A stretch of DNA of 64,000 nt, taken from assembly GCA_025738555.1 (NCBI GenBank), contig JAOVFP010000002.1:3596001-3660000 (forward strand), written 5' to 3'. Position numbers and translations under genes: made by a program. The stretch is from Cyathus striatus (taxonomy: Eukaryota > Basidiomycota > Agaricomycetes > Agaricales > Nidulariaceae). Under the pieces are notes generated by a model that saw only the letters and a list, made by a program, of their open reading frames with translations, was not told where the DNA came from and ran no database searches. This document shows positions 1 through 64,000 of this stretch, in pieces; position 1 is the stretch's first letter; every line of letters starts with the position of its first letter.

Positions 1-1122
1 TTCGTTTGGCGGGGGAGATGGTGGGTGAAGGGGAAGCAAACAAGGCCACGAAAGCAACTTGCTTATGTCAGGGACGTGGGAATCGCCTTTCTGCGCACGG
101 ACCGTCCAGAGCGCGCACATTGGTGGCCTGAAATACATCTTTTATGGCCTGCGCTGCGTTGAGAATGAGAGTCGACGCATTGCTCGATGTTGTAGGTGGT
201 GATGAAGGAGGGTGTTTGGTGTGTCTGCAGCCACTAGGTTCAACATACCCCGACAGCGTCCAAAGTGTGGAAGACATGATAAAACACAGGGCAAAGCAGG
301 CGCAAAGCAAGTCCACACATAACCCGTAAACACAAACAAAATTCCTCTCTTTGCTTTCAATTTCGACCCACGCATTGTCTTCCTCCATGTCTGGTAGTAC
401 ATTCTGATTGATATAATATTTTATTACAAGATCTTCTACCTTCATTCGACTCCTAATAACCATTCACTCCGTTTGATCCGCATAGTCTCAAGCACTGGTT
501 GGTTGGCATTTCCTACTCGGTCATTCAATGCGTGATATCAAGGTATTTTTTGACTCAGGGTACTACGAGGTACTACGGCACCGCGCGAGGCAGCAATTGA
601 CTGTCCTGTAGACTGGGCCGTGGCTCGCTTACCGGAGTGCAAGTCGGATCAAGTCTCGCTGAAGGGTATGGCGCTGAGTTCATGTACTGGGTGAACCAAT
701 GAGGCTACATTTTCAGTCTGTTTTGATATGGGGTAAATAGTACAGCATCAAGGGCAGGCTACAGTGCTATGTTGTTGTTGTTGCAAACAGATAGCAGGCA
801 GAGACATACACCTGTAGTCTTACTGTGGACTCTGTGGTTTGGTCTCTAGATAATCTACTCATTTCTTTGAAATAAATTCCTTTTGTTCCTTACAGTCCTG
901 GGATAAAATTTACTTATATGGTAAGAACCATTGTTAATCAATTCTTCAGACTTCTGGAACATTCTAGAAGTCCCCAGGAATGCCCCTGACCCACATGTTC
1001 ACAGAAATAGAGGCTATATAAGCTTCATTTCATGCAATTCATCTCTCCATCTCTTTAGGTGCAGTGGTTTCTACTTGTCATCTCCTGTTCAATGTGTTCA
1101 GCTAACATCTTTTTTAAAGGAA
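1..1122. other. Left-end intergenic stretch, no supported gene
   Basis: I find no convincing gene here. The longest open frames on both strands are short, have no family resemblance and lack a plausible splice structure. The stretch holds a small GTT-repeat near 770-785 and a pair of near-identical 'gtactac' words near 557-575. The region just before 1123 is AT-rich and contains possible donor and acceptor sites (a gtaaga near 920, an acceptor near 950), so a 5-prime non-coding exon of the next gene could lie here. Confidence 0.5.
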
Positions 1123-2324
1123 ATGTCAATACTTGAAACCACATTCAAACCAGCTAATCCATTCATTTGGTCCCATTTACCCCACAGGAAAGAGGAACAC
1201 TCATGTAGATTTCAGCCCTTCTCCAATTTGGATTTGGGTCAGAAACCTTATGGTACAGGCTCCAAGCCTCAGCCCTCATCAAATTTAAAGTTGTGCATAG
1301 AGCAAGCACCAATGGCATCTATTTACAATAGCACAGCTTCACCACTGTTGCATTCACACATTGAATCTACAAATGTATTGGATAACACAACAACCACTCT
1401 ACATTCATATGTTCAAAATGGCACCAACTTCCATGCTGAGACATTCATGTCTCAGGTAAAATGGAAATCACCCTTGCAAGTGTGTCAAAGCATTCCTAAT
1501 TGGGAAGATGTTGTACACTATGCATTCACTGAACCTACCAAAGGATTTTCCACACTTTCAATCAACACAGTTTCATACCCCCATACAACAAATAGCAATC
1601 CTATAAAGCTATCTGATGAATGGACATGGAATGAATCAGTTATGCATACAAATCTCCGACATCTCTCAGGAGATTTAAATCATGATTCACCAAACACATT
1701 GTCCTCACCAATAGCTTGTAAATCCAGAGTAATGTCTTTGCCAAAACGATCTGCTTTTCTTAAACAGAAAATTTCTGGTGAAAACACAAAAGTTCACCCT
1801 AATAAAAAGCCAAGAGCAAATGTTCAAAACAGCCTTTTGGTGCTGCAAAAGTCAATTACTTCTCCCATGTCCAGAAGCAGAAGGGGGTGGCTCCAGACAA
1901 TGACAATACAGAGGAATACTGGGAAACAAAACATGAATCAGAAGGCATCACAAACAATTTATTTCAAAATAATGGTACCTGCACCAAAGACAGCAGTAAA
2001 CACCACGAAGGTCAAGTTTACATACCATTGATGGAATTCTGTGTTCAAGGCTGGAAAAATGATTTAGACTCATTGAAATATCTCAATGACCATGGCAAAG
2101 TCAGTAGTGGACCATGTAGGCAAATGCAAGAGTTACTAGATGTTCTGGAGGAGAACAAAGCTCATCCACAGCTGACAGCAGAATTGCTGTGTCGTGTGCA
2201 ACTGATGCGGTCTCTTCGCCCATTCCGACACAAAACCCAGTATGGTGTTGATGTGCGAAATGCAGTTGAAAAACTGTGGCGATACTGGAGAGAACACATA
2301 GCAAAGGGTTCAGTTACAATATAA
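1123..2324 (+). CDS. AT-rich hypothetical protein, C-terminal TFIIS-N/LEDGF-like helical domain
   Basis: I do not recognise this protein as a whole. The first ATG of the upstream frame is at 1123, and the frame encodes a low-complexity region rich in Ser, Thr, Asn and His. At a run of five G (1883-1887) the conserved-looking reading moves to another frame. One extra G would join the two halves into a single protein of about 400 residues ending at 2324. The last 100 residues are helical and well ordered, with Leu/Trp spacing (LLDVLEEN, then LWRYWREHI) that recalls the TFIIS N-terminal/LEDGF-type helical bundle; that match is by eye only. Base composition is clearly more AT-rich than every neighbour, suggesting a young, fast-evolving or transferred gene. 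An alternative is a pseudogene with a genuine frameshift. Confidence 0.5.
1883..1887 (+). other. Apparent one-base deficit at a G5 run
   Basis: Upstream frame (from 1123) and downstream frame (to 2324) are joined by adding one base at this G run. There is no GT..AG intron that does the same job here. Confidence 0.55.
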
Positions 2325-2918
2325 TAGTATCTGTATTCTGCACAAATGAATGGGGATGCAGGGATGAAGCGCGTAAAGGAATAAGTACTACGGTGAGACG
2401 GAAGTCAAGACTTAACCATGTTGATCGTCGATGATGATGCTGTGTATTATACCGGTGTGTAAATCGCGTATTTATAACGAATGTAATAAATGTACTTATA
2501 TTACTGAGCCTGAGCGAGACCTGTCTCACGGAATCACATAGTTCTTACTATATGAACGAAATCCGATCTACTTTGTAGATCCTAATCTTGGTACAAGACT
2601 AATAAATATAGGACAAAGATTGAATAACATTGAATACTATACACATAAAAATGCTCTGAGTCTATATGAGCCTGCATGGGGCATCTACAGTAATAAAAGT
2701 ACAAGATGTGCGATCACAAGCAGCCCCACTACGATGACGCAAGTACGAAGGACAAAAATTAAAAGCAAAATCCAAGCTTCCAGTATTCCAAAAAGTCATG
2801 ATTACTTGAAAAAGCGGTACTAACTGAAAGGTAAAATAAGAAGAAAAACGGCAACACGCGCAGAAGGATACCATCAATGTAAACAGAAATCATAAAAGTC
2901 ATAATGATAGAACAAAGA
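2325..2918. other. Intergenic stretch, probable shared 3-prime ends
   Basis: This AT-rich spacer lies between two convergent genes. Only short frames without family resemblance occur. It most likely holds the 3-prime untranslated regions and polyadenylation sites of both neighbours. Confidence 0.5.
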
Positions 2919-5450
2919 TCATGCAGCGGCAGCTACGGCACCAGTGCCCTCTTCAACCTTCCTTCTCTTCGTTGCTGGTCCGTCAGAGTCGGAGTCATCC
3001 ACAATAATAATGGGTGAGCCTGGATCCATTGGTACTGTACTTGTGTTTTCCGCCGATATAAGTTGTGTGGCAGTGAACGCCGGAGGAAGCGCCACTGTGG
3101 TAGGAGGAAGGAGGGAATGCATAGGAGCGCAAACCGGAACAGTGACAGGAGCTGCAGTCGGCGGAGGGCTCTGGACATTTGAAAGAATGCCGGGCGTCTC
3201 TGCTACCGCCACTCCTGAAGATGCACCTGAAGGCACTGTTCGCCTTTCCAGCGGCGTATTTGTGAACGGTGATCCACCGGGAGGTAGTTTCCTTGCAGCT
3301 CCACCACGACCTGTTCCCCGTGCTTTCCTCGCGCCACGGTCCTTTCCTCTTCCCCTCGCTCTTCTTTCCTTCAATGCACGAATCATATGATCAGTAAGCT
3401 TACCCAAAGCTGCCCTGGCACCCATCTTCTCCAGATCCACCAGCATCTCTTTCGTGAGACCCGAGAAAACGTCAGGATCTAAAATAAGCTTACGCTCATG
3501 AAGAACCATGTATCCCTCCTTTTTGGAATTGTTAGGGTGTGTGGGGGAGTAGTCTGGATGAGTAGGTGGAATAGGACCAAGGACGATAGGAATGACGACA
3601 TCCGGAACGGTAGGGTTTCCTGGCGGAGGTCGTAGTGGTGCAGTACCTGGTGCAGATGATTGGGTTAGAGTAGAAGTGGGAAGGGGATTCGGCGTAGTTG
3701 GTGTTGGTGTTGGGTTAGCTGTTGAAGGCGTAGCAGACGCAGCCGGAGTAGGTGTTGGACTGGCCGTGGTTGGAGCAAGAGGCACAGGCGTTTTATTCAC
3801 ATTTACAGTCCTAGCGCCTGAATGTAATGTCCAATGTGGCTGTGCCAACGCTGCGTACGGATTCTGTGAAGGTAAGGTCGCACCGGAACCATTCAAACCT
3901 TTTTGTTGAGGAGCTGTTATAGGGTGCGCATGATGAGGATGTGTAGGATAGGCAAAAATACCAGTTGCTGCAGGTGTAGTTGAAGATAGGCCACTTGTAG
4001 AAGGTGTAGGATTGGTTGTATTTGTGACTGACATGGCTACAGCTGTTGATTGTGTCTCCGACGGTGATGTCGTGGCAGGCTGGACAGTAGTCTTAAGTGG
4101 CAAAGGCCTTGACGTCAAAGGAGGTGGCAAGGGCGCACCCTTCACGTCTTTCACACTACGCCTAAGCGGAGGTTCCAACAACGAAGCTTTGTCTTTTTTC
4201 CTGCTGCCTCCTTTTCCTGCACCGTCCTTTCCACCAGAAGGTCCTTGTGCACCGTTGGCGGCCTGCTGCTGACTTCTTGATTCCTGCTCTTCCAATGCGT
4301 GGGCATTCTTCTCGTCGATTGACCAAAAGAAGCCTTTCCCTCTATCTCCGCCGCATCTTTCCATCTTAAGAAATGCGCGACCTGAAGAAAGGTTATGACG
4401 CACGGAGCTCTATGTGGGATAAGCGAATGAGTACAAAATAGAATGAAAGCGGAGGAACATACCATCCAAGCGCTGTCAGCATATTGGTAATATGGATGTG
4501 TGTTGGAAATCCATGTACAGATCTCTTGAAGTGTCGCTTTCCCACCCAATGCTTTGATCGCTCGGTAAATGAGCTGGGCATATGTTGCCTGAGGCTTTGG
4601 TGGGATATCCTCTGGCTTTGGTCGTTCGATGACGGGAGGAGGCTCGTGTTCGCCTTTCTTCCGCTTCTTTGAGTTGGGGTTCTTGTTCGATTTGCCAATC
4701 TGATTGGAATTGGGTAACTGAGGTTGGGGTTGGGGTCGAGAATCGGACGCGGGCGGCAAAGTGGGCGATAGGGGAGGAACTTTGACACGAGATGGCGGGG
4801 GAGGTGAATATGACAGGGGAGGAGAATGAGAAGGTTGAGAAGAGGGGGAGATACAGGAGGAGATATGGATGTGATGTCGACGGAAGGAGAGCGTGCTCTA
4901 TTTGCAGAGGATTGTGAGCTGGGGGAGGGAGTGTCGTCGGGTGGAGGAGGGGGAGGGAGAACGAAGTGGAAGACACGAGAAGCAATTTGTATCTGTGAAC
5001 TGTGGGGGGCGGGGAAGTGTATTAGGGTTCTTGCAAAGCTGGGGAGAAAAGACAGCGAAAGGAAGAAATAAGAAAGAAAGCGCACCGTTCACCGAGGGGA
5101 GCTCTTGTGCCAGAGGCAGACCAGACGCCATCTACCCAGGCGCCGTTTCTTCCTACGACGATGAGAACAAAGCGGTCCTCTTCCTGGTCATACTCGATCT
5201 TTGCGTGAAGGCGGGAGACGCTCTTAAGGGCGCCAAGGTCAACATCGACCTGCTGCTGCTCTGCGGTGGAGGAGGTGGGGGCGCTCGGGTTCTGAACGCA
5301 GCGACGACCGATGGTAATAGAGAGGGTCTGGACATAGAAGGTAAAATGGGGAAATACGAGGGAGTAGTAGGCGGATATCTTGTCCTGGACGGGAGGGTCC
5401 GCGGCAGAGAGCAGGGGTATGGTGGAAGCAGTCGACGAGGTGGGGTCCAT
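2919..5450 (-). CDS. FHA-domain forkhead transcription factor (Fhl1/Fkh-like)
   Basis: Predicted nuclear DNA-binding regulator. Exon 1 (5450-5086) starts at the only in-frame ATG and carries an FHA domain: the GRR core, then SRLHAKIEY and VGRNGAWVDG, the Arg, Ser-Arg-x-His and Asn-Gly positions that bind phosphothreonine. A Pro/Ser linker follows (exon 2 from 4999). The forkhead domain is split by a 53-bp intron (4410-4462): PPKPQATYAQLIYRAI and SNTHPYYQYAD before it, SSVRHNLSSGRAFLKMER and GKGFFWSID after it. The remainder is a long Pro/Ala/Thr/Ser-rich tail to 2919. FHA plus forkhead is the architecture of yeast Fhl1 and Fkh1/2. The linker needs one extra base at the G run 4844-4848 to stay open. 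The first exon is divergent from the MTFP1-like gene. Confidence 0.85.
4844..4848 (-). other. Apparent one-base deficit in the forkhead gene linker
   Basis: The exon that ends the FHA domain is open in one frame and the forkhead exon in another. A single extra base in this G5 (C5 on the coding strand) gives a continuous Ser/Pro-rich linker. The only obvious alternative intron, a CCT|gtcata donor to the AAAG acceptor, would be only about 36 bp. Confidence 0.6.
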
Positions 5451-5635
5451 TGGGGAGCAAGAGGGAGGAGGAGGAAGCAGGGGCGGGGCGGGGCTGGGGC
5501 TGGGGCTGGGAGGGTGCAAGTACGAGCGTCGAGGAGACGAGAGACAGAGGAGATTGGCAATGGTCACTGGCAGTGGAAACGTGCGAGGGGATCCTAGTGA
5601 CTCACGTGACCATCACACCCTCTCCGGCACGGCTC

Positions 5636-5690
5636 CTCTTCGCTTTTCTTACCCCCTCCCCTCTCTTTCCCTCTCTCCCCCCGCCCCCTT
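5636..5690 (+). promoter_or_regulatory. Pyrimidine-rich core promoter/5-prime UTR tract
   Basis: An almost pure C/T stretch immediately precedes the ATG at 5697. CT-rich tracts next to transcription starts are common in filamentous fungi. The 246-bp spacer is shared with the divergent forkhead gene, so this may serve both. Confidence 0.4.
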
Positions 5691-5696
5691 GTCCCC

Positions 5697-6478
5697 ATGT
5701 CCCCCTCCATCGTTGAAGCCCCCCTCCAGGCCGCAGAGGAAAAAGTCGACCAGCTCGCAGACAACGATGCCGCCACCACCGACTCCGAGATCCGCTACAT
5801 GGCATATGGCGCGCGCCTCAGGACCGCCCTCCGTGCCGGAACACGCTACATTGCTTATGTATGTCCCCGTCCTTCCCAACTTCCATCGCGCTCATCTCCA
5901 GGAAGACCAGTGACGTGGGCGAGGCATTCCGTCCAGTCGTCCCGCCATGGGTCGTCACTGCCGCCTATGGCGTTTCTTGGCTATACCTCTCAGGGTGCGT
6001 ATCCACCATCCTCTTCCAGGCCGTATCCTGAATCTCTGCATTCCAAGTGATGTAGGCTATGAATCCTACAAGGCACACCGCCGCGGTCCTTCCACTGACG
6101 AAGCCGCCTCCATGTCAGAGACCACTCGCATCGCTATCGTAGCCGCCCAGCGCGCTACTTTCCAATCCATAGCCTCCATGTTCGTCGTTTTCAATCCTCC
6201 ATGTCTCATTGTCATCTAATCTCTCATGTAGGGCCCTCCCAGCGTTCACTATTCACACCGCAGTCAAACAAGCCAAGAAGGCCTTCGTCAATGTCCAAAA
6301 TCCCAAACTCAAGATGTGGGGTCCAACCGTGTCCGGCCTCGCCATCGTCCCCGTCCTTCCTTACCTCTTCGATCATCCCGTCGAACATGTCACTGACCGT
6401 GCCTTTGACTGGATACGCGAAAAACTCATTGAAAGAGAGATGGCAAACAAGCCTGCCAAACCCAAGACCGAGTTATGA
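5697..6478 (+). CDS. Mitochondrial fission process protein 1-like (MTFP1/MTP18 family)
   Basis: Inner-membrane mitochondrial protein family linked to organelle fission and membrane quality control. Four exons (5697-5858, 5906-5994, 6048-6179, 6232-6478) give 209 residues, in frame throughout. The family signature is clear: RYIAYTSDVGEAFRP in the first third, the aromatic segment AAYGVSWLYLSGDVGYESYK, a helix with QRATFQSIASM, then ALPAFTIHTAV and a Pro-bracketed hydrophobic segment VVPVLPYLFDHPVEHVTD-like at the end. Length fits the family. The second intron uses an AAG acceptor six bases before an internal in-frame codon, so alternative acceptor use is possible. Confidence 0.85.
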
Positions 6479-6661
6479 CGCACCATTCCAGACTTATCCA
6501 CTCCAGAGCGGATATTACATCTGTATCATACCGTAACATTACCCAGCTCGCAATCTAATTAGAATGGCATATACCACTACATAATATTGTTACATCGTGG
6601 TTCCATTGTTCTTCTTGTCTACATCCCCAATAAGATATGCATAGCACATTCAAAATCCTGA

Positions 6662-8214
6662 TTACAGCGTCGACTTTCCCAGTGCCAAAGGTATCGAACT
6701 GATGCTACTCGGCGGAATCAGTCCCACCTCGGTAACCACAGCTGTAATAAACGTCGGAGGCGTAAGGTCATAAAGTGGATTTAATATCTCAAGGTTGGTT
6801 GAAGGCATCACGCTTATCGAGTCACTCGTTGAGCGGGTAATTTTCGAAGGTGCTATAAAAAATATCACATTTACGAACGTTCTTCGTCTTGAAAGACAAT
6901 TTCACTTACCCAGCTCATTTTTTCCAAACCCATCGACCATCACACCCTCACTAAATTTATACGTCTCGCAGCAGACCACCACCGGAACCCCGTGCCCTTT
7001 TGCCATCATCGCCACCAGTGCCGTTCCCGCACGAGAGTACACGGCTCCATTTGAAAACAGTGCATGTGCTCCAAGCAGAACGGTCGTCACTTCTGTCAGT
7101 AATGAAGGCAGTGCGGGAAGGAGAGCATAGGTGCACGGTATAGGATTAGGAGATGTGTTGGTAAGTGTTGTGAGAAGTGCTTTGCCTGTGCAAGCATGAA
7201 ACAGTCAGTTATTACAATGTATGAAATGTAAGAAGGTCAGACGACCTTCGAGTAAAGGTGGTGAATCTACCACTATGACGGAGAACTTCTTGCCCTCTTC
7301 ATGTGCGCGCAACAGCACTTTCTCGACAATTGATGATCGAGCAAATGCCAAGATAATATCACCATCTTTTATCTTCTTTCCGGCAAGATCCTGGATAACC
7401 TCATCCGCAAAGATAATGCGATCCCGGATGTAATTGTCAATCTTCTCACAAAGCGAATTTTTTGCCTGAAAAGGATAGTTCACTTGTCAGAAGGAGAATC
7501 TGGGAAGTGTGAATTGGCGGGCACACCTCTTGCTCAACCATATCAAAATCCACTTTACTAATCTCCAACTTTAGCTGTCGAATAGCATTTCCCATCGTCA
7601 CTGACATAGGTCTGGCGGCCACTAAGTGCGTGATTTGGGGAGAGAGATGGGTCATCAGATGGCGAGACAGAGAGCTTTGTGCAGGAGTGGTATAATCTTG
7701 GATGACCTACAAAAAATAGACTTAAAAAATACTGTATTCTTTCATGTACAAAACGCACCTTCTTGAACGCAGTGAGTGTAGCAATGGCCCTGGCATTGGC
7801 ACCACATATCCGGAACTCAGAAAATAATAACCCCAGTCTGATAATCGCAGGATGAATATCACCCTTCACTGTGTGTCCGACAGGCTTTGGCAGCCCAAAG
7901 TGCGAGAATATCTTCAATCCTCGAGGGATATTCTTGCTGTCCATGCCATCGTCATTCGCGTTACTGACGACATCTTTCACAGAAGACGGATGCTGCCTTG
8001 AACTGCCAGAGTCGCCCGCAGCAGGTTTCTTCTGTGGCGCGGCAGATAGCTTTGCCTTGGGTGGATTAGGCTGATCCTTCTGTGCTTGTTTAGCGGCGCG
8101 TTGGCGTTCTTGGAGTTCCCTCCGTTCCGCTTTGGTCATGGACTTCTGGGAGGGCTGTTTTGTAGGTGGATGAGGGGCAGAAGGGCCCGACTCTGAGGTA
8201 GTCGGCACAGGCAT
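6662..8214 (-). CDS. GCD2: Translation initiation factor eIF2B subunit delta
   Basis: Regulatory subunit of the guanine-nucleotide exchange factor that recharges eIF2 with GTP. Five exons (8214-7759, 7706-7527, 7465-7246, 7185-6910, 6852-6662) give 440 residues with no frame problem. The N-terminal 120 residues are a charged, low-complexity tail (KAERRELQERQRAAKQ). The eIF-2B fold follows: HPAIIRLGL, the stretch RPMSVTMGNAIRQLK, GDIILAFARSSIVEKVLLRA, FSVIVVDSPPLLEG, then the signature LLGAHALFSNGAVYSRAGTA and PLYDLTPPTFITAVVTEVG near the C-terminus. These match delta rather than alpha or beta, which lack the long charged tail. It is divergent from RAT1. Confidence 0.93.
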
Positions 8215-8528
8215 GGATTTGTCTGGTTGGGTTATAGGAGAGTGTAAAATAAGCTACGGTATGCGGCAGCGATGGTCGAGTACTCGAGTCAACAGATGTG
8301 ATATCAGATCACGTGGTGCTATAGGCAATGCGCTAGGAATGCATGGACAAATAAGAAAAGCCATTTTCTGACAATTCAATTCTTCATTTCACAGCTGTTT
8401 CCGTCCACGGCGGTCACGACTTTCACGACTACCACAACTTCCTAGCTCGACCACTTTCCTCTCCTCTTCCCCAGATTGTTTCTGTTCTATACTATTCGTT
8501 CGCTTCTTAGCACTCGTACTTTGCGAAT
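8215..8528. promoter_or_regulatory. Divergent promoter between eIF2B delta and RAT1
   Basis: The 314-bp spacer separates two start codons facing away from each other. It holds no open frame of note. A CT-rich tract near 8395-8520 precedes the RAT1 start and probably contains its transcription start. Confidence 0.5.
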
Positions 8529-11500
8529 ATGGCACGTCATACTCTCTCAAGCGCTCATTTCCACTCGCTAACTATTCTACAGGGTGTCCCCGCACTTTTT
8601 CGATGGCTAAGCAAGAAGTACCCTAAAATTAGTGAGCGATTTCGTCCTTTAATACTGTGTTGTTCTTAACTGGTCATCTAGTTTATCCTGTTGAAGAAGA
8701 GGACGAAATCAAGGTCCCTGGTGAAGACGGTCAAGACGTTACCATTCCTGTTAATATGGCACAGCCTAATCCAAACGGCGAGGAGTTCGACAATCTGTAT
8801 TTAGATATGAATGGAATTGTGCGCTCCCAGTTGTTATTCTACCGCTTAGCTCTCTTATATTATGCCTCCAGGTTCATCCATGTACACATCCTGAGGGAAA
8901 GGTATGTTTCTTATTGCACATATTGGAACGACAAACTAAAGTCATGATTGTCTTTGTAGCCAGCTCCGGAGACCGAAGAAGAAATGATGCTGGAAATCTT
9001 TAGCTATACTGAACGAGTCGTAAACATGATTCGACCCCGTAAGCTATTATTTATGGCTATAGGTTCGTTTCTTCTGTCCTTAATACAATTGATATGGGGC
9101 TCATAGCTTGATCAGACGGTGTCGCTCCGCGTGCAAAGATGAACCAGCAACGTTCACGTCGTTTCCGGTCTGCTCAAGAAGCGAAAGAGAAAGACGAAGC
9201 ACATAGGGAAGCGTTAGAGATGTGGAAAGGTCTGAATCTCTTGCATTTTGCCGTTGAAAGGTGCTAATTTTTGAGTAGCCATGGGAAAAGAGGTTTCCGA
9301 AGAGGAGAAGAACAAAAAAGCATGGGATTCTAATGCCATTACACCTGGTACACCATTCATGACTCTTCTTGCTGTGTCGCTGCGTTATTGGGTTGTTCAA
9401 AAAATGAATACGGACCCAGGTTGGAAAAATGTACGTTCTCAACTTAAACTACGATCTACTTCATAACATGCCGTTTCAGATACAAGTCCTCATATCCGAC
9501 GCAACTGTTCCTGGTGAAGGAGAACACAAGATTATGGACTACATTAGACGACAACGTAGTAATCCCGGTCATGACCCGAACACTCGACATGTTATCTATG
9601 GATTGGTACGTGGAAAGGGTGATTTCTTTCGTTCTTGATGTTAAATATAGCCTCCCAGGATGCCGATCTTATCATGCTAGCACTAGCCACACATGAACCG
9701 TACTTCAGGGTTTTACGAGAGGACGTCTTTGCGAATGATACTAGTCCTACTGCATGCCGTATGTGTGGTCAAGAAGGCCATTATGCCGCACAATGTACTG
9801 GCACAAAAGCAGAAATACAGAAAAAACCTCCGTCACAGAAAAAGCCGTTCATTTTTCTCGACGTTGCGATCCTGCGCGAGTATCTTGAAGTGGAACTTGA
9901 CGTTCCTAGTTCACTAATGCCATTCAATTTGGAGATGGCTATTGATGACTGGGTTCTCCTCATTTTCTTCGTAGGAAATGATTTCCTACCTCACCTTCCT
10001 TCTCTTGAGATTCGTGAGGGTGCTATTGATACATTGTTGAAGATCTGGAAGACAGAGCTTCCGCGGATGGGTGGATATCTTACAAACCATGGTCAGATTG
10101 AGCTGGCTCGAGCGCAGATCATCCTTGAGGGGCTTGCTAAAAGAGAAGATGAGATTTTCAGACGCAGGCGTGAAGGTTTGTCCTATCATTCTTCATTTCC
10201 TACATCCTTACGTTTCGTTTAAGTGGAGTCCTAATTAATTGTCCCGTTATAGCTGAAGAACGCCAAGACCAAAATGCCAAACGCCGGAAGATTGAACAAG
10301 AAGCTCGAAAGAATGCTGGCGGTCCTTCTTCTGCACTTGGCCTAACATCTGGCCCTACAGCGCCTTCGTCGTTGCATCCTTCTCTTCCCCAGCGACCTGA
10401 TTTTGCTGCTAAGGCTGACTCTATCGGTCTCGGTGCAGCACCCACACCTCAGTCGATCCAAGCAACTCCTACTGCCGCGCAAGCTCTTGCTGGCTCAAAC
10501 CGAGACGTCGTTGCAAACCGCCGTGCAATTCGTATGGCAAATATGAGCGCTGCGGAGGTGCTAAAAGCTGAGCTTTCGGGTTTATCACCTGTTAAGCCTT
10601 CCGCTTCGCTGCCAGCAAAACCGGCTGCTGCAGAATTGCCGCCATTATCGGCGTCCCTGGACGCGTCAAGAATGAGCAAAGCTAATATCGATAACGACGA
10701 AGTTCCAGGTTTTGGGACTCACGCCCGTAAGTCCAGCATCCCTTCAATGAAGCCATCAACGACCGATAATATGTCGGAAGTCACCGAAAATGAGATGGGC
10801 CCATTTGAAAAACCTGACGCAAATATGACTGACTCTACCGTTCCAAACGGCGACAAGGATGCTGACAATTCTGTGGCAGGGTCTAAGCGTTCCTTTGAAG
10901 AAGGCCCTGGTTCTACAGAAGGTGCTGATGAAGATGTTGTCGTAGTTGAGGAAGATGACGATGATGACACTGTCGAAAATCAAACGCGTCTCGCCCTCAA
11001 AGTAAATGCTGACGGAACAGTAGAGCAAGAGGATACAGTCAAGTAAGCTTTATATGAATATTCCAATGAAGTCTGACTTATGTTATATGACGTTTAGACT
11101 ATGGGAACCTGGATATAAGGAACGATACTACAGACAGAAATTTGGTGTTGAACTTTCCGACACGAATTTCCGCAACCAGTAGGCAACAAATGTACCATTA
11201 TCCTTTAATTTCTAACTTATAAAAATAGGTTAACAAAAAGTTATATAGAAGGTTTATGCTGGGTATTACATTACTACTATCAAGGGGTAAGTCGGTTATG
11301 ATACGATTGATTTCATAAACCTGACGATATCACATAGACCCCGTCGTGGCAGTGGTATTACCCATATCATTTTGCTCCATTTGCAGCCGATTTTGAGGAA
11401 GTTGATAAAATGGACATCACGTTTGAAATCGGACAACCCTTTAAACCATTTGAGCAACTGATGGGTGTATTTCCTGCAGCAAGGTGCGTTTATGTGATTC

Positions 11501-12756
11501 AAGTTCTTCTGCCTTGGAAATTCTAATAAACTCGACATAGTCGGAAACACATACCTGAAGTATTCCAACGCTTTATGGTAGAGGAAGATTCTCCCATTAT
11601 TGATTTTTATCCACCAACGTTCGAAATCGATATGAATGGAAAACGTATGGCCTGGCAAGGTGTTGCCCTTCTACCATTTATTGACGAGAAGCGTCTGCTG
11701 GATGCCATGGCACTCGAGTACCCTAATCTTACAGAGGAGGAACTCAAACGAAATCGTTGGGGGAATGATGTTATTTTTGCTTCGGATGAACATCCTATAT
11801 ATCCGTTCTATGAATCTCTCTATGGGAAGAGAAAAAATCAAGATGTACGGTTTTGTTTACTCTGTTGTTTTGTAAACTAATTTGTTAACTCAGCCGGTCC
11901 CCATCAATATTAACCTGAGCAAAGGTATGAGTGGAAGTGTTCTTCCTAATCCAGAGTGTCTACCAGGGTCAACCTACTATTGCCCTTTACCTACGCTCGA
12001 CCTACCTGACATAAAAAACGACCGATCTCTCTCAGTGCTATACTTCTTCCCAAAACAACTTACCCCCACCGATCAGTAATTTTAACCGGAGTAAAGAGAC
12101 CGCCTCGTGTCCTTTCAGCAAACGATCTCGAAGTAACTCGAAGCGGAGGACGAGGTCGCGGGCGCGGGGGGTGGGATCGTGGTGGCACTAATTCTGGAAG
12201 AGGGGGTGGGTGGAATAGCGGGGGACGAAATGATCCTTTCCACTCACGTCCTACTAATTATGGTGCAAATCAGAGTCATGGTCAAGGCAATTATGGAAAT
12301 GACCGCCCAGCTAATCGAGGATACGGTGGACGTGGGGGGAATACGTACCAGCAGAATTCTTACCCAGCACGGCCTCCGTATCAGTCCCAGCCGGCTTCTC
12401 AAGGCTATGGCGGCTATGGCAGCCAAGGAAATAATAGCGGGAGCTATGGTGCTATCAGAAGTACTCCTCCTAGTCGTTCTCAGTATCCTGTCAGTGGAGG
12501 ATACGTCGATACTCAACGGGGTGGAGGTTCGAATTACAATTCATATACGCACTCTGTACCTCCCTCAGGATATGGGGGGTACGGTGTAACTGGTAATACG
12601 ACCAACTTTGGCGGATACGACCAGAACCAAAGAGGCTATGACAACGGAGGACGTGGAGGCTATGGTGGACATGGTACTTCTCAACAGCAGAGTTACGGTG
12701 GATATCAGTCCAGAGGAGGACCCCCCGCTCGTGGCCGTGGAAGAGGTGGTTGGTGA
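8529..12756 (+). CDS. RAT1: 5'-3' exoribonuclease 2 (Rat1/Xrn2/Dhp1)
   Basis: Nuclear 5'-3' exonuclease that terminates RNA polymerase II and processes rRNA and snoRNA. Fifteen exons: 8529-8531, 8583-8631, 8682-8818, 8872-8901, 8960-9062, 9116-9229, 9279-9430, 9480-9605, 9659-10175, 10253-11042, 11098-11178, 11229-11286, 11338-11483, 11541-11844, 11894-12756. The first intron has a GC donor directly after the ATG, giving [11 protein letters not shown]. Catalytic-core motifs include [36 protein letters not shown] and [14 protein letters not shown]; the CCHC knuckle [14 protein letters not shown] marks Xrn2 over cytoplasmic Xrn1. The tail is a Gly/Tyr/Arg-rich repeat region. After PKQ near residue 930 the frame breaks at a C5 run (12063-12067); one extra C restores PHRSV and makes the summed exons divisible by three (1157 residues). 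Confidence 0.95.
8532..8582 (+). other. GC-AG intron directly after the RAT1 start codon
   Basis: ATG|gcacgt...ctacag|GGTGTCCCC. The GC donor is the only site that yields the conserved [11 protein letters not shown]; the nearby GT donor breaks the frame. Confidence 0.75.
12063..12067 (+). other. Apparent one-base deficit in RAT1
   Basis: Conserved reading up to FFPKQLTP is followed by a stop in frame, while the downstream frame reads [17 protein letters not shown], a known Rat1 C-terminal stretch. One extra C at this run joins them. No intron fits. Confidence 0.75.
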
Positions 12757-12949
12757 TCTAACTTATATTATTAATACCCGGACTGTACAAATAGTTTGTA
12801 TTAATCTTTCATGGCAATCACATTTGAAACGCATTTGAAAGATCCTAGTAGATACAAATAGTAATCACCACGGTAGATACTAGTACTGGCATCGTGACAT
12901 AAGTAGGAATGTATGAAAAATTTAGATCCGAATATATAGGTCAAGAGGG

Positions 12950-15336
12950 TTAGTATCCTCCTCCACGCCCATAACCACCTGGCATGGCATACCCTCCGTA
13001 TCCTCCACCCATTATCTGGGTACTTGGTCTCGGTATACATGTCATGTACAAAGAATAATTCTTCGCCTTTGCTTTATCCCTTTTTCTTTGCTTCTTCTCC
13101 TTCTGTCGCCTCTTCTTATCCAGTTTTGCTTCACGACGGCGACGAGCTATGTCAGCTAATTCAGCAGCGTTCGGTCTACCGTAAACACCTGATGTCGGAA
13201 TGTAATCAGACCCGTCCGACTCTTCAGAGCTTTCGCTGGAAGATGAAGCCGAAGAATCATTGTAATGCGGTAAATAATCTTCAATCATGCCAGCGCGAGG
13301 TCCAGACCGTCTTTCTTTCCCTTTGAATAAAACGAATTCGACACCGCGTGCTTTGAAGAAATTATCGTTCCATAAATCGACCAGCTCAGAAGCAAGTTCT
13401 GAGCGCTTCCGAGGGGGTGAGTTGGGAGGAACAGGGAGCCGACCAGCCCAAGCAAGAGACAAATCCTATGATATGTTTGATTAACGCAGTAGGAACATAT
13501 AACCAATAATTGCTTACTTCGATAAACCGTTTCCAATCCCCATCGTTTACATCATGGGGCAAGAGCGCTATCGGCATTCTAGGTTGATATTCTAAGCAAC
13601 TGTTCATGTTTTGGATCTTCATCGTTTCAAATGGTGTAAATGGTGCTGATGTGTTTATTATCCTATTAAACCCCTCTGGGGCTGCAAGCTGCTGTTCTCC
13701 AGGCATGGGTGAATGACCACCAAGTAACGGCGTAGCTCCTCCAATGCGAGGAGAAGCTTCTGGTCTTGGGAATGACATCGGCCCTTGAGGGTATCCGGAT
13801 ACTTGGGGGCCCATACCATGAATCGGCGTCGTTGACCTAGACTTCGAAGGAAAATTCACGTTGGTTTGCGGAATTGGTCGTCCCTCTAGTATGTGTCCGG
13901 GAGGATAGACCTGTGGTGCACCAGCGCTGGCTCCGAACGGAGTCATAGACCGAGCAATTGGATCGACAGCGCCAGGTGCTGGAGACGAGGAAAAACTTGA
14001 GCCTGGATAACCTGTATTCGCATTGTACGATATTTCAGCTGGTCGCATGTTTGGTGATGAGTTGGAATATGCAGTTCCTGCACCTCGATAAGGAGGGTGG
14101 GTACTGGAAGGCCTTGAGATGCTTTGACCGACGGAAGCTGGTGTATAAGCACCAGCAGATGCAGCATATCCAACAGGTCGTTCACCGTAATTACCGCTTA
14201 CAGCACGCGGTCTTTCGCCAGCCGCGTCTGATGTACCGTAGTTAACACTGTACTTGCGAGGTCGACTAAGCTTTCTCTCTCTCTCGGCTGAGTACCCTCC
14301 ATCTCGGATACCCATATCTCCGAATTGCCTATTCAGATCACCGTGACTGGCGCTTGCACTGACTTTACGGTCACGGGTATAAGGTGAAGTACCAGGAGGT
14401 ACACCATATGTGGAACCGCCTGAAGGTGCAACATACGGGGAGTTGCTATATGGTATTGCGCTGTATGCTGAGCTATTGGAGGGTTCGACAAACGGCGTAT
14501 AAGGACTAGGATACCCGGTGCTCCCAGCGGTTGAGTATCCTGTAGTACCGGTGGTTGGGAATGCAACGCCACCTTGCGGTAAAACTCCAGCATTGAAGCT
14601 CTTTCGGCGTTCACGACCTAGATTTGACTGGGCATCGCGTTCGCGGGCTCTACGGAGATCATCATCTTCTTGCTCACGAAGACGCCGAGAATCCTTTTCT
14701 TCTTTCTTTCTTCGCTTTTCTTCATCGCGCTGCCTAGATGAAGAGTATGGAGATGATGAGCGAGCATATTACCATAATAGAACAGCTGCTCCATACCAAT
14801 CCTTAAGGGCCTTTTGATCCTGGTTGTTAAGATAGTTCCTATTCCAGGACGAGGCAAACTCCTATGATGAGTTTATGTGAATGATATAGATATAGATCAC
14901 TGCAGATTCACTTGCCTGAGAAGCAGGTTGTGCACCAGCTGGGAGGATCTGCGTAGCCTCATTCGGAACCCATTGAATGCCACTTACAATCCCGTTTGCG
15001 GTTTGGTAGCTGAAGGCAAGTCGATGGTTTAGTAAACGCATAGACCATTAGTGCCTGCCAATGGGCTAACATACCTCGCAGCAACAGCTCTGAAAGCAAT
15101 AGATCGATGAGCGATCGAATGATTTTCTTCCGAACGGGAGACACAGTAATTAAGACGCACTTGAACGTATGATAGACGATTCTTCCATCAGGTCCAGTCG
15201 ACGTGGTGTATGTTATGGCACCAGGTGAAATCGAACTGGAAGTTGGAGCAGCAGCAACAGCAGGATACGGCTGTGGCTGGCTCGAATAAGATTGACTGTT
15301 GTCGACAACTTGATAGGGGGAAGGAGCCCTGTACAT
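12950..15336 (-). CDS. Conserved fungal protein of unknown function, 701 aa
   Basis: I do not recognise a named family. Six exons (15336-15161, 15089-15075, 15009-14916, 14861-14773, 14733-13518, 13465-12950) assemble into 701 residues with every phase agreeing. The N-terminus is Pro/Ser/Tyr-rich. A compact domain follows (SGIQWVPNEATQI, then EFASSWNRNYLNNQDQKAL and KDWYGAAVLLW), then a charged helix (KRRKKEEKDSRRLREQEDD), a long Tyr/Pro/Ser disordered region, a second ordered segment (FETMKIQNMNSCLEY, PHDVNDGDWKRFIEDLSLAW, LVDLWNDNFF) and a basic helix before a GGY-rich end. The two ordered blocks suggest a scaffold or RNA-associated protein, which is inference. Exon 2 is only 15 nt, and the intron 14862-14915 has a GC donor (gcaagt). 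Confidence 0.75.
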
Positions 15337-15782
15337 GGCGTTCGGAGATGGAGATTATGGAATACTGGATGATCACTTTCGAGAACAAAAAACGCCCTGC
15401 CTTCAGAGGAAGTGCGAGATGAAAAGGAGGAAAGAAATGAGGTGCCCTTAACCCACCGACCAAGTATAGATTGGCGGAGGGAGATTACGGCGAGCGCTTC
15501 TCTCGAGTACTTATGACTTATCAGGCTGCTGCATGCTGAATCCTGATGTCTTCTTGATCCATTTTGGTCCCTATTTCTGTTACGCAATCTGATTATCCTG
15601 CTGCCCATGACATATCAAATGTTCTTTTGGGACCCAGCTCACTGGACCGGACCGGGTCATTATATTAGTAGATACAACCAGAAAGGTTCATTATGATATA
15701 TAGCAACGAGTTGAAAAATCAAGCAAAACATTACAATGCAAATATCCATATAATATAGTAGAGCGGTATATCTGCACACCCT

Positions 15783-16667
15783 CTAGCCAAATCTCCAATA
15801 AAGAAGTATCAATACGAGTAGTGCAGCAGCACCCAAGGGTGCGTATTGTCGGATCATGGCTTGGATATTAATGTTTCGTGCAGCCCTTCGGTACTTCTCT
15901 GACTCAGAGCGAAGGGACGTTGACAGATGGGACATCCCTAGGAGCATGTTTACTTGATGTAGTATATTCTCAGATGAAATGGTACGTACTGTCTAAGGAA
16001 TCTCCTCTCCACAGAAGCTCCTCCATATTTTTAGTCATGATTCTCGTAACATCTTGTAAATCGTCGTTAAGCTTGTCCATGTGAGAAGATGCTGCAGTAG
16101 CTGTCCGTGTGTCACGATAGAGTCGAGCAGTCTTGGACATGAACGTATCTATCTGCGTTGTAAACAGTAAGCACATTACAAACACGGAATAGTGCTCACC
16201 AAACCCGACGAATGCGTACGGTTTTCGCACCGTGTCGACCTTTGGTCCATAGGTAGTAGCAAATTCTTTGGAAAGTTCATCAAGATATGAAAAGGCAAGC
16301 TTTCGAGGGTAGGATTTGTCTGCTATAGTAAGGAAAACGACATTTGCTGATATGAGGTAACTGTGACAGACAAACAGCGGTAAGAAGGAAGGGCCAAGAA
16401 TGCAGTTTGGCAGGTTACATACTGCAGTGTATATTGACCACTCTCAATGGAACAGCGAGGCTCTGCGTTCGGGGTGATTCGTCTGAAAATGAGTTTTGCC
16501 TGCTGCTTATGTTCCTGCAAGGCTTGCTCTGTCTAAGCGAAGTGACACGTCGGGGTCAGCTGCAAGCGCACAGCAGCAGAGAAGGAAACCAGCACCTGTT
16601 CGTCATCAACGCTTGCAGCAAGGGGCAGAGCATCTGAGGCTCTGGCTATAACGGTTGTGCGAACCAT
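15783..16667 (-). CDS. SEC22: R-SNARE Sec22
   Basis: Vesicle SNARE for ER-Golgi traffic. Five exons (16667-16596, 16532-16423, 16360-16200, 16148-15990, 15937-15783) give 218 residues. The N-terminal longin domain is unmistakable: MVRTTVIARASDALPLAAS, QYTLHYLISANVVFL, DKSYPRKLAFSYLDELSKEF. A SNARE helix follows (LNDDLQDVTRIMTKNMEELLWRGD) with Arg at the zero layer, so an R-SNARE. The protein ends in a single membrane anchor (APLGAAALLVLILLYW) as expected for a tail-anchored protein. The length is normal for the family. It is divergent from the MPO1-like gene with 195 bp between start codons. Confidence 0.95.
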
Positions 16668-16862
16668 GGCGACAGGGGAGAGTGGATGGAAAGGATGGGT
16701 GAACGACGACACTCGAGTGCTCAGAGTCAAAGCAAGGCCATAATGTTGTGTGACATGTGACGGGATGTGGATCATTCTCTGCTTTCATCCGGGGCCCCAG
16801 GCGCATCATATAACACTCCAGCCTCCCAACAACCTCCTGCGACATCTTTCCTCTGAGCCGTC

Positions 16863-17680
16863 ATGACCTCCACCTCCCTCTTCAATGTCAACCGCCAGGT
16901 AAACACCCACCTTGTCCTTTCTTTTGCCTTCCACACACCAACCTCCTTCCCTTAGCTCACCTTCTACGGTGCATATCACTCCAACAAGATTAATGTTCTG
17001 GTTCATATCATATGTGTTCCTATTATTCTTTGGTATCTTGCCATCTTCTCTGTTTTCTCTGGCTTACCCCGAAACCCAGGTCCTTCCAAGTAATGGCTTC
17101 CCAGATCCCCGTTCCGTCCTTTATTCCTGCAATTGACCACAAGTTCAACGATTATCTCATCTTCGATCTTAATGTCTCTGCCGTTATTGCCGTTCTCTAC
17201 CTGCTTTACTATTTCATTCTTGAGCCTACTGCCGCTGCAAGTTGCCCTCTATCCCGTCCTATGCTTATCGAACTCAGACTATCATCATTTCACAGCTACT
17301 ATATACCCCACAGATGATTTTGTCGTTGTTGACTGCCACTGCATTCTCACGCTCTTCTACCAGGATTGTTTACGCTGCCTTTATCCATGGCGTTTGCTGG
17401 ATTGCCCAGTTCCTGGGCCATGGGCTGGCCGAGAAACGTGCCCCGGCTCTTCTCGACAACCTGATAGGCGGTAAGTGTCAACCCCAATTATAGTTTCGAG
17501 CTCGTCTGCTCATCTAAACTTCTACCAGCGGTTGTACTCGCTCCCTTCTTTGTACATCTTGAGGTCCTCTTCAAGTTGGGGTACAAGCCCCAAATGCATA
17601 AACGCCTCAGGAATGAAATTGGCAAGGAAATTACCAAGGTCAGACAGATTGAGGCTGAGAAACGTCGAAAAGAATTATAG
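16863..17680 (+). CDS. MPO1: Mpo1-like (DUF962) ER membrane dioxygenase
   Basis: Family of Fe(II)-dependent 2-hydroxy fatty acid dioxygenases that shorten phytosphingosine-derived acyl chains in the ER. Five exons (16863-16898, 16956-17032, 17080-17236, 17296-17470, 17529-17680) give 198 residues. Motifs: LTFYGAYHSNKINVLVHIICVP with the paired His residues, a hydrophobic hairpin LNVSAVIAVLYLLYYFILEP, then IHGVCWIAQFLGHGLAEKR, PALLDNLIGGAVVLAPFFVH and LEVLFKLGYKP, the second His cluster and family tail. The third intron (17237-17295) has a GC donor (gcaagt); only this choice keeps ALLYTPQMILSLLTA in frame. Specific substrate is inferred from the yeast protein. Confidence 0.88.
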
Positions 17681-17913
17681 TCATCCATTTCTCCTAAATT
17701 TGTATTAATATAACGCGGATGCCTTCGGTATATTCTTTCGCCCTTGCTTATACCATGCTGTGGCCTCTTATGGTTTGTGAACGTAAATCGCTGCTTTGGA
17801 AAAAATTTCCAATGAAAACTCATGACGTCGTTGCAAGGCTATATATAATATTACACTCGGGATGTGGGCGCAATGGTAATATTCCAGTAGCTACGCGTCA
17901 TGTAATTCATTTA

Positions 17914-19305
17914 TCAGATAAGGCTGGCAGGAGGGGGAAGAGCGGGCTCTCCAATTGGAGTGACGTAGGCAGATGATAACCCGCCATCTACAGTAAAATC
18001 GGTACCCTATATGATCATAATAATTAAGTTGTAGGCGAAAGATTAATATTACATGAAACGTACCGTGACATAACTGCTTTCGTCGCTTGCAACTACATAT
18101 ATAAAAGTCAATGTGTTATGATTGAATTCATCTTAGTCAGTTACAACTTACGGAAAAGGGCAGCTTTTGCGAGCTCAATAGCTTCACCGAAACGACCCAT
18201 AGGTAGATGAACCAGTCGACGATCACGTTTTTCCTGCGTGTTCAGAAAGTCCATCAAAAGTGCTATAAAATCACTGTCAATTTCGGCTGTATTATTTGGT
18301 TTTATACATACGTGTCTTCAAAGGTCCCCTACGACTTGGCGTTAGTGCAGACTATATGGATAAGCAGTAAACATACGGGCATAGTGAATTGACACGAATA
18401 CCCTCACGCGCATGCACCATAGCCAGTTCGCGCGACATCGCCAGAACGGCGCCCTGTGTGGTCAGTTATATCGCCGACCGTAAAGAAATGAGAACCTTGC
18501 GTCATCGTACCTTGGATGCAGTGTCTAACGCCGCTGTCAGCTGGTTCAATGAATCGTTACATCTTCAAAACTACTCACAGGCAAGTTGAGGAGTCGCTGC
18601 ACCCATGATGGCGACGAAGCTAGCAGTGTTGATGATGCTTCCACCGACATGTAGTCCTTTCTTCTTATCGATGGGGTTTTTCTGCATGGCCAAAATGGCA
18701 TATTTGCAACCCCACCACACACCTTTCAAGTTGATTTGCATCGTCAAGTCCCAGATACGCTCCTCAGTATTGAGTGCATTGTCATCCTCGGGGTGCATAA
18801 TGCCTGGGCCATTATTAATATTATGCTTGTATATTTGACCGAAGTATAGCAAACCTGCATTGTTGAACTAAACAGTAGAAGTGTAGGTAAATAGTGTCCA
18901 GTCGTGCAATCACCATCTCGTACTCACCACTACATCCAACCTCCCAAATTCTTTCACGGCGAGATCAACGGCAGCCTTTACATCAGACTCCTTACCGACA
19001 TCTGTCTTAACAGCAATGGTTTTGACATTGGGATACCGACTCTTGATAATCTCGACGCCTTTCTCGGCGCCAGCGAGATTGATGTCTGCAAGCACCACGT
19101 TCGCACCTTCCTGTGCAAAAAGAATCGATGATTCAAGTCCTATTCCACTGTGAATTATCGAGGCTTAAGCACGAAGATAAGACACAGCTCATGGTACGCA
19201 CGATCCCGCTCCAGTTATGAGAGCAACCTACCGAAGTCAGATTCAAGCTTGTAGACATATAAGAACAAAAATGGTACTAACTTTGTCTTGAAGGCGTCCA
19301 GGCAT
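17914..19305 (-). CDS. Short-chain dehydrogenase/reductase
   Basis: NAD(P)-dependent oxidoreductase of unknown substrate, 282 residues. Eleven exons: 19305-19282, 19227-19202, 19147-18928, 18867-18855, 18803-18579, 18524-18511, 18453-18377, 18328-18312, 18262-18152, 18092-18064, 18006-17914. Cofactor motif GAGSGIG near residue 15, acidic residue after the second strand (VVLADIN), FNNAG, catalytic Ser in INTASF and YTASK, whose Tyr codon is split by the intron 18525-18578. The tail PMGRFGEAIELAKAALFLASDESSYVTG is typical of classical SDRs. Four exons are 13-17 or 24 nt, giving an unusually intron-dense gene. No neighbour suggests a pathway. Confidence 0.9.
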
Positions 19306-19688
19306 TGTGTGAGGTTTGTAACGATGGGTATAGATGGATGAAGAGAAGATAAGAAACCCTCTCCGATAAGCTTCCACTTGCTTAAGTACTTCAGCTGGAA
19401 TTCGCGATCTCATCTAGATCTCGTAACGTCTGATCGTTGATCGCGCGTGACAGTAGCACGTGTATTTGGCTGATTCTGTCACATCGCGACGAATAACGCG
19501 TCGTTTTAGGCGTCGTACAGCGTCGTACTCGTACTAGTACCCCCGTAAGTAAGTTGATGTGATTATAATTAGGGATGGAATGACTTTGACCTCAAAATCA
19601 AAATAGTAAGTGAAAAAAAATCCAGAATATTGTTAAAGTAAGATAAACCGAATATGTAGTAGTATGAATTTCATCAACAAGATCTCAG
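19306..19688. other. Intergenic spacer with AGTAC-type palindromic words
   Basis: No gene seen. The spacer contains a run of overlapping gtac/cgtac words near 19505-19545 (cgtcgtactcgtactagtac) and an A-tract near 19610. It separates the 3-prime end of one minus-strand gene from the start of the next, so it probably holds the dehydrogenase promoter. Confidence 0.45.
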
Positions 19689-21070
19689 CTATCTTAATGA
19701 CATTGGAAAGTCACTGGGGTAGCTGCTGCTTTCTGAGAACATATCGTCGAAGTCTATAATTCCAGGAACAGAGGAGCTCAACGAGCCAACGTCATTAGGC
19801 ATGTTATGAATGAGTTGTGAGGGGTCTCGAATGCCGTGCTCCTCACTAGGAACCTTTCGGGGTGTACTGATGTGAGTAGAATGAAGACCTTCATCCTCTG
19901 ACTCTGATTCAGTAGCAGAGTCATTGCTACTTGTGTTAATGTGACATGATGATATATTAGCTGGAAAAGCTTCGAGCGTTAAGTTAGCAGATACGACAGA
20001 CGATATATCCAGGTTTTTCATCTGAGAAAGAGGCTCCTCGTCCAATGTAGGCTTGCTGTTATTGGTGCTAGAAGAGTCAGAAGTATTTAGAATAGTGATA
20101 GTGATGCAATGGGAGCATTATTTACCCCGAATCATGTAATTGATGGTCCCATTGACAGGCTCGGGATGCATCCTCGATGTCTCGAAAGAAACCCAATGAG
20201 GCATGTCGCGAGACATTAAGATCATATTCCTGACTCTGAGAGCTGGGTATGCATTTTGGACGAGAATGGCTATCGGTTTGATCTTCATTGGATTGTAATG
20301 GAGACCTTTGAAGGGTAGCATGTGTTTCAGAGCGCGTCTGCTGGCTCTGAGACGAGTGGATGCAGAGTCCATTGAGTACTTCGGCATCTTCAGGAGACAG
20401 AAATACTGGATGTGCCTTGTGCATATTCTGAGTTTGAGAGGAGGGAATATAATCTAGAATATTGACGGGTACGACTTCTGTAGAGACTTCGCATGACGTG
20501 GTCGCATGGGGAGAATTACAGTTGTATTGCGATGAAGATGGTCCGACGTGTAATGAATGCCGCCGCATTAACGGGTGCGACATTGGGATATGTGCTTGTT
20601 TCGGGATGGCTTCAGAACTGGGCACCGAGGGCGACGGTAACGTAGTGCACTGGCGTCTGGCATCGGTCCTGCTTGGTGGAGTACTTTGGACCACAACTTT
20701 ATCTTTTCCCTTACTGTATGAATCTAGAGGCGCCGTATCAGCGCTATAGAGTCGCAACAAAGGTGAAAGAGTAATGACCTGGTGTCGTGGTAGCTTGCTT
20801 AGTGGCAGATGTAGGGAAATTCGAAGCAGAGTGCTTCTTAGTATAACTGGAGGCATCTTTTGGAATTGAAGTCTGGAAGAAACTCGAGATGCTTGATGTT
20901 TTCTGGTTCACTTTCGTTCTAGAACGTTTCGGTGGGGAGGCGTCCTTGCCTTCTGGATCATTTGAAGACGCCTTGCGTTTACCGCTAGAGTTCTCCTTTC
21001 GTTCCGCTGATCCCCTGATCCTTGGAAAAAAACTGGTAATGGGTGGTTCTCCAGTGAGATGCCTTGACAT
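19689..21070 (-). CDS. Unknown protein with PIP-box-like and SSQ motifs
   Basis: Not a recognised family. Three exons (21070-20779, 20723-20126, 20067-19689) close in frame at 422 residues. The start is ATG 21070; an upstream TTG is not used. The N-terminal basic region has two similar peptides, EPPITSFFPRIRG and SSISSFFQTS, both resembling a PCNA-interacting I-x-x-F-F core without the canonical Gln. Residues about 100-300 are disordered and carry repeated SSQ motifs: YIPSSQTQ, CIHSSQSQQ, CIPSSQSQ. SQ/TQ clusters are typical ATM/ATR-kinase targets. The C-terminal third is acidic (SATESESEDEG, FDDMFSESSS). Together with its divergent dUTPase neighbour this suggests a replication or DNA-damage factor, which is inference. 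Confidence 0.7.
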
Positions 21071-21214
21071 TAAACTTGAGTTAAGAGACTGGTCAAGCTT
21101 CAAGAGTGGGATACATCATGTCATTATAACTTTATGTAAGTAATATCGCGTTTCAAACTCAGTTCATGCGTTCCAACAAAACCTTCCACCAAATATTACC
21201 CTCTTCCTTTCACG

Positions 21215-21952
21215 ATGGACAACGAAGCTCCTCAACTTAAGAAAAGAAAGATGTCTCCAGCACCTGCTACTCAGCAACCTCTTGCTCCGGTGTCCAATCT
21301 TCTTATCAAAAGACTTTCTGACAGGGCCAGGCTACCAACGCGTGGGTCTCCTCTTGCAGCGGGATACGACTTGTACAGGTACGATAAACAACGTGTTCTT
21401 ACTCCAAATTTTATAAGTTCGCGTTAGTGCCGAAAGTAAAGTCATTCCAGCACATGGAAAAGCACTTGTAGATACGCAGATCTCAATCGCCGTTCCAGCT
21501 GGTACTTATGGTCGCGTCGCTCCCAGGAGTGGCTTGGGTTCGTCATTCGCGAAAACGCCATTGTGTCGCATACTAAATATATTACTCATAGCATCAAAGT
21601 TCATGATCGATACAGGGGCAGGGGTAATCGACGCCGACTATCGAGGTGTTGTTTTTGTATTGCTCTTTAATTTGTCGGACAAGGATTTCCAAGGTACGCC
21701 TTGTCCGACCACTGGATTTTCTGATTGAGCTCATTCATCAAACAGTGAACGAGGGAGATCGTATAGCGCAGCTGATTATCGAAAGAATTTATACCCCAGA
21801 AATCCTAGAAGTCCAGGTAACGATGCTCAATAATATCACCCACAGTTATTCTGACTAGAATGTATCAGGACCTTGACGAAACGCTTCGTGGAGCCGGTGG
21901 GTTTGGATCGACTGGAGGACATAGCCAATTGTCCAGTGCCCCAGCGATTTGA
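21215..21952 (+). CDS. DUT1: dUTP diphosphatase (trimeric dUTPase)
   Basis: Hydrolyses dUTP to dUMP and diphosphate, keeping uracil out of DNA and supplying dTMP synthesis. Five exons (21215-21378, 21428-21537, 21592-21693, 21746-21816, 21869-21952) give 176 residues. All five trimeric dUTPase motifs are present in order: [30 protein letters not shown] and the C-terminal GGFGSTGGH. The first 35 residues form a basic, disordered extension ([10 protein letters not shown]) that could be a nuclear localisation signal. Start codon lies 144 bp from the divergent SSQ-motif gene. Confidence 0.95.
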
Positions 21953-22074
21953 TTATGATAAGACTGTCTGAATTTCTTCGTGTAGATATAGCAAACATCG
22001 AATGTTGAGCGTTGAACCTTCGATTACGTATTATGTGTTGATATAGTGTATAAGGGAAGACCGTCTACCTTTCC

Positions 22075-22521
22075 TCATTGCTTTTTCTGTGCATCCACGA
22101 CATAAAACCCATCCATTGTTCGAACAGCATGCTTCAACAACTTGCGCCCGTCTTCTTGAGACTCACTGGGCTTGAATTTCCTGCGCCTATCTGCATCCTC
22201 CTGCTCGAACCGGCTAACGACATGTATGTGGCGTGCGTCAACGAGTTTGACGGCTTCGATGAGTCTGACCAACTCTTGTATCTCTCGGGTTATACGTGCA
22301 TGTTCGAGTGAGTCTTCTTGTGGAGGTATTAGGGCAGAAAGCTCATGAAGACGCTTGAGTGTTTGGGGGGAGATTTCGGGGGACGGATACGACGACAGCA
22401 GTTCATTGACAGACCAGGTGGGCCGTAGTGGAAGGCCATATTGGTCGGTTTGATGCGATAGATTGGAGAGGTGTCGTCGGTGGTGGTTAAGGATTGGCAA
22501 ACAACGAGGGATGAATGCCAT
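22075..22521 (-). CDS. GatC-like mitochondrial amidotransferase subunit
   Basis: Single-exon gene, 148 residues, beginning at an ATG and starting with an Arg-rich mitochondrial-type leader (MAFIPRCLPILNHHRRHL). The middle has WSVNELLSSYPSPEISPQTLKRLHELSALIPP, a pattern like the N-terminus of GatC-type subunits where the helix begins at the 'L..L..L' positions, followed by the acidic/hydrophobic helix ITREIQELVRLIEAVKLVD. GatC stabilises the GatA/GatB enzyme that converts Glu-tRNA(Gln) to Gln-tRNA(Gln) in mitochondria. The assignment is by eye; another small mitochondrial coiled-coil protein is possible. Its divergent partner also looks like a mitochondrial translation protein. Confidence 0.6.
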   Translation of the reverse strand: MAFIPRCLPILNHHRRHLSNLSHQTDQYGLPLRPTWSVNELLSSYPSPEISPQTLKRLHELSALIPPQEDSLEHARITREIQELVRLIEAVKLVDARHIHVVSRFEQEDADRRRKFKPSESQEDGRKLLKHAVRTMDGFYVVDAQKKQ

Positions 22522-22667
22522 TCCCGTTAGTTCTAGTCGATGGAAGCAAATTACAAGTTAGCAACTTCACATGCCTGGTGCCGTATTTTCCCACGATCAC
22601 AATATATTCATAATTCCACCTCTGCTGTCCTGAGACTGCAGACTTTCATTCATCCACTCCTTCCGCC

Positions 22668-23087
22668 ATGTTGCCGACGTTTGCTCGCAGCTTGGGAGAC
22701 GTCGCACACGCGATCAAGTCTCTTCTTTCAAAGGACCTTCCTCCCTCACTGAACTCGCGTCCCGGCACTTTGTACGAAATTCTTTCCCGGAGGCCCGATG
22801 GAGGCGTTGGCAGAAAAGTGCACCAGACCAGATGGAGTGGCAAGCAGATAGAAGGCTCTTACTGGCTTATTACAAGCACAAAGTTTAAGGATGCAGGGAA
22901 ACATGGAAAGGCATGGGGGCAGCTTTATTGGAAAGGTGCGTTCTACATTACACTTCAACAAAGATTCACTTTGCCCACTGCCGTATTCGCACCAGGAAAA
23001 CTTGTGAACCCAGGACCTACGCGGATATCAGGCGGACTGAAATATAGATGGGCTGAAGGCGCGTCTTTCCCGAATAAAATGGTTTAG
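22668..23087 (+). CDS. Mitochondrial small-subunit ribosomal protein mS34-like
   Basis: Two exons (22668-22935, 22996-23087) give 119 residues. The protein has a basic N-terminus (MLPTFARSLGDVAHAIKSLL) and the peptides GGVGRKVHQTRW, GSYWLITSTKFK and KHGKAWGQLYWKGK, which resemble the G-x-G-R...W...SYW...GKAWG pattern of the MRP-S34 family. It would sit in the small subunit of the mitochondrial ribosome. The 60-bp intron is a multiple of three without a stop, so retention would give a 139-residue form. Assignment rests on motif resemblance only. Confidence 0.6.
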   Translation: MLPTFARSLGDVAHAIKSLLSKDLPPSLNSRPGTLYEILSRRPDGGVGRKVHQTRWSGKQIEGSYWLITSTKFKDAGKHGKAWGQLYWKGAFYITLQQRFTLPTAVFAPGKLVNPGPTRISGGLKYRWAEGASFPNKMV

Positions 23088-23494
23088 GTGTGTATTACAA
23101 AAGTATTTATTTACCCTTTCGGACCTCGGCCTCATATATTTCAGAGGATTAACTGAAATGTCCATACCTATTATATATTTAACCTCAAATTCATGCCAAT
23201 GATGTGGTTGAGAGCTATCGACGATGTTCTATCGTCATGTCGCCCTTATTGACCAGCAGCTCATCCTTTGAGAGATCGAACGTCGCAGGAACCGTAATAC
23301 CAAAGTTTAATACTTCGTGGATACTCATAATACATCTTATTCCTTTTGTTTCTAGGCTCACACACTGCTAAAAGATGCCGAAATAATATGTTGACCAAAA
23401 GCATACTGCTACACTTATTTATTCCATTCAAGGCGGAGGCATATGCCAGTACATGAGTGATATGTATAACTGCTATTTATCTTAAGAACGCCAC
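23088..23494. other. Intergenic stretch between convergent genes
   Basis: No gene seen. The 407-bp AT-rich spacer lies between the end of the mS34-like gene and the stop codon of the first metalloprotease, and probably carries both 3-prime ends. Confidence 0.5.
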
Positions 23495-24647
23495 TTATAC
23501 TGTGACTCCACGGTAAGTGGCCATCTGAGACTTGAGGCGGGTAATTTGGCCAGCAGTGAACTCGTACATACAAGAGTCGTAAGAGTAATCCATATAGTTG
23601 TCTAGAGGTCGGGGTTAGAATCATCATGCTACATAGGTGTGATAGACGTACGGATTGGATCGACACCTCCTCCGGTGCAAGTGTCGCGACTAGTGGGGCA
23701 ACCGCTAGCTGCAGATGCTTCAGGGGGAGTGTCGGATACCTGATCACCAGTGCCACTGCATCCACCCTGGAATGTGTGATACAAGCCTACCCAGTGGCCA
23801 ACCTCATGGGTGACGGTCTATAATCCGGTGTACATAAGTATACTACACTTTGGTGAATACTACCGCAAACATACCTGGCCGAAATTGTAATTGGTAGTTG
23901 TACCTCCTGGAAGGGATGAATACAGGACAACTAAAAGGCCACCTTCAGTTGTACTCGCAAGATATATAAAAATGGACATACCAACACCGTCGTCCTTGGC
24001 AGCACTGCTATAGCTGGAAGGAAATGTAGAGTAGCCAAGAAGCCCACTGGTAGAAGACGATTGGAAACTACATGATCATTATATCAGTATTATGCCTATC
24101 TTTTGAACAATTATGCCTACCCGACGGTGTAAATATTGAGAGTAGAGGCCCCACCTTGTCTAAGGGAGTTCTTCATGGTAGTCTGAGTAGTGGTGCTTGG
24201 CCCAACACTGGTAAACCAGCTAGAATTGATGGTTCGGGTAGTATTGGTGAGAACGAATGTCAATCCAGTCGCAGCGTAATCATCATTCAAAACAGAGATC
24301 TGGGAGGCAATTTGAGAGTCACTACTTAAGTTAGCACATAGTAAAGAAAAATTCGACAAGAGACTAACGGAACATAGCCGCCAGAGAGTGTAGTATCCTT
24401 CGAAATGACATGGAACTGGACAGGAATTGTAGCCGAAGCAATTGAAAATTCACTTGGAGTGACTTTATTCTTCTGGAAATGCTTTTCAGCAGCGACAAGT
24501 TCTTCGTCACTGATAACAGTTCCGCAGGTACCTCTGTTGTCTGTGATGAGCTGCGAACAAGGAAGGCAATCTGATAGACAAGACATACCTGTCAGCGTTG
24601 ACGAAGCAAGAAGCAAGGAGGAGACCGAGTGCAATTGCGCGCATCAT
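23495..24647 (-). CDS. Secreted M43 (pappalysin-type) metalloprotease, copy 1
   Basis: Extracellular zinc endopeptidase. Seven exons (24647-24589, 24533-24369, 24324-24121, 24067-23982, 23930-23875, 23817-23652, 23601-23495) give 280 residues. A signal peptide is clear ([18 protein letters not shown]). The propeptide-like N-terminus begins with [13 protein letters not shown]. The catalytic domain has the full HExxHxxGxxH zinc motif ([11 protein letters not shown]) and the Met-turn in [11 protein letters not shown], plus paired cysteines in [17 protein letters not shown] and GCPTSRDTC. The fold and length match fungal M43B enzymes. A close paralogue lies directly upstream in the same orientation. 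Likely a nutritional protease. Confidence 0.92.
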
Positions 24648-25779
24648 GATACTGTCAGGTGCAAAATTGCGAAAGGGAGTAACGTATTTTAACCAATCCC
24701 TCAGAACTTTTATACTCGAGCAAAAGTCTCAGGAACGAGCATAGTTATGCGCGACAACGGGATGCTTCGTATGGATTTACGCTGATAAAGACTGGGATAC
24801 ATACACATAAAGATATATCGCATGGAGGCTGATATCTAGAAGATCGATAGTATGCTACCGCTACCAAAGGAGCCTTGTAAACGGCCAGAACGAGACACGA
24901 GCAGCCACGAAAGAGTACGCCAAGTAGAAACCACGCAATGGCGCACTAAAGGCCAAGGTACAGCATGCACATGATGTAGCAATTAAGATAGGAACATAGT
25001 GAGTTGTGTCGTGTGCGCAGATACATGTCGTCCATCAGCGATCATAAGCGTTATACTCCAAGTTGCGTTAAGTTGGCATAAGATCAGAACCATTCGTCGT
25101 TGCATGTATGTGTGTCTTGAGGACAATAATCATGCCTAGGCAGATAACCCGCGATATTGTTCCGGTAAACCAGTGAGAACAGGTGAAATTCACAGATAAC
25201 GAGTCGACGCGGAGAACTTCGAAAAGAAGTTCAAGTTTACGGATGCACCGCATGTGGGCAAGAGATTTGATGGTTGAAACTCCGCGAACACTGAAGCACA
25301 CTTCAATGAATGTTACCTTCACCATCCTTAACCAAATACTTATCCGAGCGTTAGAACGACAAACTCAGCTCTACGCTTGATCATTCTCTTCATTAATCGT
25401 CAAGTGTTAATTCCAAGTTAATTACCATTCATATTTGTACTTGTACGTTGTTATTTTTTCGAGATTAAGATTGGATCTTAAGAGGTACCTAGTAGCTACT
25501 AGCAAAGTAGTAGTTATAGCACTTATACTTATGTACTTAGTAGTACCGTCAAAGTACCGTGCCATTGCAACATGTACTGATTACATATCAATGGCGGCAT
25601 TTACAGGCAATAATTATCAATCATCATTTTGTCATCATTCAAGGCATTCTTAGTACTTATTGCCATTAGGTCGCAGGTCGGGCGATTGCCAACTTTACTA
25701 CAAGTAACCGTTTCTTTAAATTTTTTATTTATTCCACAGGAACAAATATAAGTTCTACTATGAATATAAGTATACACAA
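24648..25779. other. Spacer between the two metalloprotease copies
   Basis: No gene with support. The 1.1-kb stretch contains scattered short frames only. From 25435 to 25660 it is AT-rich and studded with AGTAC/AGTAG words (for example aggtacctagtagctactag near 25481). It must hold the promoter of copy 1, the 3-prime end of copy 2, and possibly decayed sequence from the duplication. Confidence 0.5.
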
Positions 25780-26969
25780 TCAAACCGAGATACCACGGTA
25801 GGTCGCAATCTGTGATTTGAGACGGGTGACTTGACCAGCAGTGAATTCGGTCATGCAAGCATCATCAGTATAGTCCATGAAGTTATCTAGAGAGCGGGAG
25901 TGTCAATAACTGCGTTGGGACACGAGGTGGTGAAACATACGGATTGGGTCAACACCACCTCCAGAGCATGTATCACGGCTAGTGGGGCAGCCATACGCGG
26001 CAGAAGCTTCAGGCGGAGTATCAGAGACTTGATCACCGCTTCCGCTGCAGCCGCCCTGGAAGGTATGGTAAAGACCCACCCAGTGACCAGCTTCATGGGT
26101 AAGAGTCTAATATATATTGCGTCAGTAGCAGTCTCAACGCCAGAGTGAAGCAAAATTCACTTGTCCAAGATCATAAGGAGTTGCAGTCCCTCCTGGGAGG
26201 GAAGAATAAAGAATAACAACGCCATCGTCCTTGGGAGCACTTGAGTAGCTAGACGGGAATGTAGAGTAACCGAGAAGCCCGGCGCCAGATCCAGAAACAA
26301 ATCTACGTATTTCAATGATTAATATAGGTAACGTAACGAAGCACGGATGGATCCTACCCTACAGTGTAGACATTCAGTGATTTGGCATCACCAACGCGCA
26401 AGGAGTTTTTCATCGTTGTCTGGAGTGTCGAATCAGGTCCAACAGTGTTGAACCAGTTGGCATTAACAGTGCGCGTGGTCCCGGCAAGCACCCAGGTAAT
26501 TCCAGCATTGGTATATGCTGTATTCATGACCGTAATCTGGTCCGCAATCTGCGAATCCCTGTACATATGTCAACACCGCAAGTTAACATGGGTGATTTAA
26601 ACATACGGAATATTCCCGCCGGCCAAGGTAGAATCTTTGCTGATGACATGGAAATACACCTGCAGAGTTGACCGTTGAATTTTTTACTCGACAGTAAGGT
26701 AAAATGATCGCTATTACATTGACAGTAGTAGCTTCAATCGAGAAGTCGCCAGGAACAACCTTGTTCGCCTGGAAATGCTTTTCGGCGATGGCTACGTTCT
26801 CATCACTGATTACAGTACCGCAGACCCTTCAACAGAATGATCAGCCTTTTTGTACAACCTGAATGATTAATAGGAGCACATACCTCCTGCTGGCAGTAAC
26901 GTTGAAGGGAGAAGCTAATACCGCAGAAGTGAAGAGGAGGGCGCTGAATAACAAGCTCTTGGACATCAT
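25780..26969 (-). CDS. Secreted M43 (pappalysin-type) metalloprotease, copy 2
   Basis: Paralogue of the preceding protease, 287 residues from seven exons (26969-26884, 26826-26718, 26659-26607, 26558-26358, 26302-26161, 26106-25941, 25886-25780). Signal peptide [19 protein letters not shown]. The zinc motif is [11 protein letters not shown] and the Met-turn lies in [11 protein letters not shown], so it should be active. The two copies match closely through the catalytic domain ([27 protein letters not shown]). Intron positions differ: this copy has an extra intron before YFHVISK (26660-26717) and lacks the one that copy 1 has after KDDGV. Confidence 0.92.
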
Positions 26970-28209
26970 TGCGATGGAAGTTGGTAGTGTAGCACCTGTA
27001 AGGAACGACAAAAAATCCAGCTCTTTTATATTCATAGCGCAATATGCTTTACCAGAGGCTGAAGTGGGTTTGACTTCAGATAACGGAACAACACGGTCAA
27101 TCCATATGGTACCGGAAATTATCATTACAGAGAAATGCAATGACTGACTGCCGCACAATGATGTAGCACAACCTGGCACAACGAAGAAGAACCTCCACCG
27201 CATGCAAAAGACATCACATAGAAGCAGTTCCAGTTGCAAAAAGTTAGACCACAAGGGCAGTGTGGAGCTTCTGAGACCGGAGATAGATGATGTTTGAATC
27301 GAGCAACGCGATGGCATCAAGTGTGCTCGACGACCCCGTTGCCCCACTGCCGCTGAACGGGCAGAAATGCTAGTGTGTGATTATATTAATACCTAGCATC
27401 GCAGCTACAAAACTTCTAAGCATATCTGATGTTTAACTTGCACTGAGAACTTTAACACTCTTTTCGCATGTTGGAGTACACAAAACATGATTGAAACATG
27501 AGTAGGCAGACGACGTGTTAAAAATAGATCCGCTGGAAAAGGAAGTCGACAATGGCAAAGAAAATGAGGCTTTCTTCATGGTATTTAGGAGGACTGACAA
27601 AGCGACAGATTAGATCATTCGTACTCGTCAAGCATAGCACCTGAGATAAGTAAGCCATATGAGATGCCATTTCATATCCAGTATGATAGGAATGGAGCAT
27701 TCTAAATCGCCGAGGGAAGCACGCGAGATGTTGTGCAGCAGATGGTTCTTCATGATATAAGCGCTGTTGCACGAGGAAAACATGAAGGCAGATGGTGATA
27801 AGTAGGTCTCCTTGTGGTGGATATCAGATTGTGGTTAAAGTCTAGCATTGAAAAGGCTAACTTGAAGCTTGAAGTGTAACGGGAGAGACATTAGCATGAA
27901 AGAGTTAGGCTTAAGGACACAAAGTAGAAAGTTCTTCATTGATTTTACTGAAGTACAACGTTGGAAGGGACGTACGCGGCATTCTGGGCGCCTATCAAGT
28001 AATTAAGCACTTACCACTCTGTTTCCCACGTAGCATCCGCAAGGAATTTCACGTGTGCGGACATAACATGAGCTCGGACTCGAGTCGTTGCTCGACGTCC
28101 TGCACGGCACCTGCAACCACACCACTGGACATTTTACACACCTTTAACGGACATACGCCCAATTTTCTTGGATTCAATAACGTGTCTTTCTTGTCTTTCA
28201 GCGGGTGCC
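26970..28209. other. 1.2-kb intergenic stretch, no supported gene
   Basis: Short frames on both strands have no family resemblance, no start context and no compatible splice sites. The stretch lies between two genes transcribed away from each other and should carry both promoters. I see no repeat, transposon remnant or RNA gene here. Confidence 0.5.
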
Positions 28210-29836
28210 ATGGCTTCTCATGAGCTCATAGACGCACAGTTCGACCGTGCTGTCGAGATCGTGCAAAGTCTTCCCAAAACGGGGCCTATACAGACAGACT
28301 ATGAAGAGAAGCTTACCATGTACAGGTGTGTGTGCGTGCGTATTTCACATTACTTTTTTGTAACTGAAGGTTCGGTTTCTAGCCTCTACAAACAAGGTAT
28401 GCGCTTGATAGTCGGTTACAGACACAGTAATAGATGCCTAAATCAGTTTTAAATGTTCAGCCACTGTTGGAAATGTCAAGTCACCGCGTCCAGGAATTTG
28501 GGATATGTTAGGACGGGCGAAGTGGTAGGTCAGCTTGGGATGTGCACCTTGCAACTTTTAAAGTCAACCTTAAGGGATGCTTGGGCTAAACACAAAGACC
28601 TGGATCCATACGAGGCCAAATGGCTTTACGTTGAGGCATTGTTAAAAGTGAGATTTACATATTGTCTCTGTTGGTGATTCTAACAAGGACGCCAGGTTCT
28701 CCGGAAGTATTCTGACAAAACGGTCGCTATGGACTTGGTACAGGAGTTAGAGTCATTTGGCGGAGATCCATCACATATTGTTTTGAGTGGTAAATGCTAA
28801 AGCAAGTCTAAATCAACATTGTCCTGATCCTGATCCAGGGATCCTATCAAAGTCACCAGACTCTGCTTCGTCAGACTCAACTGCATCCGACGATAGGGAG
28901 CCGCATTACGGTCACGAAGCACTAGCATCGCCGCAACATGCACAATTTCAAGGTGAAGAAACTGACTCAACATCGGAAGAGGAAGATGCGGAGGATGAAG
29001 CTGGGGAGCTTCCGATAGTCAATTTAGCAGCTACATCACAAGCCAATCGCCCTCCGTCGTCTCTGTCTTCGCACCGATATCGTACACCAATCGCCGGATC
29101 TTTAGCAATGTCATCCCCACCTGTGCGGGGTGTACCCTCCACCCAACCTGTACCTAATTTTGCAACTCCGTCTGCCTTCGCTGACCCTATTCCTACTGCT
29201 TCTCCTTCATTATACCCAACAAGCACCTACGGTGAACATTATGCGGGCAACTCACGCGGCGATTCAGCGACGCCCGGACAAGGATACGCTGATCACCCAC
29301 AAGTTCAGCCACAGCCTGCCTACTATTCATCCATGAGACCCGCTTCGCGACCAACGCTAGAACGTGCTATTGAGAATGTTCAAGTTCATCTTGCTGCCTT
29401 AAGCGAGAGGCTGGAGACATTGGAGAGCCGCTCCCTTGGACCATCAAGATCACATGCATCCTTCAGTCCCAGAGGTATCGGTACTCCATCGTGGGCTAAT
29501 GGACGCAGTTCTCCACATAATGGAGATGGGCCTCGATGGGATATTGATGATTTGGGAATGTGGTCCCTTGCTTTGAACCCTCTCTCTCATGGTATTGACA
29601 AGCTCAGAAGACTAGCTGTTTTCTTTGCACAGGATGAGAGACGCTCACCAACCATGATCATTGTAAGAAGACTATGTCTAGATGTCTCCTTCTTATTTTG
29701 CGTCATTGGGATTATCGGTACAATATGGAGGAGAAGCGGTGTTCGCAGGCGGGAGGTTCGAGCAGCATTAATTGTATTGTGGAAAGCTATTCTCGGCGTA
29801 AAGCCAGACCGAATTATGGTCACCCGAGGAGTGTAG
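28210..29836 (+). CDS. Acyl-CoA-binding domain protein with C-terminal membrane anchor (ACBD5/Atg37-like)
   Basis: Six exons (28210-28325, 28383-28396, 28461-28524, 28575-28647, 28696-28789, 28839-29836) give 452 residues. The first 100 form an acyl-CoA-binding domain: FDRAVEIVQSLP, the signature MYSLYKQATVGNV, RPGIWDMLGRAKWDAWAKHKDL and YVEALLKVLRKYSDKT. A long acidic, Ser/Pro-rich linker follows (DSTSEEEDAEDEAGE), then a coiled coil (LAALSERLETLESR) and a hydrophobic anchor (DVSFLFCVIGIIGTIW) near residue 420. An N-terminal ACB domain with a tail anchor is the layout of peroxisomal ACBD5 and yeast Atg37, involved in lipid transfer and pexophagy; peroxisomal location here is inferred. Exon 2 is a 14-nt microexon. 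Confidence 0.88.
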
Positions 29837-29973
29837 GTTATTAATAGGGCAACTTTCCTTACTTGTTTTCTATATATCTGTGGACGGAATTGAAGATGCT
29901 TCGCCCGGTGTCATGATGAAACTGATGTATTCAACTAACAAAATAGGTTTGTTCCACAGTAACGTCTACATAT

Positions 29974-32142
<2,169 letters not shown>

Positions 32143-32771
32143 ATGTCATTTACCAACGTCTACTACAAACGAGTAAGTAAAACCTACAAGAATTTGTGTC
32201 AGTTGAGATCATCCAATATAGGCGGTTGGAACACCCAAAGCCTGCTATGTTTGCTACAGGCCCACGACAACCGTCCTGGCGACTGTCAACACGGTCGATT
32301 TCGTCTATACTTGTGATGGACACTTGGCGGACAGCGGGTTTGCCACATGCCTCTCGGACGGGGACGATGGTGGGAGGAGCACAGGGGTGACGGCAGAGGA
32401 GATTGCGAAAGTGAAGGCAGAGTGGGAAGAAAAGCAAAAGAAGAAGCAGGAAAAGGCGGAAGAGAAAGAGAAAGAGAAAGAAAAGGAAAAGGAAAAAGAC
32501 GAGAAGGGTGGAGATAAGAAGGATGGCAAGGGGAAAGAGGACGACAAAAACAAGAAGGAATCAAAGGTGGCTGCGCCTTCAGCGAGGGCAGTGGGGCATG
32601 AGAAATACGCGCTGCACAGGGACTACTTTGGCAGTGAGTGTGGTGTAGGGTGAGCAGGACGTTGCTAACGGGGAAACAGTGCGACAGGCAGAACACCGGC
32701 GACGAAGACAGGCTGCGCAGGCGAAGGAGCTCGCACCGCGATTGCCAGGGGCGCCCCGGGGAGGAGTGTAG
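32143..32771 (+). CDS. VFA1: VPS4-associated protein 1 (Vfa1) family
   Basis: Regulator of the ESCRT-III disassembly ATPase Vps4 at endosomes. Three exons (32143-32172, 32222-32633, 32680-32771) give 177 residues. The N-terminal zinc-finger block is family-typical: YYKRAVGTPKACYVCYRPTT, then VDFVYTCDGHLADSGFAT, with Cys-x2-Cys and Cys-x2-His spacing. The middle is a highly charged Lys/Glu helix with tandem KE repeats (about 32450-32530). The C-terminal helix YFGMRQAEHRRRRQAAQAKE is the likely Vps4-contacting segment by analogy with the yeast protein. Confidence 0.85.
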
Positions 32772-32949
32772 AATACGGAAATGTACATAGTTAGAATAGT
32801 GCATCAGAATATTCCCACGGTCGGCCAGCAAATTTCAGGATGAGTTGGAAGTGATCTGCTCGCTGTTCTCGACGGCGTCCTCATCCAAGACTGGGACTGT
32901 CTACTCTACTCTCTATCTATTTCTGTGTAATCATCTGGTGTGCTCTGTT

Positions 32950-33005
32950 CCTGTCTGTCTGTCTCCCTCTCCCTCTCACCCCCACCACCCGCTTATCCCC
33001 TCTGC
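32950..33005 (+). promoter_or_regulatory. Pyrimidine-rich tract upstream of the RGG gene
   Basis: C/T-rich stretch (tgtctgtctccctctccctc and onward) ending about 25 bp before the ATG at 33028. Likely marks the transcription start in this GC-balanced fungal genome. Confidence 0.35.
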
Positions 33006-33027
33006 AGATATATCGTTCTAATTCCAA

Positions 33028-36000
33028 ATGAACAAAAATCCCTTTGTGCCCCAGCCAAGTTTCACCCCACAGCAGCCCCCGCTCCCTCCAGGCCCACCCC
33101 CCCCTCAACCCACCCAGCCCGATTATTCTGCCTATTGGGCTGCCGCCGCTGCAGCAGGCCAACAACCACACGTCCAGCAACCCCTTGTTCCCGGCTATAA
33201 TCCTCAGTGGAGTGCTCCCCAGCCCCCTCGTCCCCCTCCAGAGCAAAGTGCCCTGTATGCAAACTACGGCTATGGCCATCAGCAGAACCATTGGCAACGT
33301 CAGCAACAGCAGCAGCAACCTCAACAACAACAGCAATTCCATCCTCCCCCACAAGTTGTACAACCCCCTACAGGGCCTGCAGCCGCCCAGCCTGGATACA
33401 ATCCTTATCAGCCTACCGCTGGCTATCCTCATCAATATGTCCCTCAGACCATTGCCCCCCTCAACCTATAGCGCAACCTGCCTATCCCCATCCCCATCCA
33501 CCTCCTCAGCCCCAGCAGCCCTTCTTTGCCCCTCATATGCAGCCCCCCCAATCTCAGCAGCAACAGCAACAGCAGCAACGCACAATCCATCACACACCCC
33601 CACAGCACATGCCCCCCGCCAAGCGTCAGCGTTTTGATGGTCCTAACAACAATCGGCAAAATCAGCATCCCCCTCCCCCTCAACCCCAATTTCAACCACC
33701 CCCAGCTCCTCCTCAGAATATCAACTTCTCAGGTCCCGGTCATGGTCAGAATCGCACTGGTGCGCCTGGAGGTGGTGGCGGACAGATGGGAGGGGGGCGT
33801 GGAGGTCCAGCAGGTGCCCGCGGGGGGATGGGAGGCGGACCACGTGGAGGTCGAGGCTCGATGTCCGGCAATAGGGGTGGCGGTCTTTCTGGGCGCGGTC
33901 GTGGAGGTGGAGGAAGCGGATATGGTGGTGGTGGTGGTGGTGGTGGTGGCAGCAGCGGAGGAGGAGGAGGAGGAGGAGGAGGAGGAGGAGGAGCAAGCGG
34001 AAGTGGCCGAGGCGGTAATCAGTCAAGTGGTTCGTTACGTGGTCACAACTCCAGAAGTAACTTTGGAGGAAATAAGGACTTTCACAATCGGCGTGGAGGT
34101 TCTTTTACTGCTGGCGGTGGTGGAGGTTATTCGCACCAAGGATCTTTCACAGCTCGTGGTCGTCATCAGGGATCGAATAGGGCTGCAAGACATGACGGAG
34201 GTGGAAACGCTTCGTTCAATTCTCGTGACGGTGCTGTATCCTCCAACAGCGTTGGAAAGAAAGATGAAAACAGACGCACGTTAACCGACTTTAAGATTGT
34301 TGGATTGGAGATTCATGATTTCCGTTGGTCTTGGGGTGTGTTACCTTCCTCGATTTCGGTGAAGGCTGAAACTACAGATACGACCACTGACACGACCAAT
34401 GTGAATGAGAATCCTATCAAAGATGAGGTGATGGACGATACTCACTGTCTGGCTGCTTCGGTCTCTGCATCTGTCAAGAATGAGGCCACATCTGATGTAA
34501 AAGCTGGAATTAACTCGATGAGCCAGACAGGTGGTGCACATGCTACTGACCCATCTACCGAGTCGAAGGCATGTACGGTGGCGGTAGCGGTATCAAAGTC
34601 ATCGACGGGTGTTAATGGTGATTCTCCTCCTCCTTCTCGTATGCGCATCTATTTCCATACTCCCGTTACGGCTGACGATGCGCGCCCTATTCCACATCAT
34701 TCTTCGTTTAATTATGGGGATGGTTCATCTTCTGAGACCCGCAAAGGAAAGAGGAAGAAATTAGAAGATGATGATGGAGACCTAGAGGAGGGAAGGGCTC
34801 CCCCACCCCCTCCACAGATGGCCAGTGGTGCTGATGATCGCTCCAGCGTAGCTGCTAGTGTTGCGCCCAGCATTGCAGAGACGGGTAGTGAACCCGACTG
34901 GCTCATGGAGGCAATCGTAGAAGGCGAAGAGGAGGCTGAAGCAGAAACTGCTCTGCATCCAGAGGACGCGGATGAAAATCATGAGCAGGTTCATGCGAAT
35001 GATACTACTACAGCTGACGAGCACGATGATCATATAGCTCATGGAGATGGAGAGAATGCACTTGATGGTAAGCATCCCTTGTATTGATTCGAGATACTGT
35101 GCATTGGCGTGAAGCACCCTCATCTCGGCCTTTGTTGGTCGGAGAGGCCATCCGTGGCGCACACTGCTGACTTGGTTTTCATTTTTTTTATTTTCTAAGG
35201 CGCTGTTCATAACGATATGGATATGGCAGTCGTGCCTGAGCATGGTGCTCAGCAGCCGTCCGCCGCTACTGGTGGCGATGCTAATCATATGCCCGCTGAA
35301 GTTGGAGCATCTGTGGCACCTAATGGCGGCGTTCCTTCCTCTGGTGCAGATTCTGCAAAAATTTCTGCCAGTGGGCATGATGATACTGCGTCTTCTACTG
35401 AGCAGCAGGAAAAAGTGCAACCTATATCGTCCGCAGATAATGATGTTGCTATTGAGCCGTCTGCGTCTGCCATTGCTGTTTCTGATTCTGATTCCTCTTC
35501 TCAACCTGGTTCCTCGTCTGATGCATCTGTGTCCGTGTTTAATGTTATCTATAGTTCTCCGCCTAATCCTCACGCGCATTTGTACAGCTTAAAACAGTCG
35601 GCTGATCTTAATATGCAGGTTTCAGAACAGGCCCTCAGTTCTCAAGAGAAGGTGCCAGAGCTTTCTCAAGACTCCATTGTTTCCGATGCAATCAAGCAAG
35701 AAAAAGAATGCGAAGATGGGACGTTCCCGACGCATTTGACGACAATGCTACTCAAGCTACGCAACCAGCAGATATGGATGAATCCCAAGACCATCTTCCC
35801 GAGCCACCAGCTTCGACTTCCTCAACATCGCCATGTGAGGCTTCGCCTTCCTTGCCTCCTACCAAGCCCAACGTGAAGAAGGAGAGAACACCGTCTGCAA
35901 ACCGGCTGTCCATCTCCTATGCCGCCGGAAATCGACGCCTTGTAATTGATGCCGAAGTTGTTGAAGGCCTCAAGCTATTCCGTCAAAGCGGTCGCGTTGA

Positions 36001-36886
36001 AGTTGTAATGAAGATAACAAAGGCTGACGATGGTGGTCTCAACGGCATTCTGGTACGCGGCACTTTTGTTTTTGTTTTGTTATCTGACAAAACTGTTCAG
36101 GTGGAAGGATTATCCGAAATCACAAAGTCTTATCTCCCACTTCCTACATTAACAGATGCATCTCTTGAGTCTGATGTCACTGTTCCGCCGTTCTCCAAGG
36201 CTGCTGTCCCTTCGACCGTTACACTCCTAGTACATCTTGAAACTGCTCGCCCATTGTCAGAGCCTAAATGGGCAAAGACGGGTGATGTGCAAGAATGGCT
36301 GAAAAGCATGTTCGGGCGCATGTTCTGGGTATCTGGCGATGCAGCAGAAGGTTGGGAGAAGAAGATCCAGGTAGTAGACCCAGACCCAGTATGTTTTTAT
36401 TGTTATCCCACTAGAGAATATTCACTGAGAGTTATTTTCCAGCCTCCAACAATTTGGACTGTTTTGGAAGGATGGGCGAACAACTCCCCCGTAGGCGTTC
36501 TTACTGAGCGCCAGCGTTTCCTGAAGACGCATATGACAGAAACTGACAACATTCTGGAGATTCTTCTGCGTCTCGTGCGGGGTGAAAGGGCAACACCTTT
36601 CTCGCAATCAGCTCCAACCATCTCTGGACCCAATGTATCAGGTCCCCTTCTGTCCGCATTGACCCCTGGGTCTGCGCACGGAGCGCAGCAAACGCATGTG
36701 TCGCTCGCTGTTCTCGCCATGTTCCGAATGTCTGTTGAATACGCCAAAAAGGCGATTGGGGAGAAGGGTAAAGGCGAGGTCGAAGAGCGTGTTGGAGAGA
36801 TCATTAGATGCCTTCCTTCTCACCTTATCTACAAAAGTCTCGACGGTATTTACAAGGAATGGCGTATGGAAAAGAAAGGACGATAA
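33028..36886 (+). CDS. Large Pro/Gln- and RGG-rich protein with conserved C-terminal domain, unknown function
   Basis: Not a named family. The N-terminus is Pro/Gln-rich (MNKNPFVPQPSF, long Q tracts). A Gly/Arg region with many RGG tripeptides follows (about 33750-34200), typical of RNA-binding low-complexity domains. A first ordered block reads ENRRTLTDFKIVGLEIHDFRWSW then MRIYFHTPV; a long acidic region follows; the last 300 residues are well ordered (RLSISYAAGNRRLVIDAEVV, VEWLKSM-type helix, TVLEGWANNSPVG, LAMFRMSVEYAKKAIGEKG). Introns: 35068-35199, 36053-36100, 36389-36442. Two junctions each need one extra base: the C6 run at 33455-33460 and near 35718. Role in RNA metabolism or transcription is inference. 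Confidence 0.7.
33455..33460 (+). other. Apparent one-base deficit at a C6 run (RGG gene)
   Basis: The Pro/Gln reading from 33028 meets TAG just after this run, while Pro/Gln coding continues in the next frame to 35067. One extra C makes it continuous. Confidence 0.6.
33924..33992 (+). repeat. GGT and GGA trinucleotide repeats in coding sequence
   Basis: A run of about eight GGT units (33924-33949) and a run of about twelve GGA units (33956-33992) encode a poly-Gly stretch inside the RGG region. Such triplet runs are prone to length change. Confidence 0.9.
35718..35720 (+). other. Apparent one-base deficit near GGG (RGG gene)
   Basis: The acidic reading of the exon that starts at 35200 must pass into the frame that reads DVPDAFDDNATQATQ. 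One extra G here does so. An alternative is an intron with a donor near 35583 and acceptor near 35714, which would remove the preceding acidic stretch. Confidence 0.4.
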
Positions 36887-37287
36887 TTTCTACCTGTAAA
36901 CCCAGTCGTGCTGTATGAAATATCATTTTTAGCGACTTATATTGCAGCTTAGAGGTTATTATGAAAACTGAGAAAGGACCTTTGCAACTTGAATTAGTGA
37001 CCAGTCTTAGGCAAACGCGTACGAGGCTATTATCTTCTCAGGTGGTTTCTTCAGTACGATGATATGAAACCCTTGGAACGATCTCGAAACAAACAGCTAC
37101 TGGTACGACCAGTAATGATGAGGATGTACAGATAGATATCAATAATTATCTTGTTGTGTATTACTACATACACTCGCTCTTTCCCTTTTTTCTAGTGTAG
37201 CACAATCCATTATAAATTATAGAGTGAGGGGTGATAAGTGACTATGACTCTAAATACAGGTAATTGTGGTTAGCCTTCGGTTCACAG
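36887..37287. other. Intergenic stretch between convergent genes
   Basis: No gene seen. AT-rich 400-bp spacer between two convergent stop codons, holding the two 3-prime ends. Confidence 0.5.
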
Positions 37288-38891
37288 CTAGTTTTTTAGG
37301 GTTTGTTTGGCTGTAGATGAAGCAGCGCGGGCAGCTTCAGCGGCTCGTCGCCATGCAGTGGCGGCAGCACTAGGTCGACGGAGAGTTACGAGGAGGTGAA
37401 TCATAGCACTGAGTAGGGCGACGCTTCCGGCTTGATGAGATGCAGCAAGAGACGCAGGAACAAGATAGAGAAGGGTTGAGATGCCCAACACCACCTGAAG
37501 ATTTGCAACTGCAAATGCCGCTGTCATTGCAGTGCGTGTCAAGGGAGGTAAAACTGCACGCAATGCAGGACGGAATGTTGAAGCGTAGAGCAATGCGGCG
37601 CCACAGTAGGTTGTAGTGCCCTGCAGTAATTTTTAGCACAGGTAACACTTATTGACGAAATTGATGGCTTACAAGAATACGATGGTCAAACTGAACCGTC
37701 GTAGGGTTTTCGAAGACATTTCGCCACCACTTATCAGACTTGTCAGCAGCCTTGGCGTATGCGTCGGAGAAGAGCTCATCGGTGGGAGGAGCAAGGCGCC
37801 CGCCCATTAAGGGGAACTCGTTGTACAGGAGTCCAGCGTCCAATCCAGCAACAAAAGCACCTAGGAAGTGTTGAACTAGAAGTTTCAAGCGTAAAAACTG
37901 CAACTTACCTGAGATGGCAGTGAGTAAGACAAGACCAGTCAAGGCCCATGCTTTGACCTTGAACGATCTAACCAAGGGATTCTTCAACAGCTCCTGTGTA
38001 CTTCCCTGAATTCCGCTCCACGGAGCGCCACGGCTATACTTCCATTCCTTAATAACGGTCATACCCATACCAAACATACCAGCGTAAAGCGCAAACGCTG
38101 CCGCTAAATGGGCGGCTAGCCTATACTGAGAAACTCGGGGAACAGCATTGGGTGTGTCCATGATAGAATCTTCCAAACCAGATTTAACCATGTACCATCC
38201 TAAAAAGCCTTGGAAACCAATAAGACATGCAAGGCCAAAGAGTTTATTGGCCATAGGCTTAGGGACCTTTCTGCGTAGGGCGAAGTAAGCTAACGGTCCG
38301 ACGAAGACAAGACCAATGAGACGACCAAGGACACGGTGACTCCATTCCATATAGAAAATGGATTTGAAGTCATCTATGGTTATAGAGTGATTGAGACTAC
38401 AAAATATGACGAGTCAGTTAGAATAATTTAGAGAGAAGGGACACGTACAGTTTAAATTCTGGCGTAGCCTTATATTTGTCAAACTCGATGCTCCACTCGT
38501 CATGGGAGAGGGGAGGAAGAATGCCGGTAATAGGCTTCCATTCGGTGATACTTAGACCTGATTCGGTGAGACGCGTAACACCACCAACGACGATGATAGC
38601 AAAAACAAGGGTGGATGAGAAAAGCAGCCACCGTGCTACGGCAGGAGAGGGAAGCACAGGAAGAGCGAGAGCATCTGGTTTAGGTGACGTGGGGGATGTG
38701 GAAGAGAAGCGAACGGTGAGAGCAAGAGAACGATGTTGGTGCAGAGCAAAGAGGGACGAGGGACGGGAAGGCGAGCGCAAGGAGAAGGAGCGCAGAGGGA
38801 GGACGCGGGTAGCTGGGATGCGGGGCGTGGACACCGGGGCGAGCTTGGAAAAGAGACTGGGGCGGAGGGAGCTCCTCAGTGCAGCCCACAT
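37288..38891 (-). CDS. COX15: Heme A synthase Cox15
   Basis: Mitochondrial inner-membrane enzyme that oxidises heme O to heme A for cytochrome c oxidase. Four exons (38891-38449, 38396-37909, 37860-37673, 37620-37288) give 483 residues. A strongly Arg/Ser-rich presequence ([17 protein letters not shown]) leads into the first membrane span and [21 protein letters not shown]. Conserved His-containing helices follow: [31 protein letters not shown] and QFDHRILGTTTYCG, the likely heme ligands, plus [20 protein letters not shown]. Eight spans are expected. Start codons are 131 bp apart from the divergent BolA-family gene, another mitochondrial protein. Confidence 0.96.
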
Positions 38892-39022
38892 TTCTGGAGG
38901 AGAATGGAAAAGACTGCGAGCTGGAATTTGGAATATTATTATTATTATTCTCCAGCCAATCGGAGCAGCGGAATGACCACGGAAACATATCCTCGCGCGC
39001 TGGTGACCAATCCACACCAACG

Positions 39023-39608
39023 ATGTTCTCTCTCGCCCGTCGTCTGCCCTCTTCTCGCTCCCTCTTCCTTCGCTCTCTTCCCTCTGTCTCTCGTTCATAT
39101 TCGTCTCCACCCGACTCCCTCTCAGAAGGCGAGCTAAGCATATACTCTAAGCTCTCCTCAAAGTTCGCTCCGTCCCAGCTCCAGGTCCAGGACATCTCAG
39201 GTCCGGTCTAGGCCTTTCCTCCCCGCACCCTTTCTCATTTTCCTCATAGGCGGCTGCGGCACTTTCTATGCCATCGTCATTGCCAGCGATGCCTTCAAAG
39301 GCCTTCCCATCGTAAAACAACACAAGCTTGTCCAAGAGACTATAAAACAGGACATACAAGGCATACATGGTCTTCAGGTCTGCTCCTTGTTTCACCCTTT
39401 CGTATCCTCTGTTTCACCTTCTGTGTTAGATCAAGACAATACCTCAGTAATTATATATTTACGGAGACGCGATAATCTAGGCCACCTTCAACCCCTCATA
39501 TTTATAGACCTCCTTTCATTCTCTGTTGTCATCCAGGAGCTGCATACCCCATGGATCAGGTTAAAATCTTGGATGTCTCGTAAATTTCATATGTTACTGC
39601 TGTCCTAA
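39023..39608 (+). CDS. Mitochondrial BolA-family protein (Bol3/BOLA3-like)
   Basis: Iron-sulfur cluster delivery factor working with monothiol glutaredoxin or Nfu1. Exons 39023-39200 and 39250-39377 are firm; a last exon 39537-39608 is likely but less certain. The product is about 125 residues: an Arg/Ser-rich presequence ([18 protein letters not shown]), then [41 protein letters not shown] and [24 protein letters not shown], the BolA fold with its characteristic Cys and C-terminal His. The HGLQ motif normally lies near the C-terminus, so the extra hydrophobic tail predicted from exon 3 may not be used. Confidence 0.85.
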
Positions 39609-40113
39609 TATTCAATGCTACAACCTTATGTACAACAACAAATGACTATTACCAGTAAGCTCGTTTGGCCAGTACTAGTAGTCCAAGAAGTGATGTCTGT
39701 CATCCCGGACCGGCTTCATGCCGAATTGGTTATATATAATTTTTATGCTCCTGCAATAATTTCAAAGTGCTTACATACAGCAGAGAGCATCCATGAATGC
39801 GAAGCAGTGCAAATCATTATAAGTAATAGCTCTATGAAGCACCATACTGCGCCATACCTAATACCACATTGCTCGGCAAATGGACGCAAGTTCAACCGTG
39901 TACATAATAAGGCCTGTAAACCGTCACCCGTGCCTCATTGCCTTTCCCGTGGTCTACGAGTGGCTTGCATCACTCTGGACGCACGCTTGCTGGGCTTTTA
40001 ACACTCACCTATCTCCAGCTGATATATTGCAGTCCGAGAATTGCGACATTTCCGTCCACTTCAAGTTCGACCACAAAATTCCTGCGCGGCTTATGTTCAA
40101 CTCGTTGTACACC
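39609..40113. other. Intergenic stretch, no supported gene
   Basis: Two overlapping open frames run through this region but neither has a recognisable domain. The stretch separates two genes on the same strand and probably contains a terminator region and the promoter of the UPF0303-like gene. Confidence 0.45.
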
Positions 40114-41052
40114 ATGACCCCCAGCGATGCGGAACTAGCCACTGAATCCCTAGCAGATGAAGGTAGATACCGCTTCCCATCATTCACTTCTTCGGATGCT
40201 GTCACGCTGGTAATTCGACGTTGCCCTCAATGCCCGCAAACCTTGACGCGTCTTTCGATCAGGGGCTCTCGATACGAAAGAGGTTCCGCGGAAGTTCACG
40301 CCATAACAAAGGGAAGGGATTGGTTATTGCCATACAGACCGTAGCCGGACACACGTTGTTCTCATGCACTGTTGGGGATCTTGGGCATCCTAGCGGCATC
40401 GGCGATGTTAGCTTGGACAGCTGGGCATGTCTCGAGGGTATGATCAATGTCGTAAAGCGCACTGGACACTCGAGCTTCTATGTTGAGAAAGGTATGAGTG
40501 CCATGGGAAAGACACCCAAGCAACTGGGAATGGAAGGCGAACTACGTGTAAACGGAGGCGGTGAGCAACATAGTCTCATTATCTGAATCAAGTCACGCTC
40601 ATTTAAGTTGAATAGCGTTTCCAATATGGCTGGAGGTGATTGCGTCTGCCAAAAGATATCCTTTCATACTAATGTCCAAAACTACAGTCAGCGCCTGTTT
40701 GCCCCATTGCAGTTGCAGCGTGCTACTCAGGCTCTTCTCAAGATGACCACAACGTACGTTCCAATCCAATAACTGTGATGTAGCACTCGACAAAATAACA
40801 TGATGCAGTTAGTTGTCACAACTGTCCGAGACTATCTAGCCAAGTTGCGAAGGACCAGCGAGTTTCCTCCAGGAATGCCTGAACCAACAATACCTCTACC
40901 CCCCAGAGAAAGCGCGGTATGAATGAGCAGGCTAATTTGTTTGAATATTCTATTTATTAACCTCATCATGACAGGATTGGCCGTCGGAACCGATGCCCCC
41001 ACCCAGCGACTTTACGAGTCGACGTCCTGAAACACCTTACGATGAAAGATAA
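40114..41052 (+). CDS. UPF0303 (DUF336-like) family protein
   Basis: Family of unknown biochemical role that includes yeast YBR137W. Six exons (40114-40209, 40263-40560, 40616-40635, 40688-40753, 40809-40916, 40975-41052) give 221 residues, all phases consistent. Recognisable elements are the strand pair KGLVIAIQTVAGHTLFSC, the 'DxxW' helix VSLDSWACLEGMINVVKRTGHSSF, NGGAFPIWLE and PVCPIAVAACYSGSSQDDHN, followed by the terminal helix LVVTTVRDYLAKLRR and a Pro-rich tail. Exon 3 is 20 nt. An in-frame ATG at 40093 is an alternative start; 40114 has the better context (accATGa). Confidence 0.7.
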
Positions 41053-41142
41053 CAATCGAAAAAATTTATTGTTATTAGCAGGAAGTATTTGGGCCTAGTA
41101 ATAGTAACGGACGGAGGTATGATTAATGTCTAGACTGAAGAA

Positions 41143-41822
41143 CTAAGTGGATTCTTCGTGTTCAGTGGGTTGAGGACGAGGTGAAGAAATTACACGAATG
41201 TTTTCTAAATCACTCATAAGGAAACGTTAGCCGGCATAAAGGTAACATATGCGCACCATGTCTAAGGAAGATCTGACGTTGTCCCTGGGGAGTGGAGGGA
41301 TCAGCGCCAGGCTCAGGATCTCTGAGCTCGAAGTTAGCCTCCACGTATACTTTGGTACCCTTCTTCAGATTCATCAAATAGCGAATGGGAGCATCGTAGA
41401 AACAGAGAACCCTGTGAAATGTGGCAGTCGAGGCACGGCGTTCTAAAACAGTTTGGAGACGCTTTTGAGTGACATGAGGAAGAGAGAGAGAAAACAAAGT
41501 ACCGCCGTTAGCTTCAACCGGAGGGGGTGGGAAGTTGGTGGTCGCGACAGTATAACTAGAGCGACGCGTCAGGTTATGTGCTTGAAGAAGATGGATAAAG
41601 GGCGTACGCAACAAATTCCTTGTCGTTCTTTGTAGTCCTGAGCTCAGGGTCTTTGGTAAGTCTGCCAATGAGGGTGAGTTTTGCGAGGTCAGCACGGGCA
41701 GCACTGGTGGAAAAGGCCTATGGGTTGAAGGTTAGCAAGGATAAGGAAAGGAGAGGGGGGGAGCAAGAGCATACGCGAGCAGGAGCTGCGCACTTGGACG
41801 CGTTCTTAAGGATTCCGAACAT
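41143..41822 (-). CDS. RIM1: Mitochondrial single-stranded DNA-binding protein (Rim1-like)
   Basis: OB-fold protein coating single-stranded mtDNA during replication. Five exons (41822-41775, 41717-41608, 41555-41503, 41442-41257, 41204-41143) give 152 residues. Mitochondrial leader MFGILKNASKCAAPARAFST, then ADLAKLTLIGRLTKDPELR, the OB-fold strands AYTVATTNFPPPPVEANGE and FHRVLCFYDAPIRYLMNLKK, GTKVYVEANFELRDPEPGAD and the terminal FLRHENIRVISSPRPQPTE. The match to Rim1/mtSSB is strong. Start codons are 166 bp apart from the divergent HBS1 gene. Confidence 0.93.
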
Positions 41823-41988
41823 GGTTGATGAAGAGAGCGAAGAAGGGAGTGAAATTTATAACTGGAATACGAGAAACAGTTGAGGAAAACATCGTGGGAA
41901 TGATAATGTTTGTTTTGAGGTATTAGATTCAGCTCTTCGCGTAAGACTCAATATTCAAATTATTCAATCTTAGACTTCTCCACATCCA

Positions 41989-44900
41989 ATGTCCAGACAC
42001 AGAGACATCCGCAACCTCAACATACAAGGTCAGCACCTCCCTCTGTTTCCTCGCCGACTCTCACTTCATCCATCATCTCCCAGATGAACTCCAAGACGAT
42101 GCCCTGTCCGATGGCGCAGACGACATGACCCCAGAGCAGCACGGTATGCATCCTTCTTTCTCCCTTTGCTTCTCAATCCCATCTCCTTCAAGATCAGATG
42201 ATCGACGGCTTGGAACATGTACGCCAGGTCATTGGGACGGAGAGTGTCTCCGCCATCCCAGACAGTGCCATTCAAGATGTCCTCTGGGAGACTTACTTCG
42301 ACGTTCAAAGGACGGTCGAATGGGCACTTGGTGTGTACCCCTGTCTGCAGCAGTATATACTGCCAGTTAACGAGAGCAGAGGAGCAGGAGCGTAAGAAGG
42401 CTGCAAGAGAGCGTAAAGGTAAGCTTCCGTGCCATTCTTTCCTCATTCGTACCTTTTGCGTCCTTTACTCCCGCCCACGTCGTCCATGTGTTCCGTTGCC
42501 TCTGAAATCATGTACTCAACTGAAGGTGCATTATTCATCACCCCTCCTAGTCCCCCAAGTCTAATGTTCTATGCATATACTTACTGCGCAATTCGGTCAG
42601 ATAATTTCGGAGACGATAATACTGGCGCTGAAGAATACTATCATGGCTACCCGTATAACGCCGCAGATGCTGGAGAGCTACGGCCTGGAGTGCCAAAGAT
42701 AATGTTGGCCCAGCAGCAAGGGAACATGCATCCGGAAATGCTGTCGCCATCAGTAGAGGACAGACGGTTGAGTACCATTACCGAGAGGACTGAATATACC
42801 GAAATGACTCCTCATTGGCGTACACGGAATCTGGGAGGCTATGCAGCTAGCTCAAGTGACTCTACTTCATATGGGCAGGTCGTCGGTACGTACCCCGTGG
42901 AATTACTTGATAGGAGTGAACGTTGAAGGGCTTGTATAACCAGACACACGGCATCGCACGTCTCAAGCAAGAATCCCTACGGATTCTCCTATTGATCCTA
43001 ATCTTATTCCTGTATCTCCTTCAGGTTCTGCAGTGCAGCGACTTTCAGTGTATGAACCACCTCCTTCCAATACACCTTCCGAGTCTCGAAGTCCCCGATC
43101 AACGCCTATTCGTCCACCAAGTGTAACAGTTCCTCCAGAAGAAACTCTTCCTGATATCCCAGATTATAGTTCGAGGAAGAGTGACGCTCCACTTCCGGTC
43201 CCTGACCCTATTCCTGTACCCATCCCACCAAAGAGATCTAAACTTGCATCGCTGGCAAGTTCAAGATCAAGTGCCGTTAGTCTAACGGAGAGCTCCAGGT
43301 CGTCAGGGACGTCTTTAACGGGTTCTATCAAGACCTTTCCTGCTCTTCGCCCTTCTGCTCAATCAGAGAAACCGCCAAGTTCGGACGGAACACCATCTGT
43401 AGTGTCGAAGAGTCTTCCACCTTTACCGTCCCGAGCATCAAGTATTACACCATCCTCTACATCTGCTCATGTACGTAGAGCAATTGAAGCTGCAATGCAA
43501 TTGGAAGCACTAGATAGAGGAACTCCAAAGCCAGAACGACAACTGTTCTCAGAGAGTTCACCAAGCTCCAGACCTAGTTCTGAATCTTCGAGGAAAACAC
43601 CGACACCTCGCCCACTCAGTACTCTTTCTCGACACAGTCCTACAGATGGATCTAATTCGAAGCAGCATCCTACCGAATCTCAATCTCCGAAGAGTGGTAC
43701 TCCTGAGCCTATCGCGTCCCTCCCACCGACACCTACTATTAAGGCACCTTCTGGTCGAACACTTTCCAAGTTAGCATTGCTAGCTCAGGCGAAGCAATCC
43801 AAGATAGACCCAAGGAACGCGCCAAAGTTACCTAAAACAACGACGGAATATCTTACCCCGATCGCGAATGGATCATCTGTGACCACGGCCATAACAACAT
43901 CTTATCAGTCACTATACAGTCTCACAGATCCCTCTAAGCCAGCGATCATACCTAAGTTAGATGTAGTTCCTTTGGGTGCAGTACCTCCGCCCAGGCCTGA
44001 AGCTAAGCAATCTAAATTAGCACAGAAAATTCGTAAGGCGCAGGAGAAACACAACGAAGTTCCTCGCGAAGAAGTACCTCCGCAGGTCGTCCCACCAATT
44101 TTCAAGGCGACGCAAAGTTCTGCTCGTGCGTCGCCTTCTGCGTTCGCTTCTCTTCTCATAAGTGACATCTATGAAGGTTTGGATTCTGGCGTTAGTAAAG
44201 ACAAGCCCAGAGCAGATGATAAGAAGACATCGTCTGCTAGATCTGTATCAATGGAAACCGTGGATAGTCACCCAAACCGTCGTCTCCGTACCAGGCGGTC
44301 AGTTGTGGTACCTGAAATATTTTCTTCATCAGGATTTGCATTCGATGCCCCAGTCCCGATGATATCGTCTTCAATGCGCGTAAAGGCACGTCGCTCGCGC
44401 AACAGAAGAACACAACGTCTTCCTCCTCTCGTGCGAGCGCAGGAAAATCTTACCCTTCTAAAGCCTGATTATATACTTTATTTATTTTTTGGACTTGTTT
44501 TGGTTCGTATATTTATTTATGATATTTATTTTTTCTATTCAGCCGCGAGGGAACAAGAGAAGGTAACGAAGTTGGCTCAGCAAAAAGCTACGGCTCTTGC
44601 TACATCGAGGATTCCTAAAAAATCTGCAAAAGCAACGTCGGGAAAGCCTACGTCAACATCCAGCGTAACCAGAGGTCTTGACGCTCGCCAACTTGATATC
44701 GCTGGATTAAATCTGGGTCCCAAGGAGGAGGAACAAGTTCAGGAGGAACCACCGAATATTAAATTTGGAAGAGAAAAGTTACTAACCGAAGCCAAACGGG
44801 TTCTCGAAGAAGAAAGTCAACAAGGGAAGAAGCGTGTTGCGATTGTCGTTATCGGTAAGCTTGTTCGAATTGGTGAGGGGTCATCCTGAATTCTCGCAGG

Positions 44901-46504
44901 ACACGTGGACGCGGGAAAGTCTACGCTAATGGGAAGGTTGCTGTACGAGTGTGGCAGACTTGACGAGAAAACGCGGCAAGCAAATGAGAGAGGCAGTGTG
45001 AAAGCTGGCAAAAGTAGTTTCAGTTGGGCATGGGGATTGGATGGAACCACCGAAGAACGAGAAAGGTTTGCACTCAACAGGACATACATCTCGCATCCTG
45101 ACTGGCCCCTGCAGAGGTATTACAATGGATATAGCTCTAGAGTCTCTCTCGACTCCACACAGACAAATTACAGTGCTCGACGCTCCTGGCCACAAAGACT
45201 TCATTCCAAACATGATATCTGGTGCATCACAGGCCGACTGTGCTTTATTAGTTGTTGACTCGGCGACTGGAGAGTTCGAAGCCGGCTTTGAACGAGGAGG
45301 TCAAACACGTGAGCATCTAATACTTGTGAGAAGCCTGGGTGTCGCACAAGTTATTGTGGCAATAAATAAGCTTGATCAGGTACGAAACAAACCGATATAC
45401 CTATCTCTTTCATTCATTACCGAAGTCGTGTAGGTAGAGTGGTCGCAGGTTAGATATGAGGAGATATGTGAACATTTACGGCCATTCCTGGTGCAAACCG
45501 GGTTTAACCTATCGAAGGCGATGTTCATCCCTGTCGGTGCGATCCAAGGTGTGAATCTAGCCTCTCGAGAAGGCGAATATTCTCGCATGCTTTGCGAATG
45601 GTATAATGGCCCCACACTTGTAGATCTTCTAGGTTTGGCGCTCTGCCTTTTTTATCTATTAGTTTGGTCTTGCTAAAATTTGATTTAGATCAGCTTGAGC
45701 CACCTGCAAGAGACATCGTTGCTCCTCTTCGCATACCCGTTTCAAACGTCTTTAGGGCGCAAGGGTCATCAATCGCCATCTCCGGACGACTGTGTGGTGG
45801 TGTTGTCCAAGTTGGAGAAAAGCTTAGAGTTTTACCCGGAGATGAGACCACTGTGGTTAAATGTTCGTCGCTTTAACTTTGATGGCGTATTCCTAACGCC
45901 ACGTACTGAATACTGTTGTAGCCATTGGTATAGAAGGCGAACTCAAACTCTGGGCAGCATCAGGAACAAATGTCACCCTCTCGTTAACTGGTATTGATCC
46001 CATACAGCTGAGAATAGGAAGTGTTTTATGCATGCCAGGAGAGTTAGTGCCTATTGTGGTACGATTTACAGCGAGGGTGATTGTTTTCGATATTCAGGTG
46101 CCTATAACGTCAGGAGCTTCTGTAAGTCTTTCTCAATCTAAGTCGGATGTCGATTAAAATAATATTTTCAGGTTGAGCTCTTCCACCAGTCTAAGGATCT
46201 ACCCGCTACAATTACGAGATTACTCTCAACTCTAGATCGTGCATCAGGAAAGCCTATCAAGAATCACCCTCGGTACGTGTAGATATTTAATTTATCATTC
46301 ACATAACTTACAATGAACTGTAGAGTTCTGACGAAAGGCACTTCGGCTGAAGTCGAAATTGCGCTGCGTGTAACGTCAGTTGGCGTGTTACCACGAGGCA
46401 TCCCTCTAGAACCATTCTCAGCCAACAAGGACATGGGAAGGATATTGATTAGACGTGGCGGCGAAACAATTGCTGCAGGCATAGTTCTAGATATCAAGGA
46501 GTAA
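41989..46504 (+). CDS. HBS1: Ribosome-rescue GTPase Hbs1
   Basis: eEF1A/eRF3-family GTPase that, with Dom34/Pelota, dissociates stalled ribosomes in no-go and non-stop decay. Exons: 41989-42028, 42084-42143, 42193-42330, 42377-42418, 42601-42885, 43025 to about 44400, about 44542-44854, 44900-45065, 45115-45379, 45434-45632, 45689-45862, 45922-46121, 46172-46272, 46324-46504. The HBS1 N-terminal helical domain ([24 protein letters not shown]) precedes a Ser/Pro-rich linker. GTPase motifs: [44 protein letters not shown]. Beta-barrel domains II and III follow. One extra base at the C4 run 44348-44351 is needed to read [15 protein letters not shown]; the intron after it is not resolved. Confidence 0.93.
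44348..44351 (+). other. Apparent one-base deficit at a C4 run (HBS1)
   Basis: Before the run the frame reads GFAFDAP; after it the conserved continuation [19 protein letters not shown] lies one frame away. One extra C restores it. Confidence 0.65.
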
Positions 46505-46770
46505 GACGAATTCCAAAGGAGGAAAGGAATAGCAAAGTGGACGCGAGAAAGGAATGGACGCGCATACTAAGCATATAAGAGTATGTGCAGCGAGGGAAGT
46601 ACATGTACAAGAAAGCAATACAAAGAGAATGTGGTCGTAACTGGTATCCTGAAAAAAGTTAGATAAAAGCAACGTGAATGAGATTGGAATGAAAGAAGTG
46701 GAAGTCATCTATGGCAGCCTAACTTTGAACCATCAAGTCATCGAAGAGAAAATCATCCAGAAACGGAAAG

Positions 46771-48753
46771 CTATTTCTTATCCCCTGATTTCTCTTTATC
46801 GTGGTGGAAAAGGTTCTTCACTTTCCCAAATATTGATTGTCGCTTCTTGCGCGTAGAGGATGTCGTACCAAATTTAGAGGATGATGCAGAAGGAGAAGGA
46901 GAATTGGAGCGAGGGAAAAATCTCTTAGTTGGTGTAGAAGGGGTGCTTCCGGTGGTATCTTTCTTCGTACTCGAAGGTGTAGGAGGGGGGGATGAGGCGC
47001 CATTCGTAGAGGTTTCTTGGCGGGCGTTGTAGGTGGTTCAACAACGACTGGCTTGTTGGGTATAGGAGCAGAAGCATCGGTGGCACCAGCATTAGCGGAT
47101 GGTTCAGAGATAGCAATACTAGAGACAGGAGGCAGAACAGAAACGGAGGTCTCGGCCTCGGGTGGCTGCGCCGCTTCGGCCTTTGCTGAGCCGTTGGTCG
47201 CCACCTCAGCAGTACCGTGCTCTTTTTCTTTCTCTTTCACCTCGGGTACTGTCATCCTCTCTATTACTGGCTTATCAACAATTGGTTCAGCCACAGAACC
47301 TACTGTTGAGGACCCGACGATGCCAACGGCAGGGACAATGTCGATATGTGTAGAAAGCTTCTCTGGAGTAACGAGCATCTCTACCTTCGGCTGAGAGGCG
47401 CCGGGAGCAACCAACACTGCTTCTCTTGTTGGGAGGGAAGAAGGGTCCAAGTCAATAAAATTCTCTGGAGAATTGACTATAATCTCAGGTGGTGAAGATG
47501 TCCCCTCTTTTATTACTGGCTTATCAACAATTGGATCAGCCACAGAGACGTCGGCAGCGGGCATAACGGCAGTATGTGTGGAGGGCTCCTCAGGAGCAAC
47601 AGATGCGTTTAAGTTGGGCTCGGCGACACTAGGATTAGCCACTGGGACTGCTCCACGTGTTGTGGGGGAGGACAGGCAAGTTGGCTCTGTGTTGTGCTCT
47701 GGAGCATTGACCGGTACGATTGTGGTCGGTACTCCCGAAGCTACTGGAGAAGGGATATCCTCAGCCCGGGAGAGAGATTCTTCTGGATGAGATATGGGTA
47801 TAGAATCGGGGGTCTCTAAAAGCTCTTGCTTGGCTTCGGGTGCTGGAGTCTCTGGTTGTGTAGACGGACCATCGAATGCTTTGGCTGTGACCGAGGTTGG
47901 AATAGCGATCTATTGCAAGAAACACCATTAGCCTCTGTCGGCAATAAACCAGAATAAGCCATACTTGCTCAGGATTCACTGGATCGACACCAATGACGCT
48001 GTGCACGGCAGCACCGATTCCGGAAGCTACATAAGAAAATGCGGAAGAGGTGCCATCGGCGGCAGCAATGGTGGTAGCAATATCTGAAGTCAATTGAGGA
48101 AACGTTGCCGGAGGGCTAGGGACCTTTGCTTTCTGCTCACTGATAATCACACCGTTTTCTATTTTGTGATTTGAATTCTCAGTTGTGTCGGCGGTGCCGC
48201 TGGAAGAGGTGGAGTCGGCATTTGCCTTGCTTGTGGTTGTGACAGGCTGCATGGGGTTTAGAGGGTCGAGTGGTTTGGGTGAGGTATGATGGCCTGCGAC
48301 AGAGGCGTCCTGGGGCGTATTGAAGGGGGATTGCGGGACGGCAGCAGGAGGAGGGCTTAGAGGAGAAGAGATGGCTTTGTGCGGGGCGGTATAGACGTTA
48401 TTAATGAAACCTCCCGGATCAACGTCTGTAGGAAGGTCATCGCGGAAGACCCACTGTCCGTCGACGATGAACTTGTACTTTATTTTGTCGCCATACGGGA
48501 TCTTGATGGTAGCCTCAAAACCGGTGGGGGTCTTGGAAAGGAGAACGGATCTGGACCACTGGAAGGTAGTTAGAAGTTAGAATAGAAGGAAGAAGAGAAG
48601 GCCTTACCTGGTCGAAAGTGCCAGTGACAATGACGTTGTACGGTTCTGTATGAGGCCTTGCAATTGATTTGGAATAAGGCTTGGACTAGGACTAGGATGA
48701 GGCGGAGGTGCTTACCACTGGAAGAGGACCTCGTGCAAGTCGGGCGAGTCCAT
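46771..48753 (-). CDS. CBM48/AMPK1-CBM domain protein (Crp1/Mdg1-like)
   Basis: Four exons start at 48753 (48753-48716, 48656-48608, 48558-47965, 47909 onward). The N-terminal 90 residues form an AMPK-type glycogen-binding domain: LHEVLFQWPHTEPYNVIVTG, FDQWSRSVLLSKTPTGFEA, IPYGDKIKYKFIVDGQWVF, DPGGFINNVY. A long Pro/Glu/Val/Ser-rich disordered region follows, containing the duplicated peptide PIVDKPVI. The last 25 residues are basic (RKKRQSIFGKVKNLFHHDKEK), as in yeast Crp1/Mdg1. To reach them the frame needs one extra base at the T3 run 47013-47015 (A3 on the coding strand). Yeast relatives bind cruciform DNA or act in pheromone signalling; function here is not known. Confidence 0.8.
47013..47015 (-). 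other. Apparent one-base deficit (CBM48 gene)
   Basis: Coding strand AAGAAACC: adding one A gives AKKTSTNGASSPPPTP and an open frame to the basic C-terminus at 46771. Without it, the frame continues as an unrelated Leu/Pro/His-rich sequence. Confidence 0.6.
47261..47545 (-). repeat. Internal direct duplication in the CBM48 gene
   Basis: A 36-bp segment at 47261-47296 and a nearly identical one at 47510-47545 differ at very few positions and encode the same PIVDKPVI peptide about 80 residues apart. Flanking residues are also related (STHxxxxPA before each), suggesting that a larger unit was duplicated. Confidence 0.75.
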
Positions 48754-48883
48754 CGGGAGGACAGCGGGAGTGAGATGGTGGCGGTAGCGGACAGGTGCTT
48801 GTGGTTGTTTACGACTAGTACTTAGTAAGTTATAAGTACTCAGTACTCAGGCCCAGGGTAGACCTTTCGACTCTTCGTCCACA

Positions 48884-49817
48884 ATGATACACGACTGCTC
48901 AGACTTCACCCTCAACGAGCAGCTCGACCATGCACACCCTCTCCGCCATCTCATGCATGCTGATCCAGACCACCAACTCGTCCCCACACGCCAATTCTCC
49001 AGTTCTGACAATCTCCTTTCCGCCCTCCCACATCAATCCTACAGCGTTGCTCACGGCCATCTCCACCTCTCCTTCGCATCCCAACCACCATTGAGCATCA
49101 CGCTTTCAGTCGACGCCTCGCCCGGATGTGGGGGTGTGGCGTGGCCCGCTGGTCAGGTAATCACCCCTCTTGCTCAGCCACCATTCCCCCCGCCTCCCGT
49201 TAAATATCACAGATTCTAGCTGCGTACCTCGTCCAAAAAGGCCCCGATTTCATCCGGGATAAAAATATAATCGAGCTAGGAAGCGGGACTGGTCTCGTCG
49301 GGCTCGTCGCAGGGCTCCTGGGCGGGCGTGTCTGGATAACTGATCAAGCGTCCGTTTTTCTCTGACACTTCTCACTTTTCAAAGTCCTTCTTGACTGTTT
49401 ATGCATCAGTCCCTTGCTACCAATCATGTGCAACAATGTCGACATCAATAATCTTTCTTCTCATGTCGCTGTGGCTGAACTCAACTGGGGAGAACCTGCT
49501 CTTGACGAAATTCCTCGTCCGCACATGATTCTTGCTGCAGACTGCGTATACTTCGAACCTGCATTTCCTCTACTTGTTCAAACGCTAGACAATCTGTCCA
49601 ACTCCTCTACCGAGATCCTGTTCTGTTACAAAAAACGTAGAAAGGTGCGTAGGGGTATATGTGGCCATATCCCTCCTCTGCTCACCTCATTCAGGCCGAT
49701 AAGCGATTCTTCTCCCTCCTTAAAAAGAAATTTTCGTGGACAGAAATAGCAGACGATCCCAACCACTCGATCTATACTCGAGAAGCCATAAGCTTGCTGC
49801 GTGTAACTAAAAAGTAG
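48884..49817 (+). CDS. EFM6: METTL21/EFM6-like protein lysine methyltransferase
   Basis: SAM-dependent class I methyltransferase of family 16; yeast Efm6 methylates eEF1A. Four exons (48884-49156, 49213-49349, 49410-49644, 49695-49817) give 255 residues. Motif I is IIELGSGTGLVGLVAGLLGG, followed by the acidic residue in WITDQ; motif II region LNWGEPALDEIPRPHMILAAD, with the family's post-II D-x-x-Y-F in ADCVYFEPAFPLL, and a terminal strand ILFCYKKRRKADKRFF. Substrate is inferred from the family. Start codons are 130 bp apart from the divergent CBM48 gene. Confidence 0.85.
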
Positions 49818-50155
49818 TTTGTTTCTGGCCACAGAATTCGGTTTGTTGTACATGATTAAAATATCCAACATTAGGGTAGTATGTAGCAATAGATTTACGA
49901 GTAAAATTGTAAGACTCGAAATAAGTACTGGTCTAAGATGCTGCAGCTTATTTAAGTCTGAGCGCCTCGAGTCTTACATGATTTTATAAGCGCTTAGCCT
50001 CGACGAAGCTTTCCTGCATGTGAACTTGGTGCGTTTACTCCGGTAAACCGGCTTCCGTACTACTTCCGCAATGTTACAGTAATGACCACTGTTAAATCCA
50101 TTGCTCGACTTCCTCATCGTTCTTAACCTATATCTATATTATTATACTGTTGCTC
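49818..50155. other. Intergenic spacer
   Basis: No gene seen in this 338-bp spacer between two genes on the plus strand. It presumably holds the EFM6-like 3-prime end and the PEX12 promoter. A word gtttactccggtaaaccgg near 50032-50050 forms a small inverted repeat. Confidence 0.45.
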
Positions 50156-51535
50156 ATGGAATTTTTTAACGATATAGGATCCGATCCTCTAAAGCCTTCT
50201 CTATTCGAGCTTGTTGCTCAAGAACAGCTGAGGGACCTCCTACAACCTGCATTGAAGTACGTTCTCGCAGTACGTACCATCCTCAGTGTCGGCAACTCTT
50301 TGCAAGCCTTATGCTTTTCTAGGTCTTCGCACAACGATACCCTCGTTACCTTCTCCGAGTCGTAAACAGACATGAAGAGTTCTATGCAGGGATTATGCTC
50401 ATTGTTGAACGTTACTATCTCCGAAAGCACAGTGAGTTCTCTAGTTGTACGTTTTTTAAGTCGTTAACATTCAGGATTCTTCTGCTAGACGCCTCCTTTG
50501 CTGAGAACTTTTATGGTCTAAAGAGGAGAAAGCGTCCTTATATTGAAACAGAGAGAGCCCAGGCTGCTGTTGGCGGGATTCCAGCTGGTGAGGCACTCAA
50601 GGATCGAGAGATATGGCGCTCACTGCTCTTTCTTGTGCGTTTAATCGCGATATATAAGCTTAGCTATTCCTCAACGTGATATAGGTCGGTATACCCTACC
50701 TTAGAGCGAAGGCTCATGATTATTTTGAAGAGTTGGGAGGAGGTGTAAATTCGGATATCCTGGACGATGGAATGGATGCTCGTCAATTACAAGCTCTAAC
50801 CGATACCGTGAATTTTACATATTTCTTTCACTATTTCTCCTATTGAAATCGTACACAGAGTCCCAAAGGAAGACTTCGTCGCGCCTTTAAAGCTGCGTAT
50901 CCCTGGTTAAACGCATCCTTTGAGCTCTGGCTTCTGCTATGGAACATCGCCTATCTCTTCAATCAAACTCCGTTTTACAGACCGTGGCTTAGATGGGTTG
51001 GAGTAGATTTACGCAGGTTGGGTGTCGAAGACTTTGTGAGTGCTATTAATTGATATTGCTATCAATTCGTTGACTTGCGCAATGATAGCGTGCTGCTGGT
51101 CTCGCAGTCAATAAAGCGATTCCTTCGAATCAACGTATTGACCTTGCCTCAAGGCTCAAACGTGCCATTAGGAAGTCTCCACGCTTGCTATTGGACTCTC
51201 TTCGTCTGCTTCTTCCTAGCGCGATATTCTTCATCAAGTTCTTGGAATGGTGGTATTCACCCAATTCACCTGCACGATCATTGTCGAGTTCGCCGCTTGG
51301 ACCAGCGATTCCACCTCCAAAGATGCTTCCGCCCCACCCTAAAGGAACACCTTTTGATAGAGCGGGGTATGGAATATGTCCCTTATGCCAAAAGTCGATG
51401 AACAATGCAACTGCACTACCATCGGGATATGTCTTTTGCTACCGATGCGCGTATGATTATGTGGAAAAACACGGTCGATGTCCAGTAACACTGTTGCCGA
51501 CGCGTATTTGGCAGTTGAGAAAAGTGTTGATATGA
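50156..51535 (+). CDS. PEX12: Peroxisome assembly protein 12 (Pex12)
   Basis: RING subunit of the peroxisomal Pex2-Pex10-Pex12 ubiquitin ligase that recycles the import receptor Pex5. Six exons (50156-50269, 50323-50431, 50489-50634, 50685-50807, 50859-51035, 51089-51535) give 371 residues. The peroxin N-terminal domain is clear: PSLFELVAQEQLRDLLQPAL, RHEEFYAGIMLIVERYYLRKH and FAENFYGLKRR, with hydrophobic spans near FELWLLLWNIAYLF and LLPSAIFFIKFLEWWYS. The C-terminal zinc finger is the degenerate Pex12 RING: CPLCQKSMNNATAL, GYVFCYRCAYDYVEKHGRCP, with fewer ligands than Pex2/Pex10 as expected. The Leu before the ATG seen in longer frames is a TTG and not used. Confidence 0.95.
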
Positions 51536-51934
51536 CTGGTCGACTGATAGCGCACGTTCGTGGTATCTGGGGAAGAAAATGTTTATCGATTTTAATAAGA
51601 TAGGCTATCGATTTGTTATTGCGTACATGGTTATATTGCCACTATCCAGAATACTGTAGAGCTGCCAGTAATATAGATTATGAGAGAAAGCAATCTCGCA
51701 AGTGAGCCCGACTCCCGATGTCGTGCACGTGCGTGCCTCTTTGTGGCGAGACTCAGACGCGACTTCGACTTGGTGAGATTGAATTCCGCATCTCCGAGAA
51801 TCAGTTACGTCTCGAGGCAAAGCTCAGCTCACCCCATGGCTTTTACTGACGGAGTTAGATGTGCTTCTGAAGCTTGATAAGTAACAACTATCTTATCCAA
51901 ACACACCCACAAATCTTTATTCCAACCGGTCACC
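51536..51934. other. Intergenic stretch before the PHO81-like gene
   Basis: No gene seen. About 400 bp that separate two plus-strand genes. I looked for a tRNA-like cloverleaf and B box and found none. Confidence 0.45.
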
Positions 51935-54900
51935 ATGAAGGTTTGTTGTGCCCCTATACGTCTTACAGTTTCCTCATCACTACATGCTCTTTAGTTCGGG
52001 AAACAGATACAGGCTCAGCAAGTGCCAGGATGGTCTGCTTACTATCTTGACTACAAATTCCTCAAAAAAATCATTTCTTCTCTTGCCGCTAATCGCCCTG
52101 CATCCGAAGCTGCAGCGCTTGCCCTCAACGTTCGTCCTCCTGACACCAGTCCTCCGCCACAACAGCCTGAGAGTCCAGGCGCTATCCTTCGTAATGTCAT
52201 TGGACAACCTCCCATCTTTCCAAGCTCAGCAGATGACAACGGACGTGGTCCAAATTTTCAAGCCCATAAAGCAGCCTTTTTCTTCAAGCTCGAACGTGAA
52301 CTCGAAAAGGCAGGAGGCCGTCTGGTTAACCCTTTAAAGCATTTTGACACTTCACACAGATAAATGCATTTTATCTACAAAAAGAAGCAGAACTCAGACT
52401 ACGAATGGAAACTCTGCTGTCGAAGCGCAGAGCTGCGGCAATGCGTGGTCTCCCGGACACAGTGGGAGACCCTACTCAAGTTCACGCTGAGTGGAGCGCA
52501 GTCGAGGAAGGATTTAGGTTGTTGGAGAGAGACCTTGGGAAATTGCAGGTATACAATGACACGGCCTAGCGCTCCAGCTGATGCAAACACGGGATTCATA
52601 GCAATTCATAGAAATAAACGCAACCGGTTTCCGCAAGATTTTGAAGAAATACGACAAACGATCCACTTCGACGACCAAAGAATTATATCTTGCTCGTCAG
52701 GTCGACGTGCAACCCGTTTTTAATAGACAAGTGTGTTATCATTACGTTATATTGCCGCCTTCACTGAATACGGAGAAATAGTTAATCTCAGAAATGGCGG
52801 ATACAGTAGCGACATGTTTGCTAGACTTAACAGATCTTTCTTCCGGTCTTAAATTTGAAGGGTCCTCAGCTAACGATATTTTTACCCAACAAATATTGTC
52901 GGAGAGAGCTCTTCCGTCAGGACCTTTTCGTGATCTTGAAAACAATCTTCATAAAGCCATAGCAACTTCGGATGCTGGTGCAATTAGGGACTGTGTGCAT
53001 TTCTCTGAAGTGTTGTCACAGCAGAATGAGGGGAAGGCAACCGTTTCCCGTATTCTCTGGAATGTGATTATCGAAGCTCCTCCTGACCTCGCTGATTTAA
53101 TCCTTTCCTCGGCTTCAAGCCCATTTGACTATCATTTCGTAGATGATATAAACGGTCGGACGTGCCTGCATGAGGCTGCTATGGCTGGTGCTCTTCGCTT
53201 AGTGAATCTATGCATTGAGAATGGAGTTCAAGTGGATAAATGTGACTTGTATGGTCGCACTGCTTTACATTATGCCTCTATGAATGGTCACTCCGCTGTC
53301 TGTCGGCGATTGCTAGAGGTAAATGTACCTCCGAATATTCTTGATCGAGATAATTATAGTCCCTTGGTATATGCAACCCTAAAAGGAAATGTGGATTGCG
53401 TTCGCGTTCTGTTGGAACAAGGAAATGCTTTGACCGAGTTATCTTCGCCTTTAGGGGACCTCATTCCCTTATCACTCGCTTGCCAGTCCGGACACGTTGA
53501 TGTGGTTGTGTTGCTACTTCAGCATGGAGCACGGTGTCTTCCAAACACGAACGGAGAATACCCAATGCATCTTGCGGCTCGAGAGGGTCACGCCGCAGTC
53601 TGCAAGTTACTTCTCCACCTCGAAGGGTGGGATACTCCAGACAAATATCACGAATGGACTCCTTTATTTCATGCTGCGCGATACGGACACGACGAATGTG
53701 TCGAATTATTATTAAATGCCGATTGTCGCATCGATGCTAAAGATGAGCTAGGTCATATTGCTGCACACTACGCCGCGTGGTATGGCTATCAAAAGTGTCT
53801 TGCTGCTTTACTAAATAAACGATCTGACGAGCCTTCTACATCTACCGATTTTATTGCATCGAGGAAGTCCCCATTGTCGGAAGTCAAAATGACTGTAGAG
53901 TCAGAAATTGATCTCATTCCGTCTCTTTCACTGCCGCCTCCAATTATGCCCCACCGCGTGTATGGACACAATTATTTGGACAAAAATCATCTTATAAAAG
54001 TCTACGTAGGACGCTGCGCTCATCGGGCTTCATCAGGAATTCGCCTTCATCATCGATTGATTAGTCCTGCTTTTAGAGACGAATATCTTGTGGCCTCAAC
54101 TCCTCTTAAACTTGTAATGACGACGACCACCCACGTTACGTCAGCTCCATATAGCATCTCCCTCCCACAGAAAGACGAAGATGGTGTATTTGTCTTTCAA
54201 ATACCTTCTCTTGATACTCTTTCTCTAGAATTCTCTATCTATCCAAATTTTGGCACAAAAACAATTGGTCGAGCAGTAGCTCTCCCTTCAGTGTTTGTCG
54301 GAGCTGATAACAACCAGCTGTTTACATTGCCTATATTAGATACACGATTGCACGTTGTAGGAGAGGTGAGTTATACCCCCCGCTTATATAATCAAGCCGT
54401 CTATTCAAATCCATATGCAGGTAGATTTTGATATCACGATCATCAACTCTTTTCATGGAGTAACTCTCGACGTTGGCGGAGGGCTTGAAACCTACTGGAA
54501 ATCAACTGCTGCGACTTCAATTCCTCCACCCCACACCGGACTAAGCCGTGACCCTCGCCGCCCAAGTCGTATAGGATCTGCTCATACATCTCCTGCTGTA
54601 CTTTTAGGGAATGCAGCTGGGTCCCAAGCGTTGACATTATCTTCCTTACAAGGGGACTATATTTACCTAGTCGTACAAGTCACGCGAGATTTCTACCCTG
54701 TAATTTTTGGTGATTGGTTTCTTCCCGTGTCAGGCTTTGATCTCAAGGTATCGGACGTGACTCTGGAACAATTTGAAACATTATCTCAAAAACTGGGAAG
54801 GAACTTCGATGTAAGAACGGAAGACAACTCTCGAATATCAAATGCCATGCTGTCATTAGATCGGATTTTAGTGGTGATCCCATTTATCTACTATTTTATC

Positions 54901-55612
54901 TTATTATTAACAGTGAAACCAAAGGGCCTGCCAACAGAGCTAAACCTTTGCCTCGAATTGGCATACCCTTCCGAAACGATCCGATCTGTGGATAACTTTG
55001 GATCTTATCTGGGTCTTAATGACTTCGTGGACTCGGTCTTGAAGTCAATTTATCATTGTCCGCTATCGCTGGAAAGTCCGCAACACCGTCGAAGAATTCT
55101 GTTCACTTCATTTTCACCGGATATCTGTGCAGCGTTGAATTGGAAACAGCCGAATTGTAAGTTAGCCCATGACAGCATTGTCTGCACTGTGACCACTATA
55201 TCGTTAGATCCCGTATTCTTTGCTTCACATTGTGGCAATGAATCCCTTGAAGCTCCAAGCATTACCGCCTATGGATCAGCTGGTAAAGAAAAACGAGTAT
55301 CAAGCATTGGAGGAGCCGTAGAGTTTGCGAAGGCAAATAATTTACTTGGAATTTTTGTGGATGGAAGTCTACTGGTAGGCGATTCACCTTCACTAAACGT
55401 GTATATCTACTGAATGTTCACATGTCTAGACCCGAGTTCCTTCTCTTGCAGACGGAATAAGAAGTGCCAGTTTACTCATTGGCATAATCGGAAGCAAGGA
55501 AAAAGTTACCGAGATCAAGGCGAATTCAGAGACCAGCGGAAACTTCGCAGATGCTGTAGTTGCAAATGGTGTTGTATCATTCATTAATCATTCTATATCT
55601 GAATCTATGTGA
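51935..55612 (+). CDS. PHO81: SPX-ankyrin-GDPD protein (Pho81/Gde1-like)
   Basis: Phosphate-pathway regulator related to the yeast cyclin-dependent kinase inhibitor Pho81. Exons: 51935-51940 (MK only), 51995-52309, 52360-52548, 52602-52730, 52782-54365, 54421 onward. The SPX domain, which senses inositol pyrophosphates, begins MKFGKQIQAQQVPGWSAYYL and has the basic helix DYKFLKKII; its second half includes TGFRKILKKYDKRS. Ankyrin repeats occupy about residues 290-560 (GRTCLHEAAMAGALRLVNLC, DLYGRTALHYASMNGHSAV, EYPMHLAAREGHAAVCKLLL). The C-terminal GDPD-like domain (LNLCLELAYPSE, NNLLGIFVDGSLL) seems degenerate. The intron at 52310 has a GC donor. Two GDPD junctions (near 54871 and 55400) look one base off; without repair the frame stops at 55413. 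Confidence 0.88.
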
Positions 55613-55712
55613 CGTGCTTAGTAGCGTACGGTATACTCTTGCTAAAATTTACTATTAGAGCTAAAATAACGTGGAATAATAATGTGTTGTCCTGCAGCGC
55701 ATATATGAATTA

Positions 55713-58398
55713 TTATACGGATGCACGATATAGAGCAGCGTATGGTCCATTCTTTTTCATTAGATCTTCATGAGTGCCAAACTCCGATATTGTCTAGAAG
55801 ACAGAAATTAGTATTCCTCGGATAATCAGTAGATGACTGTTCATTTACCCCGTTCTCCATCATTGCAACTTTATCGGCACGACGAGCAGTAGAAAGCCGA
55901 TGAGTGATAAATATAACAGTCTTGCACCTTCCACCAGCGGGTGCCTTGGAAAGTCTTTCTATCGTATCAAATATTTGACTCTGAGCGTGAGCGTCGAGGG
56001 ATGAAGTCTGACAAAAATCAGTAACACGGAGCTGTGCAATAAGTTGCACACATACAGGCTCATCGAATAAAAGCAAATCAACATCAGGATCACCAGCCCT
56101 CATAAAGGCCCGAGCAATCGCAATCCTTTGCCACTGCGAAAGTAGTTCAGCAATGAGGAATTGAATAAACACGGGAAACGCACCTCTCCTCCAGACAATC
56201 CGTGTCGATTCGAATGATAATATGAGCCCATACTACCAGGATAAGAGACCGACTCAAACCCTGGACTCTCAAGGTGTGTCTTGAGACCATTTGGCAGAGA
56301 TTGCACGACATTATCTGCCTCTGCAAGGTGGATAGCTTCCTCAATTAACTGCCGATGGCTCATCTTCTCAATGTTACCAATTCCTACGTTCTCCTTGACG
56401 GTAGAGCTAAATTTAGAGAAGCCTTGAAATACTGCAGTTAGGTGGCGGTGATAATCCACAGGATTGTAACGACGGATATCAACTCCATTACAAGTAGGCT
56501 GCCACGATCAAAATCCACGATTCTAAGCAAGATCTTTGCAAGCGTGGATTTTCCTGTTAAGTGTTAGCAACAGTTGATCACTGTGCAAAGGATTTCTGCA
56601 CCTGAGCCATTGTAACCTACAACTGCGAGTGTTTCGCCTGCATTGATAGAGAAGTTTATGTTTTTCAATGCTGGCTCGTGGCTACCGGGATAGGTATACG
56701 AAAGTCCTCTAATTATAACATTCAGACATACTTTAAGCGCAGTCAGTGTCCTAACACATACCTAACATCAAATTTCATGCCGCCGGACTTTGAGCTATAC
56801 ATAACGGTATCATCAAGCCTCGGCTGCAACCGAGGTTTAATTTCATGCTTGCGCAAAAGGCGGACATTAAGAAGATTCCCTGGAATGCCATTTTTGTAGT
56901 GGTTACCAAATTCCGCGATGCGAACAGCAAGGCCTGAATGGAGCTCCGGTATGCAGTCAAGGATCCCAAAGAGGCAGCTGATGTTTGTAGGAGGAGGAAT
57001 AAGGGAACCTACAAGAATCATCCAGGATTAGAAATGATAAAGACCACAAACAAAATGAACTCGCGTTTTGCAAGGCAAAGAAGAATTCCGAAAAATTAAA
57101 GTGTGCCCATGAGTTTTTCAAATAATAGGGTTGTTCCGATGCTAGTACTATCTTTCTTGCGTTTGACCAGGACTTCAAGATCCAATCTCCCAGACCAAAT
57201 AACGCGATTTCCGGTCGGTAGATATCGCAATAGGCAAGATTACGCATCCTTTCTTGGCGATCTGCCGCCCGCGCCTCTTTTGCACTAGTAGGGGATTCTG
57301 CCGGATCTGGTAAACGAGAGCACCAGGTTACTATGAGCGGGAGTAGTACGGAAAAGATTGAGAGCACGAGAACGAAGAAGTGAGTGGCTCCGCGTGTAAG
57401 GGATACTATGAGAAAAATATGGGAGGCAATTTCGGTGATAAGAGAGAGGATATGAACGAAATCCAGCGGGGACAGAATTCCAAAGCCTCCTCCGCTGAAG
57501 GAACGCGCAAAAAGATCTGACTCATGAAGAAGATCGCGAACGACTGGATCTGAGAGTGCGGGGACATCCAACCGAACGCGGTGCTCCATTTGCTTGTATT
57601 CGACAAAAAAGCGTGCGGAGCCCATGACGACATTTTCATTCGATGCACTAATGCGAAAAGATCCAGGTCAAAGCGTCAAGGTACGTGAAACTTTAAAAAA
57701 GAAGAAAAGACTCACGCAAAGGAGTCCAACAGTCCCTCAATGAACCTTCTGAGGATTTCCGTTGAAATCAAGTAAAGAAGACGGGACCATGTGAAACTCT
57801 CTGATGCAATCAAAGACTGAAGCTATCGAGAGAAAGACAATTTTAGTTACCTCTCGCTTCCCAAAAGGTACACGAACCTCATCAACTATCAATGCCTGAA
57901 AAAGTATTAGCAACCAATGTTCAATGTCCAAGGGGGTTGCAAAAGCTACCAACCTGGGAGTATCCGCGGAACGCTGGAAACAGACTGCGCACGATATTCA
58001 GGGCCATCATGAGCGTTGTTCGCAGAGGGTTCAGTCCCCATAGAACGCTTAGCTATGTCCAGAAAATAAATCTCAGAAAGATGGGGAAACTAAAAAAAAG
58101 GGGACCAGGGTCATACAAAGTCTAGCGTACATGTCTGAGCAACGAAGAGAGCGCGTTTAGCATTTTCCAACGTCAGAGGTCTGGGTGCACCCGGGACAAG
58201 ATGAGAGCCCCTTTGGCCAGGTAGTTCTCTGGAGGACAACCAAGCGTCATAAACGGCATCTGGGCCAGAGGTCTTACTGGGCTTCATGGAGGCAGGCTTG
58301 GGCGGGATCTGGAAGTCTGTAGGAAAGAGCAAACGCCGGGAATTGAGCCTCTGACGCATGCTCGAGGAGCAACTTGAATAGGCCTTGGGAACATGCAT
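55713..58398 (-). CDS. ABC half-transporter, ABCB-type
   Basis: Membrane transporter with one membrane domain and one ATPase domain. Assigned exons include 58398-58117, 58052-57954, 57895-57851, 57822-57716, 57647-57061, 57008-56762, 56708-56602 and downstream ones to 55713. Membrane segments include LSVLWGLNPLRTTLMMALNI and ATHFFVLVLSIFSVLLPLIV. The ATPase carries Walker A GYNGSGKSTLAKIL (split by an intron), Q-loop VFQGFSKF, signature HGLSGGEWQRIAIARAF, Walker B VDLLLFDEP and switch His in FITHRLSTARRADK. An extra base at 56488-56489 is needed to read LLVNGVDIRRYNP. The 5-prime end is not resolved; an ATG at 58476 may be the true start. Substrate is unknown. Confidence 0.82.
56488..56489 (-). 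other. Apparent one-base deficit in the ABC ATPase domain
   Basis: Coding strand CTTGTAATGGAG: adding one A gives LLVNGVDIRRYNPVDYHR, the expected ABC A-loop-to-Q-loop segment, and joins two frames that otherwise cannot be spliced. Confidence 0.65.
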
Positions 58399-58954
58399 CT
58401 ACGGGAGAGAGAGGACTTTATAGGGGTCTGGGGAAATGAGATTGGACAGCTCCAAAGGTTCGAGAAAAGAGGCCATTGGATTTATGTTTCTGTTGGTTAA
58501 TATATGAGATCCGGATGTATTTCATGGCCGCATTGATTGCGGTGCAAGACTGGTCGGGGAAGACGATACGGGCTGTACAGGGATGCGAATTTGGTAGAAG
58601 CGACCCAGAAGAAGGAGTTGATGGTGAGCGAGTCGGGGAGGATATATAACCTGACTGGCGCTCCCTTCAAATCTCCATATTCAGCGGAGAGGGCCGAAAC
58701 ACCGACGTCAAATTCACAGCCACCGCAGGAGCGAGTCAGAGCGGCAGGCGGGGCGCCGGTGGCTGTGATCGGACCACCGTGCGCCACGTGCCACCGGAAC
58801 AACTAGTCGCCCTCTCTCATCCATTATCATACCCGCCTCAATGTTAGTCCCATTTCAATATCATATATTATTATTTTATTCCAATCATTTTCTCCTCCCC
58901 ACAATAAGTTATAACTCTCCTTTCTTACTTTAGCTCGTCTTCCTGATTGGCACC
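58399..58954. promoter_or_regulatory. Divergent spacer between the ABC transporter and GTP cyclohydrolase
   Basis: About 550 bp between genes. A 5-prime exon of the ABC gene may start at 58476 (MASFLEPLEL). Two opposing open frames of 90-100 codons overlap at 58497-58806; neither has a recognisable domain and I do not annotate them. An AT-rich tract near 58855-58885 precedes the GTP cyclohydrolase start. Confidence 0.45.
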
Positions 58955-60051
58955 ATGTCAATTGATCACACCTCTTCCCATGTTGCCCAGCTGTCCGAAA
59001 GCCTCCACCGTCTTCAAGTGCAGCAGCAGCAAGATCCTCCCACCGACTTCGCCTCAAGGACTGCATCCCGAAGTCCTATATCGAGGGATGGCTATGGCTT
59101 TCGCAAATCCGGAATCTCCACTCCTGCCCAACCCTCCGACGGACACATTCCTCTCTCTGAGCTAGTCCCTGATCCCAATGGTCTTGGTTGGCCAGGTCCG
59201 TTTCTCATCCCCGCGCTATCTATTCCCTTAATTCCCTCTAACTTGCTTGCTCCTTGATCTAGCAAAATCCACTGTTTCTCGCCTTAATGCCACACCCGCA
59301 GAGCGAAAAGCCCGCGAACAAAAAATGGCCACCGCCGTTCGAACCATTTTAGAATGTATCGGAGAAGATCCCAACAGGGAAGGCCTCTTACGGACACCGG
59401 AGCGATATGCGCAAGCTCTCATGTGGATGACACGAGGATACGAGGAACGTTTGGCAGGTATATCACTTCCCTCATATCATATCAGTACCTTCCCAAAGAT
59501 ATAAACGTCAACCGTTCATTTAGATGTCATTAATGATGCCATTTTCGCTGAAGATCACGATGAAATGGTGCTTGTCAAAGACATCGATATCTCCAGTTTG
59601 TGTGAGCACCACCTTGTCCCATTCACCGGAAAAGTACGCTTTCCACGCACTTCTGGTTATATGAGATCGTTTCCTAACTCGTTTCCTTCTGGAAGATTGC
59701 AATTGCATATATCCCCAATCAACTTGTCCTCGGGCTATCTAAGCTCGCCCGTATTGCAGAGACTTTCAGCCGCCGATTACAAGTACAGGAACGCCTAACG
59801 AAGCAGATAGCCATCGCCGTTCAGGAGGCTATCAAGCCTCGCGGTGTGGCGGTGGTCATGGAGGCAACGTGCGTTTAGTAGCACTTTCATTGTAATCCAG
59901 ATGTCTAATTTATCTTCATAGCCATCTTTGCATGACAATGCGTGGCGTACAGAAACCTGGCTCAACGACTGTGACCTCGTGCATGCTTGGATGCTTTCGC
60001 ACCCAGCAAAAAACAAGGGAAGAATTTCTTACCCTTATCAAGGGACGATAG
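58955..60051 (+). CDS. FOL2: GTP cyclohydrolase I
   Basis: First enzyme of folate and tetrahydrobiopterin synthesis, converting GTP to dihydroneopterin triphosphate. Five exons (58955-59195, 59263-59457, 59524-59633, 59696-59868, 59922-60051) give 282 residues. The first 90 are a disordered Ser/Gln-rich extension. The catalytic domain is complete: [20 protein letters not shown], the zinc and substrate site [46 protein letters not shown] and [19 protein letters not shown], then [19 protein letters not shown]. Zinc ligands Cys and two His of LCEHH-type and LC are present. Length is normal for fungi. Confidence 0.97.
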
Positions 60052-60208
60052 ATATCTGATTGTATGATAGTCACGCACCTCAATCGATTCAACTCGTATG
60101 TGCGTTGTAAGTTATCCATCCTGTACTTAAAACGGATCTGAAAATATTGGAAATAATAACGATACATATATACGATGACCCAACGAAGCGTCACTATGAT
60201 ACATTACA

Positions 60209-63200
60209 TTAATCTTGACGTCGCTGACCTTTTTCTCCAGCACTGTGGTCAATGGGTAATAGCTTCCTTGCCAATGCATGGTTGTTCTGAGAAGAATTAT
60301 AGCGATTTCTAATCAAGCGAGGACGCTTTGGTGGTTGTTGGCTTCCTGGATCGCCGCCAGGTGTAGAAGCAAGGTCATTCACTTCTTTATCTCGATCTAG
60401 ATTCGAGGTCAGCAATGCATAATAAACCAAGAGCCCCAATAGTGCATACCTGACACTGTACGCTTTCGACTATCTCGATCGTCGTCACCTCTGGAAGAAT
60501 CTCCGCGGTACGAGCCCGCTGCATTCGAAGATGGGAAATGAGACCCTTCCTTTTCACTAATACGAGAGCGAAGACTCCCAAGACCTCGCGAGATGCTTTC
60601 CTGACCTGCTGGTGGATGGCTTGTAGAGTTAGGAAATGCATTTTTCGGGGAAGGGTGATTGCTGTCGCGATGACGATCCCGTCCTGATACTGTGTCACCT
60701 TTAGAACGCGAGATATCTGACGCAGAGCCTGCGCTTGACATTGCTCTAGGAGCAGAAGGTGTAGTTACGGGTAGAACCTTGGTCGAAGACGTGCCCTCCT
60801 GGGGTTTCCTATCTTCCGCCTGGGGTAATTGGTAATTTAGCAACATGTTAAATGTTATGTATTCATTAAACGGTCACCTTCTCAGACACCGTGTTTCGAG
60901 GCTCGATATCATTCTCCTCTCGTTCCCTTCTCCTTCGATCGGAGTCACGGTTGCGGTCATGAGAATCTTTCTCAGGGAGACGACGCCGGTCATCACGATG
61001 ACCTTCCTTACGCGAGCTTCGCTTTGAGCCTCGTTCGGACTAGGTAGAGTTAAATATTATATGACGAGTAAAATTTCACAAATACTCACATCTTCGTCTG
61101 TCGTACGACGTCGTTTCCCAAGACTGTCTTCAACCGATTGGGGTCCGTTCCTATGCCTTGAAATATCCGGACGATTCGGAAGGCCTCGGTCATCCTGTGA
61201 TACACTAGCGTTGGCGGGTTGCCGACTATTATGATCTTTTCGACTCTCCCTGTCACGATCCTTGTCATCACGACGGTGGCGATCTCTATCTCTATCTCTT
61301 TCCCTGTCCCTATCCCTTTCCCGCTCTCTGTCGCGGTCCTTGTCGCGATCTCGTTCATGCCGGTCGCGTCCACGGTCCCGGTCCCGGTCCCGCTCTCTAT
61401 CGCCATCTCTCTCTTTATCCATCTCCCTGGTGCGTTCACGACGTTCATTTCTAGTATGAGTCAGGCTATCACGCCGGTTAATACCACTGCTACGATCCCT
61501 GGCATCGGGTCGACTGTCTTTATCTATGCGACGTTCATCCGTGTTATCAGCGTTCCCTCGATCAGACCGAGATCTGCCTCCACTGGCCCTGCTGTCATTG
61601 CTGTGATTTCTAGTACCTGGCCGACTGGAAGGCGATGAGCTCCGATTTCTTGGTGACGGTATTCCAGATACACTTTGACTGCGAAGCTCAGCCTTTTCGG
61701 AACGCACAATAGACTGCCTCGCGGTTTCCCTTAATTCCTGAGCGGAAGCTGTTTGACTTGGAACTGAAGGAGGAGGCATAGTGGGAGGTGCATCTGATCG
61801 GGGTAGTTTATCTTCTAGTGGTCGATGGGGGCGGGGTGAAGTAGATGGATCCCTATTCGTTGAAGTCTGGGCTTCTTTCTGAAGAGTGTGTATTCGACTG
61901 CCTTCAATCATTATGGGGCTATTGAAGCGGGCGACTCCCTGAATGCTTGCAACGTCTGTGGTATTAGATGGGGCAGACTGCTTCTCAGGTAATATTTCAG
62001 CTCTGGCAGTGTGGTAGAAGATTCCACGGGCTTTGCATTAGGGGAATCTGGGCGTTTAGCATCTGTGCGTATTCGTTTGACAACTTCAGGCCGTGGAATG
62101 CTGTAAATGAACTTGGGTAAAAATTTCTATCCCAAAACAGAACGTGCCTGACCTTTCCATTGATATCTTTGTCGAAGAAAGCCCTGAATGAGATATTATC
62201 TTTTCTGTGGAGACAGAGGAAACACTGGAAAGTGGGGCACGCGGAGCTGGTGATACGGTAGCATTCAAAGGAAGGTTAGGCCGGTGGGTGTCGGAGGTAT
62301 TAGTTTGAGAGCTGGTAAGCGTTGTCGGAACAATGGGAGAGCGAGTTTTACTAGGCAAAATATTGTTACCAGTGGGTGGTTTGGGAGAGGCTGCGTTCAG
62401 CTGTTGTTAAGATTTAATGCCAGGTCACAGAGTATTAACGAAAGGTGGACATACCTTGCTTCTCGTCTTTGGCGACGCCCACATAGATTCCCTCTTTTTC
62501 AGGCTGGCTGAATATCTGCATGCATAACGTTAACTTGGGTCTACTAACCAGACACTGAAAACATACGCTCTGCCAAGGATTTTGAGATCGCCACGTTCCT
62601 CTGTTTCGAGAAAACTATCCACAGCAGAATCGAGACTTGAACCAGTATCGCTGACCGATGCAAGAGGAAAAACGGGAAGGATCTCTTTCAACACGATAAT
62701 GGCGTTATATACATGCATGAACTCTCTAGTTTGTATGCAGTCGATGAAGCACTACAAAAGTGGTGTTAATGATCCACTAGCACTAGAACGACTGAAACGT
62801 ACTTTCAGCAATTTTCTATGCCATTTTCGTAACACTTGTTGGAATTCCGTCCATTTGATTAACTCAAAATCGCTGCTGTTATTCTTCATAACTCGCTGAA
62901 GTCCAGGATGGTATACGTCTTTGCCGCCGACTTTGGTACGATTATCGTTAAGATACGTGTTTTCATCTTGATACCATTTTAAAAGGTCAGATAGTATTTC
63001 CTGGAGAAAACGGCCTATAGCATCTTTAGTAATACTATTGCTGTTTAGAATGGCTGATGAATACCGTAGTTGCGAGCTTCATATTCGCTGCATGAGAATA
63101 ATACTACTTTCACATGTTCTCCCAGTAACTAGAGTTTATCAGTCATGGCTAGACTCTCATCATTAGCTAGTTCTAAAGTTGTACCTTGTCATAACACATC

Positions 63201-64000
63201 AAGGTATGAAAGCCAGGAGTAGCTTGCGTATGCATAACTTTGATAAATTGTGCGCAAAAGTCGGCGTCCATTGGGGATAGCAAACAGCGAGGTTGTATAC
63301 AGTGTTCAATAAGAGCACTTACCAGCGTCAGCGGCTTAGGGCCTATCAACACATTAAGACATAATCCAAAGAGCAAAGCCTGTAAAACTTACAATGCGAA
63401 AACCACTGACGTTTCTCTCGAGATAAGCGTTTCAGAGTAAACATCCGGGATACTGTCTGCTCTCTGAATTCTTGCGCGAGGAGATTGACAAAGTTATTAT
63501 AGCGATCGCGCCGAGTACGATGGGCAGAGGCAGTGAGGCGCTTTTTTCTGTCGGAAGAACGGTCTGCAGTAATATACTTGCTGTCTTCTTCACGACTCAA
63601 CTGACGTAAAGCGCTGCCTTCTTCATTGTACCGTGCCGCAGGAGGCGCAAGATCGTACGAAGATAGTTGCCAGAACGTTAGGTAAAAACCTGGTCTGCGG
63701 AATAGAATTCAGTGTGTAAAACATTCCAACATATGATGGTACTGACCCGATAACTTCATATGCACTCCCCGGTGCAATTTTTTTAACGTCATCAAACAGA
63801 GCAGATAGCTGAGGGAGCCACGGAGTCTAATCGAAGAAACATACGTAGTTTAAACGCAACACAATGTTAATATAAACAAAAGTACATACTTCTGGAACGG
63901 CAGGAGCTAGCGTTATGGTAGTGTCGACCTCCATAGGTGTCTCATCATTTCCGGATGTTTCTTCTTTCACTTCATTCAGTGGCTCAGGTGTAGAAGTAGA
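60209..64000 (-). CDS. THO2: THO complex subunit 2 (Tho2), C-terminal part
   Basis: Scaffold subunit of the THO/TREX complex that couples transcription to mRNP assembly and export. The gene enters from the right edge, so its N-terminus is missing. Readable segments in order: TPWLPQLSALFDDVKKIAPG, GFYLTFWQLSSYDLAPP and RYNEEGSALRQLSREEDSKY (Tho2 mid-domain), FREQTVSRMFTLKRL, IEHCIQPRCLLSPMDADFCA, ATPGFHTLMCYDK, VMKNNSDFELINWTEFQQVL and NAIIVLKEILPVFPLASVSD followed by ERGDLKILGRAY. The C-terminal tail is Ser/Arg-rich and disordered with a long Arg-Asp/Arg-Glu repeat (61270-61440), ending at 60209. Intron-rich; not every border was traced. Confidence 0.92.
61270..61440 (-). repeat. Arg-Asp/Arg-Glu dipeptide repeat in THO2
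   Basis: Coding-strand repeats of CGN-GAY/GAR hexamers produce a mixed-charge DRDRERDR-type tail. On the plus strand it appears as tctctatctc/tccctgtccc-like tandem units. Confidence 0.85.

What the first reader, a model, noticed from the sequence alone, without database searches (positions are those of the whole stretch)
1883..56489. Eight genes are each exactly one base short, always in the same direction
Reconstructed frames break at 1883-1887 (G5), 4844-4848 (G5), 12063-12067 (C5), 33455-33460 (C6), about 35718-35720 (G3), 44348-44351 (C4), 47013-47015 (T3) and 56488-56489 (T2). That is eight sites in seven genes plus the orphan. Every one is repaired by adding a base, never by removing one, and most lie in C/G runs. 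Several genes are essential in fungi (RAT1, HBS1). This pattern fits systematic undercalling of homopolymers in the assembly, so automated annotation will truncate or split these genes. Eight independent pseudogenisations in otherwise intact genes are far less likely.
Basis: partly seen in the sequence, partly recalled or inferred. Interest (0 to 1): 0.75.

Follow-up and report, generated by a model that had tools for sequence, protein, structure and literature searches.

The report
One-base assembly errors breaking fungal genes
In this stretch of a bird's nest fungus genome several ordinary genes each lack one letter, and intact versions of three of them in another genome of the same species show that these are almost certainly mistakes in the assembled sequence and not new biology.

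Summary
At all eight places the best coding frame changes, always as if one base were missing. Proteins from another Cyathus striatus assembly run straight across the four sites I could test, without an intron: site 3 (RAT1), sites 4 and 5 (one unnamed gene), site 6 (HBS1). A frameshift-tolerant gene finder with equal costs for missing and extra bases found 4 missing and 0 extra in 35.8 kb of window coding sequence (penalty 1e-4); spike-ins show no bias towards missing bases.

Small consensus errors are the best explanation. Systematic homopolymer undercalling is only partly supported: two of the four confirmed sites fit a C run, two do not, and run lengths in a 200 kb sample are not truncated. 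The same genome has a one-base deficit in a chaperonin gene whose near-identical second copy is intact and a one-base excess in a PKA-type kinase gene, so the direction is not universal. The window is not significantly worse than other sampled sequence (p = 0.12). Null alleles in one nucleus of a dikaryon are not strictly excluded. Verdict: ordinary assembly artefact.

The parts
1883..1887 (+). Site 1: frame break in an unnamed ORF (about 925-2324)
   Evidence: Frame preference changes by one base short, but all frames score below the intergenic model; only a sub-threshold TAF2-like match (0.0091); no gene called here by my gene finder. Weakest site.
4844..4848 (-). Site 2: frame break upstream of the forkhead domain in a forkhead gene (called 2919-5450)
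   Evidence: Forkhead PF00250 1.6e-10; gene finder places a missing base at 4843 at all four penalties 1e-3 to 1e-6; best frames differ. No homologue tested across the site.
12063..12067 (+). Site 3: frame break near the C-terminus of RAT1/XRN2 (called 8529-12756)
   Evidence: C. striatus P0001 (99% identity) is contiguous across it, offset 9281 to 9280.
33455..33460 (+). Site 4: frame break in an unnamed conserved Agaricomycete gene (called 33028-36886)
   Evidence: C. striatus P0121 contiguous across it, offset 33022 to 33021; gene finder 33455 missing base at all four penalties.
35718..35720 (+). Site 5: second frame break in the same gene
   Evidence: P0121 offset 33195 to 33194 with one unmatched residue between; gene finder 35719 missing base at all four penalties. 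The residue at the broken codon does not fit a longer G run.
44348..44351 (+). Site 6: frame break in the N-terminal half of HBS1 (called 42198-46504)
   Evidence: C. striatus P0241 (97%) offset 42490 to 42489 with one unmatched residue between. That residue does not fit a longer C run.
47013..47015 (-). Site 7: frame break in the C-terminal tail of a gene with a glycogen-binding (AMPK1_CBM) domain (called 46771-48753)
   Evidence: PF16561 1.5e-11; gene finder 47010 missing base at all four penalties; LLR +29.5 upstream, +15.4 in another frame downstream (the upstream piece was a training seed). No homologue tested across the site.
56488..56489 (-). Site 8: frame break inside the nucleotide-binding domain of an ABC transporter gene (55649-57021 called, probably longer)
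   Evidence: ABC_tran 9.8e-5 just upstream, slightly under its curated cut-off (23.4 against 25 bits); ABC transporter chains in the PDB match directly downstream in the other frame, best 8.6e-9, although Pfam gave no family for that piece or for the 26-aa piece between; best frames differ.
33541..33548 (+). C7 run where the other C. striatus assembly appears one base shorter than the window; its model P0121 leaves the frame for about residues 177-202
   Evidence: Offset 33015 to 33016, then 33057, that is a model intron of about 41 bases in window coordinates that the window does not need.

Best explanation
The eight frame breaks are single-base omissions in the assembled consensus of a Cyathus striatus-like genome, not features of the living genome. 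Shown: the frame shifts, their common direction in the window, intact frames in another assembly at sites 3 to 6, and breaks of both signs elsewhere in this assembly. Inferred: that the base was lost in consensus calling or incomplete polishing of long reads, perhaps helped by collapsing two diverged nuclei of a dikaryon into one sequence, and that C/G runs are one risk context but not the only one.
For: 4 of 4 sites tested against same-species proteins are intact there. Six genes and the orphan in 64 kb are hit by the same tiny lesion; in the ranges compared with C. striatus proteins no other disabling change was seen. The scan with symmetric costs gives 4 missing, 0 extra in 35.8 kb of window CDS at penalties 1e-4 to 1e-6; spike-in recovery with the right sign is 22 of 40 for removed and 27 of 40 for added bases. 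The chaperonin gene on C3 is one base short while its 99.6% identical copy on C10 is intact. A PKA-type kinase on C5 is one base long. Published parallel: a nanopore-only fungal assembly had insertions and deletions breaking many conserved genes until short-read polishing (PMC7500977, passages seen).
Against: No reads are available here, so error is not shown directly. The genome is not uniformly poor: I saw no clear break in the listed HSP70, glucan synthase, AMP-binding and sugar transporter matches (only 15 of 102 and 9 of 173 candidates were scored for the last two), and one 10 kb haplotig pair has no one-base gap. The sequencing technology of this assembly is unknown to me. Sites 1, 2, 7 and 8 were not compared with a same-species protein.
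Confidence: 0.93

Rival explanations
1. Real one-base deletion alleles carried in one nucleus of a dikaryon and covered by intact alleles in the other nucleus.
For: The genome holds diverged second copies of some stretches (C1/C19 95%; C3/C10 97.6-99.6%), as in a dikaryon; the congener C. olla is reported as a dikaryon with 5.97% heterozygosity (PMC11186289, passages seen). A null allele in one nucleus could persist; the chaperonin pair would look the same under this reading.
Against: Six genes and an orphan in one 64 kb stretch, all single-base and one direction, with no other disabling change seen in the ranges compared; far above a load I would expect (judgement). No second copy of window 1401-13400 was found to compare.
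Confidence: 0.05
2. Recoding: programmed -1 ribosomal frameshifting or RNA insertion editing restores the proteins from DNA that truly lacks a base.
For: All window breaks have the sign that -1 frameshifting or one-base insertion would correct.
Against: Another assembly of the species encodes the uninterrupted proteins at 4 of 4 tested sites; the chaperonin copy on C10 is intact; the kinase on C5 has the opposite sign.
Confidence: 0.01
3. Misread gene structure: short introns or overlapping frames, not missing bases.
For: Introns here are about 50 bases, and my gene finder can bridge sites 3, 6 and 8 with GT-AG introns.
Against: Those introns would delete residues that the C. striatus proteins retain at sites 3 and 6; the gene finder prefers a missing base over any intron at sites 2, 4, 5 and 7 down to a penalty of 1e-6.
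Confidence: 0.01

Closest known systems
Indel errors in long-read assemblies that fragment genes (for example Drechmeria coniospora nanopore assemblies, PMC7500977, passages seen; Kastor, PMC12007338, start of abstract seen in the listing only)
   Same: Small length errors in otherwise intact conserved genes; frames recover when compared with relatives; annotation is split or given false introns.
   Different: In the nanopore study long-read polishing left more insertions than deletions; in this window all eight are deletions, and several lie outside long runs.

Membership tests
Long-read assembly indel artefact | Intact frame in another assembly of the same species | tested here: met
   4 of 4 sites tested, of 8
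Long-read assembly indel artefact | Single-base size | tested here: met
   Offsets change by exactly one at sites 3 to 6
Long-read assembly indel artefact | Similar breaks elsewhere in the same assembly | tested here: met
   Chaperonin at C3:6051258; kinase at C5:4716308
Long-read assembly indel artefact | Reads disagree with the consensus | not testable with these tools
   No reads held; the technology of this assembly is unknown to me
Systematic homopolymer undercalling | Errors concentrated in runs | tested here: inconclusive
   Sites 3 and 4 fit a C run; sites 5 and 6 do not; sites 7 and 8 are T3 and T2
Systematic homopolymer undercalling | Run-length distribution cut off above a threshold | tested here: inconclusive
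   Runs of 7 or more against runs of 6: window 11:53, 200 kb sample 84:158 (p = 0.006), C3 stretches 6:14 (p = 0.22); the sample itself shows no cut-off
Systematic homopolymer undercalling | Only deletions | tested here: not met
   One-base excess in the C5 kinase
Programmed frameshifting or RNA insertion editing | DNA of the species lacks the base | tested here: not met
   P0001, P0121 and P0241 read through sites 3 to 6

The most novel reading that the evidence does not exclude
Some of the one-base deficits are genuine null alleles in one nucleus of the sequenced dikaryon, so that genes such as RAT1 and HBS1 are supplied by the partner nucleus, a sheltered load that would make the two nuclei depend on each other.
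Probability: 0.04. Interest if true: 0.55.

Novelty: not a real feature. Interest (0 to 1): 0.12.

Why it matters
For users of this assembly: six of 25 gene-like segments that my gene finder called in this stretch would be truncated, split or given a false intron by automatic annotation, and claims of gene loss or pseudogenes from it should be checked against reads. It has no wider biological meaning if the artefact reading is right. If the sheltered-null reading were right it would bear on why dikaryons persist.

Tried and rejected
Looked for a second haplotype copy of window 1401-13400: only 58-base repeat hits on C3 and C10 (the tool did not list the query's own place). The first frameshift-tolerant gene finder, trained on my own ORF guesses, was insensitive (in one search four seeds held stop codons) and gave doubtful calls: extra base at 5474 and missing base at 14767, missing base at 7528 and extra base at 29398. 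Retraining on exons confirmed by C. striatus proteins plus long ORFs removed them at penalties 1e-4 and below. At 1e-3 the retrained model adds one missing (17304) and one extra base (5474) in the window, not counted. One search was an unused draft script.

Controls at 1e-3 are noisier: one extra and one missing base in L033, two extra in L034, one missing each in L037 and L038, three extra in L001, two extra and one missing in L002; the 200 kb sample was run at 1e-4 only. The extra base called in L001 (XRN1 on C1) and the missing bases in L018 and L030 at 1e-4 were not checked further.

Run-length truncation as proof of undercalling: inconclusive. The 14 one-base gaps between haplotigs may mostly be true heterozygosity; I did not use them as error counts. 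In some searches frame switches were read by eye from adjacent rows; one SNF2 pair (C5:4549496-4550508) is ambiguous, the repeated SNF2 copies on C5 1.56-2.10 Mb were left out, the kinase search scored 120 of 552 candidates and its list was cut off. Pfam found nothing for several pieces. Papers: passages of PMC7500977, PMC8480192 and PMC11186289 seen; others only in listings.

Full report
What the sequence is. The window is G000:C2:3596001-3660000 of a 107.45 Mb genome in 24 contigs. The tool names no organism. RAT1 in the window is 99% identical to a Cyathus striatus protein, and C. striatus is also the best hit for the two other genes searched. The three proteins are listed on a contig of the same length, 1,009,077 bases, presumably one contig. 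Published C. striatus AH 40144 has 91,180,015 bases in 1562 contigs with a largest length of 2.13 Mb, from Illumina and PacBio (table in a passage of PMC11186289; GenBank JADNRW000000000, passage of PMC8480192). Contig C1 here has 8.66 Mb. So this is a different assembly of the same or a very close species, a decayer of wood (PMC8480192 passage).

The observation. Three-frame views show the coding-like frame switching at each. Scored with a coding model against an intergenic model, sites 2 to 8 have a positive best frame on either side and the two frames differ; site 1 scores below zero in all frames but shows a preferred frame on each side. In all eight the switch corresponds to one base too few. 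The coding model was trained on the window itself, so this is a consistency check and not an independent test. The sites fall in six genes plus the orphan: forkhead (site 2), RAT1 (3), an unnamed conserved Agaricomycete gene (4 and 5), HBS1 (6), a gene with a glycogen-binding domain (7) and an ABC transporter (8).

Same-species test. I had three protein searches and used them on RAT1, the gene with sites 4 and 5, and HBS1. Placing the C. striatus proteins on the window by exact words gives diagonals that shift by exactly minus one at site 3 (residue 928), site 4 (residue 145), site 5 (residue 841) and site 6 (residue 619), with no gap that could hold an intron. That is 4 of 4 tested. In the ranges placed the other offset changes are multiples of three (some of them introns), apart from one stray match of a repetitive RAT1 tail and one exception: near window 33544 the window is one base longer than the C. 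striatus model P0121, which leaves the frame for about residues 177-202 and returns through a model intron of about 41 bases, while the window stays in frame. There the other assembly, not this one, looks one base short, or the strains differ. The rest of RAT1 and of the site 4/5 gene was compared only by tblastn blocks, and the GTPase half of HBS1 not at all, since P0241 ends before it.

Not simply homopolymers. At sites 3 and 4 the residues fit a C run that is one too short. Sites 7 and 8 are T3 and T2. Across a 200 kb sample from 20 contigs the run-length distribution falls without a cut-off and reaches 17. The window has relatively few runs of seven or more compared with that sample (11 against 53 runs of six, versus 84 against 158; p = 0.006) but not compared with 32 kb of C3 (6 against 14; p = 0.22).

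Is the direction real, and is the window special? I wrote a two-strand hidden Markov gene finder with introns and with equal costs for a missing and an extra base. Trained on exons confirmed by C. striatus proteins and on long window ORFs, it.8 kb of coding sequence in 25 segments of the window with four missing and no extra bases (sites 2, 4, 5, 7) at penalties 1e-4 to 1e-6; at 1e-3 it adds one of each. At sites 3, 6 and 8 it prefers GT-AG introns of 80, 56 and 53 bases, which the C. striatus proteins contradict at sites 3 and 6: a direct demonstration of how annotation would be misled. In a control, random one-base removals were found with the right sign in 22 of 40 cases (wrong sign in 2) and additions in 27 of 40 (wrong sign in 2), so the method is not biased towards missing bases. 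In control sequence of the same genome (86.9 kb called coding, some of it transposons and some of it paired haplotigs) it found three missing and no extra bases at 1e-4; the window excess, 4 of 7 events, is not significant (p = 0.12). That control leaves out L001, L002 and L039: at the same penalty one extra base was called in L001, none in L002, and one in L039, which had been chosen for its break. At 1e-3 the controls give calls of both signs (listed under tried and rejected).

Other breaks in the genome. Domain surveys by profile, read by eye for adjacent matches too close for an intron, gave two clear cases. A chaperonin (TCP1) gene on C3 is one base shorter than its copy on C10; the two stretches are 99.6% identical and the C10 copy is intact over the stretch where C3 breaks. 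A PKA-type kinase on C5 is one base too long, at a two-T place (relatives). So this assembly has one-base breaks of both signs.

Ploidy. C1/C19 (95%), C3/C10 (97.6-99.6%) and, by equal or near-equal domain scores, C23/C24, C15/C24 and C17/C23 carry second copies, as expected if the two nuclei of a dikaryon are partly kept apart and partly collapsed. No second copy was found for window 1401-13400, the only part searched. Collapsing diverged nuclei could raise consensus errors; this is inference.

Conclusion. Nothing here is biologically new if the artefact reading is right.

Noticed in passing
window 42198-46504 (HBS1): The C. striatus model P0241 (658 aa) and many Agaricomycete entries stop before the GTPase part, while other species have models of 1101-1518 aa; the 658-aa form ends at a stop at about 44466, inside what would be an intron. 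This resembles an HBS1/SKI7-like pair of splice forms (recalled, not tested).
   Followed up: no
window 33541-33548: The other C. striatus assembly appears one base shorter in this C run and its gene model leaves the frame, so it may carry similar errors.
   Followed up: partly
window 33028-36886: Several relatives of this unnamed gene are annotated as proteasome subunit alpha type 1 or are models that include proteasome domains PF00227/PF10584: a neighbour-gene fusion spread through annotation, or a real adjacency.
   Followed up: no
G000:C23:219724-395307 and C24:1294502-1494674: Matches with equal or near-equal scores at a nearly constant offset (about 1.07-1.10 Mb) suggest an unmerged overlap or haplotig between these contigs; C15/C24 and C17/C23 show similar pairs.
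   Followed up: no
L029 (G000:C19:1000001-1010000): Repeat sequence, mostly 89-98% identical to copies on eight other contigs among the listed matches.
   Followed up: no
G000:C5:1565267-2095287: Several SNF2-helicase-domain copies, most with stops inside the match (often TGA; some may be introns), clustered in half a megabase.
   Followed up: no
L035:9040 (G000:C3): A T14/T13 tract differs between the two haplotigs, showing that long runs are present in this assembly.
   Followed up: no
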